Both the position numbers and the translations under genes were made by a program. A DNA stretch of 64,000 bases from Pseudolabrys taiwanensis (GTDB lineage: Bacteria; Pseudomonadota; Alphaproteobacteria; Rhizobiales; Xanthobacteraceae): NCBI RefSeq assembly GCF_003367395.1, contig NZ_CP031417.1, forward strand, positions 1,922,001 to 1,986,000. Reading direction: 5' to 3'. Every line of letters starts with the position of its first letter. Within the stretch, counting starts at the first letter, position 1. Under the pieces are notes generated by a model. The model made no database searches. It had not been told where the DNA came from and saw only the letters and a program-made list of their open reading frames with translations. Shown in pieces: positions 1 to 64,000 of the stretch.

Positions 1-805
1 GACCCTCCGGCAAGGTCACTTCGCTGGGCGGCAGCAATTTGCCTTCGAGAATGATTTCGGCATGGGCCGGAATCGGCAAGCCGGTGCGCGGGCCACGAAT
101 GATCTCGATCGATTGTCCCTTGATCGCCCCGGCGAAGTCGTACTCCGACGCACCCTCCGGCAAATACTCGAAACCCGAGATGAACAGCGACGGGTCCTGG
201 CCGTTGACGATCACGATCGGGCACGGCTGTCCTTGATCCCAGTAGCGCTTGGCGATGATCGCGCCGTGACGGCCGAGATGGTCGAACTGCACGGTGACGC
301 GATTGCGCGCATGCACCTGCACGCGATAGATCGAAGCATTGACCCAATCGGAGCCGGGATCACCCGTGACGACGAGACTGCCCGAACCGATGTAGGGGCC
401 GCCGTCCTTCTTGTGCCAGGTCGGCACCGGAAAACGATGAAGATCGACGTCGGCGCCGATCTGCACGTTCTGCATGAACGGCGCTTCCTTGACCTCCACC
501 GGCGGCAGCATCGTGAGCTTGCTGCGCCGCTCCTTCCAGGCCTTCAGCGCATCGATCGGACGCAGGCCGGGATCGAGACCGAGCGCCAAGGCCGCGCGCT
601 GCGAACTGGTCGTCGCGTTGGAGAAGATGCGGAAGCCGGCTGGAAAGCCCTTGATGTTGTCGAACAGCAGCGCCGGTTGCTCCGGCGAACCCGCCGCCAC
701 TTCGGTGATGCCGCCGATCTCGAAGCGCGGGTCGGCACCGTCGATGCGGCGAAGGGCGCCTATGCCGTCCACCAGCGCGATGTACTCTCGCAAGTCTTTA
801 TACAT
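1..805 (-). CDS. UbiD-family decarboxylase, 3' end outside window
   Basis: About 268 N-terminal residues are visible; the family is usually about 480-500 residues, so roughly the C-terminal half lies beyond base 1. UbiD enzymes use prenylated FMN to (de)carboxylate aromatic or alpha,beta-unsaturated acids in the cytoplasm. The family core is recognisable: SDWVNASIYR (residues 152-161) carries the N-x4-R prFMN/substrate signature (N156, R161), followed by QFDHLGRHG (173-181), then PIVIVNGQDP (196-205) and a GFEYLPEG stretch. The start is the ATG at 805, the first Met of a continuous frame that begins like family members (MYKDLREYI). It is the last gene of a minus-strand run with the isochorismatase and NitT-type receptor upstream. 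The substrate cannot be told from the sequence. Confidence 0.9.
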   Translation of the reverse strand, partial: MYKDLREYIALVDGIGALRRIDGADPRFEIGGITEVAAGSPEQPALLFDNIKGFPAGFRIFSNATTSSQRAALALGLDPGLRPIDALKAWKERRSKLTMLPPVEVKEAPFMQNVQIGADVDLHRFPVPTWHKKDGGPYIGSGSLVVTGDPGSDWVNASIYRVQVHARNRVTVQFDHLGRHGAIIAKRYWDQGQPCPIVIVNGQDPSLFISGFEYLPEGASEYDFAGAIKGQSIEIIRGPRTGLPIPAHAEIILEGKLLPPSEVTLPEG

Positions 806-871
806 AGCCGACCTTGTCGCTGCCTTTTCCGGCGCCGCGCCATGCGCGCGCCCGCTTAGGGGATCGCCTCC

Positions 872-1654
872 TCAAGCCTTGGCTGCCGCCGGCATCGAGA
901 AGGCCGCCGCCGCGGTCGGGTCGCCTTTCGGCAGATCGAACAGGCCGCTCGGCAGCGCATTGAGATAAGTGACCACCTCTTGCACCGATATCACGTCCGC
1001 GTACTTCGCGTTCATGTCGCAGAGATTGACGGCGTGCGAGGCCTGCGAGCGGTCGGCACAGCCCTCTTCCGCGACGATGACGCGATAGTTCTTGCTGAAG
1101 GCGTCGATGACCGTGGCACGCACGCAGCCGGACGTGGTCGTGCCGGTGCAGATCACGCTGTCGCAGCCGAGATGCACGAGATAGTCGGCGAGCGGCGTGC
1201 CGTGGAAGGCGCTCGGCTTCTGTTTGCCGATGACGATGTCCTGCGGTGCCGGCGCGATGTCGGGAATGATGACATTGCTCTTCAGCTTGCCCGGATTGAG
1301 ACCCATGTAGTCGGTCTTGACCCGGCTGTTCTTGTAAGCCCAGGCGCCCTCGTCCCAGCTGTCGGCGCGGCGCACGCCGGTGGTGTAGATCACCGGCACA
1401 CCCTTGCCGCGCGCGGCGACCAGCAATTCCTTGATCGCGGCGACGGCCTTCCAGCCATCCTCGCCGCACGAATTCATCCAGCGCTTGATGGAGTCGAGGA
1501 TCGGCTCGGGCTTGTCGCCGACGAAACCGAAATTGACGTCGATCACCAACAGCGCCGGCCGCTTGCCGAAGCCGCCGCGCGCGCCGTATCCGGACGCCGC
1601 GAACACCTGCTTGTCGCGCTCGGTCAGAAACTTGTCCCACACCCGCTCGGTCAT
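872..1654 (-). CDS. Isochorismatase-family cysteine hydrolase (N-carbamoylsarcosine amidase/maleamate amidase-like)
   Basis: 260 aa. The isochorismatase-like fold hydrolyses C-N or C-O bonds with a Cys-Asp-Lys triad. All three are visible: D39 in LLVIDV, K144/K146 in VIGKQKPSAF, C177 in TTTSGCVRATV. The downstream ADRSQASHAVNLCDMNAKYADV stretch is typical of carbamoylsarcosine- and maleamate-amidase relatives. The frame could open at an ATG at 1675, but the ATG at 1654 has AGGAG just upstream at normal spacing and was chosen. A close paralogue lies at 14035-14808 and starts at the matching residue. It sits between a NitT-type receptor and a UbiD decarboxylase, suggesting amide hydrolysis in a ring-degradation pathway; the substrate is inference. 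Confidence 0.88.
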   Translation of the reverse strand: MTERVWDKFLTERDKQVFAASGYGARGGFGKRPALLVIDVNFGFVGDKPEPILDSIKRWMNSCGEDGWKAVAAIKELLVAARGKGVPVIYTTGVRRADSWDEGAWAYKNSRVKTDYMGLNPGKLKSNVIIPDIAPAPQDIVIGKQKPSAFHGTPLADYLVHLGCDSVICTGTTTSGCVRATVIDAFSKNYRVIVAEEGCADRSQASHAVNLCDMNAKYADVISVQEVVTYLNALPSGLFDLPKGDPTAAAAFSMPAAAKA

Positions 1655-1677
1655 CGACGTCTCCTCGCCAAACATCG

Positions 1678-1704
1678 GCTGCCGCCCGTCGACCGGGCGG
1701 CAGC
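1678..1704 (-). terminator. Intercistronic GC-rich hairpin
   Basis: An 11-bp perfect stem (1678-1688 with 1694-1704) and 5-nt loop lie between the stop of the NitT-type receptor gene and the start of the isochorismatase gene. No T-run follows on the minus strand, so it is more likely an attenuator or mRNA-stabilising hairpin that keeps receptor message above enzyme message than a full terminator. Confidence 0.5.
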
Positions 1705-1724
1705 GCCTGCAACTCGGATTCTTG

Positions 1725-2792
1725 TTACTTGGCGAACGGCTTTTCCTTGTCGAACTTCGCCTTGGCCTCCTTGGCGATCGACAGGTCGAACAGCTGCTCG
1801 CGGGTCACCTTCGTCTTCACGTATTGAAAGTACTCGCCGCTCCAGAAGTCCTGCATCTGCATGATCGAGTCGATCTGCGGCATCCCGTCTTCGTTGAGAT
1901 AGGCCCAGTGCGGCGCGATCTGCTTGATCAGCTCCGGCTTATTGAGGGTCGTGTACTTGGCGAGGATATCCAGGATCTGCGGATCCTTGTCCGGCGCGTC
2001 GGCGGCGGCGTCGAACTCCTTGATGCCCTGCAAATAGGCGACCATGAAGCGCACCATCACGTCATGCTTCTGCGTCAGGAAGTCCTTGCGGCCGGCGAAG
2101 GCGGCGATCTGAAAGTTCGGCGCGATTTCGTCGCCATTGGCGATGATCTGGCCCATCTTGTTCGCCTTGGCGAAGGCGGCGAGATTGTAGGACAGGTCGC
2201 TGCCCTCGACCTGGCCCTGCCCGAGCATCTTCATCAGGTCGGGCTGCGGAACGTTGAAGATCCACTGCACGTCCTTGGCCGGGTTGAGGCCGGCCTTCAT
2301 CAGAATTTGCGCGGCGTTGTAGTGATTGATGCTGCCGAGCGCGCTGACGCCGACCTTCTTGCCCTTGAGCTTGGCGAGATCGGGAATCGTGCGAACGCCT
2401 TCGTCGTAAAGCTTCTGCGACACCAGAAACGCCGTGTAGCCGTGGCCCGGGCGATTGTTGCCCCAGTCGGCGAACACCGCGATGGGCGCGCCCTTGGCGA
2501 TGCTGTTGAACAAATTCGCCGCGGCCGGAAGATTGGTCAGCTCCAGTTCGCCGGCGATCATCGCCGGCACCGCGAGCGAGCCATCGTCGAAGCGTCGCAG
2601 CTCGACGGTGATGCCCATCTTCTCGAAGTAGCCCTTCTCCTTCGCGATGAACAAACCGCCACCGGACAAGAACGGTCCATAGCCGATGCGGATCACATCA
2701 TTGGCACGCGCCGCCGGCGCCGCAAAAGACATAACGCCCATCGCCGAGACCGCGGCAGCCGCGAGCAGACTCATGCTTTTGAGAAACTTCAT
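1725..2792 (-). CDS. NitT/TauT-type ABC transporter substrate-binding protein
   Basis: 355 aa with a Sec signal peptide (hydrophobic core about residues 7-24, likely cut after AAPAARA). The mature part starts DVIRIGYGPFLSGGGLFIAKEKGYFEKMGITVELRRF in pieces typical of the SsuA/ThiY/NMT1 fold: an RIGY strand, a 'KEKGYFEK.GI.VEL' helix, then the LAVPAMIAGELELTNLPAA hinge. These periplasmic proteins deliver sulfonates, nitrate, pyrimidines, taurine or aromatic acids to an ABC importer. No cognate permease or ATPase of that type is in the window; the partner may lie beyond base 1 or be shared. Preceded by GAGGCGGGG before the ATG and by an inverted repeat at 2841-2868. Confidence 0.88.
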   Translation of the reverse strand: MKFLKSMSLLAAAAVSAMGVMSFAAPAARANDVIRIGYGPFLSGGGLFIAKEKGYFEKMGITVELRRFDDGSLAVPAMIAGELELTNLPAAANLFNSIAKGAPIAVFADWGNNRPGHGYTAFLVSQKLYDEGVRTIPDLAKLKGKKVGVSALGSINHYNAAQILMKAGLNPAKDVQWIFNVPQPDLMKMLGQGQVEGSDLSYNLAAFAKANKMGQIIANGDEIAPNFQIAAFAGRKDFLTQKHDVMVRFMVAYLQGIKEFDAAADAPDKDPQILDILAKYTTLNKPELIKQIAPHWAYLNEDGMPQIDSIMQMQDFWSGEYFQYVKTKVTREQLFDLSIAKEAKAKFDKEKPFAK

Positions 2793-2840
2793 CCCCGCCT
2801 CGCTTGGCTTATTCGCCTTGTTCGCGCCGTACAGCGCTTG

Positions 2841-2868
2841 ATGTTCAAAAAGCGTACAATCTGAACAT
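2841..2868. promoter_or_regulatory. Inverted repeat upstream of NitT-type receptor gene
   Basis: ATGTTCA (2841-2847) and TGAACAT (2862-2868) form a perfect 7-bp inverted repeat with a 14-bp spacer, 49-76 bp before the start codon of the gene at 2792. The spacer contains a GTAC core, as do palindromes upstream of several other genes in this region. A regulator-binding site is inferred. Confidence 0.5.
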
Positions 2869-2965
2869 ATTTAGTCAAGCCAATTATTTGAGCTGCCGAC
2901 GACCTGCCTGCGGCATATACGTGCGCGATTTGCCGCAGAAATACGCATCAATCCGCACGCACCGA

Positions 2966-3007
2966 TAAAAAGACGACGGCGCCGGAATCGACCGATTCCG
3001 ACGCCGT
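2966..3007 (-). terminator. Rho-independent terminator of the HpaB-type gene
   Basis: On the minus strand a 15-bp stem with one mismatch (3007-2993 with 2990-2976), very short loop, is followed by CTTTTT (2972-2967). It lies 22 bp after the stop codon of the monooxygenase gene. Confidence 0.75.
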
Positions 3008-3029
3008 TCATATCCTCAATGCCGACCGA

Positions 3030-4535
3030 TCAATCGGCGAGCGGCGGAAGATTCAAAGCCTTGTCGACAAGTTCGCCGGCGCCCTTGAAGTCGAACGACC
3101 TGAACATGTTCATCTTCACAAGGAAGGACGCGCCGCCGTAGAACTTTTCATACTGCTGGTGCCGGTTGCCGAACTCCGTGCCGATGAAATCCCAGGCGAG
3201 CCGCATGAGCGCAACGCGCGAACGCGCATCGGCCTTGCCCGACTTATAGAACCGCTCGACGTCCTTGGCCGTATCAGGATTGTCGAAATCCTTGAAGGAC
3301 GACGGCAGCGTGATCATCGCGGCGCCGGTCAACTCGCGCACGACGTCGATCATCTTCGGATTGATTTCGGACTGCAGCGCCATGACCGAATAGAGCGCGG
3401 TCTTCGACGGCCACAGCACGCCCTCTTCGTCGGTCGTGGCGAGCGTCTCCTGCGAGTTCAGCATTCCCTCGACGATCGAGGCATAGGATGCCAGCTCGCC
3501 CATCATCACCTGAACCGGCGGCGTCGCGTCGTTGCCGGTCATCTCGTTCATGCGCTTGGCAAGTCCAAGAAGGAAACGCAGCTTCGTCGTGTATCGCGCC
3601 TGGGCCTGGAGATTGCCGTAGAGATGGGCCGGCGTCTTCCACCACTGATCGCGACAGACTTCGAGATTGCGGTAGGCGAAAACGTGTTCCCACGGGACAA
3701 ATACGTTGTCGAATACGACCATCGAGTCGGTCTCGTCGAAACGCGACGTGAGCGGATATTCCGCGGCGTCCGTCGCCCCCAGCGGGAACGCACGGCGCGA
3801 ATAGAGCCGCACGCCTTCGGCATCCGTCGGCACGGCAAGGCTTACCGCATAGTTCTCCTCGCCCGGCCGAAGCGGGTGGATACAGCTCAGATGGATGTAG
3901 TCGGAATAGACGGCGCCGGTCGCCAGTTGCTGCGCGCCGGAAATGTAAATGCCCGCATCCGTCTCTTTCACGACACCCGCGTAGAGAGTCGGATCCTCCT
4001 GCAGATTGGCCGGTTTGCTGCGGTCGATCTGCGGCGGCACGATGGCGTAAGTGACATAAGCGTGGGTGTCGCGCAGATGCTCGTAGAACGCGACGACGTT
4101 GCGCGCGAACTGGTCGCCGCCGGCGGCGAACACGGATGGCTTGGCCGCGAAGCCGCAGAAGAAGCCGGCGACGTGGTCGGGCGTACGGCCCATGAGTCCG
4201 AAGGTCATCTCCGCCCACTTCGTGGACGCGATGCGCTTGTCGCGCAGATCGGCGTGCGTCTTCGGGATTTGGTACGCGCGCAGCACGGGCGCGCCGTCCT
4301 TCGGAGACTTGAAGGTCATCACTGCGCGATTTTCAGGCGCAGCGGCATAATCATAGAGGGCGGCGACCGCGTAGGCGCCCTGTTTGAAAGCCGGATGGCT
4401 CACCGGGTCCGAAATGATTTCCCCGTCGACAACGATCGAGGGCTTGCGACGGCGGAGGTCCGCCAGAAATTCGCGGCCCGTCCGGAGCGGCAGCGTACCG
4501 GTCACTCGGGTTTCGCGAGCTGCATTCGTGGTCAT
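3030..4535 (-). CDS. HpaB-type FADH2-dependent monooxygenase (4-hydroxyphenylacetate 3-hydroxylase family)
   Basis: 501 aa, normal family length. These enzymes use FADH2 supplied by a separate flavin reductase to hydroxylate phenolic or N-heteroaromatic rings. Visible family features: the N-terminal RTGREFLADLRRRKPSI segment, then MGRTPDHVAGFFCGF (like the MGRSPDH motif of HpaB), YISGAQQLATGAVYSD in the central domain, FDNVFVPWEHVFAYR, and a C-terminal helical domain with GAAMITLPSS. The frame stays open far upstream, but the true start is the ATG at 4535 preceded by AAGGA. It is divergent from the NMT1-like gene (4725), followed by a flavin reductase (5691) that very probably feeds it. A paralogue is at 37982-39460. 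The substrate is unknown. Confidence 0.92.
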   Translation of the reverse strand: MTTNAARETRVTGTLPLRTGREFLADLRRRKPSIVVDGEIISDPVSHPAFKQGAYAVAALYDYAAAPENRAVMTFKSPKDGAPVLRAYQIPKTHADLRDKRIASTKWAEMTFGLMGRTPDHVAGFFCGFAAKPSVFAAGGDQFARNVVAFYEHLRDTHAYVTYAIVPPQIDRSKPANLQEDPTLYAGVVKETDAGIYISGAQQLATGAVYSDYIHLSCIHPLRPGEENYAVSLAVPTDAEGVRLYSRRAFPLGATDAAEYPLTSRFDETDSMVVFDNVFVPWEHVFAYRNLEVCRDQWWKTPAHLYGNLQAQARYTTKLRFLLGLAKRMNEMTGNDATPPVQVMMGELASYASIVEGMLNSQETLATTDEEGVLWPSKTALYSVMALQSEINPKMIDVVRELTGAAMITLPSSFKDFDNPDTAKDVERFYKSGKADARSRVALMRLAWDFIGTEFGNRHQQYEKFYGGASFLVKMNMFRSFDFKGAGELVDKALNLPPLAD

Positions 4536-4617
4536 CGCATTTCCTTGTTCGGTTCTGATCGAAGCCGTTTCGGCGCCACGGCCGCACCATCGGACTTGCG
4601 GGTGTACCGTGTCCCGG

Positions 4618-4639
4618 TTTATGTACGTTATGTACATAA
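4618..4639. promoter_or_regulatory. GTAC-centred palindromic operator in divergent promoter region
   Basis: Between the divergent HpaB-type and NMT1-like genes lies TTATGTACATAA (4628-4639), a perfect 12-bp palindrome, with a further TTATGTAC half-site directly upstream (4619-4626). GTAC-centred palindromes of this kind are typical operators of GntR/FCD regulators, but MarR binding is equally possible. Likely controls both genes. Confidence 0.6.
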
Positions 4640-4724
4640 GTGGACCGCCCGTCAAGCGCGGACGACGACTCACAGTCCGGTCGCCTCGGCAGGAAATGAG
4701 AGCAACAAGCAGGAGATCAAGTTC

Positions 4725-5654
4725 GTGAAGCTCAAACTCGCCGTTCCAGACCTCATTTCCAATTCGTACTTTCCGGCCGTCGCGGCGGTCGAGCTCGGCT
4801 TCTTCAAGAAGGAAGGCCTCGACGTCGAACTCGAGTTGATCTTCCCGGTCGACAAAGCCTATGCCGCCCTGCGCGACGGCAAGACCGACATCGTCGGCGG
4901 CTCCGCGCACTCGGCGCTCGCCGCCTTCCCCGAATGGAAAGGCGTGAAGCTGATCGCTGCGCAAGCGCAGGGCATGTATTGGTTCCTGGTCATGCGCGCC
5001 GACCTCAAGGCCAAGCGTGGCGACTTGAGCGTCGTCAAGGGTCGCAGCATTGGCGCGGCGCCATGGGTCGAAATGGGCCTGCGCCGTCTTCTGATCGAGG
5101 GTGGCATCGATCTCGAACGCGACGGCGTCAAGATCGCGCCGGTGCCGGGCGCCATGGGCGCGGGCGTCAACTTCGGCGTCACCGCCGCCAAAGCGTTGCA
5201 GGAAGGCAAGATCGACGGCTTCTGGGCCAACGGCATGGGCACGGAGGTCGCGGTGCGGAATGGCATCGGCACGGTCGTGCTCGACATCCGCCGTGGCGAC
5301 GGTCCCAAGCCCTGCTTCAATTACACCATGGCGTCGATCGCCACGAGCGAAAAGCTCATCGAGGAGTCGCCCGAAACCGCGGCGGCCATGGTGCGCGCGA
5401 TCGTTGCGACTCAGAAGGCGTTGAAGGAAGATCCGAACCGGGCGACGGCAATCGGCGACAAGCTGTTTCCGCCGCAAGAGGCGTCGCTGATCGCCGAGCT
5501 GATCCGCCGCGACCTGCCCTATTACGATGCGACCATCTCCGAAGACTTCGTCGCCGGCATGAACGCGTTCGCGCGCGACCTCGGCATCCTCAAGGGCCAA
5601 GCCACTTACGAGGACGTGGTGGCGACGCAGTTCAAGGACCTGTGGAAGGCCTGA
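4725..5654 (+). CDS. NMT1/THI5-like substrate-binding domain protein without signal peptide
   Basis: 309 aa. The GTG at 4725 is preceded by AGGAG (4711-4715). The sequence begins directly with the mature fold (MKLKLAVPDLISNSYFPAVA), followed by ELGFFKKEGLDVELEL and the DGKTDIVGGSAHSAL hinge, so it is an NMT1/SsuA-type periplasmic-binding fold without any hydrophobic leader. The frame is open far upstream, but that part is antisense to the HpaB-type gene and does not encode a leader. It may be a cytoplasmic binding or enzymatic relative (the fold also occurs in thiamine-pyrimidine synthase THI5 and 4,5-dihydroxyphthalate-decarboxylase-like proteins), or it may be exported by another route. It forms an operon with the flavin reductase 36 bp downstream. 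Confidence 0.82.
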   Translation: MKLKLAVPDLISNSYFPAVAAVELGFFKKEGLDVELELIFPVDKAYAALRDGKTDIVGGSAHSALAAFPEWKGVKLIAAQAQGMYWFLVMRADLKAKRGDLSVVKGRSIGAAPWVEMGLRRLLIEGGIDLERDGVKIAPVPGAMGAGVNFGVTAAKALQEGKIDGFWANGMGTEVAVRNGIGTVVLDIRRGDGPKPCFNYTMASIATSEKLIEESPETAAAMVRAIVATQKALKEDPNRATAIGDKLFPPQEASLIAELIRRDLPYYDATISEDFVAGMNAFARDLGILKGQATYEDVVATQFKDLWKA

Positions 5655-5690
5655 GCAGCGCCTTGATTGTCGCGCCGAAAGGAATGCCCC

Positions 5691-6221
5691 GTGGCCATCG
5701 ACCAACGTGAATTCCGCAACGTCCTCGGACAGTTCGCGACCGGCATCGCCATCGTGACGGCAACGGTCGAGGGCAATCGGATCGGCGCGACGATCAGCTC
5801 GTTCAATTCGGTGTCGCTCGATCCGCCGCTGGTGCTTTTCAGCATGGCGAACAAGTCGCTCAGCCTGCCGCAATGGAAAGCCGCGCAAGCGATGGCGATC
5901 TTCGTCCTCGGCGAGCACCAGAGCGAGTTGTCGAACCGGTTCGCGCGCGCTGGCGGGGATAAATGGTCGGGCCTCGATGGCGCGCTGACCGGCAATGGCA
6001 GCCCGGCCCTGCCCGGCGCCATTGCCCAGTTCGAGTGCAAACCCTACGCCACCTATGCCGGCGGCGATCACGAGATCTTCATCTGCGAAGTGACGCGCTT
6101 CGCCGCGACGGCGACGGCGACACGGCCGCTCATCTTCCATGCCGGCAAGTATGCCAACTTGAAGCCGACCGAAACGGTGCAAGCGCCGCCCGAAGTCGAC
6201 GTGTGGCTGCACGGCTGGTGA
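5691..6221 (+). CDS. Flavin reductase (HpaC/DIM6-NTAB family)
   Basis: 176 aa. It reduces FMN/FAD with NAD(P)H and releases it to a partner oxygenase, here very likely the HpaB-type protein at 3030-4535. Family signatures: FRNVLGQFATGIAIVTA near the N-terminus, ISSFNSVSLDPPLVLFS (flavin-binding loop), NRFARAGGDKW, and GGDHEIFICEV near the C-terminus. The GTG at 5691 was chosen because GAAAGGA stands just before it; an upstream TTG at 5667 has no ribosome site. A paralogue at 37284-37817 shares the same motifs. A convergent terminator follows. Confidence 0.92.
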   Translation: MAIDQREFRNVLGQFATGIAIVTATVEGNRIGATISSFNSVSLDPPLVLFSMANKSLSLPQWKAAQAMAIFVLGEHQSELSNRFARAGGDKWSGLDGALTGNGSPALPGAIAQFECKPYATYAGGDHEIFICEVTRFAATATATRPLIFHAGKYANLKPTETVQAPPEVDVWLHGW

Positions 6222-6272
6222 ACCGTACCCCCACCGGCATGACGGGCTCCGGCACCACCACGCTGTAGCGAT

Positions 6273-6304
6273 AAGAAGAAGGCGCCGTCGAGCGCCTTCT
6301 TCTT
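6273..6304. terminator. Bidirectional terminator between convergent genes
   Basis: A 13-bp perfect stem (6273-6285 with 6292-6304) with a 6-nt loop has an A-rich left arm and T-rich right arm, so it can terminate the flavin reductase on the plus strand and the TctC-type gene on the minus strand. Confidence 0.8.
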
Positions 6305-6317
6305 TCCGGGCTGCGCG

Positions 6318-7301
6318 TTACTGCGGCTTCACACCGAGCTCAGCCAGCGTCGCACCCCAGAGTTTGTCCTGCGCAGTGAGCTGATCGCGAAACTCCTGCG
6401 GGGTCCCCGGCTTGAACTCGGCACCCGCCGACTCGAACTTCGCCATCAACGTCTTGTCGTTGGCGATATCGTTCAGCGCGGTGTTAAGCTTTTGAATGAC
6501 GCCCGGCGGCGTTCCGGCGGGCGCCATCAGACCGAACCAGGCCCCGGATTCGAAACCCCGCAGCGTGATGCCGCTCTCCCCGAACGTCGGAATGTTCGGC
6601 AACTGCGCCATCCGCTTGTCGCCGGTCACGGCGAGCACCTTCAGCTTATCGTTCTTGGACGAACTGATGGCCGCGGGACCGGCGGAAAAAAGGCCGGAAA
6701 TGATCCCCGACATCGCGTTGGTCATGGCGTCCGCCATGCCTTTATAGCTGATGAAGCGCGGCTTGATGTCGGCCGCCTTGGTGAAAGCGACCGCGCCGAG
6801 ATAGGGCGTCGTGCCGATGCCGGCATGACCGATCATGACCTCGTCCGGGTGCGTCTTCGCCAGCTTGATGAATTCCGGCAGATTCGACGCCGGCACGGCC
6901 GCCGAGACGATAAGCGAAAACGGCGATGTCGCCGCGCGCCCAACGGGCTCGAAATCCTTGAGCGGATTGACGCCAAAGTTGGCCGTCACGTGCGGCGAGA
7001 CGATAAACGTCATGTCGGCAAACAAAAGCGTGTAGCCGTCTGGGCCACCGCGAACCGTCGCGCGCGCCGCCAGCGAGCCGCTGCCGCCCGGCATGTTTTC
7101 GACGATCACCGGTTGGCCCAGCCGGCGCTCCAGGCCGGACGCCACGATCCTGGCCAGAGGATCGGGACCGCCTCCGGGCGGAAACGCGACGATCACCCTG
7201 ATCGCCCTGGTTGGAAAAGTGGCCGCATCGTCCGCGTGAGCGGGCATCATGGCGAGCGCCAGCAAGGCGGCGACTTGCGCCAGAAATCTCAATCGCTCCA
7301 T
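6318..7301 (-). CDS. TctC/Bug-family tripartite tricarboxylate transporter receptor
   Basis: 327 aa with a signal peptide (hydrophobic stretch about residues 8-20, cleavage after AHA). The mature protein begins with the family block FPTRAIRVIVAFPPGGGPDPLARI, then LGQPVIVENMPGGSG and GPDGYTLL, all hallmarks of Bug receptors, which bind carboxylic acids in the periplasm. GGGAGA precedes the ATG. No TctA or TctB membrane partner is in the window; orphan Bug proteins are common in Bordetella and related soil bacteria and may act as sensors or share a distant transporter. Two inverted repeats lie in its upstream region (7327-7344 and 7355-7375). Confidence 0.92.
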   Translation of the reverse strand: MERLRFLAQVAALLALAMMPAHADDAATFPTRAIRVIVAFPPGGGPDPLARIVASGLERRLGQPVIVENMPGGSGSLAARATVRGGPDGYTLLFADMTFIVSPHVTANFGVNPLKDFEPVGRAATSPFSLIVSAAVPASNLPEFIKLAKTHPDEVMIGHAGIGTTPYLGAVAFTKAADIKPRFISYKGMADAMTNAMSGIISGLFSAGPAAISSSKNDKLKVLAVTGDKRMAQLPNIPTFGESGITLRGFESGAWFGLMAPAGTPPGVIQKLNTALNDIANDKTLMAKFESAGAEFKPGTPQEFRDQLTAQDKLWGATLAELGVKPQ

Positions 7302-7326
7302 TGTCTGCTCTCCCTGTAACCACCGC

Positions 7327-7344
7327 CAGACTTTGCAAAGTCTG
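7327..7344. promoter_or_regulatory. Perfect 18-bp palindrome upstream of TctC-type gene
   Basis: CAGACTTTGCAAAGTCTG is fully self-complementary and lies 26-43 bp before the start codon at 7301, a position expected of an operator overlapping the promoter or 5' leader. The binding protein is unknown. Confidence 0.55.
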
Positions 7345-7354
7345 TGCCATTCTT

Positions 7355-7375
7355 ATGTACGCACTGAAGGTACAT
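7355..7375. promoter_or_regulatory. ATGTAC-N9-GTACAT inverted repeat
   Basis: ATGTAC (7355-7360) and GTACAT (7370-7375) form a 6-bp inverted repeat with a 9-bp spacer. The half-site matches the one at 4618-4639 (TTATGTAC), suggesting that the same regulator acts on both promoters. Confidence 0.5.
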
Positions 7376-7680
7376 CATGAATGCTCTTGTGGGAAGGAAG
7401 GACAGGCGCAGCGAACGACACCAAGACCTCTGCCCCGAAAAGGTCGGACTGAGAAGGCTCGCTGCCGCCTTTGCCGGCATTTGCAAGGGTGCGCGCGCGA
7501 CGAGGCGGAGGGTTCCGACGCCGCCTACGGAGCGCTACGCCGGCTATGCTATCGCGACAAACTTATTGCGCTTCGTCCGGAAGCACTGCGGACGCTTTGA
7601 CGTCCTCACTCGATGCCGCAAGCGCGCATATCGTTTCCGGCGCGGCACGCCTTCGCGCGTTACGCACGCCATGCCGGCAT

Positions 7681-8211
7681 TCAATCCCGGTCCAAGCGCG
7701 CCGAACCACCGGGATACTTGTCGTTCATGTTCGCGGCGATCGCATCCAAAATGCGGAAGACAGCCGCGATGTCGCCTGCGGCGATACCGCGCCGCGCCGT
7801 GCGGTTGACCTCTTTGACCCTTGCCAGCACCGGCGTCGCCAACTCGCGACCCTGACGCGTGAGATAGACGAAGATCTTGCGGCGATCCGCCTCGCCGCGC
7901 TCGCGGCGGATCCATCCGAGTTTTTCGAGCTCGGCCAACACCGACGTGGAAGACGCCATCTCGACCCCGACTCGACGGGACAATTCGACCTGCGTCAGCC
8001 CGTCCTCGTTCCACAGCCGCTCAAGGTGAACGAACTGGCCGAAGGTCAGGCCGGCCTCGGCCAATTCGACCCGCATGCCGCGCGCGAAAGCCATGTGCGC
8101 CAGCCGTAGACGTTTGCCGATGCCGATTTCGGGCACTTCCTCGCGCACAGCTTTCTTCAATCTATCCTCGTCGACTTTGACAGGCTCCGTTCGATATTGA
8201 TAAGGTACCAT
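7681..8211 (-). CDS. MarR-family transcriptional regulator
   Basis: 176 aa if started at the ATG at 8211. It is a winged-helix repressor of the MarR type: FGQFVHLERLWNEDGLTQVELSRRVGVEMASSTSVLAELEKLGWI covers the DNA-recognition helices, followed by the wing RRERGEADRRKIFVYLT. The ATG at 8211 lies inside a near-perfect palindrome and lacks a good ribosome site. A TTG at 8160, preceded by GAGG at normal spacing, would give a 159-aa protein and leave the palindrome in the intergenic region; I consider it quite possibly the real start. Divergent from the Rieske-amidohydrolase operon, which it probably controls in response to an aromatic ligand. Confidence 0.85.
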   Translation of the reverse strand: MVPYQYRTEPVKVDEDRLKKAVREEVPEIGIGKRLRLAHMAFARGMRVELAEAGLTFGQFVHLERLWNEDGLTQVELSRRVGVEMASSTSVLAELEKLGWIRRERGEADRRKIFVYLTRQGRELATPVLARVKEVNRTARRGIAAGDIAAVFRILDAIAANMNDKYPGGSARLDRD

Positions 8212-8214
8212 ATC
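8199..8214. promoter_or_regulatory. Near-perfect palindrome between MarR and Rieske genes
   Basis: GATAAGGTACCATATC is self-complementary except for one symmetric pair, with a GGTACC core, 16-31 bp before the Rieske ATG. It is the obvious candidate operator for the adjacent MarR protein, repressing both itself and the plus-strand operon. Confidence 0.6.
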
Positions 8215-8229
8215 ATCTGGAGCCATACG

Positions 8230-8592
8230 ATGGAACACCTTATCTGCAGCCCCGACGATCTGCCAACGGGTGAAGTCCGCATCGTCACCGTGAACGCGAT
8301 CGAAATCGGCGTCTTCCGCCAAGGTGACGAGTATTTCGCCTACCAGAATGTCTGCCCGCACCAGGGAGGGCCTGCCTGCGAAGGAATGCGCACTCCGCAG
8401 ATCGAGGACACGTTCGACGCAAAGGGTCTGTTTACCGGCCAACGCCTCGACGAAGACGACATGCACATCGTCTGCCCCTGGCATGGATACGAGTTTCATT
8501 TGCGGACCGGCGAGCACGTGCGCGACAGCAAGGTGCGGCTGAGGCGCTTTCCCGTCACCATTCGCGACGGGGGCGTCTATGTCGCTATGTGA
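8230..8592 (+). CDS. Rieske [2Fe-2S] ferredoxin
   Basis: 120 aa, a stand-alone Rieske domain. The cluster ligands are in CPHQGG (Cys-X-His) and CPWHGYEF (Cys-X2-His), with a longer than usual insert between them (EGMRTPQIEDTFDAKG and following), as in the non-haem-oxygenase and NirD-like ferredoxins. GGAG lies 7 bp before the ATG at 8230; an upstream ATG at 8197 in the same frame lies in the operator and is rejected. It presumably carries electrons to an oxygenase or participates with the neighbouring amidohydrolase pathway; no Rieske oxygenase alpha subunit is in the window, so its partner is unknown. Confidence 0.92.
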   Translation: MEHLICSPDDLPTGEVRIVTVNAIEIGVFRQGDEYFAYQNVCPHQGGPACEGMRTPQIEDTFDAKGLFTGQRLDEDDMHIVCPWHGYEFHLRTGEHVRDSKVRLRRFPVTIRDGGVYVAM

Positions 8593-8926
8593 TAATCCAA
8601 CGATGGATTTCGCCGGTCTGGCGGCCGCTTTCGCCGATCGTTGCGACGCGAGCCTCGAGGCGAACAGCCTATCGGCCATTGCGGACGAGGATTTGAGCCG
8701 CGCGCTTGTCGCAGCCATCCGCGTGTTCGCCGCGAAAGCGCAGGCCGGCGTGACGCCCGCGCTCACGCACGGCAATCATGCCCTGGCGGCGACCGACGGA
8801 GCGATTTTCGCAACCGCCGTGCTCGAAGCCGTCGGCATCGAGGTATTCGAGCTCGCGGCGTGGCAAGCCTGCAGCAATGTCGGCTCGCGCCGGCACATCC
8901 ATGAGGACGCGAGGAGCGAGCAATGA
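8579..8926 (+). CDS. Unknown 115-aa protein coupled to Rieske ferredoxin and amidohydrolase
   Basis: I do not recognise a domain. The start ATG at 8579 overlaps the end of the Rieske gene by 14 bp and follows GGGGGC; an ATG at 8603 has no ribosome site. The stop overlaps the next gene in an ATGA arrangement (8923-8926), so all three are translationally coupled. The protein is predicted mostly helical, Ala-rich, soluble, with no signal peptide or membrane segment; it holds a THGNHALAATDG stretch with two His and ends with a Cys-containing WQACSNVGSRRHIHED segment. A small accessory subunit or a metal/cofactor-binding partner of the amidohydrolase is conceivable, but unproven. Confidence 0.75.
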   Translation: MSLCDNPTMDFAGLAAAFADRCDASLEANSLSAIADEDLSRALVAAIRVFAAKAQAGVTPALTHGNHALAATDGAIFATAVLEAVGIEVFELAAWQACSNVGSRRHIHEDARSEQ

Positions 8927-10188
8927 CCTTTACCGCAGGCAACCACTTGGTCGAACCGACGCGCGCCTCGTTCGACACCGAGCAGCATCTCAAGAACGCG
9001 CTGCGGCAGGCCGAACAACGGCACTACGAAGACTTCCTCATCGTCGATGTCGATTCGCATCACTACGAGACCGAGGCCTTCAGCGAAATCGCGCAATACA
9101 TCGACGATCCCGTGCTGCGCCGAGAGGCGCTCTACCAGGGCATGTCGCGCGGCGGCATTACGTCGATCGACGGCTCCTATCAGGAGATGACCGGCCGCGT
9201 GACGCGCTATCCGCTACGCAATCGCGAGAAGACGCCGCCGACGATCCACCGCGATATAACGCTGATGCGGCGCTGGATGGACGCCATGGGCGTGGATATC
9301 GCCTGCATGTTCCCGACGCCGATGCTCAACATCTCCACCTGCCCGCGCGTCGACGTCGAGACGGCGCTGGCGCGGGCCTACAACCGTTGGCTATGCGACC
9401 GGATTCTGACGGAAGAGCCGCGCATCACGTCGATGCTCTATCTGCCCTTCAACGATCCGGAGGCTTGCCTGTCGATCGTCGAGGAGTTCGGCGACCGCAA
9501 GGGGGTGATCGGATTCATGGTGACGTCGACGCATTACAAGAGCGTGCACGACAACGCCTATATCAAGACCTTCGCCGCGTTGCAGGAGCGCAACCTGCCG
9601 CTTGGCTTCCACGCCGCCTATACCTGGGGTGATCAGTCGACGCGGCTCATGAATCGCTTCATTTCCGTGCACGCGCTCGGCTTCGTCTGGCACAATATGG
9701 TGCACATGGCGAACTGGATCTTCAACGGCATGCCGGAACGTTTCCCGAGACTGAAGACCGTGTGGATCGAAAGCGGCCTCGCCTGGATCCCGTTCCTGAT
9801 GCAGCGCTTCGACAACGAGTTCATGATGCGCTCGTCGGACGCGCCGACGCTCAAGCGCAAGCCCAGCGAGTACATGCAGGAGATGTTCTACACCTCGCAG
9901 CCGATGGAAATGGTGAACAACAAAGAGGCGCTGGAACTGACCTTCAAGATGATCAATGCCAAGTCGCAGTTGCTCTACTCATCGGACTACCCGCACTGGG
10001 ACATGGACCTGCCGAGCACGATCTACGACCTTCCCTTCCTCAACGAGCAGGAGAAGCGGAACATCCTGGGCGGGAATGCGACCCGCCTGTTCAACCTCTC
10101 GAGTCAGTTCGCTCCTTGGAAGGTCAAACGGCGCGCCGCGCGTCCGGCAGCGGCGACGGCGATGCAAGAACAATCGGCGTCGCTCTAG
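8923..10188 (+). CDS. ACMSD-type amidohydrolase/decarboxylase (amidohydrolase 2 family)
   Basis: 421 aa. A TIM-barrel metal enzyme of the family that includes 2-amino-3-carboxymuconate semialdehyde decarboxylase and gamma-resorcylate decarboxylase. The first strand carries IVDVDSHHYE (a D-x-H-containing version of the metal motif), barrel His residues occur in GFHAAYT and VHMANW, and the C-terminal acid is in LLYSSDYPHWDMD, the family signature. The N-terminus has about 40 extra residues. It is the last gene of the MarR-controlled Rieske operon (ATGA overlap with the 115-aa gene) and is followed by a hairpin. It may be a non-oxidative decarboxylase or hydrolase of a ring or ring-cleavage product; which one is not decidable here. 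Confidence 0.88.
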   Translation: MTFTAGNHLVEPTRASFDTEQHLKNALRQAEQRHYEDFLIVDVDSHHYETEAFSEIAQYIDDPVLRREALYQGMSRGGITSIDGSYQEMTGRVTRYPLRNREKTPPTIHRDITLMRRWMDAMGVDIACMFPTPMLNISTCPRVDVETALARAYNRWLCDRILTEEPRITSMLYLPFNDPEACLSIVEEFGDRKGVIGFMVTSTHYKSVHDNAYIKTFAALQERNLPLGFHAAYTWGDQSTRLMNRFISVHALGFVWHNMVHMANWIFNGMPERFPRLKTVWIESGLAWIPFLMQRFDNEFMMRSSDAPTLKRKPSEYMQEMFYTSQPMEMVNNKEALELTFKMINAKSQLLYSSDYPHWDMDLPSTIYDLPFLNEQEKRNILGGNATRLFNLSSQFAPWKVKRRAARPAAATAMQEQSASL

Positions 10189-10205
10189 TTTACGGCGTAA
10201 GCATG

Positions 10206-10229
10206 GTCTGCCGCCGGTCGGCGGCAGAC
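10206..10229 (+). terminator. Hairpin after amidohydrolase gene
   Basis: A 10-bp perfect GC-rich stem (10206-10215 with 10220-10229) and 4-nt loop lie 18 bp after the stop codon. No clear T-run follows, so termination is plausible but not certain. The rest of the 10189-10325 gap shows nothing else. Confidence 0.5.
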
Positions 10230-10325
10230 ATCAGCGTGTGGCGCAAATCGCAAATAATGCACGACCTAGCGGGCGTGGTGATAAATTGCACTTTTCGTCC
10301 TACTTCCGTCGTCCCAGACGCCCGC

Positions 10326-11153
10326 TCAAATACGCGGCACGGCCTCGAGCAGCGATCGCGTATATTCATGCGCCGGACTGTCGATGACGGCGTGCGTTTC
10401 GCCCCGCTCGACCGCCTCGCCCTGAGACATCACCACGACCCGGTCGCAAAGGTATTCCACAACGCCGATGTTGTGCGTGATGAAGATCATCGCGAACTTA
10501 AGTTTATCGCGCAGATCGAGCAGTAGATTGAGCACTTGCATCTGCACGGAGACGTCGAGCGCGGACACGGCCTCGTCGGCGATCAGCACCTTCGGGTGCA
10601 TGATGAGGGCCCGGGCGATGCCTATGCGCTGCCGCTGCCCGCCGCTGAACTGATGCGGGTACTTGTCGGCGTCGCTGGCCCGCAGCCCGACCATGGTGAG
10701 GAATTGCTCGACCTGATCGTTGATCTCGCGACGTCCGAGCGTTCCGGCAATCTGAAGGCCCTCCGACACCAAGGACCGGATGGACATGCGGGGATTGAGC
10801 GAAGAATAGGGATCCTGGAAAATCATCCCGATGCCGCGCTTTGACGCATGGACGACGGTTCTGTTCTCCCCGTCGCAATCGACGAGAACGCGCCCGGCCA
10901 TCGTTATCTGGCCTTTGTCGGGTTCGTCGAGGCCGACGATGATCCGGCCGAGCGTCGTCTTGCCGGAACCGCTCTCGCCGACGATGCCGAGAATTTCGCC
11001 ATCGCTCACATCGACGGAAAGGTTTTGCAGCGCCACCGTTTCGACAGGCTTGCCGAACAACCGCGCGCTCCGCACGAACGTCTTGGTAATGCCGCGCACG
11101 CACAGCAGCGGCGTCGCGCCGTCGTTCTGCGTCACGTCAGAGGAAACAGACAT
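10326..11153 (-). CDS. Peptide/opine/nickel-type ABC transporter ATP-binding protein (DppF-like)
   Basis: 275 aa cytoplasmic ATPase. Walker [11 protein letters not shown]-loop FQDPYSSLNPR, signature FSGGQRQR, Walker B VLIADEAVSALD and H-loop THN are all present; the C-terminal end (HEYTRSLLEAVP) is that of DppF/OppF proteins. The C-terminus lacks the Cys-rich extension seen in the DppD partner. The ATG at 11153 was chosen because the frame upstream translates the antisense of the partner gene. It overlaps the DppD-like gene by 22 bp, so both ATPases are coupled. Fourth gene of the dppBCDF-like operon. Confidence 0.93.
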   Translation of the reverse strand: MSVSSDVTQNDGATPLLCVRGITKTFVRSARLFGKPVETVALQNLSVDVSDGEILGIVGESGSGKTTLGRIIVGLDEPDKGQITMAGRVLVDCDGENRTVVHASKRGIGMIFQDPYSSLNPRMSIRSLVSEGLQIAGTLGRREINDQVEQFLTMVGLRASDADKYPHQFSGGQRQRIGIARALIMHPKVLIADEAVSALDVSVQMQVLNLLLDLRDKLKFAMIFITHNIGVVEYLCDRVVVMSQGEAVERGETHAVIDSPAHEYTRSLLEAVPRI

Positions 11154-12136
11154 CTTGCCTCCTGCTGCTCTCGCGTTGCCACCATCGGAATGGCGGCTTC
11201 CGTGCAGACCGGCTGTCGGCGCGGGCAGCGCGGCGCGAAGCGGCAGCCCTGGAACCACTCGGTCACCGGCGGCACATTGCCTTCGATCGCCGTCTGACGC
11301 TGACCGGGCAGCCGCCGCTGCGGCATGCAGGCGAGCAACGCCGCCGTGTAGGGGTGCGTCGGCGCGTGGATGACCTGCCGCGTCGGTCCCCGCTCCATCA
11401 GCGTGCCGCCGTAAAGGACCGCGACCGTATCCGCATAGCTATGGACCAATGCGAGATCGTGCGAGATAAACAGCACGCTCAGCGAATAGCGATTCCGCAG
11501 TCCGACCAGGATCTCCATGATCTCGTGCTGGATCGTCACGTCGAGCGCCGTCGTCGGCTCGTCCGCGATCAACAGCGTCGGATCGTTGGCCAGAGCGATG
11601 GCGATCATCACCCGCTGCCGCATGCCGCCCGACAGCTCGTGCGGATACATGCGTCGCACCTGATCGGGATTGCGGAAGAGGACATCGCTCAGAAGTTGGC
11701 TGATACGGGCGGCCCTTTCCGCTTTGCTCGCGGTGCCATGCACGCGCATGGCTTCGTCGATCTGATCCTCGACCGTCATGATCGGATTGAGCGACGTCAT
11801 CGGCTCCTGGAAGATCATGCTGACGCGTTGGCCGCGGAGTCGGCGCATCGTCTTCTCTTCCGCCTTCGCAACGTCGGTATCGCCGAGCCGCAAAGAGCCG
11901 GCGATGCGCATGCGGGTCGGCGGCAAAAGACGCATCAAGGCGCGGGCGATGATCGTCTTGCCGGACCCGCTCTCCCCGACCAGGGCAAAAAACTCGCCGC
12001 GGCCGATGGCAAAATCGAAATTGTCGACGACTTTGAGCTCGTCCGCGCCGCGACGCAGAAAAATGCCGACGCCGCGGCCTTCGGCAACGAGGTCGCGCGA
12101 AGCAGGTAGCTGCGGGGCGGGTTTGCTCTCAGACAA
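11132..12136 (-). CDS. Peptide/opine/nickel-type ABC transporter ATP-binding protein (DppD-like)
   Basis: 334 aa from the TTG at 12136, which overlaps the stop of the DppC-like gene (TTGTCTGA). A GTG at 12181 in the same frame would add 15 residues. Walker [11 protein letters not shown]-loop [10 protein letters not shown], signature LSGGMRQR, Walker [13 protein letters not shown] and the switch HD in ISHDLALV are present. The C-terminus has the Dpp/Opp oligopeptide extension with the FeS-type cysteine spacing ([14 protein letters not shown] ... C). Works with the DppF-like ATPase and the two permeases to import a small oligomeric or polar substrate. Confidence 0.92.
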
Positions 12137-12971
12137 GGTTGAGGTCTTCCTTGGGGTCGAACTGATCTCTGAGCCAGTCACCGAGCAGGTTGAGGCCGAG
12201 CACCGTCACGAAGATGCCGAGCCCCGGAAAAACGGCCAGCCACCAGGCCGACGTCACGTAAGACCGCCCCTCTGCCAGCATGCCGCCCCAGGTTGGTATG
12301 CTCGGCGGAACACCGAGGCCGAGAAAACTCAAGCTGGCCTCGGCAATGATGGCGGTAGCCATGCTGAAGGTGGCGATAATGATCGATGACGCGACGAGGT
12401 TCGGCAAAATGTGCCGTCGCAGGATCCAGGTCGTGCTGCCGCCGAGAATCTTGGACGCGGACACGAATTCACGAGAGCGCAGCGAGAGCGTCTGAGCCCG
12501 CGCCAATCGCGCATACGGAATCCAACGCTGCAGGGTGAGCGCCAGAATGAGATTCTGAAGCGTCTGACCGAACAACGCGAGAATGGCGATCGCCAACAGG
12601 ATCGCCGGAAACGCCCAGAAAGTCTCGACGATCTTCTGGATGAAGAGGTCGCGAACCCCGCCCAGATAGCCCGACACCGCTCCGATGCAGACCCCGGCGA
12701 CGCCTGAGATCAGCACAACCACGGCGGCGATCAGAAGCGAAACGCGCGCCCCGGACACCATCCGCGCGAACACATCTCGTCCCAACTGATCCGTGCCGAA
12801 AATGTGCCCGGCGCTCTCGACGTCGAACGGCGGCAACATGGCGTCCATCAGATTTTGCCGCTGCGCATCGAACGGCGACAGAAAATCCCCGAAGGCCGCC
12901 ATGACGACGATGAGGCCAACGCACAAGACGCCGATCACAAACTTCGGATCGCGGAAGCGCCACCTGGTCAT
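12129..12971 (-). CDS. Peptide-type ABC transporter permease (DppC-like)
   Basis: 280 aa inner-membrane permease with about six transmembrane segments. N-terminal helix FVIGVLCVGLIVVMAAFG, then FGTDQLGRDVFARMVSGARVSLLI, a DppC/OppC hallmark, and the ATPase-contact loop (ASKILGGSTTWILRRHILPN). The ATG at 12971 overlaps the stop of the DppB-like gene as ATGA. The start is fixed by family length; the frame upstream belongs to the antisense of dppB. Confidence 0.93.
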   Translation of the reverse strand: MTRWRFRDPKFVIGVLCVGLIVVMAAFGDFLSPFDAQRQNLMDAMLPPFDVESAGHIFGTDQLGRDVFARMVSGARVSLLIAAVVVLISGVAGVCIGAVSGYLGGVRDLFIQKIVETFWAFPAILLAIAILALFGQTLQNLILALTLQRWIPYARLARAQTLSLRSREFVSASKILGGSTTWILRRHILPNLVASSIIIATFSMATAIIAEASLSFLGLGVPPSIPTWGGMLAEGRSYVTSAWWLAVFPGLGIFVTVLGLNLLGDWLRDQFDPKEDLNLV

Positions 12972-13990
12972 GCGCGCGCCTTGGCATAGGACGAACGCAT
13001 TCTCGGATCGACAAGATAGTAGAACAGGTCGATCAGCACATTCAGCACGATGAACATGGAGGTGTACACCAGCACGACGCCGATCGTGAGCTGCGTATCG
13101 CGGACCGTCACCGACTGATAGAGCAAGGTGCCGACGCCGGGCCACGAGAATATGACTTCGACGATGATCGTGCCGCTGATGAGCGATCCGAGTTCCAATC
13201 CGACGATCGTGCTGATCGGGATCGCAGCATTCGGCAGCAGATGCCGCCGGACGATCTGACCGCGAGAAAGGCCCTTGGCCACCGCTGTGTAGACGAATTC
13301 TTCCTGGCCTACGTCGACGATCGCCGAGCGGGTAATGCGCGCAATGATGCCGACCATGCTGAACGCGAGCGTCACGGCCGGAAGCACGATGTGGCGCACG
13401 GCAATCCGGAAACTGTCGAAGTCGCCGTGAATGAGCGTGTCCACCAGATAGAAGCCAGTCGTCGGCGTGACCGATACGCCGAACGGCAGCCGCGAGCCCG
13501 ATGGCAGCAGGTTCAATGTCGCGGAGAACAGCAGAACGAGCAGGATGCCGGTCCAGAACGAAGGCGCGCTGACGCCGGCGACCGCAAAAATGGAGACGAC
13601 GCCGTCACCCAACTTGCCCTTCTTCAGCGCCGCATAGGTGCCCACCGGCACGCCGACCGCGACCGCAAGCGCCAAACTGACCAGGGCCAATTCGAGAGTT
13701 GCCGGCAGTCGCATCGCGATCAGATGGCCGACCGAGTCCTGGTAACGTAGCGACGTGCCCAGATCCAAATGCACGATACGAACCAGAAACCGCCAGAACT
13801 GCACCAGCAACGGCTGGTCGAGTCCCCACGCCGCCCGGAACGAGGCCACTTGTTCGGGCGTCGCGTCTTCGGGCAACAGCAGCGTCGCGGCATCGCCTGG
13901 CGCAAGATTGACCAGGACGAAGACGCCAAACATGACGAGCAGCAAGACCGGAATGGCGCCCAAAAGGCGCCACGCGATGTTCTTCAGCAT
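12968..13990 (-). CDS. Peptide-type ABC transporter permease (DppB-like)
   Basis: 340 aa, first gene of the operon. N-terminal helix WRLLGAIPVLLLVMFGVFVLVN followed by the periplasmic loop LAPGDAATLLLPEDATPEQV, then LDLGTSLRYQDSV and the core EAA-type loop (YTAVAKGLSRGQIVRRHLLPNA). This is the standard DppB layout with six transmembrane helices. Only 44 bp separate its start from the stop of the isochorismatase gene transcribed in the same direction, so both may be in one transcript; the matching binding protein is divergent at 14948. Confidence 0.93.
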   Translation of the reverse strand: MLKNIAWRLLGAIPVLLLVMFGVFVLVNLAPGDAATLLLPEDATPEQVASFRAAWGLDQPLLVQFWRFLVRIVHLDLGTSLRYQDSVGHLIAMRLPATLELALVSLALAVAVGVPVGTYAALKKGKLGDGVVSIFAVAGVSAPSFWTGILLVLLFSATLNLLPSGSRLPFGVSVTPTTGFYLVDTLIHGDFDSFRIAVRHIVLPAVTLAFSMVGIIARITRSAIVDVGQEEFVYTAVAKGLSRGQIVRRHLLPNAAIPISTIVGLELGSLISGTIIVEVIFSWPGVGTLLYQSVTVRDTQLTIGVVLVYTSMFIVLNVLIDLFYYLVDPRMRSSYAKARA

Positions 13991-14034
13991 AGATCGAGCC
14001 TAGCTCTAGGTGCCATCGCTCCGGATCGGTCTCT

Positions 14035-14808
14035 CTAGCGCGTCTGAGCGGCCGACAGCATCGGATCGGCCACACCAGCCGGCAGGTGGAACAGGCGGTC
14101 GGGCAACGACTGAAGATGCTTCACCACAGCGTCGCTGGCAACGACGTCCGCGTATTTCGCATGCATGTCGCAGAGGCTCACCGCGTGCGAGGCTTGCGAC
14201 CGATCGGCGCAAGCGTCTTCGACGACGGATATCCGGTAGTTGTAGTTGAAGGCATCCACCACCGTCGCCCGCACGCACCCGGACGTCGTCAAACCCGTGA
14301 CGATCAGGCTGTCGCATTGCAGCTGGATGAGATGGCTCGTGAGCGGTGTTCCAAAAAAGGCACTCGGCTTTTTCTTGCCGATGACGAGGTCCTTCGCTTG
14401 CGGCGCGATATCGTCCACGATCCGATGCCCCGCCGGCAAACTTGAATCGGTGCCGTCGAATTCCTTTTCCGTCCGCGGGTTCTTGAACAGCCAGGAGCCG
14501 AGATCCCAGCTATCCTCCCGATAGATGCCCGTGGTGTAGATGACGGGAATCCCCTTCGGGCGGGCGACGTCCAGCAGCCGCTTGATCTTGCCGACCGCTT
14601 CCCAGCCGACTTCGCCGCAGGAATTCATCCATTTTTCGATGGATTTGAGGATCGGCTCCGGTTTGTCGCCGACAAAGGCGTAACTGACGTCGATCACCAG
14701 CAGCGCAGGCCGCTGTCCAAACCCGACCGGCGCACCGTAACCCGCGGCGGCAAGGACCTTTTGGTCCTGCTCGGTCAGAAAGCTTTCCCAAATCCTCTTC
14801 TCAGCCAA
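14035..14808 (-). CDS. Isochorismatase-family cysteine hydrolase, paralogue of 872-1654
   Basis: 257 aa from the TTG at 14808. That start has GGGAGG six bases upstream and lines up with the start of the paralogue (AEKRIWESFLTEQDQK against TERVWDKFLTERDKQ); an ATG at 14844 would add 12 unrelated residues with a weak ribosome site. Catalytic triad visible as D40 (LLVIDV), K145/K147 (VIGKKKPSAF) and C178 (TTSGCVRATV). The two copies are similar throughout, including VGDKPEPIL and WMNSCGE, but the loops at residues 97-130 differ, suggesting related but distinct amide substrates. It leads the operon with the dppBCDF-like importer, linking hydrolysis with uptake. Confidence 0.88.
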   Translation of the reverse strand: MAEKRIWESFLTEQDQKVLAAAGYGAPVGFGQRPALLVIDVSYAFVGDKPEPILKSIEKWMNSCGEVGWEAVGKIKRLLDVARPKGIPVIYTTGIYREDSWDLGSWLFKNPRTEKEFDGTDSSLPAGHRIVDDIAPQAKDLVIGKKKPSAFFGTPLTSHLIQLQCDSLIVTGLTTSGCVRATVVDAFNYNYRISVVEDACADRSQASHAVSLCDMHAKYADVVASDAVVKHLQSLPDRLFHLPAGVADPMLSAAQTR

Positions 14809-14892
14809 ACCGTGCCTCCCCGACCCGTCCGTCAGCGCATCCATTCCCGAGAAATGTGCAAAATTCAGTCCCGGAATACTTGCGCAAAACCT

Positions 14893-14926
14893 AATTTTGT
14901 ACAGTAAATGGGACTAGTACCAAATT
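14893..14926. promoter_or_regulatory. Inverted repeat in the divergent isochorismatase / DppA promoter region
   Basis: AATTTTGTAC (14893-14902) and GTACCAAATT (14917-14926) form a 10-bp inverted repeat with one mismatch and a 14-bp spacer. It is AT-rich in a GC-rich setting and again GTAC-containing, 22 bp before the GTG of the DppA-like gene. Probably binds a regulator of both directions. Confidence 0.55.
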
Positions 14927-14947
14927 GTCAACAGTAGGAGACGCCCT

Positions 14948-16462
14948 GTGAGGCTCAGAATCCTCGCTACATCGTTGTTGGCGGCCGGCATCGCGTTCGG
15001 AAGCGCAGACCGAAGTGACGCCGCCGACAAAGTTCTCGCGTTAACGTCGCAAGCGACGATCACAAACGTGAACCCCTACGCCGAGAGCGAGCAGCAGATG
15101 TATTTCGTCTGGTGTCAGGTCTACGGCTGTCTCGGCAGGCTCGACTACGTCACCAAAGAGCTCAAGCCGATGCTCGCCGAGAAATGGGAAGTGATCGACC
15201 CGACGACATGGCGCTTCCATCTGCGGACCGACTTGAAGCGGCAGGACGGCGGCCCGGGGCCAACCGCGCGCGATGTCGTCCATTCCTGGAAGCGGATCAT
15301 GACAGATCCGTCGAGCGCGCAGCGCTTCATGATGTTCGAAGTGAAGGAGATGATTGCGGTCGACGACCACACCGTCGACATCAAGACGATCAAGCAGAGC
15401 GGCCAGCTCGCCATCGACCTGTTCAGCCAGTTCGCCATCACGCCGGCCGATCTTTATGAGAAATACGGTCAGAACGTCTATCGGGACCATCCGATCGGTT
15501 GGGGCCCCTACAAGCTCGAAAAGTTCGACGTCGACCAGAGCATTGTCCTGCGCAAGAACAGCGCATCGCCGGAGAGCCGCCCGAACGCTCCCGACGTCGT
15601 CATCTACCGTCAGATGCGCGAGCCGGAGCAGCGCGTGACGGCCGTCCTGAACAACGAAGTGCAGGTTGCGCGCCAAATCCCGCCCCAGCTCGTCGCGCGC
15701 TTCAAGGGACAGGATCGGGTCAAGCTCGTCACAAGCCCGTCGGTCGAGATCATGTTCATGGCCTTCAACGTCAAGATGAAGCCGTGGGATGACGTTCGTA
15801 TCCGGCAGGCGGCCGCTTACGCCATCAACCGCGACGCGATCATAAAGCGCATCCTGTTCGGCTACGCCGATCCGCTCGATGGCGCCCTCGGCCCGGCGCA
15901 GATCTGCTACGAAAAGCCATCGCCGATGGCCATCCATTTCGATCCTGCCAAGGCCAAGGCGCTGCTCGCGGAGGCCGGCTACAAGAATGGGGGCCCTGAA
16001 GTCGAGATCCAGGGCTCGACCGGCCGCTACATCTCCGACCGGCAGATCATCGAGGCGATCAGCCAGATGCTGACCGACGTCGGCTTCAAGGTGAAGCTGG
16101 TGACGCCGGAGTGGTCGAACCTGTGGGCCGACGTCCGTGCCGGTAAGTCGCCGGCTTACTATATGGGGCGCGGCCAAGTGGCGGATCCCTCGATCGCTCT
16201 GTCGCAGTATTTCGAGACGGGTCTCTCGCCGCGTATCGGCTACTCCAACAAAGACGTTGACGCGCTCTTCGAGAAGGTGCGGTCGACCTTCGATCCGAAA
16301 GAACGCTGCGGCTATGTCCGCCAGGTGGTCGATAAGCTGGCCAGCGACGTGCCCGCTCAATTCCTGTGGACACACAAGCTGGTCAGTGCCGTCCGTTCGG
16401 ACATTCAAATTCCAGCCGACCCGTCCGGGGAAATCTGGTTTCCGGACGTCGTCATGAAATAA
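14948..16462 (+). CDS. Peptide/opine-type ABC transporter substrate-binding protein (DppA-like, family 5)
   Basis: 504 aa, GTG start preceded by TAGGAGA. Signal peptide (hydrophobic stretch about residues 4-20, cleavage near SDAADK). The mature protein has the SBP_bac_5 layout: NPYAESEQQMYFVWCQVYGCLGRLDY, LKPMLAEKWEVIDPTTWRFHLR, DVVHSWKRIM, then the GWGPYKLEKFD and AFNVKMKPWDDVRIRQAAAYAINRDAII blocks that are diagnostic. It is the periplasmic receptor for the importer encoded divergently at 10326-13990. Followed by a strong terminator. The ligand could be a peptide, opine or glycoside-like molecule. Confidence 0.93.
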   Translation: MRLRILATSLLAAGIAFGSADRSDAADKVLALTSQATITNVNPYAESEQQMYFVWCQVYGCLGRLDYVTKELKPMLAEKWEVIDPTTWRFHLRTDLKRQDGGPGPTARDVVHSWKRIMTDPSSAQRFMMFEVKEMIAVDDHTVDIKTIKQSGQLAIDLFSQFAITPADLYEKYGQNVYRDHPIGWGPYKLEKFDVDQSIVLRKNSASPESRPNAPDVVIYRQMREPEQRVTAVLNNEVQVARQIPPQLVARFKGQDRVKLVTSPSVEIMFMAFNVKMKPWDDVRIRQAAAYAINRDAIIKRILFGYADPLDGALGPAQICYEKPSPMAIHFDPAKAKALLAEAGYKNGGPEVEIQGSTGRYISDRQIIEAISQMLTDVGFKVKLVTPEWSNLWADVRAGKSPAYYMGRGQVADPSIALSQYFETGLSPRIGYSNKDVDALFEKVRSTFDPKERCGYVRQVVDKLASDVPAQFLWTHKLVSAVRSDIQIPADPSGEIWFPDVVMK

Positions 16463-16468
16463 TCCTGG

Positions 16469-16506
16469 GGAGTGCCGCCGCCATGGCGGCACTCCTTTTC
16501 TTTTTG
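16469..16506 (+). terminator. Rho-independent terminator after DppA-like gene
   Basis: An 11-bp perfect stem (16469-16479 with 16485-16495), 5-nt loop, followed by TTTTCTTTTTG. Begins 7 bp after the stop codon. Confidence 0.88.
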
Positions 16507-16556
16507 TTGAAGACTTGGTTCTCTAAGCGACCGCTGCGCCGCAATACGCAACGCGC

Positions 16557-17531
16557 TTACAGAGCGAGCAATCGCTCCGCATTGCCGTGCGCGATCCGCG
16601 TTCGATCGGCCTCGCTCACCGGCAGATGCCGCAAGAAGCTGCACGACTCTTCCATCGTGCAGTACGGGTAATCGACCGAGAACATGATGCGATCAACGCC
16701 GACCTCGAGCAGCAGGTTGAGGAAGGTCGGCATGAAATTGAAGCCGCCGAAGGTGTAGTGCACGTTCTCACGCAGATAGTCGGCCACGGGCCGCTGCAGC
16801 TTGGTCAGCGACGGCGGCAGGGTCTTATTCAGCCGCTGCAACATGAACGGTATGCCCTCGCCGAGATGGCCGATGGCGACCTGCAGCTCGGGGTGACGGT
16901 CGAACACGCCGCCGAGAATAAGGCGAAGCACATGCACTGCCGTCTCGATGTGCCAACCCCAGCCGCCCGCGGCGAACACGCCTGACACCGCCGGCGAGAA
17001 CCCGCCATAAGAGGCGTCGACGACCGCCTGTGGCGGCACGGTCGGATGCAGATAGATCGGCACGCCGAGCGCTTCCGCCCGCGCCAGGATCGGCGTGAAG
17101 AACGCGTCATCGAGATAGCGGCCGCGGGTATGGCCGTTGATGTTGGCGCCCTTGAAACCGAGTTTCCGCACGGCGCGCTCCAACTCGTCGGCCGCGTCGT
17201 CCGGCGATTGGATGGCCAGAGATGCGAAGCCGGCAAAGCGCGCCGGATGACGCTTGATCGCCTCGGCAAGGTAATCGTTCGTGTCGCGCGCCAAGGCGAC
17301 CGCTTCCGCCGCCTCCGCCTGCTCCACCCCGGGAGAATTGAGCGACAACACCTGCATGTCGACGCCGCCCGCATCCATTTCGGCAACGCGCTTGTCGCCG
17401 ATGTCCGAAAGCTTATCGACGAGCGCCGCCCCGCCGGGCCGCCCTGTCTTGAAGCGCTCGATCGAGACTTTCCCAGGCCCGGCCACGAACGCCGGCGTAA
17501 TAAAATGCTCTTCGATAGCGATAACACGCAT
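16557..17531 (-). CDS. Amidohydrolase 2 family protein (ACMSD / gamma-resorcylate decarboxylase-like)
   Basis: 324 aa. Metal-dependent TIM barrel. The first strand has VIAIEEHFITP, the E-x-H form of the metal motif seen in resorcylate-type decarboxylases; further metal or catalytic residues are in YLHPTVPP, AIGHLGEGIPFMLQRL, and the C-terminal SVDYPY. Length and motifs are those of the 2,6-dihydroxybenzoate/2,3-dihydroxybenzoate decarboxylase group. CGGAG precedes the ATG. The gene is directly downstream (18 bp) of a degenerate cupin gene, suggesting that it once formed a two-gene unit with it. Different from the longer amidohydrolase at 8923-10188. Confidence 0.9.
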   Translation of the reverse strand: MRVIAIEEHFITPAFVAGPGKVSIERFKTGRPGGAALVDKLSDIGDKRVAEMDAGGVDMQVLSLNSPGVEQAEAAEAVALARDTNDYLAEAIKRHPARFAGFASLAIQSPDDAADELERAVRKLGFKGANINGHTRGRYLDDAFFTPILARAEALGVPIYLHPTVPPQAVVDASYGGFSPAVSGVFAAGGWGWHIETAVHVLRLILGGVFDRHPELQVAIGHLGEGIPFMLQRLNKTLPPSLTKLQRPVADYLRENVHYTFGGFNFMPTFLNLLLEVGVDRIMFSVDYPYCTMEESCSFLRHLPVSEADRTRIAHGNAERLLAL

Positions 17532-17548
17532 GATCAGCTCCGTTCAGA

Positions 17549-17870
17549 TCAGCCTTCGGCCTTAAGGCGCCTTCCACCCGCCATGACCGGCCGGGCGTCG
17601 ATCAGAACGAAAGCGATAACACACGCTTCGCTGCCGTTGTTGATCCAGTTATGGATCGTAACCCGTTGCACGAGCACATCGCCAGCTTTTAGGTGGACCA
17701 GCGTGCCGTCCATTTCCATATCGATTTCGCCGACATGACGAGGGCGTAGTCGATCGAGCCGGTCCGATGATTGCGCGTCTGAACGCGATCACCTGCCGTC
17801 CGCGCACGAACATCCCGCCGGCGGGTCGGACTTTATCGCCCGGCCGAGAACGCGCGCGGCAATGCCAGCA
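17549..17870 (-). pseudogene. Degenerate cupin-domain gene (frameshifted, 5'-truncated)
   Basis: On the minus strand two frames together give a small cupin. Frame one reads AGDRVQTRNHRTGSIDYALVM; after a missing base in the codon following VM (about 17723) the next frame reads GEIDMEMDGTLVHLKAGDV and then LVQRVTIHNWINNGSEACVIAF, ending VLIDARPVMAGG... at a TGA at 17549-17551. The HRT..IDY..V..GEI and GDV..Q.VTIHNW motifs are those of cupins often placed beside amidohydrolases. No start or intact N-terminal part is found before the stop of the next gene at 17872, so it appears broken more than once. A sequencing error could explain one frameshift but not the missing N-terminus. Confidence 0.7.
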
Positions 17871-17871
17871 T

Positions 17872-18297
17872 CTAACGGCGAACGGGCGAGGTATAGGTCG
17901 GCAGCGGCGGCCGGAAGGGTATGACCGACCTGCCGAAGTTGCTTCCATACTGCTGCTGAACCGCGGGCATGTTCACAATGCCGATCTTGATGTCCGAGGA
18001 CTTGGCATCGACTGGCGGCAGATTGACGCTCGGATTGATCCGCTCGACCTGGCGTTGAAGCTGCTGGTTGAGGCACTTGAAACCGCGGGTATTGCCGGTC
18101 TGGACTTCTACGCAGCCTGCCGAGGGCCGATTGTCGCGCTTCTCGCCGCCGATCACGATCTCCGGCAGAACCAACGGCGGCGGCGCCGGCGCGGCCAACG
18201 GCGGGGCGGGTAACGGCGCTGCCGCAGGCGCTTGCTGCGCGCGGCCCGACAGTGGCGAAGCCGCGACGATAAGAGCGATGACGATCGATTTGCGCAT
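17872..18297 (-). CDS. Small secreted protein of unknown function
   Basis: 141 aa from the ATG at 18297. A signal peptide (hydrophobic core about residues 4-16, cleavage after GRA/QA) is followed by an Ala/Pro-rich linker (AAPLPAPPLAAPAPPP), then a small domain with two Cys (SAGCVEV and FKCLNQQLQ) that probably form a disulfide. Periplasmic or surface location is inferred. It is the last gene of the envelope cluster, 41 bp after the protease gene. I do not recognise the family. Confidence 0.7.
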   Translation of the reverse strand: MRKSIVIALIVAASPLSGRAQQAPAAAPLPAPPLAAPAPPPLVLPEIVIGGEKRDNRPSAGCVEVQTGNTRGFKCLNQQLQRQVERINPSVNLPPVDAKSSDIKIGIVNMPAVQQQYGSNFGRSVIPFRPPLPTYTSPVRR

Positions 18298-18338
18298 TGA
18301 ATCACCCGGTCTCTTTGTCACGGTCTCACATGGGGCCG

Positions 18339-19106
18339 TCAGTTCTGCAGACAACGAATGCGCGCCGATATGGACGCCGCGCGATGGGCACGCGAGCCAT
18401 TGCCGGCGATTTGCGCCCGGTCGTCCTGATCAAAACGGACGTTATGGGCATACAGAAACGATTTCACGGCGTGCGCGCCGATTGCGACGACCCGGTTCGC
18501 CGCCGTTCGACGGCTGATGACACCCTGCACCAAGCCGCGACCGTCGAGCACCGGCGCGCCGCTGGCGCCGACGGTAACGTCCGATTCAATCGCCAGCGCA
18601 TCGACGCTGCTATCGGCTCTGACAACGGCATTGGCCATGAGGCCGCTGCCGATCAATTTGCCGGGCAACGTATCGAATGCGGACGCGAAGACCAGCTCGC
18701 TGGGCGACACGGCAACGGTGCGCGGAAACACGGCGTTCAGTCCAAGCGTGCGTGGCGCCTTCACCAGGGCGAGATCCGCTTCCGGCGATTGGGCGACGAC
18801 TTTCGCTTCGACGGCCCAGCCTTCCTTTGCGACAATGACGCGCGCGCAGCGCTCGACGGCGTGCCGCGCGGTGAGCAGATAGCCGCTGCCGTTGACGAAA
18901 AACGCCGTACTCGTCGTTTCGGAACGAACGGCGTTCTCCGGGATCCGCGCGAGGCGCTGCGCCGGTCTCAGCGGCTCCTGCATTGAAGGCAGAAGGCTCT
19001 GCGCAGAAACGAATGCGGGCGGGCTCGCCAAAAAAACGGCAAACAATGCGCCACCCCAAGCGGCGATCGCCGCCCTGCCCTTGTCCCTGATTTCCGCTTC
19101 GCTCAT
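18339..19106 (-). CDS. Trypsin-like serine protease, exported
   Basis: 255 aa from the ATG at 19106. An N-terminal hydrophobic segment (about residues 16-30, WGGALFAVFLASPP) serves as signal peptide or anchor. The chymotrypsin/DegP-like catalytic triad is visible: H82 in LTARHAVE, D111 in EADLALVK, S183 in GASGAPVLD. No PDZ domain follows. Periplasmic processing of envelope proteins made by the same cluster is the likely role. An earlier ATG at 19148 would put 14 residues before the signal and is less likely. Confidence 0.85.
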   Translation of the reverse strand: MSEAEIRDKGRAAIAAWGGALFAVFLASPPAFVSAQSLLPSMQEPLRPAQRLARIPENAVRSETTSTAFFVNGSGYLLTARHAVERCARVIVAKEGWAVEAKVVAQSPEADLALVKAPRTLGLNAVFPRTVAVSPSELVFASAFDTLPGKLIGSGLMANAVVRADSSVDALAIESDVTVGASGAPVLDGRGLVQGVISRRTAANRVVAIGAHAVKSFLYAHNVRFDQDDRAQIAGNGSRAHRAASISARIRCLQN

Positions 19107-19205
19107 GGCGCTTGGCACCGTACAGGCGCGGCCTCTTGCGCAAATCATGCGCTGTGTTTCGTCACGGCGCGCTTAAAGCGCACGGCAGAGTTCGCATCTC
19201 TCTTT

Positions 19206-19718
19206 CTAGCGCGGCGTGTCGTCTTTCGCTTTGACGTTCAGAGAGAACCGCAAATTCAACGGCTGCAGCATGTCCGGCGGCGGCGGTTCGCCGACATTGC
19301 CGCGCGTCAGGATCGTGCGCAGATCCTCTGTCGCATCGCGGTCCGAAAAGGCGGCGAAGGTCACCCGGTCCATGCTCCCGTCCGGACGCACCCAAGCCCT
19401 CACCGTCAACACGGGCGGCGGACCGTCCGACGTGCCGCTGTGCGCCTTCACATAAGTGCGAAAGCGTGCCGCCACCGGCTCGTCCGCGGCGATCCATTCC
19501 TCGAACCTGTACTTCACCAGCTTGGCGAACTGCACCCATGACGGTGGTGCGCTGGCCGGATCGCGATATTGCAGCGTCTGGCCGGTTGTTGCCGAAGTGC
19601 CGACGATGCTCATCAGGGCCATCGCCAGCCAGGCATAACCGCGCGCCAAGGGACCGCGTGCGCATCGCTGTTTGCGGCCACCAGCGGCGCCGTTGGTCTT
19701 TTGCGGCTTGTTCGTCAT
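19206..19718 (-). CDS. Membrane-anchored protein with TonB C-terminal-like domain
   Basis: 170 aa from the ATG at 19718, overlapping the transglycosylase stop as ATGA. A hydrophobic segment (GYAWLAMALMSIVGTSA, about residues 28-44) is followed by a domain with TonB-C features: KYRFEEWIAADEPV, then VLTVRAWVRPDGSMDRVTFAAFSD and a C-terminal LRFSLN strand, arranged as helix-strand-strand-helix-strand. It lacks the Pro-rich spacer of true TonB. It is one of four TonB-C-like domains in this cluster. Role as an alternative energy transducer or periplasmic adaptor is inferred. Confidence 0.75.
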   Translation of the reverse strand: MTNKPQKTNGAAGGRKQRCARGPLARGYAWLAMALMSIVGTSATTGQTLQYRDPASAPPSWVQFAKLVKYRFEEWIAADEPVAARFRTYVKAHSGTSDGPPPVLTVRAWVRPDGSMDRVTFAAFSDRDATEDLRTILTRGNVGEPPPPDMLQPLNLRFSLNVKAKDDTPR

Positions 19719-20506
19719 CGCATCGGCACCTTGAGAACTGTGACGCGGAAGCTGATTTCGCTGAGCTTGCTGTTGAGCGCGGCGAGATCGGGCCCACGCC
19801 CCGCACCGCCGAGGCACCGCCCGCGGCAGCGGCCGCCGCCGCCGGATGCGACGGAACGGCCGAAGGTCGCCGTTGGTACGATGCCCGCGACTTTGAACCC
19901 GCGCGAGGTCAACCGCGCCCGCACGCGTTGGCAATAATCGACCGACAGATACGAAAACCGCGTCTCGCCATGCCCGGCGCGGTACTTCATGGCGGCCGTG
20001 CACAGATCGCCGCTCGCCAGGCGCCACGCCTGCGCCAAATACATGACGCCGAAGCGGATGTTCGTCTCCGGCACGGCAAGATCGCGCGTCGTACCGACAA
20101 AGCCGAGCATCCGCGCCGTCGACGGCAGAATCTGCATGACGCCGATCTCGCCGTCGCCACCGACCGCGGCCGGATTGAACGAACTTTCGGTATGCGCGAT
20201 CGCTTCGGCAACCTCCGGGGGCATGCCCGCCCGCGCCGCGTCACGCTCGACCATTGTCGCGATATCGGCGCGCCCGACGATCGGACCGGCGCCGACCCCG
20301 CCGACCGGCGGCGGCACCGGCAATGGCAGCGATGCATTCACCCGGGGCGGCATATCTGCGCGCACCGGTGAGACATCGGCGCTCGCCATCTGCGCGCGCG
20401 CGCCGAGCGGCGCCGCGCAGACAAATCCCAGCGCAGCAAGACCAAGCGCGAACACGCCGAGCGTGCCAAGGCACGCCCGACGGAACGCATTTGCAGTCGC
20501 CGACAT
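19715..20506 (-). CDS. Lytic transglycosylase (SLT/MltC-like domain)
   Basis: 263 aa. Signal peptide (hydrophobic core about residues 14-31, cleavage after ARA). A Pro/Val-rich linker leads to an SLT domain with catalytic E107 in AHTESSFNP and the GEIGVMQILPSTA motif; LAVPETNIRFGVMYL and YRAGHG further down belong to the same domain. It cuts peptidoglycan glycan strands, which would allow assembly of a machine spanning the cell wall. Starts 3 bp after the YbjN gene. The last 40 residues include a Gly/Arg-rich stretch and are not part of the domain. Confidence 0.9.
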   Translation of the reverse strand: MSATANAFRRACLGTLGVFALGLAALGFVCAAPLGARAQMASADVSPVRADMPPRVNASLPLPVPPPVGGVGAGPIVGRADIATMVERDAARAGMPPEVAEAIAHTESSFNPAAVGGDGEIGVMQILPSTARMLGFVGTTRDLAVPETNIRFGVMYLAQAWRLASGDLCTAAMKYRAGHGETRFSYLSVDYCQRVRARLTSRGFKVAGIVPTATFGRSVASGGGGRCRGRCLGGAGRGPDLAALNSKLSEISFRVTVLKVPMR

Positions 20507-20509
20507 TCG

Positions 20510-21076
20510 TCAGGCCGCGGCGCCCGCGGGCACCGGCGCTTCCGCGGACGGCGTCGTGTTCTCGGCCGATGCCGGGGCCGCAACGGCGTCAATCTTCGGC
20601 GCAACCTTGCTGAGCTCTTCGCGCAGCCACGGCACGAACTGCTGCAGCAGGCTGTCCCAAATTTCGACCTGGACGCGCATCTGCTGCGCCGAAACGCCGC
20701 CAGCGAAGGAGCTGTCCATGGACAGCACCAGGAAATCCTGACCGGGGATCGTCTGATCGAGGAACAGACGGCCGAAGCGGCGCGTGCAGTTCCAGCGGTT
20801 GATCAGATCGAGCGGCAGCGTGCCCTGCACGGCGAGCAAGGCGACGAACGCGACGTCCGCGAAGCGGTCGGTGGTGCCCGGAATGGCGCTGCCCGGACGA
20901 ATGTCGAAGGCGAAGCGGTTGCTGGCCGAGCGCAGAAAGCGGGCGCGGCCCTCGCCGACGGTTTCCACGCGATAACCGGCGTCCTGCAGCAGATCGCGCA
21001 GCGACTCGACGGTCATGCTCGCGAGCGTCGCGGCGGCGGCATTGGTGCCGCCCGTGGTCATTTCATTGTTCGACAT
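20510..21076 (-). CDS. YbjN domain-containing protein
   Basis: 188 aa from the ATG at 21076 (GGAAGAG upstream). No signal peptide. The YbjN fold, related to type III secretion chaperones, is recognisable in VESLRDLLQDAGYRVE, FAFDIRP, LPLDLINRWNCTRRFGRLFLDQ and the C-terminal helix region before an Ala/Pro-rich tail. Such proteins are thought to be chaperone- or regulator-like; here, in the middle of the envelope cluster, a cytoplasmic chaperone for one of the exported components is plausible, though only by inference. Confidence 0.85.
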   Translation of the reverse strand: MSNNEMTTGGTNAAAATLASMTVESLRDLLQDAGYRVETVGEGRARFLRSASNRFAFDIRPGSAIPGTTDRFADVAFVALLAVQGTLPLDLINRWNCTRRFGRLFLDQTIPGQDFLVLSMDSSFAGGVSAQQMRVQVEIWDSLLQQFVPWLREELSKVAPKIDAVAAPASAENTTPSAEAPVPAGAAA

Positions 21077-21120
21077 AACTCTTCCTTCCATGAGACGATG
21101 GCGATCCCGCAATGCGAGAG

Positions 21121-22221
21121 TTAGCGCGTGGCGGCGGCTTGCCCGTTGGTCGCGCTGAACACCTTCGACAAGCCGAGTTCGTTGACGACGGGCGGATTAC
21201 GCTCGAGCAACTGCGCGAGATAGGCGCGTTGAAGCGCTTCCGCGCGCTGCGCCCGCAGCCTCTGCACAAGCGGTTCGCGAACCTCCGACAGAGGGCGCGT
21301 TTCCGCGGCTTTGGTCTCGAGCAGCTTGATGAAATGCCAACCGTCGCTCATCTTGATCGGGGCGCTGACATTGCCGCTGGCAAGACCGACGACCTCGGCC
21401 TTGATCTCCGGCCGGATCTGATCCTCTTGCAGCCAGCCAATCTCGCCGCCCTGCTCGGCCGATTGCTTCTCGTCCGAGTACTCCTTGGCGAGCGCCACGA
21501 AATCCGGCTTGGCCGCCTTCAGCTTGGCCTGCACTTCAGCCAGCTTCTTCTGCGCGGCCGCTTCGGCGTTCTTGTCCGCCTCGGCCGGCAGCGCCACGAA
21601 GATCTGCGACAGGCGATAGCGGCGCGGTACGACAAAAGCCGTCTTGTTCGCGTCGTAGGCCTTCTGAATCTCGGCGTCGTCCGGATAGCTCTCCGGCGGC
21701 TGCGAAACCGAACGCAGATAGGTCTCAACCACCGCCTGCTCGCGAACGCGCTCGAGCTGGGCCTCGACCGCCGGGTTCTTGTCCCACTTCTTCGCAACGG
21801 CTTCCTTCAGCACGAGCTGATTGGCGAGCATCATCCGCAGCGTCCGGCTGAGCAGTGCCGGGTCCTGGGCGAGCACCGCCTGATCGCGCGGCGGCAACGC
21901 GGCCACGAATTGACGCACTTCGCCGACGGTCACATCGCGATCGCCGACCCGCGCCACGACATCGGCGGCGCCATGATCCTTTCCTGCGACGGAGGGGCCT
22001 GGCGCGGCCTTTGTCTGTGACGCGGGCGCGGCTGCCGACGGCGCATTGGGGACATGCGGCGCGGCATTCGACCTCGCTCTCTGGGATTGCTGAGCCGGCG
22101 GCTGCGTCTGGGCAAAGCTCACCGTGGACACGAGCGCCAAAGCGAGAGCGCACACCGCAACGCCGGAAAACCGAGACCGTGCCGTGTGTCGCGTCGCCTT
22201 GGCCTGCATCAAGATACTCAT
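21121..22221 (-). CDS. Periplasmic parvulin-type peptidyl-prolyl isomerase (PpiC/SurA-like)
   Basis: 366 aa. Signal peptide (hydrophobic core about residues 20-36, cleavage after SFA). After a Gln/Ala-rich linker, a SurA-N-like helical chaperone region (VAALPPRDQAVLAQDPALLSRTLRMMLANQ...) precedes a rotamase domain: RYRLSQIFVAL, DFVALAKEYSDEKQSAEQGGEIGWL and GNVSAPIKMSDGWHFIKLLE are standard parvulin blocks. Probably folds the porin or the TpsB-like barrel encoded in the cluster. The ATG at 22221 overlaps the stop of the coiled-coil gene as ATGA. Confidence 0.92.
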   Translation of the reverse strand: MSILMQAKATRHTARSRFSGVAVCALALALVSTVSFAQTQPPAQQSQRARSNAAPHVPNAPSAAAPASQTKAAPGPSVAGKDHGAADVVARVGDRDVTVGEVRQFVAALPPRDQAVLAQDPALLSRTLRMMLANQLVLKEAVAKKWDKNPAVEAQLERVREQAVVETYLRSVSQPPESYPDDAEIQKAYDANKTAFVVPRRYRLSQIFVALPAEADKNAEAAAQKKLAEVQAKLKAAKPDFVALAKEYSDEKQSAEQGGEIGWLQEDQIRPEIKAEVVGLASGNVSAPIKMSDGWHFIKLLETKAAETRPLSEVREPLVQRLRAQRAEALQRAYLAQLLERNPPVVNELGLSKVFSATNGQAAATR

Positions 22222-22817
22222 GGATCAACCCTCTGATTGAGAACCTTGTCGCCATAGTCCTGCAACAGGTTCTGGACCTTCACCCGCTGAAAGCCGATCA
22301 GCGGTTCCTTTGCGACGACCGAGTCGACGATCGTCAGATTGTCGTAGCGCTCGAGCAGGTCGCGCCCGACTTTGACGAGTTCCTTGTTCTTGACCGTGCA
22401 GGCATTCAGGCCCGCTTTGTAGGTCTTCGACTCGGTCTCGAATTTCGCCCGTTCGCTATCCTTGGTGCGCGCGACAGTGGCGGCCTCGGTATAAGCTTCT
22501 TTCCACTTCTCCAGCGTCTGGTTGCGCTCCTCGAGCCGATCGTTGAACTCGCGGACGGCCTGCCGATAATCCGCTTCGACCTTTTTGACTTGCGCCTTTG
22601 CCGCGTCGACTTCGTTCTTGAGCGCATCCCGCGCGCGCGTGACCTCGGCGAGCTGCGCCTGAACGGCCGTTCGCTGATCCTCCAGCGCGCGCACCTGGGC
22701 GGTGGCGCTCCGCAACGCGTCGCGCAAACGGTCCGTCTCGGATTGGGCCTGCGCCTTCACGGCTGGCAAAGCCACGACAGCCATGAAAGCCAGGATGATG
22801 ACACTGCGATGACGCAT
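22218..22817 (-). CDS. Periplasmic coiled-coil protein
   Basis: 199 aa from the ATG at 22817. Signal peptide (hydrophobic core about residues 5-18, cleavage after KAQA). Residues 25-135 are a long coiled coil rich in Glu, Lys, Arg and Ala (for example LRSATAQVRALEDQRTA). The C-terminal 60 residues contain a single Cys (NACTVKN) and a conserved-looking LLERYDNLTIVDSVVAKEPLIGFQRV stretch. I do not know the family name, but such proteins are often found next to porins of the same type. It sits 2 bp after the porin gene and probably interacts with it or with peptidoglycan. Confidence 0.8.
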   Translation of the reverse strand: MRHRSVIILAFMAVVALPAVKAQAQSETDRLRDALRSATAQVRALEDQRTAVQAQLAEVTRARDALKNEVDAAKAQVKKVEADYRQAVREFNDRLEERNQTLEKWKEAYTEAATVARTKDSERAKFETESKTYKAGLNACTVKNKELVKVGRDLLERYDNLTIVDSVVAKEPLIGFQRVKVQNLLQDYGDKVLNQRVDP

Positions 22818-22819
22818 GA

Positions 22820-24667
22820 TCAGAACTTCGCGTTGAGGTCGAGTTGGAACACGTCGACGGCATAAGGTGCACCGGCGATGGCGTTCGCGCTCATCCAGCG
22901 GGCGGACGCCCAGACATTCTTGGCGAGGCCGTAATTGCCGCCGACGAAGTAGCCCTTGAGGTTGGTGCCGCCGAGACCGAAGTCGCTGTCGACGAAGGCG
23001 TCGATCATCGCATCGGACTCCAGGTACTTGTACCCGACATGGGCGTTCCAATCGCCGAAGCCGGCGATCTTGGTGTTGCCGACGGTCAGGCGCGCCATCC
23101 AGCCCGAATTGCCGCCTTCGAATGCGCCGGGCGTGCTGGTGGAGATATCCGGACCGCGGTTGTTAACCGCCACGCCGTTGATCGCGTCTTTGTTGAAGGC
23201 GGTGTTCCACACGTATTCGCCATCAATCCGGATGTTGATCGGGTCGAACTGCGCAAGATCAAGACGCGCGGACAGCGTAACGGGACGGAACGCGCTGGCC
23301 AGACCGAAGTACTGCGGTTGGGCGTAGACGCCGCCACCCCAACCGGCCGGCGGAACGATATCGCGCAGCGGCATGTAGGTGTTACCCTTCTGCGCGAACG
23401 ACGGGCGATAGTGATCGGTGTCGCACGCAGTCTGGGTAGAGATGTCACACGGGCTGGAAAGCTGCCCTTGAACATTCGAGAAGTCGTAATACGCGGCACC
23501 GAAGGTCAAGCCCACATCCGGCGCGATATTCCAGTTGAAGCCGAGCTGACCGCCGAACAGATACTTGTCGGCACTGTCAAACTTGACCGCCTGGGTCGAG
23601 GCGAAATCGAGGCTTGTGTTGAAGATCGGGAACGCGCCGCCGACCACAAAGGGCGTGAACCCCGGCAGCACTTCGTAGGCCGCCTGTCCCGCGATGCCGT
23701 CGAAGCCGAGATTGGTGTTCCAGACCAGATCGGTCGGCGACCAGAACGGATTGTCGAAGCGGCCGACATTGATCGCAACCGAGTTCGGGGCGCCGGAAAT
23801 GCCAGTCAGTTTGGTCAGACCGGGATTCTTGAATGGCTCGAATTTGACGAACGCGCGGTCGAGCCAGATGGCGTATTTCGAAAAGTTGCCGCCCGATCCG
23901 CCAAGAGTCTGGTTTCCCGACGTCGGCGCACTGTCCGAACCCGTACCGATGCGCAAACCGGCGGTGAAGCCCTCGTACAGATCCGCCTCCATGCCAAGCC
24001 GCGCTCGCAGCCGGAACCGGGTGCGGTCTTGCGTCGTGTTGTAGAGCGGCGGATCCGTCTGCGTCAGAGGCGACACGTCGTAAGGCGAGCCGGTGTTGAT
24101 CGCATTGAAATCCACGATCTGACCGAGCGAATTATAACCGCCGCCCGGATACCAGATGCCTTCGTAGCGGCCGCGGATGTCGCCGGAGAAGCGGATGCGC
24201 GAGGCCCACTCGGGATACATGCCCGGCGACGCCCAGTTTTCCGCCTTGGCCTGCGCCATCACTTCCTTGCGGATATCGTCGCGCAACTGGCGCTTGACGA
24301 CCTCCGGCACATAGGTGACGCGCTTGCTTCCGGGCGGCGATGCGGCGGCGGCCGCGGCGGTCGCGGCTTTGGCGGCTTCGTCGGCTTTGACGGTCGCGTC
24401 GCGCGAGGCTTCGCGCGCGATATAGGCCTCTTCTTCGGCCTGCTTGATCAGCGCCGCGCCCTGCTCTTCCGTGAGCGTGCCTTGCGCGATCAGAAGGTTG
24501 ACGAGATTGACCGTCGTGCTCGAGGCGACCGCCTTCTTCTTCGACACGGTCGGCCGTTCGGCCTGCTTGCCGCTCCCGTCCTGCGCCACGACCGGCGCCA
24601 CCGAAACCATCAAGAGCGAGGCCGCGACGAGCGATGTTCCCAAGCGGCGCTTTTTCTTCTTCGACAT
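22820..24667 (-). CDS. Large putative outer-membrane porin (Porin_5-like)
   Basis: 615 aa from the ATG at 24667, preceded by TAAGGAA. Lys-rich N-terminus and signal peptide ending VAPVVAQ. Then a conserved periplasmic region (NLLIAQGTLTEEQGAALIKQ) followed by an Ala-rich coiled-coil (about residues 75-115), and RQLRDDIRKEVMAQAK. From about residue 150 on the sequence is an alternating beta-barrel (RIRFSGDIRGRYEG, RTRFRLRARLGMEADLYEGFTAGLRIGTG, and so on) ending in F, the usual C-terminal outer-membrane signature. The N-terminal helical part may tether the barrel to peptidoglycan or form trimers. Diffusion channel function is inferred from the family. Confidence 0.88.
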   Translation of the reverse strand: MSKKKKRRLGTSLVAASLLMVSVAPVVAQDGSGKQAERPTVSKKKAVASSTTVNLVNLLIAQGTLTEEQGAALIKQAEEEAYIAREASRDATVKADEAAKAATAAAAAASPPGSKRVTYVPEVVKRQLRDDIRKEVMAQAKAENWASPGMYPEWASRIRFSGDIRGRYEGIWYPGGGYNSLGQIVDFNAINTGSPYDVSPLTQTDPPLYNTTQDRTRFRLRARLGMEADLYEGFTAGLRIGTGSDSAPTSGNQTLGGSGGNFSKYAIWLDRAFVKFEPFKNPGLTKLTGISGAPNSVAINVGRFDNPFWSPTDLVWNTNLGFDGIAGQAAYEVLPGFTPFVVGGAFPIFNTSLDFASTQAVKFDSADKYLFGGQLGFNWNIAPDVGLTFGAAYYDFSNVQGQLSSPCDISTQTACDTDHYRPSFAQKGNTYMPLRDIVPPAGWGGGVYAQPQYFGLASAFRPVTLSARLDLAQFDPINIRIDGEYVWNTAFNKDAINGVAVNNRGPDISTSTPGAFEGGNSGWMARLTVGNTKIAGFGDWNAHVGYKYLESDAMIDAFVDSDFGLGGTNLKGYFVGGNYGLAKNVWASARWMSANAIAGAPYAVDVFQLDLNAKF

Positions 24668-24758
24668 AGATTCCTTAGCCTCGTTCTTCACTGTTACCGT
24701 TCGGGACAGCGGACTGCCCGCGTTGTTGTTCGACCTCACAGTCACCCCCGCATTTGTC

Positions 24759-25538
24759 TCAACTGGCCTGGCGCATCGTGATGCGCGTGACGATCGGCAT
24801 CGGCATGTCGGCCGGCGGCGCGCTGCCGAGCGCGTGACCAATGAGTGCCTCGCCGCGTATGACAGCGTCGATTTCAGGATTGCCGGACGAGCCGGTGAGT
24901 TGGACGCGGACGATGCGGCCGCTCTGATCGGTCCAAATGCGGACCTGCAGTTGCCCGACGCCGTTGCGCGTCTTTGGATTCGCGCGCAACGCCGCCTCGA
25001 CCTCGCGCGTCACGACGCCCGTGTAGTAGCCCCAGCGGCTGCCACCGCCGCCACCGCCGCCGAGCAGGCCGCGCCCGCCCGGCTTGCCGGCGAGGTTGAA
25101 GCTGTCGCCGGGACCCGTCGGCGCCTGGTCGAGCCCCAACGGACCCGGCGGCGGCTCGTCCGGCGGCGCATCCTTCGGCTCGTCGACCTTGGTGTCTTGC
25201 TTGACTTCCTGCTCCGTGATCGGCGGCGCCTCGACCATCTTCTGCTCTTCCGGCTGCGGCTGCTGCTCGGGCGGCGGCGGCGGCGGTGGCGGTGGCGGTG
25301 GCGGCGTCACGTTGACGACCGTGAACTCTTGCACCTTGCGCGTTGGCGGCGCGCTGTCGCCGCTGACATACAGCACGACGCCGATGCTGATCAGAAGCAC
25401 GGCACCGACGCCGGCCAGAATGGCGGCACGATGCTGCTCGAAGAAGCCGGGCTTACCGGCTCCCGCGCTCGCCTGCGCCGCCGACGCGCTGCTCGCGACA
25501 GAAGCCTGTTCCGGTGTCGCTTTGCGGCGGGCACTCAT
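24759..25538 (-). CDS. tonB: TonB energy transducer with poly-proline spacer
   Basis: 259 aa from the ATG at 25538. A single transmembrane segment (about residues 39-58) follows a short cytoplasmic N-terminus, then a run of twelve prolines (79-90, encoded by the repetitive GGCGGC/GGTGGC tract near 25271-25310) and a Pro/Glu-rich spacer. A glycine-rich hinge (GGRGLLGGGGGGGSRWG) precedes the TonB-C domain YYTGVVTREVEAAL ... LQVRIWTDQSGRIVRVQLTGSSG. Overlaps the next upstream gene as ATGA. It should couple the ExbBD proton channel to an outer-membrane partner; which partner is unknown, as no TonB-dependent receptor is nearby. Confidence 0.9.
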   Translation of the reverse strand: MSARRKATPEQASVASSASAAQASAGAGKPGFFEQHRAAILAGVGAVLLISIGVVLYVSGDSAPPTRKVQEFTVVNVTPPPPPPPPPPPPEQQPQPEEQKMVEAPPITEQEVKQDTKVDEPKDAPPDEPPPGPLGLDQAPTGPGDSFNLAGKPGGRGLLGGGGGGGSRWGYYTGVVTREVEAALRANPKTRNGVGQLQVRIWTDQSGRIVRVQLTGSSGNPEIDAVIRGEALIGHALGSAPPADMPMPIVTRITMRQAS

Positions 25539-26074
25539 GAGAGCCCCCGCATCAAGCTCGCCGCGTCGAGCCGCGCGACGATGTAATGGCGAACGAACTC
25601 GGCGATGGAGTCGAGATCGCGCGCTTCCAACGTGATGCGGACGTCGAACACGTCGTTGATGACGACGCGGAAGCCGTTGTGGCAGGCCTCCACATAGGCG
25701 GCACTGTCGATCCAAAGGCAGGGTTCGTCGCCGTCTTCGATGCGCAACTGAACAGGCGCGTGGTCCGGCAGACCGAGTGCGACAAACCGCCGATGCAGAT
25801 CGTCGGCGAGTTGCGTCAGCGGTATCTTCTTGGAACGCGGAAATGCGATCACGGTGCCGTTCTTTCCGACCGGTGTCGTGAAATCCATGAGCCCGGCGGC
25901 GTCAAATGTGGGCGACATGTCTTCATGCGCGCTCTTCTGGCACGGCCGCGTGGCCGACACCGAAAGCAATGCCGCGAACCAAGCGCGGATGCGCAACATC
26001 ACGCCGGCATTGGCCGCGACGGAATCGGCAGCCCGATCGGATGCCGTAAGGATCGATGCAGTCCGCACGGTCAT
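25535..26074 (-). CDS. Unknown 179-aa protein between exbD and tonB
   Basis: ATG at 26074, 7 bp after exbD; its stop overlaps the tonB start (ATGA), so it is translationally coupled within the energy-transduction genes. Possibly the start is further down, at an internal Met before SPTFDAAGLMDF (residue 53), because the first 50 residues look atypical and basic. The remainder has charged segments (FPRSKKIPLTQLADDLHRRFVALG) and a beta-rich end (FRVVINDVFDVRITLEARDLDSIAEFVRHYIVARL) with a single Trp. No membrane segment or signal peptide. No family recognised. A cytoplasmic partner of ExbBD/TonB is inferred from position only. Confidence 0.7.
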   Translation of the reverse strand: MTVRTASILTASDRAADSVAANAGVMLRIRAWFAALLSVSATRPCQKSAHEDMSPTFDAAGLMDFTTPVGKNGTVIAFPRSKKIPLTQLADDLHRRFVALGLPDHAPVQLRIEDGDEPCLWIDSAAYVEACHNGFRVVINDVFDVRITLEARDLDSIAEFVRHYIVARLDAASLMRGLS

Positions 26075-26081
26075 GGCGCGC

Positions 26082-26486
26082 TCACTTCACCAACGGCTTG
26101 GTCGCGAGACCGACTTGGGTGATGTTCAGGCGGCCGAGCAGATCGAGCACGTCCATGACGTTCTGATACTGCGTCTGCGCATCGCCGCGCAGAACCACCG
26201 GAAACTCCGGCGTAAGCGCCTTCTGTTGGACCAGCCGCTGCTCCAGCTCGGTGAGCGACACCGGAATGGTGTCGAGGAAGATCTTGCCGTCGTTGCCGAC
26301 GGTGATCGCCTTGGTGGTCTGCTGCGCCAGAGACGGCGCAGCGGAGGCTTTCGGCAGGTTGACCTTCATCCCCTGCACCGTCGCCGTGGTCATCACGATG
26401 AAGATGATCAACAGCACGTATGCGAGGTCGAGCATCGGCGTGACGTTGATATCGTCGTACGGCTTGTTGTCGGCTTGGATCTGCAT
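26082..26486 (-). CDS. exbD: ExbD biopolymer transport protein
   Basis: 134 aa. N-terminal cytoplasmic DDINVTPMLDLAYVLLIIFIV with the essential membrane Asp at position 20, a single transmembrane helix (about 19-35), then a periplasmic domain ending in VPVVLRGDAQTQYQNVMDVLDLL-type sequence in which D and strand pattern match the family. Forms the proton channel with the ExbB-like fusion encoded 6 bp upstream. Confidence 0.94.
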   Translation of the reverse strand: MQIQADNKPYDDINVTPMLDLAYVLLIIFIVMTTATVQGMKVNLPKASAAPSLAQQTTKAITVGNDGKIFLDTIPVSLTELEQRLVQQKALTPEFPVVLRGDAQTQYQNVMDVLDLLGRLNITQVGLATKPLVK

Positions 26487-26492
26487 GGCCGC

Positions 26493-28562
26493 TTACTCCG
26501 CCGCCATGCGGTGATGCTCGAGCGGGCGCGGCCGTTCGACGCTGTAGACCTCGGCCATCTTCGTCGTGAACTCGTCGACGAAGACCTGCATGTCGCTGGT
26601 GATGTCTTTGATGCGCAGGGTCAGCCAGTTGTAGCCAAACAGCGCCGGGATCGCGACCGCGAGACCGGCGACGGTCGCCATCAACGCGCCGGCGATGCCG
26701 GGAGCGATCGCGTTGATGTTGACGTCGCCCGACATCGCGATGGCGGCGAACGTCACCATGACGCCGACGACGGTGCCGAGCAGGCCGAGGAACGGACCGC
26801 CGGAGATCGAGATGGTCAGGATCACCATCAGGCGGTTGAGGCCCTGCATCTCCCGCACGAGGCCGGCATCCAAGGCGGCGCGGATCGCGGCGATGCTTTC
26901 CGCGCTGAGCACGTGGCCGGCGGCCTTGGCGTCGCTCGGGAAGCGGCGGGCGATTTCGTCGGCGCCGATCAGATAGATGCGGTAGAGCGAGGAGTGGCGG
27001 CGAATGTCCTGCTTGGCCTTGCCGTTCTTCTCGGTCTTCTCGGCGGCAATCACCGCGCTCTCAGTGGCGAGTTCGGTGAGATCGTCCTCGAGCGCGCGGA
27101 AGGCGGGCGTGAAGAGTTCGTTGCCGCGCTTCTGGCGCTTGAGAAAGCCATGCTTCTCGACCATCACCACCCAGCTCGCCAGAGCCATGATGATGAGGAT
27201 GGCGATGACGATCCAACCGTCGAGCGTGACAGCCTTGAGCAGGACGCCGAAGTAGCCCGACAGCCAGCTCGACGTTTCCTCGTCGACGCTGAAGTTGAGG
27301 AGCTTGGACGGCGTCGGTCCCTGATTGATCGCGGCGACCTTGATGAAGCCGGCCGGACGCGCCGACTTCGCGATCGACATCTCGTCGAGTTCGCCTACAA
27401 AGCCCGGCATCGCCGCGGCAACCGGCGCTGCGGCCGGAGCGGCCGCCGCGGCATCGACGGCAGGCGCGGCAGCGCCGTCCGCGGGCGCGGCCGGAGCAGC
27501 GGCACCGTCCTGCGGCGCGGCCGTGCTCTGGTCAGCGGGTGTCGCAGCGGGAACAGCTGCCGGCGCTGCCGGGGCCGCCGCGACGCGGTCGCCGCCGATG
27601 AGCGCCGGCGTGTTCAGCGCCGGCAGCGTGGCATTGAGCGTCGCGTAAGCATTGCCGTCGAGATAGACGGTGACGAGACCCGGCGTCGCCACGACGGCGA
27701 GATGGTGCCAGCCGCCCGGCGCGACCGGCGCCGAAGCGGTCGTGCGCTGCGGCGTGCCGTTCACGCTGATCTCGACGAAAGGCGCGCCGTCGTCGAGGCC
27801 AATGACGAGGCCGTTGCCACGATCGCGACGGCTATAGATGACGGCGTTGCGCTGCAGCGCCGCCGCCTTGAACCAGGTCGTCCAGGTCCAGGCGCTGTTG
27901 TCGGCAATCGCCAGCGACGGCGAGGCCGGCAGCGTCACCGGCTGCTGGCCATCGAGGCGCAGACCCGTGCCGATGATCGCGGCATCCGCGGTTTGACCCG
28001 CGCTCTGCGCATTATTGGCCCACGCCGAGGAGTCGAGCGCGGGCACGCCGCGCTGCGCGAAGTGATAGACCAGCAGCGTGTCGGCGTCGTACGTGCCCTT
28101 CGCGTCGGCGCCGGCCGTCGCTTTGGCATTGCCGTAATAGAGCCAGATGTTGGTCTTGCCGCCCGACTGAACGCTCGGCACGTTCACCCAGATCAGCGCC
28201 TCGCCGAGCAGCGAGTCGTACTTCTCGACGTGGAACTTGAGCGGCGTCTTATCGTCGCCGGCGACGAAACGCAGATCGCTACCGTCGTCCTTGGCCGCGG
28301 CGAAGCGGAAGTTGCCGACATGCAGGCGCACCAGCAGCGGCGCCGACCCGATCGCTTCGGTGATATTCGCACCGGTCGCGCTCGTGTCGACGCTGATCTC
28401 CTTGCGCATCGACCAGTCGTTGTTCCACCAGGCCTGCGCGGCGCCGGTCAAAGCCGTCATCGACAGCAGCGAGGCGAATGCGAGCCGGCTCGCGCGTCGA
28501 GCCGCCGCGGCAACTGTCTTCATCGTAGAAGTGCGAAACATGGAAGGCCACCTTTGGGACAT
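26493..28562 (-). CDS. ExbB/TolQ/MotA proton channel fused to secreted DUF2341 and LamG lectin-like domains
   Basis: 689 aa, about three times the size of ordinary ExbB. A signal peptide (about residues 20-45) is followed by a DUF2341 domain starting WWNNDWSMRKEISVD and containing ALIWVNVPSVQSGGKTNIWLYYGNA, then a LamG/concanavalin-like domain (about 175-330: GTGLRLDGQQPVTLP, WTWTTWFKAA, GWHHLAVVATPGLVTVYLDG). A long Ala/Pro linker (330-395) and FVGELDEMSIAK lead to the ExbB part (about 430-689) with transmembrane helices near WIVIAILIIMALASWVVMVEK, GPFLGLLGTVVGVMVTF and GIAGALMATVAGLAVAIPALFGYN. So a periplasmic sugar-binding-type module sits on an ion-channel subunit. The ATG overlaps the TpsB stop (TGATG), with GGAGA upstream. 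Confidence 0.9.
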   Translation of the reverse strand: MSQRWPSMFRTSTMKTVAAAARRASRLAFASLLSMTALTGAAQAWWNNDWSMRKEISVDTSATGANITEAIGSAPLLVRLHVGNFRFAAAKDDGSDLRFVAGDDKTPLKFHVEKYDSLLGEALIWVNVPSVQSGGKTNIWLYYGNAKATAGADAKGTYDADTLLVYHFAQRGVPALDSSAWANNAQSAGQTADAAIIGTGLRLDGQQPVTLPASPSLAIADNSAWTWTTWFKAAALQRNAVIYSRRDRGNGLVIGLDDGAPFVEISVNGTPQRTTASAPVAPGGWHHLAVVATPGLVTVYLDGNAYATLNATLPALNTPALIGGDRVAAAPAAPAAVPAATPADQSTAAPQDGAAAPAAPADGAAAPAVDAAAAAPAAAPVAAAMPGFVGELDEMSIAKSARPAGFIKVAAINQGPTPSKLLNFSVDEETSSWLSGYFGVLLKAVTLDGWIVIAILIIMALASWVVMVEKHGFLKRQKRGNELFTPAFRALEDDLTELATESAVIAAEKTEKNGKAKQDIRRHSSLYRIYLIGADEIARRFPSDAKAAGHVLSAESIAAIRAALDAGLVREMQGLNRLMVILTISISGGPFLGLLGTVVGVMVTFAAIAMSGDVNINAIAPGIAGALMATVAGLAVAIPALFGYNWLTLRIKDITSDMQVFVDEFTTKMAEVYSVERPRPLEHHRMAAE

Positions 28563-30361
28563 CAGAATTCTCCGATCGCGCTGAAGAGGACGCGTTTGTC
28601 ACGTGCTTGCGTCTCGCCTTGCGACATCATGGGGACTGCCAGAGCGACCATGCCGCTCACGCTGCTGAACAGCTTGAAGCGCGTGCCGACGCCCACGCTC
28701 CACAAATCGAAGCGCGCTTGCTGCTCGGGAAGCGGCTGCTGAATGCGGACGGTGCCGGCGTCCACGAAGGCGAAGGCCCGCCACTCGTTGATGACGGTGA
28801 AGCGCGCGCTGCCCTGCCCGGTCTCGTCCTTCATCTGAGACTGCAGCCAGGTGCCGACGTCGGGGCTGCGCAACTCGATCGAGCCGGCGACGCCGTCGTC
28901 GCCGAGCGTCTCGGATTCGAGATAGCCGCGCACCGTGTCGAGACCGCCGAGGCTGAACTGCTCGCTGGAGAGCAGCGGACCGTTGGCGAGCTGTCCCTTC
29001 ACGCGGCCGAAGAGCTGTATGCCTTCCGGCAGATCGATAGTCTGGGACAGGTCCGCGTTGAAGTGAACGAAGTTGCTGTCGGCGTAAGCGCGCTTGTTCC
29101 AGTAATCGATGAAATCGCTGCCCGGGCCGCGCAGGTTCGCGGTCACGCCCAGATTAAACTGGGTCAGGAAGCTCTCCTGCTGCCACGTGCCGCCGTAGCT
29201 CGCCGTGAACGGGTAATAAGTGATCGGTGTCGAGAAGGCGTCGCTACCGAGCGCGACGGTCTGCCCGAAATGCTTGTAGTCGGCGCCGAACGAGAACGAG
29301 TGGAAGTAGTTCTCGCGCATCGGCAAGGTGAGGACGAGGCGCGCGCCGACCGTCTCGCCGGGGCCGACGACGTTCATGCCGCCGATGGTCGCGACATCGC
29401 TCTTGGAGTCGACGCCGTAGACGAGAAGGCTGGTCCAGTCGGTGAGCCGGCCGAGGTAGGAGAACGACCAGACTTCCGCGTCGCTGCGGCGCTCGGGCGC
29501 CACCTGATAGCTGACGCTCAACGAATGGCCGAGCTGCCAGAAGTTGTCGTAACGCGCCGTGGCGCTCACGCGCGTCCGCGTCGTGTTGGGCGACTGCCGG
29601 TTGTTGTACTCGACGCTGGCGTGCAGCGGCGGCTTGTCTTCGACGTTCAGGTCGACGTCCACGGTGCCGGGCGCGGCGCCCGCGCGCAGCGCCGGCGTCA
29701 CGCGGCGATCGGGCCACTGGTTGAGCGCGACGATGTCCTTCGTGACGTCGTTGAAGTTGGGCAGCGTGCCCTCCTTCAGCGACGGCGCATTCTTCTTGAT
29801 CTTGCTGACGTCGAAGAAGCGCGAGTTGACGACGCGCAGCCGGCCGACCTTGCCTTCGACGACTTTCAGAACAACGACGCGATTGGCGACGTTCTGAGCC
29901 GGAACGCCGACGCTGACGGTCTGATAGCCGCGGTCGTGATACGACTTTTCCAGCGCGGCACGCGCCTTCTCGACGTCTTCCGGCGTACGGTTCGGGCCGA
30001 GAAACGGATAGACCGCTTCTTCGACATCTATTTGCGCGAGATTGTCGGCGCCATCGACACGAAACTCGTCGATATCGAAACGTTGCGCGGGCGCGGCGGC
30101 CGCCGGTTGTCCCGGCGCGGCCGGCGCCGCTTGCGAAGCGCCTGCGGAGTCGGCCTGGGCCGGCTGCGCGGCGGCCGGATTGGCGAATGCCGCAGCGAGG
30201 CCGCCAACGGCAAGCCCGAGCGCGAAGAGACGATGCTTTTTAGGTTGAGAAAAAGCGCCTTCACCGCGAAGTACGAAATCCCGTCGCGTCACTACGTCCC
30301 CCGAGCCCGAATAACCGCAAGCTCTCGAAGGCGGCAGCGCGGCCGCTTTCGAGAACCTCAT
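28562..30361 (-). CDS. TpsB/ShlB/FhaC-like outer-membrane transporter with POTRA domains
   Basis: 599 aa from the ATG at 30361; a GTG at 30292 with GGGGGA upstream would remove 23 residues and put the signal peptide (LFALGLAVGGLAAAFANPAAAQ) nearer the N-terminus, and is probably better. After a Pro/Ala linker come two POTRA-type domains (QRFDIDEFRVDGADNL, SYHDRGYQTVSVGVPAQN, VVVLKVVEGKVGRLRVVNSRFFD), then a 16-strand barrel with the VRGY box (LDTVRGYLESETLGDDG) typical of two-partner-secretion transporters and a terminal F. Normally it secretes one large TpsA protein; none is encoded in the window. Coupled to the ExbB fusion by a one-base overlap. Confidence 0.9.
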   Translation of the reverse strand: MRFSKAAALPPSRACGYSGSGDVVTRRDFVLRGEGAFSQPKKHRLFALGLAVGGLAAAFANPAAAQPAQADSAGASQAAPAAPGQPAAAAPAQRFDIDEFRVDGADNLAQIDVEEAVYPFLGPNRTPEDVEKARAALEKSYHDRGYQTVSVGVPAQNVANRVVVLKVVEGKVGRLRVVNSRFFDVSKIKKNAPSLKEGTLPNFNDVTKDIVALNQWPDRRVTPALRAGAAPGTVDVDLNVEDKPPLHASVEYNNRQSPNTTRTRVSATARYDNFWQLGHSLSVSYQVAPERRSDAEVWSFSYLGRLTDWTSLLVYGVDSKSDVATIGGMNVVGPGETVGARLVLTLPMRENYFHSFSFGADYKHFGQTVALGSDAFSTPITYYPFTASYGGTWQQESFLTQFNLGVTANLRGPGSDFIDYWNKRAYADSNFVHFNADLSQTIDLPEGIQLFGRVKGQLANGPLLSSEQFSLGGLDTVRGYLESETLGDDGVAGSIELRSPDVGTWLQSQMKDETGQGSARFTVINEWRAFAFVDAGTVRIQQPLPEQQARFDLWSVGVGTRFKLFSSVSGMVALAVPMMSQGETQARDKRVLFSAIGEF

Positions 30362-30448
30362 GTCTTAAAGACACGCGGTCGACGGCTATTCCGTCAGGCG
30401 CGGGGAAAACTTTTTTTACGATTATGAATTGAACGATTAACGGCGCGA

Positions 30449-31444
30449 TCAGCCGAGCAGCACGACGCCGCCGGGAAGCGTGCGCACGCTGGCGCCGAAC
30501 AGCTCGCGGACCTGAATCGGAAAGTTATCAAGGCGTTCGAGATGAAACGTGCCGCTCATCAAACGCCGGCCGAGGGTCGCATCGGTGATGATGATGCGAC
30601 CGGGCCGATAGCGATTCACTTCTTCAACCACCGTGGCGAGCGGGCGATCCTGCACGATGAGAAGGCCGTGCTGCCAAGCGGTGGCGGTGTTGGCATCGAC
30701 GGGCGACGCCAGACCGAGACCGGTAGCGCGCGAGAAATCGACCCGTTTGCCGGAATCAAGCTGAACCAGGCCCTGCTGATACTCCACGTCGACGCGGCCG
30801 TCGGTGCAGGTCACCGACAGGCGGCCGTCGATGCAACGCATATCGAAAGACGCCCGGGTCGCGACGACGCGTGCGCCAAGCGATTGCACGATCAACGGGT
30901 TTTCACTCGCACGACGCCGCACCGTGATCGCCGCCTGACCGCCGACGAGTTCGATCCGCGGATCGTCGGCGCGCGACGACAATACGGAAACGCTGGTCAG
31001 CGTGTTCAACGTTGCCGTCACGCCGCCGACGAGCGCGATATCCTGCCTTTCGCCTTTACGCGTGCGGTAGTCGGCCGAAAGCTCCCGGAGCGAAGGCCAC
31101 AGATCCATCGGTGGGTCATAGACAAGATAAGCGGAGACAGATGCGGCCACCGCGCCGCCGACGAACATTCGGCGGGACATGCTCCAGCGCGCGGGATTGA
31201 GCGCACCAATACGCGACGACCGTTGTTGCTCGAGATGGTCGGCGGCCTGCTTCAGGTCACGCCACAACAGCGCTGCCTGTCGAAAAGCTTCCTCGTGCTC
31301 GGAACTCTGCTTGCGCCAGGCTTGCAAAGCCTGCAAATCATCCTGCGTCGCTTCGCCCGAGCGCAGCCGGACGACCCAGGCGATCGCAGCCCGCATCAGC
31401 GGATCCTCGGAGGATTCGTCGTGCCCGTTCACAAATGCGCTCAC
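30449..31444 (-). CDS. FecR-family anti-sigma regulator
   Basis: 331 aa from the GTG at 31444. N-terminal cytoplasmic anti-sigma region (DUF4880-like: MRAAIAWVVRLRSGEATQDDLQALQAWRKQSSEHEEAF in pieces), a transmembrane segment (MFVGGAVAASVSAYLVY, about residues 75-92), then the periplasmic FecR domain (GVTATLNTLTSVSVLSS, IELVGGQAAITV, GARVVATRASFDMR, DGRVDVEYQQG), ending with an STN-like VNRYRPGRIIITDATLG region. It transmits an outer-membrane signal to the adjacent ECF sigma factor. No FecA-like receptor is present, so the input may come from the STN protein at 33160 or the TpsB barrel. Confidence 0.9.
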   Translation of the reverse strand: MSAFVNGHDESSEDPLMRAAIAWVVRLRSGEATQDDLQALQAWRKQSSEHEEAFRQAALLWRDLKQAADHLEQQRSSRIGALNPARWSMSRRMFVGGAVAASVSAYLVYDPPMDLWPSLRELSADYRTRKGERQDIALVGGVTATLNTLTSVSVLSSRADDPRIELVGGQAAITVRRRASENPLIVQSLGARVVATRASFDMRCIDGRLSVTCTDGRVDVEYQQGLVQLDSGKRVDFSRATGLGLASPVDANTATAWQHGLLIVQDRPLATVVEEVNRYRPGRIIITDATLGRRLMSGTFHLERLDNFPIQVRELFGASVRTLPGGVVLLG

Positions 31445-31711
31445 TGACCGCTCAGAATGAAGCGGGATTGACCGGCAAGCGACTGCGCTCGAAATACGGG
31501 GCAAAGCCCCCGGAATGTGCAATCCATTCGACCTCCCCCCTCGCATAGGTCGCGGCAAGCGGGCTTCTTAATGCAATAGACACCTGATGACGAGGTATTC
31601 CGAATCGATTGCGGAATAAATTATCCCGAACAGCGATGCAAAGGAACGCAAACCCTCAGCAACCATCGCTGCGGCGACCGCGACAGCAACAATGCTAATG
31701 GCTTGCGGTAC

Positions 31712-32272
31712 TCAGGCGCGCCGGCGCGGCCCGCTTGCACGGCGCATCACATCGCGGCCGAGGCGATGCGCGCAATGCTCGACGGCTTGTTGCACGGTGC
31801 GCTCCACCGTGCGCAGCGAGACGCCGAGTTCGTCGGCGATCTGCGCATAGGGCCTGTTGTTGACCAGGGCCGCCTCGAAAATCTGCCGCGAACGCGTCGG
31901 CAGCTCGGCCAGCACCTGCACCAGGGCTTCGACTTCGGATTGGGCTTCGACGGCCTGCGCCGGACTGGGCGACTCGTCGGCGACGTCCAGGATGGCGTCG
32001 ATCTCCGCCGCCGACGCGCGATAGCGCTCGGCCCGCCGCCGGTTCTTGCCGACATTGAGGGCGGTGCGAAACAGATAGTCCTTGGGGCTTTGCACGACCG
32101 TGGTGTTCGGCACGCGCTCGAGATGCGCGAACGTGTCGTGCAGAACCTCGCTGGCGAAGTCCGCGCACCCGAATTTGCGGGCGAGACGCCGCACCAAGCC
32201 GTCGTAGTCGGCAGTGAGCACGGCCTGCAAGATACTGCGGTTCGACACACTCACTGAAACTACCCCACTCAC
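31712..32272 (-). CDS. ECF RNA polymerase sigma factor (FecI-like)
   Basis: 186 aa from the GTG at 32272; further GTG codons at 32254 and 32248 are possible starts. Region 2 is seen in LVRRLARKFGCADFASEVLHDTFAHLE and PKDYLFRTALNVGKNRRR, region 4 in LPTRSRQIFEAALVNNRPYAQIADELGVSLRTVERTVQQAVEHC. Directly precedes the FecR gene (267 bp gap 31445-31711, no gene in it). It probably drives transcription of the envelope cluster from an extracytoplasmic signal. Confidence 0.9.
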   Translation of the reverse strand: MSGVVSVSVSNRSILQAVLTADYDGLVRRLARKFGCADFASEVLHDTFAHLERVPNTTVVQSPKDYLFRTALNVGKNRRRAERYRASAAEIDAILDVADESPSPAQAVEAQSEVEALVQVLAELPTRSRQIFEAALVNNRPYAQIADELGVSLRTVERTVQQAVEHCAHRLGRDVMRRASGPRRRA

Positions 32273-32415
32273 ATCTGCGCGACGGAAATTGTCCGCGCAG
32301 GTGCCCTTAGCCTTGCGTAGCGATCACAAATGACAGCGAGATGACATTGGTATGCGCGCTGAAATCCACGGAAATCTTCCTCGCTATACAGAAACTTAAC
32401 GCGCGGATCGCGCGG

Positions 32416-33150
32416 TCACCGCCCGTCGAAGGACACAGGAAGGAGAACCGTGAGCGTATCGGGAAGATCGGGCGGGATCGTCGGCAGCGGTTGCGCGCGC
32501 AGGACGGTCTCCGTCGCCGCCTGATCCAGTAGCCAATCGCCCGAGCTTGTCCTCACCCAGGTCTCGATGACGGTACCGTCGCGGCGCATGGCGAACATCA
32601 CCTGCACCACGCCGCTCATCTGGCCGGAACGCACGCCTGACGGATAGCGGCGGTAGCGCGAGATATGACTGACAAGCACCCGTTGAAAGGCCGTCGCCTC
32701 GCCGTTCGGAATGGCCGCGCGCGGCGTCGCCGCCGACGGCGGTTGCGACACGTTCGGCATCGAGGGACGCTCGGCGGGCGCCGGCGTGACCGGGGCAGTC
32801 TCCTCGGGAATGGCCCGATCCGGCGCGTCCAGCAACGGGTCGGTTTGCAGGCTGCTGAGCTCTTGTGTCGGACGCAGCGCCACGACGGGTGTGGGTGCCG
32901 GCGGCGCTTCCTGCAACAGGCGCACCTCGACGGTCGGCCCGTTGGAGCGGCTCGCCGTCCCTTCGGGCTGCTGGTGAAGCCAATAGACTCCCGCTCCGAC
33001 CAGAACCGGAACGCTGACGACGATGCCGATCAGCCACCGGCCATCGAACGAGGGAATTGCGACCGTGTGCCGGCTCAGCACCCGCACCGCCTGAGCTTCG
33101 ACGCTCGCCGGCAGCGGATCGTTTCGGCCTTCGTTCTTTTCACTCGGCAC
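32416..33150 (-). CDS. TonB-family protein (second energy transducer)
   Basis: 244 aa. Cytoplasmic N-terminus, transmembrane segment about residues 38-58 (WLIGIVVSVPVLVGAGVYWL), a Pro/Thr-rich spacer (about 60-155), then a TonB-C domain: ISRYRRYPSGVRSGQMSGVVQVMFAMRRDGTVIETWV and the final VLLPVSF strand. The YP motif after the helix is a classical TonB signature. Its spacer is shorter and less proline-pure than that of the TonB at 24759. Starts 9 bp after the STN protein gene. Confidence 0.9.
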   Translation of the reverse strand: MPSEKNEGRNDPLPASVEAQAVRVLSRHTVAIPSFDGRWLIGIVVSVPVLVGAGVYWLHQQPEGTASRSNGPTVEVRLLQEAPPAPTPVVALRPTQELSSLQTDPLLDAPDRAIPEETAPVTPAPAERPSMPNVSQPPSAATPRAAIPNGEATAFQRVLVSHISRYRRYPSGVRSGQMSGVVQVMFAMRRDGTVIETWVRTSSGDWLLDQAATETVLRAQPLPTIPPDLPDTLTVLLPVSFDGR

Positions 33151-33159
33151 GACGCGAAC

Positions 33160-33912
33160 TCAAAGCGACCTGACAACAATCATGACACGGACCGGCTGCG
33201 GCGTGTGCGCCGGTGCCGGTTGCCGAATGACCACACCTTGGAGCGCTTCCGCAACCGCCAAATCGCGTTCGCGGTCGCCTGTCGACCGGAAGACCTGCGT
33301 TTTTTGAATCGTACGCGACGGATCGACCCAAAGCTCGAGACCGACGCGATAACTGCCGGACGAGGCTTTGCCGCGCTTGCGCAAAGCCTGTTGCACATCC
33401 TGCTGGATGACACCGATATAGCTGGCGAGCGCATTGGGATCCGGCTCGTTCTGCGGCCGCGAGACGTGCAATGTGTCGAGCGCGATATCGGCGGTCGCCC
33501 GCTGCAGCTCCGGAGGCTCGTCGCGCTGTGCCTCCGCCGGGTTCAAGAGAATAACGGAATCCGCGCGGGCATAGCGCACGATCAACTCATTCGCACCCAA
33601 AAGACCGTGCAGCGCATCCTCACGCGTGTAATCACCTTTTATCGGCGAAGAGCGGCGTCCGACGCTGGAGCCGCTTTTGTAAATGACGTGCACGCCGCTC
33701 TGTTCGCTGTAAAGCTCGAGCGCCGTAGCGAGCGATTGCGCGGGAATATCGAAGGCGATGGCCGCGCTTTGGCGTTCACTTTTCTCCTGCGCCATCGTCG
33801 CGGAGATAAGAACGCTTGCGCACATCAGACCAACGCAGAACAGGGCCGAGAGACGCCCTCCCCCGCTGGATCGCCGGGACATCGCGATGCCGGGCGCTGT
33901 CACAGTCCTCAT
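33160..33912 (-). CDS. Exported STN-domain protein with TonB-C-like end
   Basis: 250 aa from the ATG at 33912 (M32 of the open frame; MSRRSS ten residues later is also possible). Signal peptide SALFCVGLMCASVLISATMA. Then an STN domain: IAFDIPAQSLATALELYSEQSGVHVIYKSGSSVGRRSSPIKGDYTREDALHGLL in pieces and LIVRYARADSVILLNP, the signalling plug normally found at the N-terminus of FecA-type receptors or secretins. The C-terminal half (RKRGKASSGSYRVGLELWVDPSRTIQKTQVFRSTGD) resembles TonB-C. So a receptor-type signalling domain is separated from any barrel. It heads the envelope cluster. Confidence 0.82.
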   Translation of the reverse strand: MRTVTAPGIAMSRRSSGGGRLSALFCVGLMCASVLISATMAQEKSERQSAAIAFDIPAQSLATALELYSEQSGVHVIYKSGSSVGRRSSPIKGDYTREDALHGLLGANELIVRYARADSVILLNPAEAQRDEPPELQRATADIALDTLHVSRPQNEPDPNALASYIGVIQQDVQQALRKRGKASSGSYRVGLELWVDPSRTIQKTQVFRSTGDRERDLAVAEALQGVVIRQPAPAHTPQPVRVMIVVRSL

Positions 33913-34400
33913 GACACACACAATCTTGTCTACGCTCGGCCAACACAGCCCAGCCACCATACGCGTCTCGGACCCATGCGAGCATGGAACCCACCCGATT
34001 AACACAGATCAAAACGCGGAATTCGAGCTCACGGCAGATTTAGCGGGCCATTATGACAATTTGCCCACATCGTGCATGATAATGCCTTATGTCCGATAAT
34101 ACTTAGCAATTCCTCGCTGATGGCTATCGTATTGAGCAATTGGCAAAATCGATTGCGGCCCTTCATAGATGGCTGCACAGACCGTGTCATATGACATGCC
34201 AGATCGCAGTCAGTGCGAAGAGCCGAGCGGAAGAAGGAAATCATCGTTTGTTCGACCTCCCCCACGCGCATACGACTAATTTATCGCTGTTTTGAAGGAG
34301 CTGCCCTATGGATGTCAGAATTCTGACATGTAAGAATTAGGCCGGTGAGCGTCCTGCCATCGCATAATGCCCACGATGTTTACGGGCTCTGGGGTCACTT
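33913..34400. other. Upstream region of the envelope cluster, no convincing gene
   Basis: 488 bp, more AT-rich than its surroundings. Short open frames on both strands lack ribosome sites and family features. It should hold the promoter of the STN-led cluster and of the small plus-strand gene at 34401. A perfect 18-bp palindrome at 34312-34329 is the only distinct element. Confidence 0.6.
34312..34329. promoter_or_regulatory. Perfect 18-bp palindrome ATGTCAGAATTCTGACAT
   Basis: Fully self-complementary with an EcoRI-type GAATTC core, 72-89 bp before the start of the 67-aa gene. The form (TGTCAGA-TTCTGACA) suggests a dimeric regulator site, possibly of GntR, TetR or LuxR type; which is unknown. 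In AT-rich intergenic DNA, so likely functional. Confidence 0.6.
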
Positions 34401-34604
34401 ATGTGGATTCCGACCAAGAACGATGCCGTCGAGATGTTTGCCCGCCAGTTCGGCAGACGCTATCGCGGCAGCGCGGTGAAGCGCGCGAGGGAAACGGCCG
34501 CCGCCCTCAACGCCAAGGGCGATCACGAAGGCTTTCAGATGTGGAGCGCCGTTGCCGACGTGATCGATCAGTCGCAGCGTCAAGAACCGCGCATCGTATC
34601 GTAA
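34401..34604 (+). CDS. Small conserved protein of alphaproteobacteria, unknown function
   Basis: 67 aa. The sequence MWIPTKNDAVEMFARQFG followed by RETAAALNAKGDHEGFQMWSAVADVI resembles a family of short soluble helical proteins common in Bradyrhizobium and relatives that start MWIPT and contain a GD.EG...W..VA motif. No signal peptide or membrane segment, function unknown. No strong ribosome site is visible. Stands alone between two divergently arranged neighbours; the palindrome at 34312-34329 lies upstream. Confidence 0.72.
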   Translation: MWIPTKNDAVEMFARQFGRRYRGSAVKRARETAAALNAKGDHEGFQMWSAVADVIDQSQRQEPRIVS

Positions 34605-34628
34605 TCGACGGCCCGTCGCGTCGGCGCC

Positions 34629-35345
34629 CTACCGCCGGGCGCGGTGGGCGCTCTTTGTGCCACGCTGTGGCTGACACTGTATCGTCGCGCCCGCGTTCTC
34701 GATCGCCTGCCGCGCGGCAAGCGAGGCATTCTCGACATGACGCTCGGCCGCGCGGCGCGCCGCATCGGCGTCGCCTTTGACGATCGCCTCGAAGATGGCG
34801 CGCATCTCTTGCAGGCTCGATTTCGCGCGATCGCGCCGCGACATCGATTGCGCGCGCAGGAAATTGATGCGCGCCATCAAGCGCCGCAGCAAATCGTCGA
34901 TCAGCGTGTTGCCGGCGGTTTGCTGAAGCGCGCTGTAAAAGTCGGCGGTCGCCGAGAGGCGCAGCGCGCTATCGCCGCTGCGCACGGCTTTGGCGAAAAG
35001 ATCGAGTGCGCCGCGCATGCGCGCGACCGCGTCGGGCCCCGCCCGCGACGCGCATAAAGCCGCCGCCTCGCCCTCGAGCAAGGCACGCACGCGGTAGATT
35101 TCCGCCGCTTGCTCCCAGCTCAGAACCGGAATCTGCGGGCCCTTGTTGGGGATGATGCTGACGAGCCCCTCCGCCTCGAGACTCCGCAACGCCTCGCGCA
35201 CCGACGGCCGGCTGACGCCGAGCCGGGCGCACAGATCGGCCTCGACCAGGCGATCGCCCGGCGCGAACACGCCCGCCAGAATGGCGGCGCGCAGTTTTTC
35301 CACGGCCTGCTGCAGCACGGAGGTGACGGCGACGCGCATGTCCAT
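34629..35345 (-). CDS. GntR-family regulator with FCD ligand domain
   Basis: 238 aa. N-terminal winged helix: AVEKLRAAILAGVFAPGDRLVEADLCARLGVSRPSVREALRSLEAEGLVSIIPNKGP in pieces is textbook FadR/GntR. The C-terminal all-helical FCD domain (EIYRVRALLEGEAAALCASRAG, then RRDRAKSSLQEMRAIFEAIVKGDADAARRAAERHV with the metal-ligand His) binds a carboxylate ligand. Divergent from the AA_synth-enamidase operon and preceded by a perfect operator palindrome, so it likely represses itself and that operon until the substrate arrives. Confidence 0.93.
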   Translation of the reverse strand: MDMRVAVTSVLQQAVEKLRAAILAGVFAPGDRLVEADLCARLGVSRPSVREALRSLEAEGLVSIIPNKGPQIPVLSWEQAAEIYRVRALLEGEAAALCASRAGPDAVARMRGALDLFAKAVRSGDSALRLSATADFYSALQQTAGNTLIDDLLRRLMARINFLRAQSMSRRDRAKSSLQEMRAIFEAIVKGDADAARRAAERHVENASLAARQAIENAGATIQCQPQRGTKSAHRARR

Positions 35346-35367
35346 AAGGGCATCCTAGCGATTGACA

Positions 35368-35382
35368 GATTGTCTGACAATC
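35368..35382. promoter_or_regulatory. GntR/FCD operator palindrome
   Basis: GATTGTCTGACAATC is a perfect 7-bp inverted repeat around one base, in the 72-bp gap between the divergent GntR gene and the AA_synth gene. Sites of the form TTGTCnGACAA are typical of FCD-type GntR regulators. Confidence 0.72.
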
Positions 35383-35417
35383 GGGAGGATGCGCCGCCAA
35401 GCAGGGAGTAGACCGCG

Positions 35418-35996
35418 GTGACCATTCATATCCGGCGCAGTTTCGCCATCCTCGAAGAACGTCAGGAAGAGGCCGGCAAACGCGCCGCGCAGCCGTTGCG
35501 GCGCGTGGCCGCCGTCGCCGTGGTCGAGAACCCGTTCGCCGGCCGCTACGTCGAAGACCTCAAGCCGATGATCGAAGACAGCGTCGCGCTCGGCCACGAG
35601 ATGGCCCGGATCGCCCTCGCCGCTTTCGGACCGCACGAGGTGCAGAGCTACGGCAAGGGCGGCATCGTCGGCGTCGCCGGCGAACAGGAGCACGCCAACG
35701 CGCTGCTGACCACCGTGTTCGCCAATCCGATCCGCGACGCGATCGGCGGCGGCGACGCCTGGATTTCCTCGTTCACCAAGGTCGGCGGCCCCGGCACGCC
35801 GATCGACATCCCGATGAACCACAAGGACGAGGTCTACGTGCGCTCGCACTATGACGGCATGTCGATCGTGCTGCCGGATGCGCCGATGCCCGACGAAGTC
35901 GCCGTCATCTTCTGCATCGCCAATCGCGGCCGGCTCAATGCGCGCGTCGGCGGCATGACGCACGAAGAGGTCGTGGCGCGCAAGAAGAAGGGCTGA
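35418..35996 (+). CDS. AA_synth-family protein (amino acid synthesis family, function unclear)
   Basis: 192 aa from the GTG at 35418 with GGGAG nine bases upstream. Matches what I know of the AA_synth family (PF06684): RRVAAVAVVENPFAGRYVEDLKPMIEDS, GPHEVQSYGKGGIVGVAGEQEHANALLTTVFANPIRDAIGGGDAWISSFTK and NHKDEVYVRSHYDGMS in pieces. Cytoplasmic. The family name comes from gene neighbourhoods and no reaction is established as far as I know. Here it starts an operon with the enamidase-like amidohydrolase 4 bp downstream, suggesting it acts on a lactam- or imide-type intermediate; that is inference. Confidence 0.85.
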   Translation: MTIHIRRSFAILEERQEEAGKRAAQPLRRVAAVAVVENPFAGRYVEDLKPMIEDSVALGHEMARIALAAFGPHEVQSYGKGGIVGVAGEQEHANALLTTVFANPIRDAIGGGDAWISSFTKVGGPGTPIDIPMNHKDEVYVRSHYDGMSIVLPDAPMPDEVAVIFCIANRGRLNARVGGMTHEEVVARKKKG

Positions 35997-36000
35997 TCCG

Positions 36001-37185
36001 ATGAAGGTCGCGGTCTTCAATATCGGCAAGATCCTCAGCGGCGACCTCGCCGCGCCGGTTGCCACCGGCGATACGATCGTCCTCGACGACGGCAAGATCG
36101 TCTCGGTCGGGACCGGCGATGCCGGCGACAGCGATATCGCCATCGACGCCAGCGGCATGATGGTGATGCCCGGCCTCATCGACTCGCATGTGCACATCAC
36201 CTTCGGCGATTACACGCCGCGACAGAAGACCGTCGGCTTCCTCGAGAGCTACATCCACGGCGGCGTGACGACCTGCATCAGCGCCTCGGAAGTGCACGTG
36301 CCGGGCCGCCCGCGCGATCCTGCCGGCGTCAAGGCGCTGGCGATCGCCGCGCGCAAATCGTTCGACACCTACCGGCCGGGCGGCATGCGCGTGCATGCCG
36401 GCTCGGTCATTCTCGAGCCGGGCCTTACCGACGCCGACTTCGCCGAGATGCAGGCGCAAGGCGTGTGGCTCGCCAAGGCCGGCTTCGGCAATTTCGCGAC
36501 GCCGTACGACTACGCGCCCTATGTCGCGCTCGCGCGCAAGCACGGCATGGTGTCGATGATGCACACCGGCGGCTCGTCGATCCCCGGCTCCACCGGCATC
36601 TGGGCCGATCACGTGATCAAGGGCGGCGTCGACGTGTCCTATCACGTCAATGGCGGCCCCATCGCCATGCCCGACGCCGACTTTCCGCGCCTCGTCAATG
36701 AATCCAAAGTGGCGATGCAGGTGTGCACCGCCGGCAATCTGCGCACGACGCTTCTGGTCGCCAAGCTGCTGGCCGAGGCCGGAGAGAACGAGCGTCTGCT
36801 GATCGCCACCGACACCCCGACAGGCAGCGGCATCATGCCGCTCGGCATGCTTTATACGATGAGCCACCTCGTCTCGCTCGGCGGCGTCGCGCCGGAGATC
36901 GCGGTTGCGATGGCAACGGGCAACAATGCGCGCGTCTACCGGCTGAACAGCGGCATCATCGCGCCCGGTCGCGACGCCGACCTCGTGCTGGTTGACGCCT
37001 GCCTCGGCGGCTCGCAGAGCGACGCCCTCTCCGCCTTACGCAATGGGGACATCATGGGTGTCGGCGCGGTCGTCACCAACGGCGTGCCGCGCTTCGTCGG
37101 CCGCAGCCGCAACACGCCGGAAACGACGCGCAAGGCGCGCGTCGCGCATTGCAAGATTCCGCAGAGCTTCACGGCGGATCATTAA
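36001..37185 (+). CDS. Enamidase-like amidohydrolase
   Basis: 394 aa, amidohydrolase superfamily TIM barrel with N- and C-terminal beta-sandwich. Metal motif GLIDSHVHIT (about residues 57-66), then GGVTTCISASEVHVPGRP, RVHAGSVILEPGLTDADF, MMHTGGSSIPGS and HVNGGP. From memory these blocks match enamidase of Eubacterium barkeri, which hydrolyses the cyclic enamide 6-oxo-1,4,5,6-tetrahydronicotinate (for example DYAPRQKT, MHTGGTSIPGS, HINGGP there). The catalytic Asp is probably in IATDTPTGSG. The C-terminal end SRNTPETTRKAR also matches. So ring opening of a cyclic amide in N-heterocycle breakdown is a good hypothesis; imidazolonepropionase-type activity is the alternative. Confidence 0.82.
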   Translation: MKVAVFNIGKILSGDLAAPVATGDTIVLDDGKIVSVGTGDAGDSDIAIDASGMMVMPGLIDSHVHITFGDYTPRQKTVGFLESYIHGGVTTCISASEVHVPGRPRDPAGVKALAIAARKSFDTYRPGGMRVHAGSVILEPGLTDADFAEMQAQGVWLAKAGFGNFATPYDYAPYVALARKHGMVSMMHTGGSSIPGSTGIWADHVIKGGVDVSYHVNGGPIAMPDADFPRLVNESKVAMQVCTAGNLRTTLLVAKLLAEAGENERLLIATDTPTGSGIMPLGMLYTMSHLVSLGGVAPEIAVAMATGNNARVYRLNSGIIAPGRDADLVLVDACLGGSQSDALSALRNGDIMGVGAVVTNGVPRFVGRSRNTPETTRKARVAHCKIPQSFTADH

Positions 37186-37283
37186 AGAACACGCGCGCTC
37201 ATCTTGCCGCGCCGGCCGATAAAGCGATGTGACATATCTTTTCGGAGAAGGTAATAATCCGGCGAGACAAGGGAGTGCTTGCC

Positions 37284-37817
37284 GTGAGCTTCGATGACCG
37301 GCGTTTCCGCGACGCGTTAGGAGCGTTTCCGACCGGCGTTGCCATTGTGACCGCTGTCACCGAGAGCGGCGAGCGGCTCGGCATGACGGTGAGTTCGTTC
37401 AATTCGGTGTCGGTCACGCCGCCCTTGGTTCTGTTCAGCGTCATCCGTCGCGCCAACAGCTTCGCCGCCTGGACCGCCGTCAAACGTTACGCCGTTAACA
37501 TCCTGTCGGCGCAGCAGGAAGACCTGTCCAACCGCTTTGCCCGCCCGCTCGGCGACAAATGGACCGGTCTGACCGTGCTCGAGGGCGAGACCGGCGTGCC
37601 GGTGCTGCCCAATGCGCTCGCCGTGTTCGAATGCGAGTCCTACGCACGCTACGACGGCGGCGATCACGACATCTTCGTCGGCCGCGTCGTCAGCCTGCGC
37701 ACCACGCCGCATCGGCAAGACCTGCCGCTCATCTTCTTCGGCGGCCGCTATCGCCGGCTTGACGCGAGCTTCCAGGATACGCCGCCGCGCGACGCCAGCA
37801 TCTTCGAAGGCTGGTGA
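37284..37817 (+). CDS. Flavin reductase (HpaC-like), second copy
   Basis: 177 aa from the GTG at 37284 (GGGAG 8 bases upstream; a GTG at 37275 is too close to that site). Same blocks as the copy at 5691: FRDALGAFPTGVAIVTA, VSSFNSVSVTPPLVLFS, NRFARPLGDKW, GGDHDIFVGRVVSL, and an end (FEGW) near the other copy's HGW. Supplies reduced flavin to the HpaB-type oxygenase encoded convergently at 37982-39460. Downstream of the enamidase gene (98 bp gap), possibly the same transcript. Confidence 0.92.
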   Translation: MSFDDRRFRDALGAFPTGVAIVTAVTESGERLGMTVSSFNSVSVTPPLVLFSVIRRANSFAAWTAVKRYAVNILSAQQEDLSNRFARPLGDKWTGLTVLEGETGVPVLPNALAVFECESYARYDGGDHDIFVGRVVSLRTTPHRQDLPLIFFGGRYRRLDASFQDTPPRDASIFEGW

Positions 37818-37860
37818 AGGTGCGCTTCCCCCGGACGCGGCCGTTCGAATAATCCGGCGT

Positions 37861-37976
37861 GTCATTTCCGGGCGGCCGCCGAAGTGCAGCGAAGGCGGAC
37901 GAGCCCGGCCTCCGCAATCCGAAGCGTTGCGTATAGATTCCGGGCCCACGCGCCTTCGCGCGTGTCCCGGAATGAC
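37861..37976. repeat. Palindromic intergenic repeat bounded by GTCATTTCCGGG / CCCGGAATGAC
   Basis: 116-bp element between convergent genes with inverted ends (37861-37872 and 37966-37976) and an internal ACGCGCCTTCGCGCGT hairpin. A related element with the same ends is at 45028-45187. Dispersed repeats of this type are common in Bradyrhizobiaceae; it may also serve as a terminator for both genes. Confidence 0.65.
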
Positions 37977-37981
37977 AGCAA

Positions 37982-39460
37982 CTAGCCCTGCGCTTTCTTC
38001 AGCTCGCTTTGCAGGTCGTAGCCGGCAAGCAGCCCCTCGACGAGGCCGGTGGCGTTGTTCCAATCGAAAGTCCGGAACGAGTGCCCGCAGGTCACGAAGC
38101 GCGCGCCGGCATAGAACATTTCATACTGCGTGTGACGCGAGCCGAACTCCGAGCCGATCGCATCCCAGGCCGCCTTCATGAACTTGACCTTGTGTTCGGG
38201 ATCCATCGATGCCGAGCGCTGCGTCTTCTCGATGATCTTCACCATCTCCGGATTGCCGAAGTCGAGCACCGAGGACGGCAGCATGATCAGCGCGCCGCCG
38301 GCGAGCTCGCGCAGCATCTGGATCACCTTGGGGTAGAGGTCCTGCGTGATGACCTGCGCCGAATACATGAAGTGCTTGTTCGGAATCCAGTATTCGCCGT
38401 ACTGCGACCCCGACGCCTCCATGCCGGACAGCATCGCGTTCACCATGCCGACCTGCGAGGCCAGCATGCCGAGCTGTTCGGCCACCGCCGGAATCTTGGT
38501 CGTGCCGATCGCCTCGGTGATGCGGCGCGCGAGGCCCGCGAGGAACGCGATCTTCACCGAGAGCCGGATCTGCGCCTGATAGTTCTGATAGGAGTGGCCG
38601 GGCGTGTCGTGGAACTGCGCGCGGCAGGTGTCGGTGTCGCGGTAGACGAAGACCCGATCCCACGGCACCTTCACATCGTCGAAGTACATCAACGCGTCGT
38701 TCTCGTCGAAGCGCGACGATATCGGGTTGTCGTAGATCGAAACGGCGTGGTCCTCATAGGACTTGCGCGACAGCACGCGCAGCCCCTTGGCATTCATCGG
38801 CAGCGCGCAAGAGAAGGCGAGATCCTCCTCCCCCGGCTTGAGCGGCTGCAGATTCGCGACGAACACCTCGTTGGCCATGATCGAGGAGGTGCCGAGCATC
38901 TTGGCACCGCGAATGGTGATGCCGGTCGAATCCTCGTCGACGATGCGCGCCACCAGATCCTCGGCCTGGTCGCCCCAGTCCTTGGCGCGTTCGGCCTGCG
39001 GATTGATGATCACGTAAGTGAGGAACAGATCGTTCGCGGTGGCATAGTCCACATAGTCTTCGAAAGCCTTGGCGCGCGCTTCGCTGTGCTTCTTGAACAC
39101 CTGGATGCCCATGCGCTGGCCGATCAGCGCCGACGCCAAGTGGTCGGGCGAGCGGCCCATGAAGCCGCACGACACGCCGGCCCAGGCCTGCATCGCCTTG
39201 CGGCGCTTGACCATCTCGTCGTAGTTGCGCGGCATCTGCCAGGCGCGATTGACGCGGCGGTTCGAACCGTTCGGCTGAAAGGTCATCAGCTCGATGTTCT
39301 CAGGCCGCGCTTGAAAGTCGTACAGCGCGCCGGACGACGCAACCGAATTACGAAACGCCTTGTGCGTGGTGACGTCCTCGACAAGCTTGCCGTCGAGATA
39401 AACGGTGCGGCCGTCGCGCAGCGATTTGATGTGGTCGGCGCCGGTTTTGACTTCGCTCAT
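37982..39460 (-). CDS. HpaB-type FADH2-dependent monooxygenase, second copy
   Basis: 492 aa from the ATG at 39460 (GGGAAG upstream). Family blocks: IKSLRDGRTVYLDGKLVEDVTTH at the N-terminus, GFMGRSPDHLASAL (a closer match to the HpaB MGRSPDH motif than copy one), ITIRGAKMLGTSSIMANEVFV, YFDDVKVPWDRVFVYRDTD and GGALIMLPSSVLDFG. Copy one shares the layout but diverges in most positions, so the two are old paralogues with different substrates. Convergent with its presumed reductase gene and divergent from the Liv importer, fitting one regulated catabolic unit. Confidence 0.92.
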   Translation of the reverse strand: MSEVKTGADHIKSLRDGRTVYLDGKLVEDVTTHKAFRNSVASSGALYDFQARPENIELMTFQPNGSNRRVNRAWQMPRNYDEMVKRRKAMQAWAGVSCGFMGRSPDHLASALIGQRMGIQVFKKHSEARAKAFEDYVDYATANDLFLTYVIINPQAERAKDWGDQAEDLVARIVDEDSTGITIRGAKMLGTSSIMANEVFVANLQPLKPGEEDLAFSCALPMNAKGLRVLSRKSYEDHAVSIYDNPISSRFDENDALMYFDDVKVPWDRVFVYRDTDTCRAQFHDTPGHSYQNYQAQIRLSVKIAFLAGLARRITEAIGTTKIPAVAEQLGMLASQVGMVNAMLSGMEASGSQYGEYWIPNKHFMYSAQVITQDLYPKVIQMLRELAGGALIMLPSSVLDFGNPEMVKIIEKTQRSASMDPEHKVKFMKAAWDAIGSEFGSRHTQYEMFYAGARFVTCGHSFRTFDWNNATGLVEGLLAGYDLQSELKKAQG

Positions 39461-39791
39461 GGTCTTCCCATCCTCTTGAACCTGTCGGTCTCGCGCGCAT
39501 CCGAACATCGTAGCGCGAAGCGGCCGTTTGACGCAGAGACACGCGAAAAGCCCTTGATTCCCGACCTCTTAGGCCTCGCTCCCTGCCGATGAAATAGGCA
39601 ATTGAGATCGATTTCCTGCGATAATTGCCTAACTAACGAAGCTTTTCAAGTTTGTTGATCGGTGTTAGCGTTTGTTCCTGTGCGGGGCGTGGGGAGGCAC
39701 ACCCATCGGACCGCCGGAGTGAGAACAACGTCACAGCGCAAACACCGCTCGCGCAAAGAGCGGCGGCAAGGCGCGTATCGGGAGATGGAAG
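39461..39791. promoter_or_regulatory. Divergent promoter region with inverted repeat
   Basis: 331 bp between the HpaB-type gene and the Liv receptor gene, without a gene. TAGGCAATT (39595-39603) and AATTGCCTA (39623-39631) form a perfect 9-bp inverted repeat with a 19-bp spacer in AT-rich DNA. It is a probable operator, perhaps for the MarR protein encoded at the end of the liv operon. Confidence 0.6.
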
Positions 39792-41003
39792 ATGATCGGA
39801 ATGCGTAACGCATTTGCCGGCGGCCTCGTCGCCGCCGCGGCACTGCTCACCGGCCTTGCCGGCGCGCAGGCGCAAAACGAGATCGTGATCGGCGCCGTCG
39901 TGCCGTCTAGCGGACCGTTCGCCGAATGGGGCCGCGCCAACACCGTGACGCTCAAGATGCTGGAGAAGCAGGTCAACGATGCCGGCGGCATCAACGGCGC
40001 CAAGCTCAAGCTCGTCATCCTCGACGACGGCGCCAAGCCCGCGCAGGCGGCCAATGCGCTGCGCAAACTTGCCGGCGACGACAAGGTGCTGGCGATCGCC
40101 GGCCCCCTCACCTCCAGCGCCTGCGAAGTGAGCTTCCCCGTCGCCAACCAGTTGGAGGTCGTCGCGACCTCGCAGGCCTCGTCCAAGCCGGGCGTCGCCA
40201 AGGCGAATCGTCCGTGGGCCTTCCGCAACACCATCGATGAAGGCATCCTCGCCAAGGCCTCGGTGCCTTACTTCAAGAAGACCTTCAACGTGAAGTCCGT
40301 CGCGGTGATCTACGACGCGAAGGACGCTGTCTCCAATTCGATCGCGACCAAGATCATGCCGGGCGTGTTCAAAGGCGAAGGCATCACCGTCTCGAACGAA
40401 AACGACCTGATCTCGTTCAATACCGGCGATCTCGACGTCTCCGCGCAGGTGACCAAGCTCAAGTCGCTCAACCCCGACGGCGTCGTCGTCGGCGCCGACT
40501 ACAGCCAGGCCATTACCGTCATCCGCGAGATGAAGCGCCAAGGCCTGATCAAGCCGGTGATCGGCGGCACGCCGCTGATCTCCTCGGCCATCCTCAAGGC
40601 CGCGCCGGAAATTCCGGTCATCGCCCCGGCAACCTTCTACGCCACCATGAAGGGCGCCAAGGCCGAGAAGTTCGTCGCCGATGTCACCCCGCTCCTGAAG
40701 AAGGAATCGGGCCTGCCGCCGGAAATCGAGCCGAGCATGTATGACGCCAACATCTACGAGATCGTCAGCATGTATATCGACGGCGTGAAGAAGGCCGGCA
40801 TCACCGGCAAACCGGATCAGCTCGCCGCCGAGCGCGTCAAGCTGCGCGACTACATGGCCAACCTGAAGGGTTATGAAGGCCTCGGTGGCCAGATCCACTT
40901 CAATGCCGACGGCGACGCCATCAAGCACTTCTTCATCGTGCAGGGCGAAAAGGGCGCCTGGTCGACGAAGGTGACCGGCTGCTCGGCCGACGGCGGCTGC
41001 TGA
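39792..41003 (+). CDS. Branched-chain-type ABC transporter substrate-binding protein
   Basis: 403 aa. Signal peptide (hydrophobic about residues 9-23, cleavage after GAQA). The periplasmic-binding type 1 fold begins NEIVIGAVVPSSGPFAEWGRAN, then NDAGGINGAKLKLVILDDGAKPAQAANALRKLA, both diagnostic for LivK-like receptors. Two Cys near the C-terminus (GCSADGGC) probably form a disulfide. GGAGATGGAAG precedes the ATG. First gene of a complete liv operon; in catabolic settings these importers usually take aromatic acids rather than leucine. Confidence 0.93.
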   Translation: MIGMRNAFAGGLVAAAALLTGLAGAQAQNEIVIGAVVPSSGPFAEWGRANTVTLKMLEKQVNDAGGINGAKLKLVILDDGAKPAQAANALRKLAGDDKVLAIAGPLTSSACEVSFPVANQLEVVATSQASSKPGVAKANRPWAFRNTIDEGILAKASVPYFKKTFNVKSVAVIYDAKDAVSNSIATKIMPGVFKGEGITVSNENDLISFNTGDLDVSAQVTKLKSLNPDGVVVGADYSQAITVIREMKRQGLIKPVIGGTPLISSAILKAAPEIPVIAPATFYATMKGAKAEKFVADVTPLLKKESGLPPEIEPSMYDANIYEIVSMYIDGVKKAGITGKPDQLAAERVKLRDYMANLKGYEGLGGQIHFNADGDAIKHFFIVQGEKGAWSTKVTGCSADGGC

Positions 41004-41168
41004 TCAAGGTCGCGGCGCGGCTCGCGCCCGACGCGAGCCGCGCATGCCGCGTGGCGCCGGAAAGTGTCCTCCCCTCTGCCGGCGTCAGCGGTCGATTTCG
41101 TCTCGAACATCCGCACCAGCGGCCCTATGCTGTGGGCCGCCAAGCCATTTCAAGAAGACCTCGGAACG

Positions 41169-42047
41169 ATGCTGCTGCAGCAACTGGTGAACGGCCTGAC
41201 ATTGGGCGCGGTCTATACGTTGATCGCCCTCTCCTTCTCGCTCGTCATGGGCATTCTCTCGATTCTGAACCTCGCCATCGGCGAGCTGTTCATGCTCGGC
41301 GGCTATCTCGGCTTTGCGCTGATCGCCGCGCATCTGCCGCTGCCGGTCGCGCTTCTCGGCGGCATGCTCGGCGCCGCCGTCATGGGCATCGTCATCGAGA
41401 AGGTGGCCTATCAGCCTTTGCGTGACGCGCCGCTGATCACGCCGATGCTGTCGACGCTGGGCTTCTCGATCATCCTGCAGAACGTCGTCACGAATGTCTG
41501 GGGCTCGGACCCGCTGCAATTGCCGTCCGAACTGTTCGACACGCGCATCCCGCTCGGCCCGATCAGCATCGGCGTGATGCAGCTCGTGGTGATCGGCGTC
41601 GCCGTGGTGCTGGTCGCCGCCGTCGCCTTCCTCATTCAGAAGACCTCGGCCGGCCGCGCCCTGCGCGCCGTCGCCGAGAACCGCGACGTCGCACGCCTGC
41701 TCGGCGTCTCGGCCGGGCGCGTCACGCTGCTCGCCTTCGCGATTTCCGGCGCGCTTGCCGGCGCCGCCGGGGTGCTCATCAGCCTGCATTACGCGGCGAT
41801 CACGCCTTATATCGGCGTCGACACCGGCCTCAAGGCGATCGCCGTGATGATCATCGGCGGCACCACCCGCGTCTGGGGCGCGCTGCTCGCCGGGCCGCTG
41901 ATCGGCATCGCCGAGGTGCTCACCATCGCCTATGGCGGTTCGCAGGCACGCGATCTCGTGGTCTACGGCCTGATGATCCTCATTCTCCTTCTGCGCCCGC
42001 AAGGTCTGCTCGGCGGCGCGCGCAGCGATGTCGGGCAGCGCGTGTGA
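41169..42047 (+). CDS. livH: LivH-type ABC transporter permease
   Basis: 292 aa from the ATG at 41169; the frame opens earlier at 41064, but only the later start gives the normal MLLQQLVNGLTLGAVYTLIALS beginning. About eight transmembrane helices; RALRAVAENRDVARLLGVSAGRVTLLAF is the ATPase-contact loop. 165 bp separate it from the receptor gene. The stop overlaps the livM start (TGATG). Confidence 0.92.
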   Translation: MLLQQLVNGLTLGAVYTLIALSFSLVMGILSILNLAIGELFMLGGYLGFALIAAHLPLPVALLGGMLGAAVMGIVIEKVAYQPLRDAPLITPMLSTLGFSIILQNVVTNVWGSDPLQLPSELFDTRIPLGPISIGVMQLVVIGVAVVLVAAVAFLIQKTSAGRALRAVAENRDVARLLGVSAGRVTLLAFAISGALAGAAGVLISLHYAAITPYIGVDTGLKAIAVMIIGGTTRVWGALLAGPLIGIAEVLTIAYGGSQARDLVVYGLMILILLLRPQGLLGGARSDVGQRV

Positions 42048-42889
42048 TGATGTCGACATATTACGCCGGTCTCTTCGCCGACGTCGGCATCCTGCTGCTC
42101 GGCGCCTTGAGCGTCTACATCATCCTCGCCACCGGCCAGCTCTCGCTCGGCAATGCCGGCTTCATGGGCATCGGCGCCTACATCGCTTCTTACCTGACGG
42201 TCGAACTGCACTGGCCGGTGACGGCGGCGCTGCTCGTCTCAGCCGTCGCCGCCGCCGCGATCGGCATCGTCGTCGGCTTTCCGGCGCTGCGGCTGAAAGG
42301 CATCTATCTCGCGATGGCCACGCTCGGCTTCGGCGAGATGGTGCGCAGCTTCTTCCTGGTGTTCGAACCGATGGGCGGCTCGGGCGGCTATCGCGGCATG
42401 CCGCACATCTCGCTCGGCTATATCTGGCTGTGGGCGGGCGGCATTCTGCTGTTGGTCCTCATCCTCGAGCGCTCGCGCCTGTGGCTGGAAATGCGCGCGG
42501 TGCATGACGACGAAACCGCCGCGGGCCTGGTCGGTCTCAACACAACGGCAGTGAAGATCGGCGCCTTCGGCTTCGGCGCCGCCGTGGCGGCGATCTGCGG
42601 CGGCCTGTTCGCGCATCATTACGTCTATATCGAGCCGGGCAATTTCGGCTTCGAACGGTCGATCGACTTCGTGCTGGCGGTGATCCTCGGCGGCTCGACC
42701 GTCGGCGCCGGCGCGGTCATCGGCGCACTGCTGCTGGTGATGCTGCCGGAATGGCTGCGCTTCCTGGTCGACTGGCGGCTCGCCGCGTTCGGCGTGCTGC
42801 TCATCCTCGTGCTGCTCACGCGCCGCCAGGGCATTCTCGATCGCGCGCTGATCGCCCGCCTCACCTTCCAGCGGAGGGCGGCGGCATGA
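42047..42889 (+). CDS. livM: LivM-type ABC transporter permease
   Basis: 280 aa from the ATG at 42047, one of several consecutive starts (GTG 42044, ATG 42050). Multi-spanning; LSLGNAGFMGIGAYIASY, GFPALRLKGIYLAMATLGFGEMVR and AVHDDETAAGLVGLNTTAVKI are LivM hallmarks. Partner of the LivH permease. Overlaps the livG start as ATGA. Confidence 0.92.
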   Translation: MMSTYYAGLFADVGILLLGALSVYIILATGQLSLGNAGFMGIGAYIASYLTVELHWPVTAALLVSAVAAAAIGIVVGFPALRLKGIYLAMATLGFGEMVRSFFLVFEPMGGSGGYRGMPHISLGYIWLWAGGILLLVLILERSRLWLEMRAVHDDETAAGLVGLNTTAVKIGAFGFGAAVAAICGGLFAHHYVYIEPGNFGFERSIDFVLAVILGGSTVGAGAVIGALLLVMLPEWLRFLVDWRLAAFGVLLILVLLTRRQGILDRALIARLTFQRRAAA

Positions 42890-43644
42890 GCGACGCGCTG
42901 CTCAAGCTCGACACCGTGAGCAAAGTGTTCGGCGGCATCCGCGCGCTGTCGGATGTCTCGCTCACCGTGCCGCAGAACCGCATCGTCGGCGTCATCGGTC
43001 CGAACGGCGCCGGCAAGACGACGTTGTTCAACGTCATCACCGGCGCCTATCGCGCCAGCGCCGGCGACGTCGTCTTCGACGGCCAGTCCGTCACGCAATG
43101 GCCCTCGCACCGCATCGTGCGCGCCGGCATCGCCCGCACCTTCCAGAACATCCGGCTGTTCGCCGGCATGACCGTGTGGGAGCACCTGCTGGTCGCCCAG
43201 CCGCATCAAGGCAGCATGCTGCGCCGCGTCCTGCCGTCGCGCTGGGCCGATCCGAAGGCTTGGGCTCGCGCGGAGGAAGCGCTGGAGATTTTCGGTCTCC
43301 AGACCTATCGCGACAGCATCGCGCGCACGCTCTCTTACGGCCTGCAGCGCAAGGTGGAGATGGCGCGCGCCATGACCGCCGGGCCCAAGCTGTTGATGCT
43401 GGACGAGCCGGTGGCCGGCATGAACCACGACGAAGCCGAAGAGCTGCGGCAGCTGCTGCTGCGCCTGCAAGGCCGCGGCCTGTCGATTCTGCTCATCGAA
43501 CACGACATGGCCTTCGTCATGAACCTGTGCCACCAGCTCTACGTGCTCGACTTCGGCGCGCTCATCGCCGCCGGCACGCCGGCCGAGATCCGCACCAATC
43601 CCGTCGTGCTCGATGCCTATCTCGGGAGTGAGACCGCATGCTGA
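42886..43644 (+). CDS. livG: LivG-type ABC transporter ATP-binding protein
   Basis: 252 aa. Walker A GPNGAGKTTLFN, Q-loop in ARTFQNIRLF, signature LSYGLQRKVEMARA (the LivG form), Walker B LLMLDEPVAGMN and H-loop IEHDMAFVM. The frame is open upstream but the ATG at 42886 overlaps livM as ATGA. Cytoplasmic. Confidence 0.94.
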   Translation: MSDALLKLDTVSKVFGGIRALSDVSLTVPQNRIVGVIGPNGAGKTTLFNVITGAYRASAGDVVFDGQSVTQWPSHRIVRAGIARTFQNIRLFAGMTVWEHLLVAQPHQGSMLRRVLPSRWADPKAWARAEEALEIFGLQTYRDSIARTLSYGLQRKVEMARAMTAGPKLLMLDEPVAGMNHDEAEELRQLLLRLQGRGLSILLIEHDMAFVMNLCHQLYVLDFGALIAAGTPAEIRTNPVVLDAYLGSETAC

Positions 43645-44363
43645 AGGTGCGCGGCCTTGAAGTGTTCTACGGACCGATCCGCGCGGTGCGCGGCATCGAT
43701 CTAGACGTCGCGCAAGGGGAAGTCGTGGCGTTGATCGGCGCAAACGGCGCCGGCAAGACGACCACCGTGCGCGCCATCGCCGGGCTGACGCCCTTCCGCG
43801 GCGAAGTCTCTTACGATGGCCGCGCGCTCGCGCCCAACAGCGCCGAGCGCAATCTGCGCGCCGGCATCGCATTGGTGCCCGAGGGGCGCGGCATTCTCGG
43901 CTCGATGAGCGTCGAGGACAATCTGCTGATGGGCATCTACTGCCGCCGCGACCAGGCCGACGCGCTGAAAGACATCGAGCGCATGTACGAACGCTTCCCG
44001 ATTCTCGGGCAGCGGCGCACGTCCATGGCGAGTCTCCTGTCCGGCGGCGAACAGCAGATGCTGGCAATCGCCCGCGCGCTGCTCAGCCGGCCGCGTGTGC
44101 TGCTGCTCGACGAGCCCTCGCTCGGCCTCGCGCCGAAGATCAGCGATTTCGTCTTCAGTCTGATCGCCGATCTGCGCAAGGAGGGGATGACCGTGCTGCT
44201 CGTCGAACAGAAGGCGCGGCAAACCCTCAAGGTTGCGGACCGTGCCTATTTGCTCGAAACCGGACGTGTCATTAAAAGCGGTGCGGCAGCCGAGCTGGCC
44301 GGCGATTCGACCGTTTCGGCGGCGTTCTTGGGGGGAACGTCAGCGGCCCAGCCGGGGCCATAA
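43638..44363 (+). CDS. livF: LivF-type ABC transporter ATP-binding protein
   Basis: 241 aa, start overlapping livG by 7 bp with GGGAG upstream. Walker A GANGAGKTTTVR, LVPEGRGILGSMSVEDNLLMG (a LivF hallmark), signature LSGGEQQMLAIARAL, Walker B VLLLDEPSLGLAP, and a QK in place of the H-loop His (LVEQKAR), which is normal for LivF. Confidence 0.94.
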   Translation: MLKVRGLEVFYGPIRAVRGIDLDVAQGEVVALIGANGAGKTTTVRAIAGLTPFRGEVSYDGRALAPNSAERNLRAGIALVPEGRGILGSMSVEDNLLMGIYCRRDQADALKDIERMYERFPILGQRRTSMASLLSGGEQQMLAIARALLSRPRVLLLDEPSLGLAPKISDFVFSLIADLRKEGMTVLLVEQKARQTLKVADRAYLLETGRVIKSGAAAELAGDSTVSAAFLGGTSAAQPGP

Positions 44364-44402
44364 CGGCCGCTTATCGGCAAGGTGGCAAGGAAGAGTCTCG
44401 AA

Positions 44403-45020
44403 ATGGCAGCTCCAGCACGCAAACGTTCCGGCGCCCAGGCACAGCCGCCTGCGCGCAAGGGAGCGCGCCGCGCGCCGACGATTCCGCTGACGGTTTCCCG
44501 CCCCGAACTCCTGGTCAATGGCAGCGACGCCGAGTTCCGCCAGCTCGTTCACAATCTCTTCGGCTTCATGGCCCTGCACGAGCGCATTCGCGCGGGCCAC
44601 GGCAAAACGATGGGGCTGGCGGGTGTCGAGTACACCGTGCTCATTTCCATTCTGCACCTCGCCGCGAAAGGCGAAGTGAACGTGAAGACCGTCGCCGATC
44701 ACCTGCATCTGTCCGGCGCCTTCATCACGACGACGACGCGCAAGCTGCTGCAGCTCGGCCTCATCCACAAGACCATGGATACGGTCGATCGCCGCCGCGT
44801 GACGTTGACCGTGTCGAGCAAAGGCCGCGCCGCGCTCGAGAAGCTCGCGCCCATCCAGCGGCGCATCAACGACACCGAATTCGGCTGCCTCAGCCGCGAG
44901 GAATTCCGTGCGCTCAATTCGCTGCTCGAGCGCATGATCGCCTGCGGCGATCGCGCCGTCGCGCTGCAAACCTATCTGCTGTCCGGCAACACGCCGGAAG
45001 ATCTCGACGCGATCGACTAA
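44403..45020 (+). CDS. MarR-family transcriptional regulator
   Basis: 205 aa from the ATG at 44403, with AGGAAGAG upstream; a GTG at 44382 is less likely. A basic disordered N-terminus of about 30 residues precedes a winged helix: TMGLAGVEYTVLISILHLAAKGEVNVKTVADHLHLSGAFITTTTRKLLQLGLIHK in pieces and the wing DRRRVTLTVSSKGR. Last gene of the liv operon (39 bp after livF), so it likely regulates uptake and the HpaB-type gene, perhaps through the inverted repeat at 39595-39631. Confidence 0.9.
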   Translation: MAAPARKRSGAQAQPPARKGARRAPTIPLTVSRPELLVNGSDAEFRQLVHNLFGFMALHERIRAGHGKTMGLAGVEYTVLISILHLAAKGEVNVKTVADHLHLSGAFITTTTRKLLQLGLIHKTMDTVDRRRVTLTVSSKGRAALEKLAPIQRRINDTEFGCLSREEFRALNSLLERMIACGDRAVALQTYLLSGNTPEDLDAID

Positions 45021-45027
45021 CGCGGAG

Positions 45028-45187
45028 TCATTCCGGGTTCCGCTCGTCCCCGCGAAAGCGGGGGCCCAGGGGCCAAAAGCACCGATATTTCAAATGCCGC
45101 GCTGGATTCCCATCGCAAGTCGGCTGTGGCCGACTTGCGCACGATAGGTGGCGGACATCGGGTAAACCCGATGTCCGCGCGCGGGAA
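45028..45187. repeat. Composite palindromic intergenic repeat with three hairpins
   Basis: Between convergent genes. Bounded by GTCATTCCGGG (from 45027) and GCGGGAATGA, with internal hairpins CCCCGC-GAAA-GCGGGG (45048-45063), a 10-bp stem at 45115-45124/45129-45138 and a 13-bp stem at 45151-45163/45166-45178. Shares its ends with the element at 37861-37976. Probably a dispersed repeat doubling as a bidirectional terminator. Confidence 0.7.
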
Positions 45188-45223
45188 TGAGCGGACGTTA
45201 GACCAGCCGAATTGCAAGCTGCT

Positions 45224-46312
45224 CTAGCACGGCATTGCCGTTGCGCAGCGCTGCACGGCGTCCCAATCGACGAGCGATGCCATCGACGTCGCCGGCGGCA
45301 GTTCGAGATGGCCGTCGGCGACCTTCGGCACGGCCGTGACGATCTGCTCCTGCATTGCGAGAAACCATGACAGCTCCGCCGGCAGCGGCGACGCATTCAG
45401 CGAACAGGCAAACTGCAGCCCCGCCAGCGAGCCGAGCGCGCTCTCGCCCATGAGGCCGACGATGCTGGCGCAGCCGGCCGCGTCCGCCAGACGCGACATG
45501 TCGCGCGCCACCGTCAGACCGAAGCGGCCGGGCTTGACGCTGAGCGCCCGCGCGCCCTGCTCGATGAACAACGCCGCATCGCGCAACGACGTGCAGCCGA
45601 AATCCACCAGCAGCGGCGCCGGCGATCGGGCCTGAAGTTCGCGAAAGCGTGCATCCGGCACGAAGCCGCACGGGTCTTCCACCATCACCGCGCCGGCATC
45701 GGCCATCGCCTTCACGTAATCGGCGGCCTCCGCCACGCCGTAAGCGCCGTTGGCATCGACATACAGCCGCACATCGTCGCCGACCGCCGCCCGCACCTCG
45801 CGCATCACGGCGCGGTCGACATCGACGCCCTGCCCGCCTTTGACCTTCAAGGTGCGGAAGCCGTAGGCGGCGATCATGTCCGCCGCTTCGCGCGCCATCA
45901 GATGCGGCGCCTGACGCGTCAGCGCCCAAGACAATTCGATGCGCTCACGTCCGCCCCATAGCGCGCGCCCAGCCGCGGCCGCATTGAGATCCCAGCATGC
46001 ATTGTCGATCAGCACCTTGGCGGCGGCATTGTCCGGCACGCCATCGAGCGCGCGGCGCACGGCCGGTACGTCGCTCAGATCGAGACGCTTGATGATCGGG
46101 ATGAAGATGTCCTCGATCGCGGCGGCGACGCTGCGCGCGGTGGCGCCGCACCAGGTCGGCTTCGGCGTGATCTCGGCGATGCCGACGGCGCCGCAGTCGC
46201 TCCGCAGCCGCAGCAGGACCAGCGGCGCCGCATGTTCGGTGACATCGCTCCAGCGGACCGGCCGCTCGTAGCGCAGCGCATAGGAAAACAGCGCATGATC
46301 GGACAGACGCAT
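45224..46312 (-). CDS. Enolase-superfamily enzyme (mandelate racemase / muconate lactonizing type)
   Basis: 362 aa. An N-terminal capping domain is followed by a barrel with the K-x-K motif RTLKVKGGQ, metal ligands in YVDANGAY (Asp), VEDPCG (Glu) and LVDFGC (Asp), and the second catalytic Lys in ALSVKPGRFG, as in the MLE subgroup. It abstracts a proton alpha to a carboxylate in racemisation, cycloisomerisation or dehydration. Located at the end of the organic-acid operon, 16 bp after a TctC-type receptor gene. The physiological substrate is not predictable from sequence alone. Confidence 0.9.
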   Translation of the reverse strand: MRLSDHALFSYALRYERPVRWSDVTEHAAPLVLLRLRSDCGAVGIAEITPKPTWCGATARSVAAAIEDIFIPIIKRLDLSDVPAVRRALDGVPDNAAAKVLIDNACWDLNAAAAGRALWGGRERIELSWALTRQAPHLMAREAADMIAAYGFRTLKVKGGQGVDVDRAVMREVRAAVGDDVRLYVDANGAYGVAEAADYVKAMADAGAVMVEDPCGFVPDARFRELQARSPAPLLVDFGCTSLRDAALFIEQGARALSVKPGRFGLTVARDMSRLADAAGCASIVGLMGESALGSLAGLQFACSLNASPLPAELSWFLAMQEQIVTAVPKVADGHLELPPATSMASLVDWDAVQRCATAMPC

Positions 46313-46328
46313 CGCCGTTGAGCCTCTC

Positions 46329-47294
46329 TCAATTCGCGGCGATACCGGCCTGCTTGATCAGTTCGCCCCACTTCTTGGAGTCGGCTTCGATATAGCGCGT
46401 CAGCTCCTCGGCATTCATGTAATCCGGCTCGACGCCGAGCTTCAGCATCTTTTCTTCGATGTCCGGCATCGCCAGGATCTTCTTGATCTCGCCGCCCACC
46501 CGCGCCGTGATCGCCGCGGGCGTGCCGCGCGGCGCGAACACCGCGTACCACGCCAACGCTTCGAAGCCGGGATAGCCCTCCTCCGCCACGGTCGGAATGT
46601 TCGGCAGCAGCCGGCTACGCGTCAGGCTGGTCACGGCGATCGCCCGCAGCTTGCCCGCTTCGACCTGCTGCATCAACGCCGGCAGTGTGAAGAACATGAA
46701 GTCGACTTCGCCCGACATGACGGCGGTCACCGCTTCCGCGCCGCTCCGGAACGGCACGTGGCGCATGACGACGCCGGACGCCTTCTGCAGCAGCTCGGCG
46801 GCAAGATGACCCGAGGTGCCGATGCCGGCGGACGAATAGGTCAACTGCTCCGACTTGCTGCGCGCCAGCGCAACGAGGTCTTTCACCGACTTCACCGGCA
46901 GCGAAGGTTTGACCACCAGGAGATTGGTGCCGGCGGCGATCATCGCCACCGGCGGCACATCCTTCATCGGCTCGTAGTTCAGCTTCTTGAACAGATGCGG
47001 CCCGACCGAATGCGTCGGACTGCCGCTCAGCAACAAGGTGTAACCGTCCGGATCGCTGCGCGCGACCAGCGCCGCACCAACATTGCCGCCGGCGCCGGTG
47101 CGGTTTTCGACGACCACCGGCTGGCCGATGGCGGCCGCCAGCTTATCCGCCACGATCCGCGCCATGATGTCGGCGGTCGCACCAGCCCCGAACGGCACAA
47201 CCATACGCACCGGCTTGTCGGGCCAGTCCGCGGCCTGAGCCGCGATCGCCGGTACAAGCACAACAAGAGCGGCCAAGAGCCTGAACCATTTCAT
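46329..47294 (-). CDS. TctC/Bug-family receptor
   Basis: 321 aa, GGGAGGGAA before the ATG. Signal peptide RLLAALVVLVPAIAAQA. Mature start DWPDKPVRMVVPFGAGATADIMARI, followed by IGQPVVVENRTGAGGNVGA and DPDGYTLLLS, all Bug-family blocks. Binds a carboxylic acid in the periplasm. Like the other TctC proteins here it has no TctA/TctB nearby. In the same operon as a CoA transferase and an acyl-CoA dehydrogenase, so its ligand is probably the acid they degrade. Confidence 0.92.
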   Translation of the reverse strand: MKWFRLLAALVVLVPAIAAQAADWPDKPVRMVVPFGAGATADIMARIVADKLAAAIGQPVVVENRTGAGGNVGAALVARSDPDGYTLLLSGSPTHSVGPHLFKKLNYEPMKDVPPVAMIAAGTNLLVVKPSLPVKSVKDLVALARSKSEQLTYSSAGIGTSGHLAAELLQKASGVVMRHVPFRSGAEAVTAVMSGEVDFMFFTLPALMQQVEAGKLRAIAVTSLTRSRLLPNIPTVAEEGYPGFEALAWYAVFAPRGTPAAITARVGGEIKKILAMPDIEEKMLKLGVEPDYMNAEELTRYIEADSKKWGELIKQAGIAAN

Positions 47295-47327
47295 GTCAAA
47301 TTCCCTCCCCTCGTCCCGGCGTTAGAC

Positions 47328-48515
47328 TTATCTCTGTTCCGCGCGTTGCTGCGGCGGCGTGGCCGGCCGATCGCCGTCCTTGCTCGCGTGCAGCTCCGCC
47401 AAGACTTCCGCCGTGTGTTGTCCAAGCGTCGGCGGCGGCGTGAGCGGCAGGTCGCGTTTGCCGTCGATCAATACCGGCCGCTTGAGCATGGTCAGCATGC
47501 CACGCGCCGCATCGGCCTCTTGCGCGAAGGAGCCGAGATGCTGCACCTGCGGATCGGACAAGACCTCGGGGATGGTCTGGATCGGCGCGAACGGAACGTC
47601 GGCGGCCTCGAGCCGCTTCATCCAATGCGCGCGGTCCTTCGTGGCGAAGACTTTGACGAGCTCTTGCTCCAACTCGGCATAATTGCGCACGCGGCCGACG
47701 CGGCTGTTGAAACGCTCGTCGCGGTCGAGATCCGGCCGCTCGATCACGCCGAGCAGACTGTCCCAGAACTTCTGCGGCGACGACAAATGGATGGCGAGCA
47801 GCGCCCCGTCGGCGCAGCGGAACGCATAAGACTGCGAGCTGGCGACGCGCGTGCGCGGATGATTGTCGATCTGCATTAAGGTGTGGTTGGCGAAGGCGTC
47901 CGGTATGAACGACATCGCCGCCTCCAGCATGTTGACCTCGATGCGGCGGCCGCGGCCGGTCTTCTCGCGCTCGTAGAGCGCGCCGAGGATACCGTAAGCG
48001 GCATACATGCCGGTGACGTTGTCCGAGACGGTCGGCCCGCTGGCGACCGGTTTGTCGCGATCGAGCGTCACCGACGCAAGGCCGGACAAGGCGCCCGCGA
48101 CAGCGTCGTAGGCCGGACGCTCGCTATAGGGACCATCCGCGCCGAAACCGGTGATGGAGCACCAGATGAGGCGCGGATAGCGGGTGCGGATCGTCTCGGC
48201 ATCGAGCCCGAGACGATCCATGACGCCGGGCCGATAGTTGTCGAGCAACACATCGGCGCCGGCCAGCAGCGCGTTGAGGTCGGCCAGGCCTTCCTTGCTG
48301 CGCAGGTCGAGCGTAACGCTGCGCTTGTTGCGATTGAAGGCGACAAAGTGCGGGCTGTCGCCGCCGCCGCGAAAACTGCGGAACGGATCGCCACCGTCGG
48401 GCCGCTCCACCTTGATCACGTCGGCGCCGAGATCGGCCAGCATCAGCCCCGCGAGCGGGGCCGTGATCATCGTCCCCAGCTCGACGACACGCACACCTTT
48501 GAGCACTTCGGTCAC
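47328..48515 (-). CDS. Class III (CaiB/BaiF) CoA transferase
   Basis: 395 aa, GTG start. Family III enzymes move CoA between carboxylic acids via an aspartyl-CoA thioester. Visible: VRVVELGTMITAPLAGLMLADLGADVIKVERPDGGDPFR at the N-terminus (in pieces), VLLDNYRPGVMDRLGL, and the probable catalytic Asp165 in PTVSDNVTGMYAA. Normal length. Presumably activates the imported acid before dehydrogenation or lyase cleavage. Confidence 0.93.
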   Translation of the reverse strand: MTEVLKGVRVVELGTMITAPLAGLMLADLGADVIKVERPDGGDPFRSFRGGGDSPHFVAFNRNKRSVTLDLRSKEGLADLNALLAGADVLLDNYRPGVMDRLGLDAETIRTRYPRLIWCSITGFGADGPYSERPAYDAVAGALSGLASVTLDRDKPVASGPTVSDNVTGMYAAYGILGALYEREKTGRGRRIEVNMLEAAMSFIPDAFANHTLMQIDNHPRTRVASSQSYAFRCADGALLAIHLSSPQKFWDSLLGVIERPDLDRDERFNSRVGRVRNYAELEQELVKVFATKDRAHWMKRLEAADVPFAPIQTIPEVLSDPQVQHLGSFAQEADAARGMLTMLKRPVLIDGKRDLPLTPPPTLGQHTAEVLAELHASKDGDRPATPPQQRAEQR

Positions 48516-48533
48516 AACAACGCCTTTCGTCGA

Positions 48534-49496
48534 TTAGTTCGCCTGCGCGGTCGGCTTCATGATCTTCCTGAACTTGATCATGTTCGCCGCGAGATAATCG
48601 CCGAACTCCTTCGACGTGCCGCCGACGAGAATGGCGCCGATCGGCTCGAGCTTCTTGCGCACATCCGGATCCTTGAACGCCTCGTTGATCTCCTTGTTGA
48701 GGCGTTCGATGATCGGCTGCGGCGTGTTCTTCGGCGCGGCCAGGCCGTAGAAGGTGACGTAGTTGTAGTCGGGATAGCCGAGCTCGGCGATCGTCGGCAC
48801 ATCCGGCGCGCTTTCGAGACGCTTGGCGCTCGTCACCGCCAGCGGCCGCAACTTGCCTTCCGCAATGTACTGATCGGCGACGGCAACGCCGAGGAACATG
48901 GCCTTGATCTGGCCGGCGATGGTGTCCTGCATCGCCGGGTTGACGCCCTTATAGGGCACGACCACGGCCTTGATGCCGGCCATCGACTTGAACCAGTCGA
49001 AGCCGATCTCATGCGGGCTGCCCGGGCCCAAGGTGCCGAAGGTGAGCCACTCCGGATGCGCCTTCGCGTAGGCGACCACTTCCGGCAGTGTCTTCATCGG
49101 CACTTCTTTGGTATTGACGATGAAGATCAGCGGCACGTAAGCGAGGTTGATGATCGGCGCGAAATCCTTCTCCGGATCGTACGGCGTCTGCGTGCCGAGC
49201 ACGGCGTTGATCGCCAGCGAGTCGAACACCATGCCGATGGTGTAACCATCGGGCTCGGCTTGCGCGAGCACGGCCGTGCCGGTGACGGTCGAGCCGCCGG
49301 GGCGGTTTTCGACGACGATGCGCTGGCCGAGCTTCTTTTCCAGGTGGGCGGCGAGCACGCGCGCCATCAGGTCGGTGCCGCCGCCGGCGGTATATGGCAC
49401 GATCCAGCGGATCGGTTTGCTCGGCCAGTTGTCGGCCTGCGCCGCGCTTGCGCCGACCATGAGGGTGAGCGCCAGCAGATACTTCAAGAACTTCAT
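48534..49496 (-). CDS. TctC/Bug-family receptor
   Basis: 320 aa, GGGAGG before the ATG. Signal peptide KYLLALTLMVGASAAQA. NWPSKPIRWIVPYTAGGGTDLMARV, LGQRIVVENRPGGSTVTG and EPDGYTIG identify the family. Clearly related to, but not a recent duplicate of, the receptor at 46329-47294. Two Bug receptors in one operon suggest two ligands or a ligand pair. Confidence 0.92.
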   Translation of the reverse strand: MKFLKYLLALTLMVGASAAQADNWPSKPIRWIVPYTAGGGTDLMARVLAAHLEKKLGQRIVVENRPGGSTVTGTAVLAQAEPDGYTIGMVFDSLAINAVLGTQTPYDPEKDFAPIINLAYVPLIFIVNTKEVPMKTLPEVVAYAKAHPEWLTFGTLGPGSPHEIGFDWFKSMAGIKAVVVPYKGVNPAMQDTIAGQIKAMFLGVAVADQYIAEGKLRPLAVTSAKRLESAPDVPTIAELGYPDYNYVTFYGLAAPKNTPQPIIERLNKEINEAFKDPDVRKKLEPIGAILVGGTSKEFGDYLAANMIKFRKIMKPTAQAN

Positions 49497-49534
49497 CGCA
49501 TCCTCCCAGATTTTTGTTTTGAGCTTCTTCGGAC

Positions 49535-50308
49535 TCAGTCCTTTGTTTCGAACACTTCGCCCTCGGTGCGCTCCCAGATTTCGCGGGCCAGCGGGTTGCG
49601 CATCTCCTCGGCGATGTGGCCGACGAGGCCGACGGCGCGCGAGATCACCGCGACGCCGCGGCAGATGCGCCAGGGAAACTGCAACTCGCAGAGCACGGCG
49701 CCAATGGCGCCGGTGGCATTGATCGGCAACGAACGCGCGAGGCGGCGCTCCGCCTCCGCGCTGATGGCCTCGAGCAGCGCCACGTAACGGCCGCGGAAAC
49801 CGTTGCGCTCGGCGATGGCGAACAGCACCGGCGTGCGCGGATCGATCGGCTTGTGCAGCGGATGGCCGATGCCGGGGATGACGGCCTTGCGCGCGGCGTA
49901 GTCCTCCACGATGCGCGTCGCCATCGCCTTGAGGTTGGCGTCCTCCGGCTGGTCCTTCAGGCTCTCCTGCAACAGCTTGGCGATCTGCTCGGAGCCGCCG
50001 GCAAAGACGCTGCCGACACCGAGGAGCCCGGCGGCGACCGCGCCCTGCAGGGCTTCCGGCGCCGCCAGATTGATGAGCCGCGTGGCGATCGCCTGCGGCG
50101 TCATGCCGTGCTCGACCAACGTCACCAGCAGCGCGTTGAAGACCTCGGCCTCCTGCGGCGTCGGCCGGCGGCCGGTGATCTCGAGGAAGGCCATCGAGCC
50201 GAGATCGATCTTGCCGAGCAACTCGCCCGGCAGATCGTGTCCGCGCACGACGATGCGATCCGGGCTGCTCCAGCCCATCTGCGATTTCAGCGGCTTCTTC
50301 GGTCTCAC
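49535..50308 (-). CDS. Citryl-CoA lyase / citrate synthase-like protein
   Basis: 257 aa, GTG start overlapping the acyl-CoA dehydrogenase stop. It is a short form of the citrate synthase fold: GSMAFLEITGRRPTPQEAEVFNALLVTLVEHGMTPQAIATRL in pieces, then GAVAAGLLGVGSVFAGGSEQIAKLL, and VIPGIGHPLHKPIDPRTPVLFAIAE, which has the His-rich catalytic loop, and LPINATGAIGAVLCEL. Proteins of this size are annotated as citryl-CoA lyase and may cleave or form C-C bonds of citryl-CoA-like esters, such as citramalyl-CoA. Placed with CoA-transferase and acyl-CoA dehydrogenase genes, it fits the final lyase step. Confidence 0.85.
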   Translation of the reverse strand: MRPKKPLKSQMGWSSPDRIVVRGHDLPGELLGKIDLGSMAFLEITGRRPTPQEAEVFNALLVTLVEHGMTPQAIATRLINLAAPEALQGAVAAGLLGVGSVFAGGSEQIAKLLQESLKDQPEDANLKAMATRIVEDYAARKAVIPGIGHPLHKPIDPRTPVLFAIAERNGFRGRYVALLEAISAEAERRLARSLPINATGAIGAVLCELQFPWRICRGVAVISRAVGLVGHIAEEMRNPLAREIWERTEGEVFETKD

Positions 50309-51474
50309 TTCAACCCCTCGCGTAGAATCTGTTTGGCCAGCGCCGTGCGCAGCACTTCGGACGGCCCTTCGGTGATCATGAAGCTGCGCTGATCGCGCCA
50401 GAACTTCTCGATCGGCAACTCAGTGGTGAGACCGATGCCGCCATGCAGTTGCAGGCAGCGGTCGGCGACGCGGAAACCCATCTCGTCGCCATAGACCTTG
50501 ACCATGAAGGCCTCGGTGCGGGCGTCATGCCCGGCGTCGAGCTTGCGCGCGGCGTCGCGCACCATGAGCTTGGTCGCATGCAACTCGGTGAAGCAGTCGG
50601 CCAGAATCCACTGCACGCCTTGCCGTTCGGCCAGCGGCTCGCCGAAGGTCTTGCGCTGCTTGGCATAGTCGAGCGTCAGTTCCAGGCAGCGCTCGGCGAC
50701 GCCGCAGGCGCGCGAGCCGTGCCGGATACGCCCCTCGGTGAGCCAGCGCTGCGCGGTGGCGAAGCCCTCGCCTTCCGCGCCGACGCGGTTCTCTTCCGCC
50801 ACCTCGACATTCTCGAACACGATCTCGCAGGGCGCATCGCCCATCATGGTCTGATGCCGCGCGGTGATGCGCACGCCCTTGGTGTTCATGTCGACGAGGA
50901 AACAGGAGATGCCGCCGCGCGCGCCCTTGGCTGGATCAGTCACCGCGATCACCTGCGCAAAGTCCGCCTTTTCGGCGCCGGTGATGAAGCGCTTCACGCC
51001 GTTGATGACGTAGCCCTTGCCCTGGCGCACGGCGCGCGTGCGCATCGACGCCGGATCGGCGCCGGCATCGGGCTCGGTCTGCGCGAAACACGGCTGCTTC
51101 TCGCCACGCAGTACCGGATCGAGATAGCGAGCCTTCTGCTCGCCCTTCAGCGATTGGAGGATCGGACCGGTCGTCGGCCCGAACAAGGTGTGGTCGCGCG
51201 CCGGCACAGCGATGGTGCGCGACACTTCGTGCCAGAACACCGACATGCCGGCGAGGCCGAGGCCCTGGCCGCCGAGCTCTTCCGGCACGTCGAGCAGCCA
51301 GAATCCGGCGTCCTGCGCCTTGCGCTGGATCGCGCCGCGCTCGTCCTCGCTCATCGGCTTGCGCTCGAACGGCATGACTTCGCGCTCGATGAAGCGGCGC
51401 AATCCGCGTCTGAATTCGTCGAGCTCGTCATCCGACGGCGACACAGTGCCCTCGCTTCCCACCATCGCGTTCAC
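50305..51474 (-). CDS. Acyl-CoA dehydrogenase
   Basis: 389 aa, GTG start with GAGGAG upstream. FAD-dependent. Visible: CFAQTEPDAGADPASMRTRA (FAD/substrate loop), YVINGVKRFITGAEKADFAQV, RQTFGE-like KQRKTFGEPLAERQGVQW, QLHGGIGLTTELPIEKFWRDQR and the C-terminal ITEGPSEV, where the Glu (about residue 369) is at the place of the catalytic base. It introduces an alpha,beta double bond in a CoA ester. Translationally coupled to the citryl-CoA-lyase-like gene. Confidence 0.94.
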   Translation of the reverse strand: MNAMVGSEGTVSPSDDELDEFRRGLRRFIEREVMPFERKPMSEDERGAIQRKAQDAGFWLLDVPEELGGQGLGLAGMSVFWHEVSRTIAVPARDHTLFGPTTGPILQSLKGEQKARYLDPVLRGEKQPCFAQTEPDAGADPASMRTRAVRQGKGYVINGVKRFITGAEKADFAQVIAVTDPAKGARGGISCFLVDMNTKGVRITARHQTMMGDAPCEIVFENVEVAEENRVGAEGEGFATAQRWLTEGRIRHGSRACGVAERCLELTLDYAKQRKTFGEPLAERQGVQWILADCFTELHATKLMVRDAARKLDAGHDARTEAFMVKVYGDEMGFRVADRCLQLHGGIGLTTELPIEKFWRDQRSFMITEGPSEVLRTALAKQILREGLK

Positions 51475-51504
51475 GCGTCTCCTCGTTTCTCGGGGCCGAT
51501 AGCA

Positions 51505-53049
51505 TCAGACCTGCCGGCCCTGTTCGGTCCAGAACGGCGCGCGCAGCGCCTTCTTGTCGATCTTGCCGTTGAACAGCCGCGGCAGCGCGTCGACGAATTC
51601 GATGCTCTTGGGCTTCTTGTAGCTGGCGATGTTGGCGCGGCAGTGCGCGATCAGATCGTCGGCGCTCACCACGCTCCGCGTCACCACAAAGGCCTTGACC
51701 GATTCACCCCATTCCGGGTCCGGCACGCCGATCACCGCCGCCTCGCCGACGGCGGCATGCGAGCGCAGCGCCTCCTCGACTTCCCACGAATAGATGTTCT
51801 CGCCGCCGGAGATGATCATGTCCTTCTTGCGGTCCATGACGAAGACGAAGCGCTCGTCGTCGAACAAGCCGAGATCGCCGGTGTAGAACCAGCCGTCGCG
51901 CAGCGCGTTGGCGGTCGCGGTGCTGTTGTTCCAGTAGCCGCTCATGACGCCGGGCCCCCGCACGAGAATCTCGCCGATCTCGCCCGTATCGGCATCGCTG
52001 CCGTCGGCGCGGACGATGCGGATCTCGCAGCCGAGAAACGCCTGGCCGGCCGAGGCCAGCCGCCGCGTCTCGGCGGCGCTGCCTTCCAGCCTATGCTGCT
52101 CCGGCGTCAGCAGCGTCGCGACGATCGACTCCGTCATGCCGTAGATCTGCGTGAGGATCGGGCCGAAGGCCGCGACGGCGCGGCGCAAGGTCGGCACCGG
52201 CATCGGCGCCGAAGCGTAATGGATCGAGCGCAGCGCGCTGCGATCGACGATGTCGAGCTCGGCGCAGTCGAGCAGCCGCTGCACCATGATCGGCGCCAGA
52301 TGCGCGCAGGTCACCCGCTCCGCTTCGAACGCGTGCAGGACATCGGCCGGATCGAACGCCGCCTGCAAGATGATGGTGGCGCCGACCATGGTATGCGACA
52401 GCTGCTCGATGCGGCCGCCGATGTGGAACATCGGCATGACGATCAGCATCGTGTCGGAGGTGCGCGCGCTCGTTTCCAGCGCGATGGCGCGCGCCGACTC
52501 GACCACGGCGCGATGGCTGAGCATCACGCCCTTCGGCTTGCCCGTCGTGCCGCTGGTATAGATGAGATAGGCGATATCTTCATCGCGCAGGGTGACCGGC
52601 GGCAGGGTGTCGGCGGCCTGCCGTATGATCTCCTCGTAAACCGCCGCCGTGCCGTGCGGCGCGTCGATGCAGACCGCGTGCCGGATGCTCGGCACGGCGG
52701 CCATCAGCGCCTCGGCATGGTCCTTGAACTGCGAGTGGAAGACGAGCGCCGCCGGCTCGCAGTCATGCCCGATCGCCACCAGCTCCCGCGCGGCGAGCCG
52801 GTGGTTGAGATTGACCACGACCAGCCCGGCGCTCTCGCAGGCGCCGAACGTCTCGAGATAGGCCGGGCAATTCGGCGCCAGCACGGCGACTCGCTCCTGC
52901 GCCCGCAAGCCGAGGCCGAGCAGCGCGTTCGCCAGGCGGAAGGCCCGTCCGGCGAACGCCGCATAGGTGATGCGAGCGCCCTCGAAGACGAGCGCATCGC
53001 GGTTCGGATGCAACAGCGCGTTGCGAACGATGATATCACGCAAGTTCAT
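51505..53049 (-). CDS. AMP-dependent acyl-CoA synthetase
   Basis: 514 aa, GGAGG before the ATG. ANL superfamily: P-loop YTSGTTGKPKGVM, IYGMTE (A5), DGWFYTGDLG (A7), DRKKDMIISGGENI (A8) and the catalytic Lys in LPRLFNGKIDKKAL (A10). Activates a carboxylic acid to its CoA ester with ATP. First enzyme gene after the Liv-type receptor; provides the CoA ester for the dehydrogenase downstream. Confidence 0.94.
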   Translation of the reverse strand: MNLRDIIVRNALLHPNRDALVFEGARITYAAFAGRAFRLANALLGLGLRAQERVAVLAPNCPAYLETFGACESAGLVVVNLNHRLAARELVAIGHDCEPAALVFHSQFKDHAEALMAAVPSIRHAVCIDAPHGTAAVYEEIIRQAADTLPPVTLRDEDIAYLIYTSGTTGKPKGVMLSHRAVVESARAIALETSARTSDTMLIVMPMFHIGGRIEQLSHTMVGATIILQAAFDPADVLHAFEAERVTCAHLAPIMVQRLLDCAELDIVDRSALRSIHYASAPMPVPTLRRAVAAFGPILTQIYGMTESIVATLLTPEQHRLEGSAAETRRLASAGQAFLGCEIRIVRADGSDADTGEIGEILVRGPGVMSGYWNNSTATANALRDGWFYTGDLGLFDDERFVFVMDRKKDMIISGGENIYSWEVEEALRSHAAVGEAAVIGVPDPEWGESVKAFVVTRSVVSADDLIAHCRANIASYKKPKSIEFVDALPRLFNGKIDKKALRAPFWTEQGRQV

Positions 53050-53085
53050 GGCCGATGCCTCCCAGACGGACGCGTTTGCCGCGCC

Positions 53086-54297
53086 TCACTTCGTCAGTTT
53101 GCAGCCGCTCTGTTCGAGGGTGAGGAACGCTTCCTTGCCCGGAACGGTCGAGACCAGCTTGTAATAATCCCAATCCGACTTCGACTCTTCCGGCGACTTG
53201 ATCTGGAACACGTAAGCGTCGTGGATTTTGCGGCCGTTCGGCAGGATATAGCCCTTGCCGAACAGCGGATCGTCGGTCGGCAGCTTCTTCATCTCGGCGA
53301 CGACCTTGGCGCCGTCATCGACGCTGCCCACCGCCTGCACCGCCTTGAGATAATGCAGCACCGCGCCGTAGACGCCGGCCTGCATCATGGTCGGATAACG
53401 GCCGTTGTTGCGCTTGGCCCAGCGTTCGCTCCAGGCGCGAGACTCCGGCGTGCGATCCCAATAGAAGGTCTCGGTCACGTAGAGCCCCTGCGCCGCGGCA
53501 AGGCCAAGCGCCTTGATGTCGGTGATCATCATCGACAGGCCGACCAGGACCTGGTTGCCCTTGGTGATGCGGAATTCCTGCGCCTGCTTGATCGAATTGG
53601 CGGTGTCGTTGCCGCCGTTGGCAAGCGCGATCACGTCGGCCTTCGATGCCTGCGCCTGCAACAGATAAGACGAGAAGTCCGAGCTGTTGAGCGGATGGGC
53701 GACCGAGCCCACCACCTGACCGCCATTGGCCAGCACGACCTTGCTGGTCTCGTCGCGCAAATTATAGCCGAAGGTGTAATCGGCGGTGAGGAAGAACCAC
53801 TTCTTAAGGCCCTTTTTCACCAGCGCCGTGCCGATGGCGTTGGATTGCGACCAAGTATCGTAGGTCCACTGCACCGTATTGGGCGAGCAGCTCTTGCCGG
53901 TGAGCGCCGTGGTGCCGCCGGCGGAAATCAGCACCGCCTTGTTCTTGTCGCGCGCGATCTCCGCGACCGCGAGCGCGACCGCCGAGTTGCCGAGATCGGC
54001 GATGGCGTCCACATGATCGAGATCGAACCAGCGCCGCGCGATGCCGGCGCCGATGTCGGGCCGGTTCTGGTGATCGGCCGCGATGATCTCGATCGGCATG
54101 CCGGCGGCCTTGCCGCCGAAGTCTTCCGCCGCCATGCGCGCCGCGATGGTCGAGCCGTTACCGGTGCTGTCGGCGAAAACGCCCGACTGATCGTTCAACA
54201 CGCCGATGCGTACCACGCCGTCGCCTGCGACAGCGGTGCCGCCCAAACAGAATACGAGCGCGCACGCGCCCGCGACCTTGCTCCAAACCGGCTGCAT
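53086..54297 (-). CDS. Branched-chain-type ABC transporter substrate-binding protein
   Basis: 403 aa from the ATG at 54297 (GGGAGGAAA upstream); the frame opens earlier, but extension residues precede the signal peptide GACALVFCLGGTAVA. Mature part DGVVRIGVLNDQSGVFADSTGNGS, AARMAAEDFGGKAAGMPIEIIAADHQNRPDIGAGIARRW and ADYTFGYNLRDET are typical of receptors in aromatic and organic-acid gene clusters. No permease or ATPase accompanies it here; it may use the Liv system at 62178 onward. Divergent from the crotonase gene at 54417. Confidence 0.92.
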   Translation of the reverse strand: MQPVWSKVAGACALVFCLGGTAVAGDGVVRIGVLNDQSGVFADSTGNGSTIAARMAAEDFGGKAAGMPIEIIAADHQNRPDIGAGIARRWFDLDHVDAIADLGNSAVALAVAEIARDKNKAVLISAGGTTALTGKSCSPNTVQWTYDTWSQSNAIGTALVKKGLKKWFFLTADYTFGYNLRDETSKVVLANGGQVVGSVAHPLNSSDFSSYLLQAQASKADVIALANGGNDTANSIKQAQEFRITKGNQVLVGLSMMITDIKALGLAAAQGLYVTETFYWDRTPESRAWSERWAKRNNGRYPTMMQAGVYGAVLHYLKAVQAVGSVDDGAKVVAEMKKLPTDDPLFGKGYILPNGRKIHDAYVFQIKSPEESKSDWDYYKLVSTVPGKEAFLTLEQSGCKLTK

Positions 54298-54416
54298 CAA
54301 CTTTCCTCCCATCGATATTCGTTCTTGTTGAATTGCGATCAGATACGTTATGCGTGCAATGCCCTCCGGCATTCATTGCTGTGAACCGACATCGTCACAT
54401 CGAACGGAACCAACCC

Positions 54417-55178
54417 ATGACGCGGCCGAAGATCGTTATCGAACAGAGCAGTCGCGGCATCGTCGGCTTGACGCTGGCGCGCCCGGACAAAGGCAACGCG
54501 CTCGACGCGGAGATGCTCGCGCAGCTGCTGACGACGTTCGATCGCCTCGACGCCGATCCGGGCGCGCGCGTGCTCGTCATCCGCGGTGAAGGCAAACATT
54601 GGTGCAGCGGCGCCGACGTCAGCGGCGGTGTCGGCGATAGCCACGACGTGTCGATCGTCGATGTCTGCACGCGGCTGAACGTGCTGACGAAGCCGACTGT
54701 CGCGGTCGTACACGGCGCCTGCATCGGCGCGGGGCTTGCGCTCGCCGCGTCCTGCGATGTGCTGCTCGCGACGCCGGAAGCGTTCTTCGCAATTCCCGAA
54801 GTGCGCCTCGGCTTTCCGCCGGTCGAACTGATGCCGGTTTTCGTACCGGCATTCGGCGCCCGCTTTCTGCGGCGCTATCTCTTGAGCGGCGAGCGCTTCG
54901 CCGCCGATGTCGCGCTGCGCGTCGGCTTTGCCCATGCCGTCCATCCCGCAACAGCGATGGCGGCCGCGGTCGACGAAACCGCCGACGCTTTCCTCCGTGC
55001 CGCGCCCGGCGCCCTCGCCAACGGCAAGAAGCTGCTGCGCCGGTTCGCCGCCGGCGAACAGGCCGAAGACCTTCACGACCTCCACGCCCGCTGGATCGCG
55101 GGCGAGGAGGCCCGTGAAGGCCTCGCAAGCTTCAAGGAGAAGCGGCATCCGGGCTGGTACCTCCCTACAGGCGCTTGA
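54417..55178 (+). CDS. Enoyl-CoA hydratase/isomerase-family protein (crotonase)
   Basis: 253 aa from the ATG at 54417. Crotonase blocks: VGLTLARPDKGNALDAEML, RGEGKHWCSGADVSGG (first oxyanion-hole loop), PTVAVVHGACIGAGLALAASCDVLLAT (second oxyanion loop) and IPEVRLGFPP, where the acid E is one of the two hydratase glutamates; the other position holds Ile/Ala-type residues, so it may be an isomerase or lyase instead of a true hydratase. Divergent from the organic-acid operon, convergent with the HCHL-like gene. Confidence 0.9.
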   Translation: MTRPKIVIEQSSRGIVGLTLARPDKGNALDAEMLAQLLTTFDRLDADPGARVLVIRGEGKHWCSGADVSGGVGDSHDVSIVDVCTRLNVLTKPTVAVVHGACIGAGLALAASCDVLLATPEAFFAIPEVRLGFPPVELMPVFVPAFGARFLRRYLLSGERFAADVALRVGFAHAVHPATAMAAAVDETADAFLRAAPGALANGKKLLRRFAAGEQAEDLHDLHARWIAGEEAREGLASFKEKRHPGWYLPTGA

Positions 55179-55187
55179 GCGCTCTTG

Positions 55188-56003
55188 TCAGCCCGGGTGC
55201 GACTCGAGACCGGGGCGATACTTGCCGTTGAGGAAGTCGCCGATGCCTTCCTTGCGCCAGGCGTCGTTCTGGCGCTGCACCAGCTCCAGTTCCTTCGCCA
55301 TGGCGAAGTTCATCGCCGCTTCCCAGGTCATTTCGAGCGAGAAGCGATAGCCTTCCTTGGTGGCGCGCAGCGCGTGCACATCCTTGGCGGCGATCTTGCG
55401 GGCGATGGCCATGGTTTCCTCGATCAGCTTGGCCTTGGGGAACGACTTGTTGATGAAGCCGATCTTCGCCGCCTCGACGCCGTCGAAGTTGTCGCCGGTC
55501 ATCGCGTAGAACAATGCATCGCGCGGGCGCATCAGGTTGGCGAGTGACTTCGACACGCAGCCGCCGGGGAAGAGCTTGAAGTTGATTTCCGAGAGACCGA
55601 ACACGGCCTCGTCCGCCGCGAAAGCCAGATCGCAACCCTCGACGATCGAGAAGGCGCCGCCGAAGCAGAAGCCGTTGATCATCGCGATCACCGGCTTGGG
55701 ATAATAACGCAGCGTGCGGCCGCGCCATTCGGTAGCCATCTTCCACACGGCTTCGTATTCCGCCGGCTTGTCCTTGAGCTCGATGAAAAACTCTTTGAGG
55801 TCCATGCCGGCGCAGAACACATCGCCGGCGCCGGTGATGACGACCGCGCGCGCCGCTTCGTCATTGCGCAGGCTTTCCAGCGCCTCCGTCATTTCGCGGT
55901 GCAGCGTCGGGCTCATCGCGTTGCGCTTGCTGGGGCGGTTCAAGGTGATGATGGCGACCCCATCATTCTTATCGACCTTCAAGGTTTCGTACTTCGCCAT
56001 CAT
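55188..56003 (-). CDS. p-Hydroxycinnamoyl-CoA hydratase/lyase-like crotonase with altered phenol site
   Basis: 271 aa. The whole sequence lines up from memory with HCHL (feruloyl-CoA hydratase/lyase): NRPSKRNAMSPTLHREM, GAGDVFCAGMDLKEFF, NGFCFGGAFSIVEGCDLAFAADEAVFGLSEIN. Ser and Glu matching S123 and E143 of the Pseudomonas enzyme are present (S119, E139). The two tyrosines that hold the phenolic OH there (Y75, Y239) appear as Phe72 (KEFF instead of KEYF) and Phe/Met (NFAMAK instead of DYLYAK). So the substrate likely lacks a 4-hydroxyl or is bound differently. Possibly a beta-hydroxyacyl-CoA lyase or hydratase on a non-phenolic acyl-CoA. Divergent from a LysR gene. Confidence 0.85.
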   Translation of the reverse strand: MMAKYETLKVDKNDGVAIITLNRPSKRNAMSPTLHREMTEALESLRNDEAARAVVITGAGDVFCAGMDLKEFFIELKDKPAEYEAVWKMATEWRGRTLRYYPKPVIAMINGFCFGGAFSIVEGCDLAFAADEAVFGLSEINFKLFPGGCVSKSLANLMRPRDALFYAMTGDNFDGVEAAKIGFINKSFPKAKLIEETMAIARKIAAKDVHALRATKEGYRFSLEMTWEAAMNFAMAKELELVQRQNDAWRKEGIGDFLNGKYRPGLESHPG

Positions 56004-56044
56004 AGGCTCCCAAGACAGTTTCTGAGCCTATCTTGCGCCGCTTT

Positions 56045-56080
56045 TATTATTTGTCCAATTGCATGTTCCAATTTATAATA
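56045..56080. promoter_or_regulatory. AT-rich dyad in LysR divergent promoter
   Basis: The 82-bp gap between the HCHL-like gene and the LysR gene is strongly AT-rich, with TATTAT (56045-56050) mirrored by ATAATA (56075-56080) and CCAATT repeated at 56055-56060 and 56068-56073. LysR regulators bind imperfect AT-rich dyads in such places. Confidence 0.5.
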
Positions 56081-56085
56081 TTAGC

Positions 56086-57024
56086 ATGATTAATATACGG
56101 AACATCGATCTCAACCTCCTCGTCGTGTTCGAAGCACTGATGCAGGAGCGTAATGTCACGCGCACCGCCGACCGCCTCGGGCTGTCGCAGCCGGCGATCA
56201 GCCTGTCTCTGCGGCGGCTGCGCGAAAGCCTCGACGATCCCCTCTTCATCCGCACGCGCGGCGGCATGCGGCCGACGCGTCGCGCCGAACAGATCTTCTC
56301 GTCGGTCGCGCAGGCGCTCGACTCCGTGCAGAACATCCTGCAGACCGGCACGTCGTTCTCACCGAACCAGGCGCAGCGTTCATTCAACGTGATGATGTCG
56401 GACATCGGCGAGATCATCTATCTGCCGCGTCTCATTCAAAAGCTGCGGCAGGTCGCACCGGGCGTGCGGCTGTCGGTGCGCCGGCTCGCCCGCCCGCGCG
56501 TGCATGACGAGCTCGCGTCCGGCGGCATCGACCTCGCGATCGGCTGGGTCGAGACCACGGCCGACCTGATCCGCGACGACCTCTTCGACGAGAAGTTCGT
56601 CGGCATCGTGCGGCCCGATCATCCGCGCATCGGCAAACGCATCAGCCTCGCGCAGTTCGCGTCCGAATGGCATCTGGTCGTCGGCCGGCAGGAACTCGCC
56701 TCCGACAGCCTCTTCCTCGCCGCCAACGACAAGCGCGAGCAGGCGTTGGCGCGCGCCTTCCGCCAGCGCAAGGTCGCCGTGCAGGTGCCGCACTTCCTCG
56801 CCGTGCCGAACATCATCAGCCACACAGACTTGATCTGCGTGGTGCCCCGGCAGCTCGGCGACATCTACGCCGAGCTCGGCCAGGTGCGGCCCGCCACGCT
56901 GCCGCCGGGCTTCGGCTCCTTCACCGTGTCGCAGTTCTGGCACAAGCGCTTCGAGAAGGACCAGGGCAGCCTCTGGCTGCGCGGCGTCGTGCGCGAATTG
57001 TTCGCCTCGCCGCAGAACAGGTAG
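56086..57024 (+). CDS. LysR-family transcriptional regulator
   Basis: 312 aa from the ATG at 56086, chosen because MINIRNIDLNLLVVFEALM is the standard LysR beginning (an ATG at 56059 would add 9 residues). Helix-turn-helix: NVTRTADRLGLSQPAISLSLRRLRESLDDPLFIRTRGGMRPT in pieces. The C-terminal ligand-binding domain shows LPRLIQKLRQVAPGVRLSV, GGIDLAIGW and LICVVPRQLGDIYAE. Looks like the NahR/NodD/SyrM-type group. Divergent from the HCHL-like gene, which it likely controls. Confidence 0.93.
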   Translation: MINIRNIDLNLLVVFEALMQERNVTRTADRLGLSQPAISLSLRRLRESLDDPLFIRTRGGMRPTRRAEQIFSSVAQALDSVQNILQTGTSFSPNQAQRSFNVMMSDIGEIIYLPRLIQKLRQVAPGVRLSVRRLARPRVHDELASGGIDLAIGWVETTADLIRDDLFDEKFVGIVRPDHPRIGKRISLAQFASEWHLVVGRQELASDSLFLAANDKREQALARAFRQRKVAVQVPHFLAVPNIISHTDLICVVPRQLGDIYAELGQVRPATLPPGFGSFTVSQFWHKRFEKDQGSLWLRGVVRELFASPQNR

Positions 57025-57033
57025 CGACGCGCG

Positions 57034-58149
57034 CTAGCCGCCCCAGATCGCCCGCGCCGTCTCGACGATCAGCGCGAGTTTCGCGCGCTGATCGGCCTCG
57101 GTCACCGGATTGCCGGCGACAGTCGAGGCGAAGCCGCATTGCGGCGAGATCGCCAACCGGTCGAGATCGATGTAGCGGGTCGCTTCGTGGGTGCGCGCCT
57201 TGAGCGCGTCGACGTGCTCGAGCACCGGCAGCTTCGAACTGATGAGACCCAGCACCAAGCCCTTGCCCTTCGGCACGAAGCGCAACGGCGCGAAATCGCC
57301 GGCGCGCGGCGTGTCGTATTCGAGCAGGAAATGATTGACCTTGGTGTTGGCGAAGAAGCGTTCGGCCACCGACTCGTAGCCGCCGGCGCCGAGATAATGG
57401 CCCTTGAAGTTGCCACGGCACATATGCACGCCGACGACGACCTCCGGCGGACAGTCGGCCACCGCCTGATTGATGCTGTCGATATAGAGGTCGACCAGCT
57501 TGTCCGGCTCCATGCCGGACTTGGCGATCACGTCGCGGATGCCCGGATCGCAAAGCAGCGCCACCGCCACTTCATCGAGCTGGATATAGCGGCAACCGGC
57601 CTTGGCCAGCGCCGCGATCTCCTGTTTGAAGATCGTGGCGAGGTCGGCGAAGAAGGCATCGACGTCGCTGTACGCCGCTTTGTCGGCGAAATCGTTGCAG
57701 CGGTAGAAGTGCATGGTCGACGGCGCCGGCAGCGTGATCTTGCCGGTGACCTTGGTCACGCCGTGCAGGAATTCGTACTCGTCGAGCGCCAGAGGTTGCT
57801 TGCGGCGGATTTTGCCGTTGGCATAGGGCGCGGTGAACGCAACCTCGTGGCCCTGGTCATTGCGAAACTTGAACGAGGCTTCCTTGATCTCGAAGCCCTC
57901 GATCCGCTCGACGAAACGGCCCCAATAGGAGCCGCGGCGGAATTCGCCGTCGGTCACGACCTGCAGCCCGACCTCCTCCTGCATCGCGACGACGTCGCGG
58001 ATGCATTGATCCATGATGCGGTCGAACGCCGCGTCGTCGATTTCCTTGGCGGCATGGCGGCGGAAGGCCTGCTTCAGGGCCGAAGGCCGCAACAGGCTGC
58101 CGACATGATCGGCGCGGAACGGTGGGCGGCCTTTCGCCAGCGGGGCCAT
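57034..58149 (-). CDS. MetE C-terminal-like (cobalamin-independent) methyltransferase
   Basis: 371 aa from the ATG at 58149 with GGAGG upstream. Corresponds to the catalytic half of MetE. N-terminal FRADHVGSLLRPSALKQAF, VVTDGEFRRGSYWGRFVE, then the zinc ligands: H and C in GVHMCRGNFKG, E in LLEYDTPRAG, and C in SPQCGFAST. Zn activates a thiol as methyl acceptor. Lone proteins of this type often act on substrates other than homocysteine, for example in demethylation or thiol transfer; there is no N-terminal MetE half. Divergent from the TetR gene with a shared operator motif. Confidence 0.88.
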   Translation of the reverse strand: MAPLAKGRPPFRADHVGSLLRPSALKQAFRRHAAKEIDDAAFDRIMDQCIRDVVAMQEEVGLQVVTDGEFRRGSYWGRFVERIEGFEIKEASFKFRNDQGHEVAFTAPYANGKIRRKQPLALDEYEFLHGVTKVTGKITLPAPSTMHFYRCNDFADKAAYSDVDAFFADLATIFKQEIAALAKAGCRYIQLDEVAVALLCDPGIRDVIAKSGMEPDKLVDLYIDSINQAVADCPPEVVVGVHMCRGNFKGHYLGAGGYESVAERFFANTKVNHFLLEYDTPRAGDFAPLRFVPKGKGLVLGLISSKLPVLEHVDALKARTHEATRYIDLDRLAISPQCGFASTVAGNPVTEADQRAKLALIVETARAIWGG

Positions 58150-58169
58150 GACATCCTCCCTCGATATTT

Positions 58170-58196
58170 TTCTATAGCTCAATAGATAGAATTTAG
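58170..58196. promoter_or_regulatory. TetR-type operator candidate upstream of MetE-like/TetR genes
   Basis: TTCTATAGCTCAAT (58170-58183) followed by ATAGAATTTAG (58186-58196). TTCTAT and ATAGAA form a 6-bp inverted repeat. The 14-bp block recurs exactly, in opposite orientation, at 58959-58972 before the acyl-CoA synthetase gene. Probably the site of the TetR protein encoded between the two. Confidence 0.68.
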
Positions 58197-58290
58197 ATCG
58201 CCGCCGTGGCAAAAGACAATGGCCTCGGATGGAAGTCGCCTTGTGCGGTGCACATCGCTTCCGGGCCTCAGTTCAGGAGCGAAGCGGCCG

Positions 58291-58929
58291 ATGGGCGTCG
58301 CCAGCCTTGCCTCCCCCCGTCGCGCGGCCAATCAGCGCCGCCGCGCGCCGCAGATCATCGAAGCCGCCGCCCGCGTCTTCGCCGAGCGCGGCTATCACGG
58401 CGCCACCACGCAGGACATCGCCGATGTGCTCGGCATCCGCCAGGCGAGTCTCTATTACTACTTCTCGTCCAAGGAGGCGGCGCTCGAGGCCGTCTGCCTG
58501 AAAGGCGTGGAAGGTTTTTTCGATGCCGCCAAGACCATCGCCGCCGGTCCCGGCAGCGCGCAAGAACGCCTGACTTTATTGATCAATTCGCATTTGTCGC
58601 CGCTGATCGACCGCCGCGACTTCGTCAAGGTTTTCCAGAACGAGCGTAAGTTCCTGCCGGCGGAAAGCCGCAAGCGCATCGGCCGCTGGTCGCGCGGGCT
58701 GGAGCGCATTTTCGAGGACGTGATCGCCGAGGGCGTCGCCAAAGGCGAATTCCGCGCCGATCTCGACCCGCGGCTGACGACACTCGCCATTCTCGGCATG
58801 TGCAACGCAGCAACGACCTGGTACCGCAAGGAAAACGTGCCGGTTTCGCACATCGCCAAGGAGTTCGCGCGATTGGCGCTGCAGGGCATCGATGCGCCGG
58901 AAGCGGCGCGCCGTCCCCGGCGCCGCTGA
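58291..58929 (+). CDS. TetR-family transcriptional regulator
   Basis: 212 aa from the ATG at 58291; an ATG at 58219 in the same frame would add 24 residues unlike the family. The helix-turn-helix reads QIIEAAARVFAERGYHGATTQDIADVLGIRQASLYYYFSSKEAALEAVCL in pieces. The C-terminal domain has FADLD-type helices common in regulators of fatty-acid or aromatic acyl-CoA metabolism (KstR/FadR-like). Sits between two copies of a shared motif, so it likely represses the MetE-like gene and the acyl-CoA synthetase-liv operon until an acyl-CoA binds. Confidence 0.92.
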   Translation: MGVASLASPRRAANQRRRAPQIIEAAARVFAERGYHGATTQDIADVLGIRQASLYYYFSSKEAALEAVCLKGVEGFFDAAKTIAAGPGSAQERLTLLINSHLSPLIDRRDFVKVFQNERKFLPAESRKRIGRWSRGLERIFEDVIAEGVAKGEFRADLDPRLTTLAILGMCNAATTWYRKENVPVSHIAKEFARLALQGIDAPEAARRPRRR

Positions 58930-58942
58930 GACAATCGCGGCT

Positions 58943-58977
58943 ATAGACTCGCAATTCGATTGAGCTATAGAATTTAG
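58943..58977. promoter_or_regulatory. Second copy of the TetR-type operator motif
   Basis: ATTGAGCTATAGAA (58959-58972) is the exact reverse complement of the block at 58170-58183, and ATAGAATTTAG (58967-58977) is shared in the same orientation. A further TATAG occurs upstream at 58942-58946. It lies 30-48 bp before the synthetase ATG, over the probable promoter. Confidence 0.68.
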
Positions 58978-59006
58978 CCAGAGGAAACGCGCGAAGAGAG
59001 CGCCGA

Positions 59007-60893
59007 ATGACCGCGTCCAAGACGGTCGATCGAGAACGCTTGCGCCGCACCACCGCTTTGCACTTGTTGTGCGAGCGTGCGCGGACGCTTCCGGATTCTG
59101 TTGCCTTCCGCTCCAAGCACTTCGGCATCTACCGCGAACGCCGCTGGCCCGATTACGCCCGCCTGGTCGCGCATACCGCGCGCGCGTTGCAGGCGCTCGG
59201 CATCCGCAAAGGCGAGCGCCTCGCCATCATGGGCGACGTCTGCGAAGAGTGGATGATCTGCGATCTCGCCGCGCAGGCGCTCGGCGCCATCGTCTACGGT
59301 ATCTATCCGACGGCCTCGGCCTCGGAAGTCGAGTACCAGATGCGCGACGGCGGCGCCTGCGTCTTCATCGCCGAAGACCAGGAATATGTCGACCGCATCC
59401 TGCCGATGGCCGACAAGCTGCCCGATCTGCGCGCGATCGTCGTGCTCGACGATTCCGCCATGTTCGGCTACGCGCACGACAAGCTGCACCGCTTCGACGC
59501 CATGCTGGCGGCCACGCAACAGCCCGGCCTCGCCTGGCTCGAGGCCCTGATCGCGGACCTCAAGCCCGAAGATCCGGCCTTCATCGTCTACACCTCCGGC
59601 ACCACCGGTCATCCGAAGGGGGCGCTGGTCACGCACGGCAGGCATCTTGCCGCCACCGACACCGTCCTGACGCATTATCCGACCTTGTGCGAGAAGCCGC
59701 ATCGCACGGTGGTCTATCTGCCGATGTGCCACGTGCTCGGCCGCGACGTCGCGATCACCTTGCCGTTGATGTCGCGGCTGGTGCCGCATTTCGGCGAAGA
59801 CCCGGAGGACATGGCGACGACCTTCTTCGAAGTCGCGCCCACCGCCCTCTTCACCGTGCCGCGCTATTTGCAGAAGTTCGCCTCGCATGTGCTGGTCGGC
59901 ATGCTCAATTCGAGCAAGATGAAGCGCGCGACCTACGATCTTGCCATGCGCTTTGCCCGCGCGCACACCAAGCGCCGCTGGGCCGGCAAGGCGACCCCCG
60001 CGCAAGAGGCGCTCTATCGCGTCGTGCAGGCCGCCGTGTTCAAACCGATCCTCAACAAGCTCGGCTTCGACCGGCTGGAGCTCGTCGTCAGCGGCGGCGC
60101 GGCGCTGCCCGCCGAGACCATGGCCCTCTGGCATATGTACGGCGTCAACTTGGTGGAAATGTACGGCCAGACCGAGGAGGCCGGCGGCATCGTCGCCGGC
60201 CAGCGCGGCCCCTTCCCCCGCCCCGGCAATGTCGGCTCCGTCGTCGACGGGCTCGAACTGCGGCTGGGCGGCGAGGGCGAGATTCAGGTGCGCGGCCCGG
60301 ATCTGTTCGAGGGCTATTGGCACAACGACGACGCGACGCGCGCGGTCAAAGGCGATGACGGCTGGCTGCGCACGGGCGATATCGGCGAATGGCGCGACGG
60401 CGCGCTGCGGCTCGTCGATCGTGCGCGCGACTTCATCGTCACCGCCGGCGGCAAGACGATCTCGCCCTCGTTCATCGAGAACGTGCTGCGGGCAAGTCCC
60501 TATGTCGCCGAGGCGGTCGTGTTCGGCCACGGCCGCAAATATCTCACCGCAATCGTCGAAATCGATTTCGACACGGTCGCCGACTGGGCGCGCGCCAACG
60601 ACGTCGCCTATACCGGCTTCACCAGCCTGGCTGCCCATCCGCGCGTCGAAGCGCTGATCAAAGCCGAGATCGACCGCGGCAACGGCGAACTGGCGCGCGT
60701 CGAGCAGATCAAGTCTTTCCGCATCCTGCCGAAGGCGCTCGATCCGGAAGACGAGAACGAGCCGGTGACACCGACGCGCAAGGTCAAGCGCAACCTGATG
60801 TACGAACGCTTCAAGGCGCTGGTCGACGGCATGTACGACGACAGCGAAGAGCGGCTGATCGCGGCAAGCACCGGTCAGGCGCTGGCAGGCTGA
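59007..60893 (+). CDS. Long-chain-type acyl-CoA synthetase (AMP-binding)
   Basis: 628 aa. ANL superfamily, FadD15/long-chain type by length and layout: P-loop YTSGTTGHPKGALVTHG, LPMCHVLGRDV, YGQTEEAGGIV (A5), GWLRTGDIGEW (A7), DRARDFIVTAGGKTISPSFIEN (A8) and a C-terminal TPTRKVKRNLM with the catalytic Lys region (A10). Activates a carboxylic acid, likely an aromatic or phenylpropanoid-type one given the liv and crotonase neighbours. Start ATG at 59007 downstream of the TetR-type operator. Begins an operon with the Liv importer. Confidence 0.93.
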   Translation: MTASKTVDRERLRRTTALHLLCERARTLPDSVAFRSKHFGIYRERRWPDYARLVAHTARALQALGIRKGERLAIMGDVCEEWMICDLAAQALGAIVYGIYPTASASEVEYQMRDGGACVFIAEDQEYVDRILPMADKLPDLRAIVVLDDSAMFGYAHDKLHRFDAMLAATQQPGLAWLEALIADLKPEDPAFIVYTSGTTGHPKGALVTHGRHLAATDTVLTHYPTLCEKPHRTVVYLPMCHVLGRDVAITLPLMSRLVPHFGEDPEDMATTFFEVAPTALFTVPRYLQKFASHVLVGMLNSSKMKRATYDLAMRFARAHTKRRWAGKATPAQEALYRVVQAAVFKPILNKLGFDRLELVVSGGAALPAETMALWHMYGVNLVEMYGQTEEAGGIVAGQRGPFPRPGNVGSVVDGLELRLGGEGEIQVRGPDLFEGYWHNDDATRAVKGDDGWLRTGDIGEWRDGALRLVDRARDFIVTAGGKTISPSFIENVLRASPYVAEAVVFGHGRKYLTAIVEIDFDTVADWARANDVAYTGFTSLAAHPRVEALIKAEIDRGNGELARVEQIKSFRILPKALDPEDENEPVTPTRKVKRNLMYERFKALVDGMYDDSEERLIAASTGQALAG

Positions 60894-60928
60894 CAAGACA
60901 CCATAACAATGAAACCGGGAGGGACAAC

Positions 60929-62083
60929 ATGCTCAAGAGGACACTGCTTGGTGCGGTAGCCGCCGGCGCCGTCGCGCTGCCCGCCATGGCGCAGGACGCC
61001 TATGTGATCGGCCTCACCGGCGCGCTCACTGGGCCGCCGTCGTCGACCTACGCGCCGGCCGTGGACGCGCTGCGCATCTACATCGACGGCGTCAATGCCC
61101 GCGGCGGCGTCAACGGCAAGAAGATCCAGCTTCTCCTCGAAGACGACGGCGCGCAGCCCTCGAAGGCCGCGGCCAATGCCAAGAAGCTGCTCACGCAGGA
61201 CAAGGCGGTCTTGCTGCTCAATGCCAGCCTCTCGTCGACCTATGCGCCAACGATCGCCGAGAGCAAGAATGCCGGCGTGCCGATCCTGTTCGCGAGTTCG
61301 GTGTGTCCGCAAAGCGTCTATCCGCCGGCCGACCCGCTGCAGTTCTGCACCACCGGCTTTGCCGCCAACTACGACAGCCAGGCATCGCTCGATTTCATCA
61401 AGGCGACGGCGAAGGGGCCGATCAAGATCGGCTTCTCGGCCATGGCCATTCCGCTGTCGCGCGGCGAGATCGATCATGCCGAGGAGCTGTCGAAGAAGAT
61501 GGGCATGACGCCGGTCGACAAGGAGGTGATCCCGCCGCCGACCGCGGACTACACGCCCTTCGCCACCAAGCTGAAGGACTCCGGACCGAACTGGGTCTAC
61601 TCCTGGGCGCCGTGGGTGACGCAGGTGCGCACGTTCGAGGCGCTGCGCAAGCTTGGCTGGCAAGACGATTACGTCGCCTGGGGCCATCTCGAGGCCGAGA
61701 GCGAACTCGCGCGCCTCAAGGACGGCAAGTTCTACACCGTCAATTCCAACGCGCTGTTCCAGGAAGGCCTGCCGATCCAGAAGGAGATCGAGGACGCGGC
61801 GAAGAAGGCCGGCTCGAAATATCCGGCCGCGACGATGGCCGAGGGCTGGATCGCCGGCATGACGATCGAGGCGGCGCTCAAAGGCGCCGGCTGGCCGGCC
61901 GATCCCGCCAAGATCCGCAGCGCGATGGAGAACCTGAAGGTCGACACCAAGGGCCTGCGCGGCGGTCCGATCGAATGGACCAAGGACAACCACTTCCGCA
62001 CCAAGCTTTATTACCGCGTCTACAAATGGGACGGCAGCAAGATCGCCCGCGTGCAGGACTGGAAGAGCTATGACGTGAAGTGA
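60929..62083 (+). CDS. Branched-chain-type ABC transporter substrate-binding protein
   Basis: 384 aa from the ATG at 60929 with CGGGAGGG upstream; the open frame before it is antisense noise within the synthetase gene. Signal peptide LLGAVAAGAVALPAMA. Mature part DAYVIGLTGALTGPPSSTYAP, ARGGVNGKKIQLLLEDDGAQPSKAAANAKKL and ASLSSTYAPTIAESKNAGVPILFAS. Two Cys (SVCPQS and LQFCTT) probably form a disulfide. Part of the synthetase-Liv operon; similar receptors bind phenylpropanoid or benzoate-type acids. Confidence 0.93.
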   Translation: MLKRTLLGAVAAGAVALPAMAQDAYVIGLTGALTGPPSSTYAPAVDALRIYIDGVNARGGVNGKKIQLLLEDDGAQPSKAAANAKKLLTQDKAVLLLNASLSSTYAPTIAESKNAGVPILFASSVCPQSVYPPADPLQFCTTGFAANYDSQASLDFIKATAKGPIKIGFSAMAIPLSRGEIDHAEELSKKMGMTPVDKEVIPPPTADYTPFATKLKDSGPNWVYSWAPWVTQVRTFEALRKLGWQDDYVAWGHLEAESELARLKDGKFYTVNSNALFQEGLPIQKEIEDAAKKAGSKYPAATMAEGWIAGMTIEAALKGAGWPADPAKIRSAMENLKVDTKGLRGGPIEWTKDNHFRTKLYYRVYKWDGSKIARVQDWKSYDVK

Positions 62084-62096
62084 CGCGAGGCTTCTT

Positions 62097-62119
62097 CCCT
62101 CCCCCTGCAAGGGGGAGGG
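62097..62119. terminator. Intercistronic hairpin between receptor and permease genes
   Basis: A 10-bp perfect stem (62097-62106 with 62110-62119) with a GCA loop, without a T-run on either side. It stands 14 bp after the receptor stop within the 94-bp gap before the permease gene. A typical dispersed C-rich/G-rich repeat of these bacteria; likely reduces read-through into the permease genes or protects receptor mRNA. Confidence 0.6.
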
Positions 62120-62177
62120 ATTAAGAACACAAGCGGCGCGCTCGCCTCACAACCTCTGACGATCTGAAAGTTCTTTC

Positions 62178-63050
62178 GTGCAGCTCTTCGTCAATATCGT
62201 CGTCCTAGCATCGATCTACGCGCTGATTGCCTGCGGCTACGTGCTGATCTACCGGGTCAGCCGCGTGCTCAACCTGGCGCATGGCGAACTGATGATGCTC
62301 GGCGCTTACGCCGTGTTGGCGACGGCCTCGCTGTTCTCCGGCCATCCGGTGATGGCGCTCGGCGCGGCCATCGTGCTCAGTCTCGTTGTCGGCGTGCTGG
62401 TCTATGTCTTCCTCATGCGCAAGATGACCGGCGAGATGGTGCTCGCCGCGATCCTCACCACCGTCGCGCTCGGCATCCTCATCCGCGGCTTCGTCGTGCT
62501 CGTCTGGTCGGCACAGCAGCAATATCCGGCGCAGGCGCTCGGCATTTCCAACCCGTCGCTGACATTGCCCGGCGGCGCGCACATCTCGCTGTGGTCGGCC
62601 GCGCTGGTCGGCACCACGGTCGCGGTCTATGCCGCGCTATTCTTCTTCCTCCGCTTCGGCCGCTGGGGCATGCGCATGCGCGCGGCCGGGCAAAACCCGT
62701 TGCTCGCCGCGCAGCGCGGCATCAATCTGCACGGCGTCTATGCACTGGCCTGGAGCCTGTCGACGCTGACCGGCGCGCTCGCCGGCATTCTGCTCGCGCT
62801 CGATTCCGGGCTGACGGCCACCATGCCGGTGATCGGTCTGAAGGCGTTCCCCGCCGCGCTCGTGGGCGGTCTCGACAGCCTCGTCGGTGCGCTCGCCGGT
62901 GCGCTGATCGTCGCCGCCGCGGAAGTGCTGCTCATCTATTACGTCGACCCGCTGCTGTCCGACGTCGTGCCGTTCCTGGTGCTGTTGGCGATGCTGGTAT
63001 TCCGCCCCTGGGGCCTGTTCGGCACGCGCGAGGAGCTCGACCGTGTTTAG
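62178..63050 (+). CDS. livH: LivH-type ABC transporter permease
   Basis: 290 aa from the GTG at 62178. Starts QLFVNIVVLASIYALIACGYVLIYRVSRVLNLAHGELMMLGAY, the classical LivH beginning, with about eight membrane helices. The ATPase-contact loop MRMRAAGQNPLLAAQRGINLHGVYALAW is present. The stop overlaps the livM start by 8 bp. Confidence 0.93.
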   Translation: MQLFVNIVVLASIYALIACGYVLIYRVSRVLNLAHGELMMLGAYAVLATASLFSGHPVMALGAAIVLSLVVGVLVYVFLMRKMTGEMVLAAILTTVALGILIRGFVVLVWSAQQQYPAQALGISNPSLTLPGGAHISLWSAALVGTTVAVYAALFFFLRFGRWGMRMRAAGQNPLLAAQRGINLHGVYALAWSLSTLTGALAGILLALDSGLTATMPVIGLKAFPAALVGGLDSLVGALAGALIVAAAEVLLIYYVDPLLSDVVPFLVLLAMLVFRPWGLFGTREELDRV

Positions 63051-64000
63051 GCCCCTTCCCCGCGCCTCCGGCTACTTCCGCACCGACTACGCCGACGAAC
63101 TGGCGCTGATCCAGACGCGTGGCGAGCGCGTGAGCCTCGCGATCTTCATCGTTGTCATGACGGCATTGCCCTTCATCGCCTCGCCGTTCCTGCTCGACCT
63201 CGCCTGCCAGGTGTTTCTCGCCGCCATCGGCGCGTTATCGCTGATGCTGCTCACCGGCTATGCCGGGCAGATCTCGCTCGGCCATGCCGGGCTCATCGCC
63301 GCCGGCGCCTTCACCACGGGCATTCTCGCGCGCGAGATCAACGCGCCGTTCTGGATCACGCTGCCCGCCTCGGCACTCACCGGCGTCGTGCTCGGCCTGA
63401 TCTTCGGCCTGCCGTCGCTGCGCCTGCGCGGGCTCTATCTCGCGGTCTCGACCTTGGCGCTGCATTTCATCGTCATCTATCTCGGCGGCGAATACGAGAC
63501 CAAACGCGGCTTCTCGACCGGCATCATGGTCGACAAGCCGGCCATCGCCGGCTTCGCCTTGAACGACGGCCGCATCTGGTACTTCATCCTGCTCGCCTTC
63601 GCCGCGGCAACCCTCCTGATCTGCATTAACCTGCTGCGCAGCCGCTCCGGTCGCGCCTGGCGCGCGCTCCATGCGAAGGAAACGGTCGCCGAGGCGCTGG
63701 GCATCAGCGTCGCGCGTTACAAGCTGCTCGCCTTCGTCGTCTCGTCCGCCATGACGACCGTGGCCGGTTGCCTGTTTGCCTACTACCGCGGCTTCGTCTC
63801 CATCGAGGCCTTCGATCTCTTTCTGTCGATCCAATACGTCGCGATGATCATCATCGGCGGCATGGGCTCGCTCCTCGGCGCGTTGCTCGGCGCCGCTTTC
63901 GTCACCGTATTCCCTTATGCGATCGAGTCGCTGCTCAAGTTGCTGCCGAACGTGCAGAGCCTCGCCGCCGACATCTTCGCCGTGAACTACGCGTCCTTCG
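63043..64000 (+). CDS. livM: LivM-type ABC transporter permease, 3' end outside window
   Basis: About 319 residues visible from the GTG at 63043, which follows GGAG and overlaps livH. Membrane helices with LTGYAGQISLGHAGLIAAGAFTTG, GLPSLRLRGLYLAVSTLALHFIVIYLG and WRALHAKETVAEALGISVARYKLLAF are LivM blocks. The C-terminus lies beyond base 64000; the two ATPase genes are expected to follow. Confidence 0.93.
   Translation, partial: MFRPLPRASGYFRTDYADELALIQTRGERVSLAIFIVVMTALPFIASPFLLDLACQVFLAAIGALSLMLLTGYAGQISLGHAGLIAAGAFTTGILAREINAPFWITLPASALTGVVLGLIFGLPSLRLRGLYLAVSTLALHFIVIYLGGEYETKRGFSTGIMVDKPAIAGFALNDGRIWYFILLAFAAATLLICINLLRSRSGRAWRALHAKETVAEALGISVARYKLLAFVVSSAMTTVAGCLFAYYRGFVSIEAFDLFLSIQYVAMIIIGGMGSLLGALLGAAFVTVFPYAIESLLKLLPNVQSLAADIFAVNYASF

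Follow-up and report, generated by a model that had tools for sequence, protein, structure and literature searches.

A PUMA3/Pdt-type gene cluster of Pseudolabrys taiwanensis that probably encodes the transporter and energiser of a two-partner secretion system

In Pseudomonas aeruginosa, the PUMA3/sigma-VreI regulon has been described as comprising vreAIR, pdtA-pdtB, exbB2-exbD2-tonB4 and PA0696-PA0699 (PMC2729926, PMC7035377), and its TonB system has been termed uncharacterized (PMC7035377). VreA has been reported to be dispensable for sigma-VreI activity (PMC7035377). With VreI overproduced, P. aeruginosa mutants in tpsA, tpsB, PA0695 (tonB) and PA0696 were described as having wild-type virulence in zebrafish (PMC2729926), and PdtA is stated to contribute to virulence in nematodes (PMC5422565). 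For Rhodopseudomonas palustris and Janthinobacterium, four PUMA3 copies have been described, of which three precede tpsA and one precedes tpsB together with exbBD and homologues of PA0696 (PMC2729926); the existence of separate tpsA-bearing and tpsB-exbBD-bearing copies in R. palustris was reported in 2009 (PMC2729926). Classical two-partner secretion (TPS) systems are described as needing no external energy source (PMC5422565, PMC9355242), and a review lists how the exoprotein TpsA is pulled or pushed outward among the basic questions (PMC5422565). The same review states that the H1 helix is predicted in most TpsB transporters and is dispensable (PMC5422565).

Here we describe a cluster found in a 64,000-nucleotide stretch of the Pseudolabrys taiwanensis genome (hereafter the window), which comprises 17 genes, all on the minus strand from 33912 down to 17872 and several of them overlapping. 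This layout and the listed domains had been proposed in a sequence-only reading of the window and are borne out by ORF positions and Pfam searches; the accompanying statement that no system of such composition had been described is contradicted by the PUMA3/Pdt regulon. The set that characterizes PUMA3/Pdt is found together in the window: VreA with ECF and FecR, and TpsB, ExbB, ExbD, TonB, porin, PA0697, YbjN and PpiC. This likeness was judged from the papers and from other Pseudomonas loci, whose gene order equals that of the P. aeruginosa regulon, and not by alignment to PAO1 proteins. In our best reading, which is built on sequence comparison, the genes would specify a phosphate-responsive, TonB/ExbBD-coupled two-partner secretion system; the cluster is probably the transporter-and-energiser half of this PUMA3/Pdt-type system, with a distant 4,094-aa DUF3739 TpsA as its cargo.

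The regulatory genes open with a VreA-like protein (33160..33912) that has a signal peptide, an STN signalling domain and a TonB_2 C-terminal domain (Pfam E=4.7e-5, in ORF 33160-34005) and is devoid of a barrel; Pfam gave neither a barrel nor a plug match in the 281-aa ORF. The STN domain, claimed earlier from the translation, was not called by Pfam, but the PDB signalling domains of PupA, FpvA and FemA match it, as does, below cut-off, FecA in NCBIfam. The VreA-like protein is followed by a TonB-type protein (32416..33150; TonB_C, E=3.5e-10), which gives 56% over 94 aa against the TonB of a Methylosinus plasmid and is absent from the Pseudomonas set as described in the papers, a VreI-like ECF sigma factor (31712..32272; Sigma70_r4_2, E=3.8e-14) and a VreR-like FecR-type anti-sigma factor (30449..31558; Pfam FecR and DUF4880). 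A second vreA/ECF/fecR trio is present at the TpsA locus (L016), with an ECF paralogue at 41% (L016:2945-3538) and a paralogue of the anti-sigma factor at 40%. Ahead of the ECF ORF of the window, at a distance of about 57 bp and also on the minus strand, there is a pho-box-like direct repeat, ATGTCAT-N4-CTGTCAT (32330..32347), with one mismatch to CTGTCATN4CTGTCAT. It is the sole match with at most one mismatch in 1.545 Mb (the window and 80 related loci); with at most three mismatches the window contains five matches versus 2.6 expected, a count reached by 13 of 100 shuffles. At the TpsA locus, the single match with at most three mismatches (0.74 expected by chance) is located within the second vreA ORF, and none was found ahead of tpsA.

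The TpsB transporter (28562..30361) contains the POTRA_2 (E=7e-15) and ShlB (E=1.1e-17) domains of TPS transporters in Pfam. The TpsB proteins of loci with a DUF2341-ExbB form a single group with a support of 100/100, in a tree that leaves out L168 and L176 (not recognized), L175 (a duplicate of L042) and L186 (odd ORF). Judged from the sequence, no N-terminal H1 plug helix is visible in the window TpsB or its group, and no conserved TonB-box-like segment was seen by eye ahead of the TpsB domains. The adjacent ExbB (26493..28562) combines, according to Pfam, a periplasmic DUF2341+LamG domain with MotA_ExbB, and its membrane glutamate is changed to glycine (alignment, family counts). It is followed by ExbD (26082..26486; Pfam E=1.1e-30), whose aspartate is recovered as D by the sequence pattern in 63 of 78 loci; the other 15 do not fit it, and six of these, inspected directly, likewise have D. 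Further downstream there is a Pro-rich TonB4-like protein (24759..25538, start chosen by eye) with a TonB_2 C-terminal domain (Pfam E=2.1e-5, in ORF 24759-25715). The sequence-only reading had counted two further TonB-C-like domains: the one in the VreA-like protein is confirmed by Pfam, and the one in a small secreted protein (19206..19718), which has no Pfam match, is seen by eye in the translation. Short ORFs in L067 and L076, relatives of the latter, match our local TonB profile at 36 and 35 bits. The ORF 19162-19806 was rejected as a gene (GC3 0.56), as the overlapping frame 19206-19718 fits better. Altogether, the cluster includes four TonB-like C-domains, that of the VreA-like protein among them.

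The remaining genes encode mostly envelope proteins: a PA0696-like Porin_5 outer-membrane porin with an N-terminal segment (22820..24670, start chosen by eye; Pfam E=4.2e-212), a PA0697-like secreted coiled-coil protein (22218..22817, start chosen by eye; 56% to Methylosinus), a PA0699-like PPIC-type prolyl isomerase (21121..22221; E=4.2e-22), a PA0698-like YbjN-domain protein (20510..21112; E=1.7e-11), an SLT lytic transglycosylase (19715..20506; E=9.1e-19) and a Trypsin_2 protease (18339..19148; E=1.4e-14). The protease is present also in one sampled genome (G200), directly ahead of vreA. Pfam gave nothing useful for the small hypothetical proteins, with no match for the small secreted protein at 17872..18354 (117 bits to its G200 homologue) or for the protein at 25535..26074, whose relatives among the loci searched were found in G200 (31 bits) and L060.

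The statement that no TpsA is encoded holds for the 17 cluster genes and fails for the genome, which encodes the 4,094-aa DUF3739 TpsA at C1:320597-332881, 1.6 Mb away, with an N-terminal TPS domain (E=1.8e-24), behind its own vreA/ECF/fecR trio and without a local TpsB. The adjacency of tpsA and tpsB, usual though not obligatory in TPS, is absent here; tpsA is near tpsB in Methylosinus and other loci. The one other TpsB found in the genome adjoins a second TpsA, and we infer the pairing of the window TpsB with the distant TpsA by elimination and from synteny elsewhere. The terminal tail of the DUF3739 exoproteins carries VEVLGFG, a conserved strand-like motif that falls within a stretch predicted to be disordered. 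The strict pattern is present in 31 of 44 tails (the cut piece L054 left out) and variants are seen by eye in 13; the tail of G155 is divergent. In ten of 11 test tails the motif reaches about 10 bits or higher and outscores the remaining protein sequence examined, and the eleventh (L085, 6.5 bits) is outscored elsewhere in its own protein. Among 19 ordinary-TpsA controls, read as the longest open run and therefore in some cases perhaps in a wrong frame, 18 score below 0; these are what is left of 20 after two (L146, L154) were dropped as too short. The nineteenth, the genome's second TpsA, has a TPS-domain match below cut-off and an ordinary TpsB, and it ends in VVPVEVLGDG (13.4 bits), so that the tail motif is perhaps not confined to the TonB-linked type. 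With unknown letters treated in a slightly modified way, 10 bits was exceeded by one ECF ORF (10.2) and by a TPS-domain ORF (12.3) as well; in an ordinary-TpsB relative (G035) no adjoining TpsA was seen in the locus. A second tail motif, QVLGxGxL...LTxxER, was considered as a VreA ligand and proved too loose, and is kept as an idea only. By eye, it is found in G000, both sampled TpsA of G200, G284a, G130 and G255 (genomes with VreA matches), is degenerate in G284b and G094, and is missing in G268 and G019 (genomes without a VreA match) and also in G155 and Methylosinus, despite a VreA-like gene in both.

Gene-order counts and genome co-occurrence uphold the view of the cluster as a conserved envelope unit, and the same genes do cluster in other genomes, in two phyla. 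Among 299 sampled genomes, DUF3739 is found in nine and DUF2341 in eight, all of them within those nine (Fisher 6e-15); in the ninth, G284, ExbB is severed by a contig end, and counting it gives 2e-17. In Verrucomicrobiota, TpsA ends outside the sequence of the loci, and DUF3739 is unproven there. Of the 80 loci, 66 had enough sequence, with TonB in all 66, ExbD in 65, Porin_5 in 63 and a profile match to the coiled-coil protein in 60. On the Methylosinus plasmid pMSC49a, 12 of the genes stand together, with one pair swapped, followed by a TpsA with TPS and DUF3739 domains, and in G200 all 16 genes sought are present, followed by two trio-TpsA cassettes. A chance neighbourhood is excluded, because co-occurrence and conserved gene order put this grouping far beyond chance.

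If the phosphate-responsive secretion system is the correct reading, phosphate starvation, acting via the pho box, and the VreA-like/FecR/ECF switch would turn both loci on, and TpsA would be secreted across the outer membrane via TpsB, with its C-terminal DUF3739 domain and disordered tail remaining in the periplasm. By acting on this tail or on an outer-membrane barrel, the DUF2341-ExbB/ExbD/TonB motor would retain the exoprotein, move it forward or let it go. The porin, the coiled-coil protein and the prolyl isomerase would help, and clearing space or trimming might fall to the lytic transglycosylase and the protease. A segment that could serve as a TonB contact is present in the exoprotein's C-terminal tail, and the TonB-box-like VEVLGFG strand might be the handle by which the fibre is pushed out, held or released. 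A grip of TonB on the tail is suggested tentatively, as a conjecture that may well fail. Similarly doubtful is the broader idea of a TPS subtype driven or gated by the proton-motive force, in which TpsB would be devoid of the plug helix, the VEVLGFG tail would be kept periplasmic and gripped by TonB/ExbD/DUF2341-ExbB, and VreA, with its TonB-like C-domain, might read the same tail and inform the sigma factor about secretion.

The presence of Porin_5 in 63 of the 66 units, phosphate control in P. aeruginosa and the precedent of HxuA-HxuB-HxuC, where a TPS protein cooperates with a TonB-dependent transporter (PMC5422565), would agree also with a motor that energises the porin to take up a substrate, such as a phosphate-bearing polymer that the exoprotein has caught, next to a TPS pair that needs no energy. 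However, no conserved TonB-box-like segment was seen by eye at the N-terminus ahead of the Porin_5 domain, and Pfam assigns the protein to Porin_5, not to the TonB receptors; we regard this alternative as rather unlikely. We give still less credit to a Tol-like device that would serve signalling by the VreA/FecR/ECF switch or positioning at the cell wall, outside secretion, which would be in keeping with the four TonB-like C-domains, the SLT gene and NCBIfam comparisons placing the window proton channel nearer TolQ/TolR (133 and 93 bits) than ExbB/ExbD (64 and 65 bits), all below cut-off. The motor is not tied to the switch, because 65 of 80 loci have no vreA, ECF or fecR match within the available flank and VreA has no match genome-wide in G019 and G268. 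Beyond G200, the SLT profile matches six of the 80 named loci, three of them from Hyphomicrobiales.

The absence of a TonB receptor, asserted in the sequence-only reading, is true of the 17 cluster genes and untrue of the genome, which has ten, and a receptor (STN, plug) lies within about 8 kb downstream of a Stenotrophomonas locus (L042/L093), as might be expected if a conventional TonB system stood beside a TPS system by happenstance. We hold this to be highly improbable: co-occurrence and conserved order speak against it, and the genome has a separate ExbB-ExbD-TonB set at C1:5.517 Mb, about 3.5 kb from a receptor, with ExbB and ExbD above the NCBIfam cut-offs, for which reason we reject the window motor as the conventional Ton set. 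Both the conventional Ton system and the Tol system of the genome are distinct from the window ExbBD-TonB. Taken as a whole, the earlier interpretation, an energised outer-membrane machine with the TpsB or porin barrel as TonB partner, is partly supported.

The find suggests a group of TPS systems that may use cell energy. Given a unit in which one class of giant exoproteins has a proton motor of its own, the question of how TpsA is moved outward would become testable by single gene deletions; for the P. aeruginosa TonB system described as uncharacterized (PMC7035377), this unit offers context and a candidate ligand. The composition is known already from Pseudomonas PUMA3/Pdt, and relatives exist in Pseudomonas: the cluster shares with the P. 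aeruginosa system a VreA with STN and TolA/TonB-like domains, ECF, FecR, TpsA/TpsB, ExbBD and TonB, and also the putative porin, PA0697, YbjN and PpiC, as these are described (PMC2729926, PMC7035377). It differs in that tpsA is 1.6 Mb distant with a trio of its own, that an extra TonB, the small TonB-C protein, the lytic transglycosylase and the protease are present, that no type II secretion system (T2SS) is found among the 17 genes, and that the pho-box-like site precedes the ECF gene. STN, FecR and ECF are shared with FecA-FecR-FecI signalling, where, in contrast to the VreA-like protein with its secretion-system neighbours, the receptor has a barrel. With classical TPS (FhaB/FhaC, CdiA/CdiB) the system shares the POTRA and ShlB barrel transporter and the TPS-domain exoprotein, and is set apart by the absence of a visible H1 helix, the dedicated ExbBD-TonB, DUF3739 and the conserved tail. 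The account of the R. palustris and Janthinobacterium copies concerns gene neighbourhood and, in the part that describes them, makes no mention of a TpsB clade, DUF3739 or the tail (PMC2729926). To these known systems the present analysis adds, at the level of sequence, the co-occurrence of DUF3739 with DUF2341-ExbB, a group of TpsB transporters without a visible H1 helix and a conserved exoprotein tail.

The cluster comprises 17 genes, all on the minus strand, which run from 33912 to 17872 of the window (C1:1922001-1986000, C1 being the single contig, of 5.59 Mb, of the host genome). As judged from their sequences, they encode, in the order of transcription, a VreA-like STN/TonB_2 protein, TonB, an ECF sigma factor, FecR, the outer-membrane transporter TpsB, a DUF2341-LamG-ExbB protein, ExbD, a hypothetical protein, another TonB, Porin_5, a coiled-coil protein, a PPIC isomerase, a YbjN protein, a lytic transglycosylase, a small TonB-C-like protein, a Trypsin_2 protease and a small secreted protein. 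Two perfect palindromes 5' of the VreA-like gene, ATGTCAGAATTCTGACAT and TGTCATATGACA (window 34312-34329 and 34185-34196), are possible regulator sites, and an STN-like match lies in a 137-aa frame 9 kb to the left of the window (C1:1913004-1913234). A pho-box-like repeat with one mismatch is located about 57 bp upstream of the ECF ORF; no other site with one mismatch or none occurs in the 1.545 Mb searched (the window and the best 80 of 339 related loci), where up to two mismatches yield 8 matches for the forward and 4 for the reversed pattern. With up to three mismatches the window shows no clear enrichment, containing 5 matches vs 2.6 expected, a number that 13 of 100 shuffles also reach.

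The sequence-only reading saw no TpsA, the exoprotein of two-partner secretion (TPS), but the genome does encode one outside the window. A PF05860 search revealed two TpsA proteins, of which the first (4,094 aa, C1:320597-332881, or L016:4598-16882 in its locus) combines a TPS domain with a C-terminal DUF3739. It is preceded, at L016:1984-4514, by a "trio" of VreA-like, ECF and FecR genes, which are 27%, 41% and 40% identical, respectively, to their window counterparts. The only TpsB matches in the genome are that of the window and one at C1:452845-454515, directly 3' of the other TpsA (a 6,359-aa frame, whose TPS match scores 29.4 bits and so misses the Pfam cut-off). Because the second TpsB adjoins the other TpsA and L016 shows no TpsB match, the DUF3739 TpsA is very probably the partner of the window TpsB. 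The second system spans L018:3746 to L019:4516 (C1:433.7-454.5 kb); its TpsB is ordinary, with an N-terminus resembling the plug helix H1, and its TpsA tail bears VVPVEVLGDG.

The same linkage recurs in other genomes. In G200, a member of the same family, all 16 genes sought (the small TonB-C gene was left out) are present and directly followed by two trio-TpsA cassettes. Plasmid pMSC49a of Methylosinus sp. C49 carries 12 of the genes together (TonB, VreA, ECF, FecR, TpsB, ExbB, ExbD, TonB, porin, coiled coil, PPIC and YbjN; 39-84% identity), with the first TonB gene before VreA rather than after it as in the window, and the run closes with a gene for a protein of 4,128 aa that combines a TPS domain with DUF3739 and has the tail PSIITVEVLGYGG. 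When named genomes were scanned with a profile, at least 339 matches were obtained, and the best 80 of 339 (71 from Pseudomonadota, 9 from Verrucomicrobiota) were compared for gene order. Of these, 66 extend 5.5 kb or more beyond ExbB; among them, TonB is found in 66, ExbD in 65, Porin_5 in 63 and the coiled-coil protein in 60, while ExbD, TonB and porin occur jointly in 62. The genes are thus found together elsewhere, a point that the sequence-only reading had proposed to check. In the same best 80, a TpsA piece is visible in 51, and 44 loci show both TpsB and ExbB, which are neighbours in 41; since the flanks extend no more than 10 kb, a TpsA or TpsB that is not seen may sit further out. In genome G019 TpsB lies 5' of TpsA. 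The sole TonB-receptor-like neighbour seen, with STN and plug and its own ECF/FecR, is in Stenotrophomonas (L093/G094), although the receptor profile was built from one sequence and may miss others.

Co-occurrence was assessed in 299 evenly drawn Pseudomonadota genomes, of which 105 match the general TPS domain, 9 DUF3739 and 8 DUF2341; each of the last eight has a DUF2341 that is part of an ExbB. All eight DUF2341 genomes fall within the nine DUF3739 genomes, which are spread over six families; in the ninth, G284, a C-terminal ExbB half begins at the contig edge (C52:7-864), so its DUF2341 part lies outside the contig. Fisher's test gives p = 6e-15, or 2e-17 with G284 counted, both values being too small owing to kinship.

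The Verrucomicrobiota loci with the unit or cut pieces of it (L065, L066, L069, L071, L074, L082, L087, L095 and L120) include one from a MAG labelled Akkermansia muciniphila; the TPS domain is seen in 4/9 and DUF3739, whose position is beyond the locus, in 0/9. Their TpsB proteins group with those of Hyphomicrobiales (99/95 support), which hints at transfer between phyla. The DUF2341-ExbB gene is sometimes plasmid-borne: 11 plasmid records gave a match, and two of them are Klebsiella plasmids that carry relatives. In genome G155 the unit (TpsB, ExbB, ExbD, Porin_5, TpsA) is present twice, in divergent forms on different contigs (L046 and L048), the trio being visible beside one of them in the stretch covered. 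The 928-aa protein P0011 has precomputed ShlB barrel and DUF2341-ExbB domains, the result of either a genuine fusion or faulty assembly.

In a tree, 50 TpsB proteins of the window type are split from 26 others by a branch supported at 100/100. The other TpsB of the genome can be aligned with CdiB and FhaC starting from their first 13-23 residues, which we take to be the stretch of H1 and its linker; the window TpsB aligns with CdiB only from residue 40, just ahead of the first POTRA. Between the signal-peptide core and the first POTRA strand there are 20.5 residues in the median and 10 at the least (50 rows, of which two were mis-measured), which leaves too little room for H1 together with the 30-residue linker that PMC5422565 describes in FhaC. 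This stretch is longer in the window TpsB, at 39 residues, but rich in Ala and Pro. H1 is not visible in the sequences of this group.

The genome has three ExbD/TolR genes, one in a TolQ-TolR pair with a TolA-like gene, one in a conventional ExbB-ExbD-TonB set at 5.52 Mb, 3.5 kb from a TonB receptor, and the ExbD of the window. TolQ and the conventional ExbB retain the membrane Glu of 'APGIAEAL', presumably the counterpart of E. coli ExbB E176 with its role in proton transfer; it is replaced by Ala, Gly or Ser in 78/78 readable DUF2341-ExbB proteins of the best 80 of 339. By these sequence criteria the window motor is separate from the conventional Ton system.

In the DUF3739 exoproteins, a variable linker after the domain leads to a conserved [S/T]VEVLGFG-like segment close to the C-terminus. 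With a matrix of 17 instances from 29 tails, mostly beta- and gammaproteobacterial, the genome's own DUF3739 TpsA scores 22.3 bits (PSIIIVEVLGFGGD). Ten of 11 test tails reach about 10 bits or more, the motif outscoring every other part of the available protein sequence; the eleventh (locus L085) has 6.5 bits and is beaten by one segment elsewhere in the protein. Of the 19 control tails from ordinary TpsA, 18 fall below 0, the exception being the host's own second TpsA (13.4 bits). As background, unlabelled ORFs totalling 785,302 residues contain 16 matches of at least 10 bits; all TonB, porin, TpsB, ExbB and ExbD proteins of the loci stay below that score. In an AlphaFold2 model of the last 400 residues of a Rhodoblastus TpsA (29-row alignment, mean pLDDT 70), a beta-rich domain is predicted with confidence, and residues 300-350 (pLDDT <50), which include the motif at 336-342, are unstructured. 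The model is consistent with a free linear motif, as a docking site would be, low pLDDT being no proof of disorder.

These features suggest a scheme in which low phosphate would cause co-induction, TpsA would leave through the window TpsB, DUF3739 and the tail would be kept in the periplasm, and TonB would act on the tail. That the motor has some kind of action on the TPS pair we regard as slightly favoured; the tail as its point of contact is a tentative and rather doubtful proposal. Against this scheme, tonB and tps mutants of P. aeruginosa lacked a phenotype in zebrafish (PMC2729926), and sigma-VreI activity in that species did not depend on VreA (PMC7035377). A literature search (titles and abstract starts) that paired TPS, TpsB/POTRA or TpsA with TonB, ExbB or proton motive force found, among the part of the matches listed, no proposal of a TonB-coupled TPS class; most subscription papers are outside its reach, so such a proposal may exist. 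In the same body of papers, DUF3739 is mentioned nowhere, and DUF2341 is mentioned with ExbB in two papers, the relevant one of which lists it as a domain of unknown function.

The gene combination itself is already known. The sequence-only reading knew of no described system with this composition, but the PUMA3/sigma-VreI regulon of P. aeruginosa matches it: according to PMC2729926, PMC4971064 and PMC7035377, VreI is encoded with VreR and VreA, the latter having an STN domain and a TolA/TonB-like C-domain without a barrel, and its targets are pdtA (TpsA), phdA, pdtB (TpsB), exbB2, exbD2, tonB4, PA0696 (putative porin), PA0697, PA0698 (YbjN) and PA0699 (PpiC), with the Hxc type II system likewise under VreI. 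For Rhodopseudomonas palustris, PMC2729926 describes PUMA3 copies that carry tpsA apart from a copy that carries tpsB with exbBD. In Pseudomonas- and Stenotrophomonas-type loci, GspE lies upstream of TpsA (L049 and L054), as does GspF in L049, an arrangement that resembles that of Hxc and PdtA.
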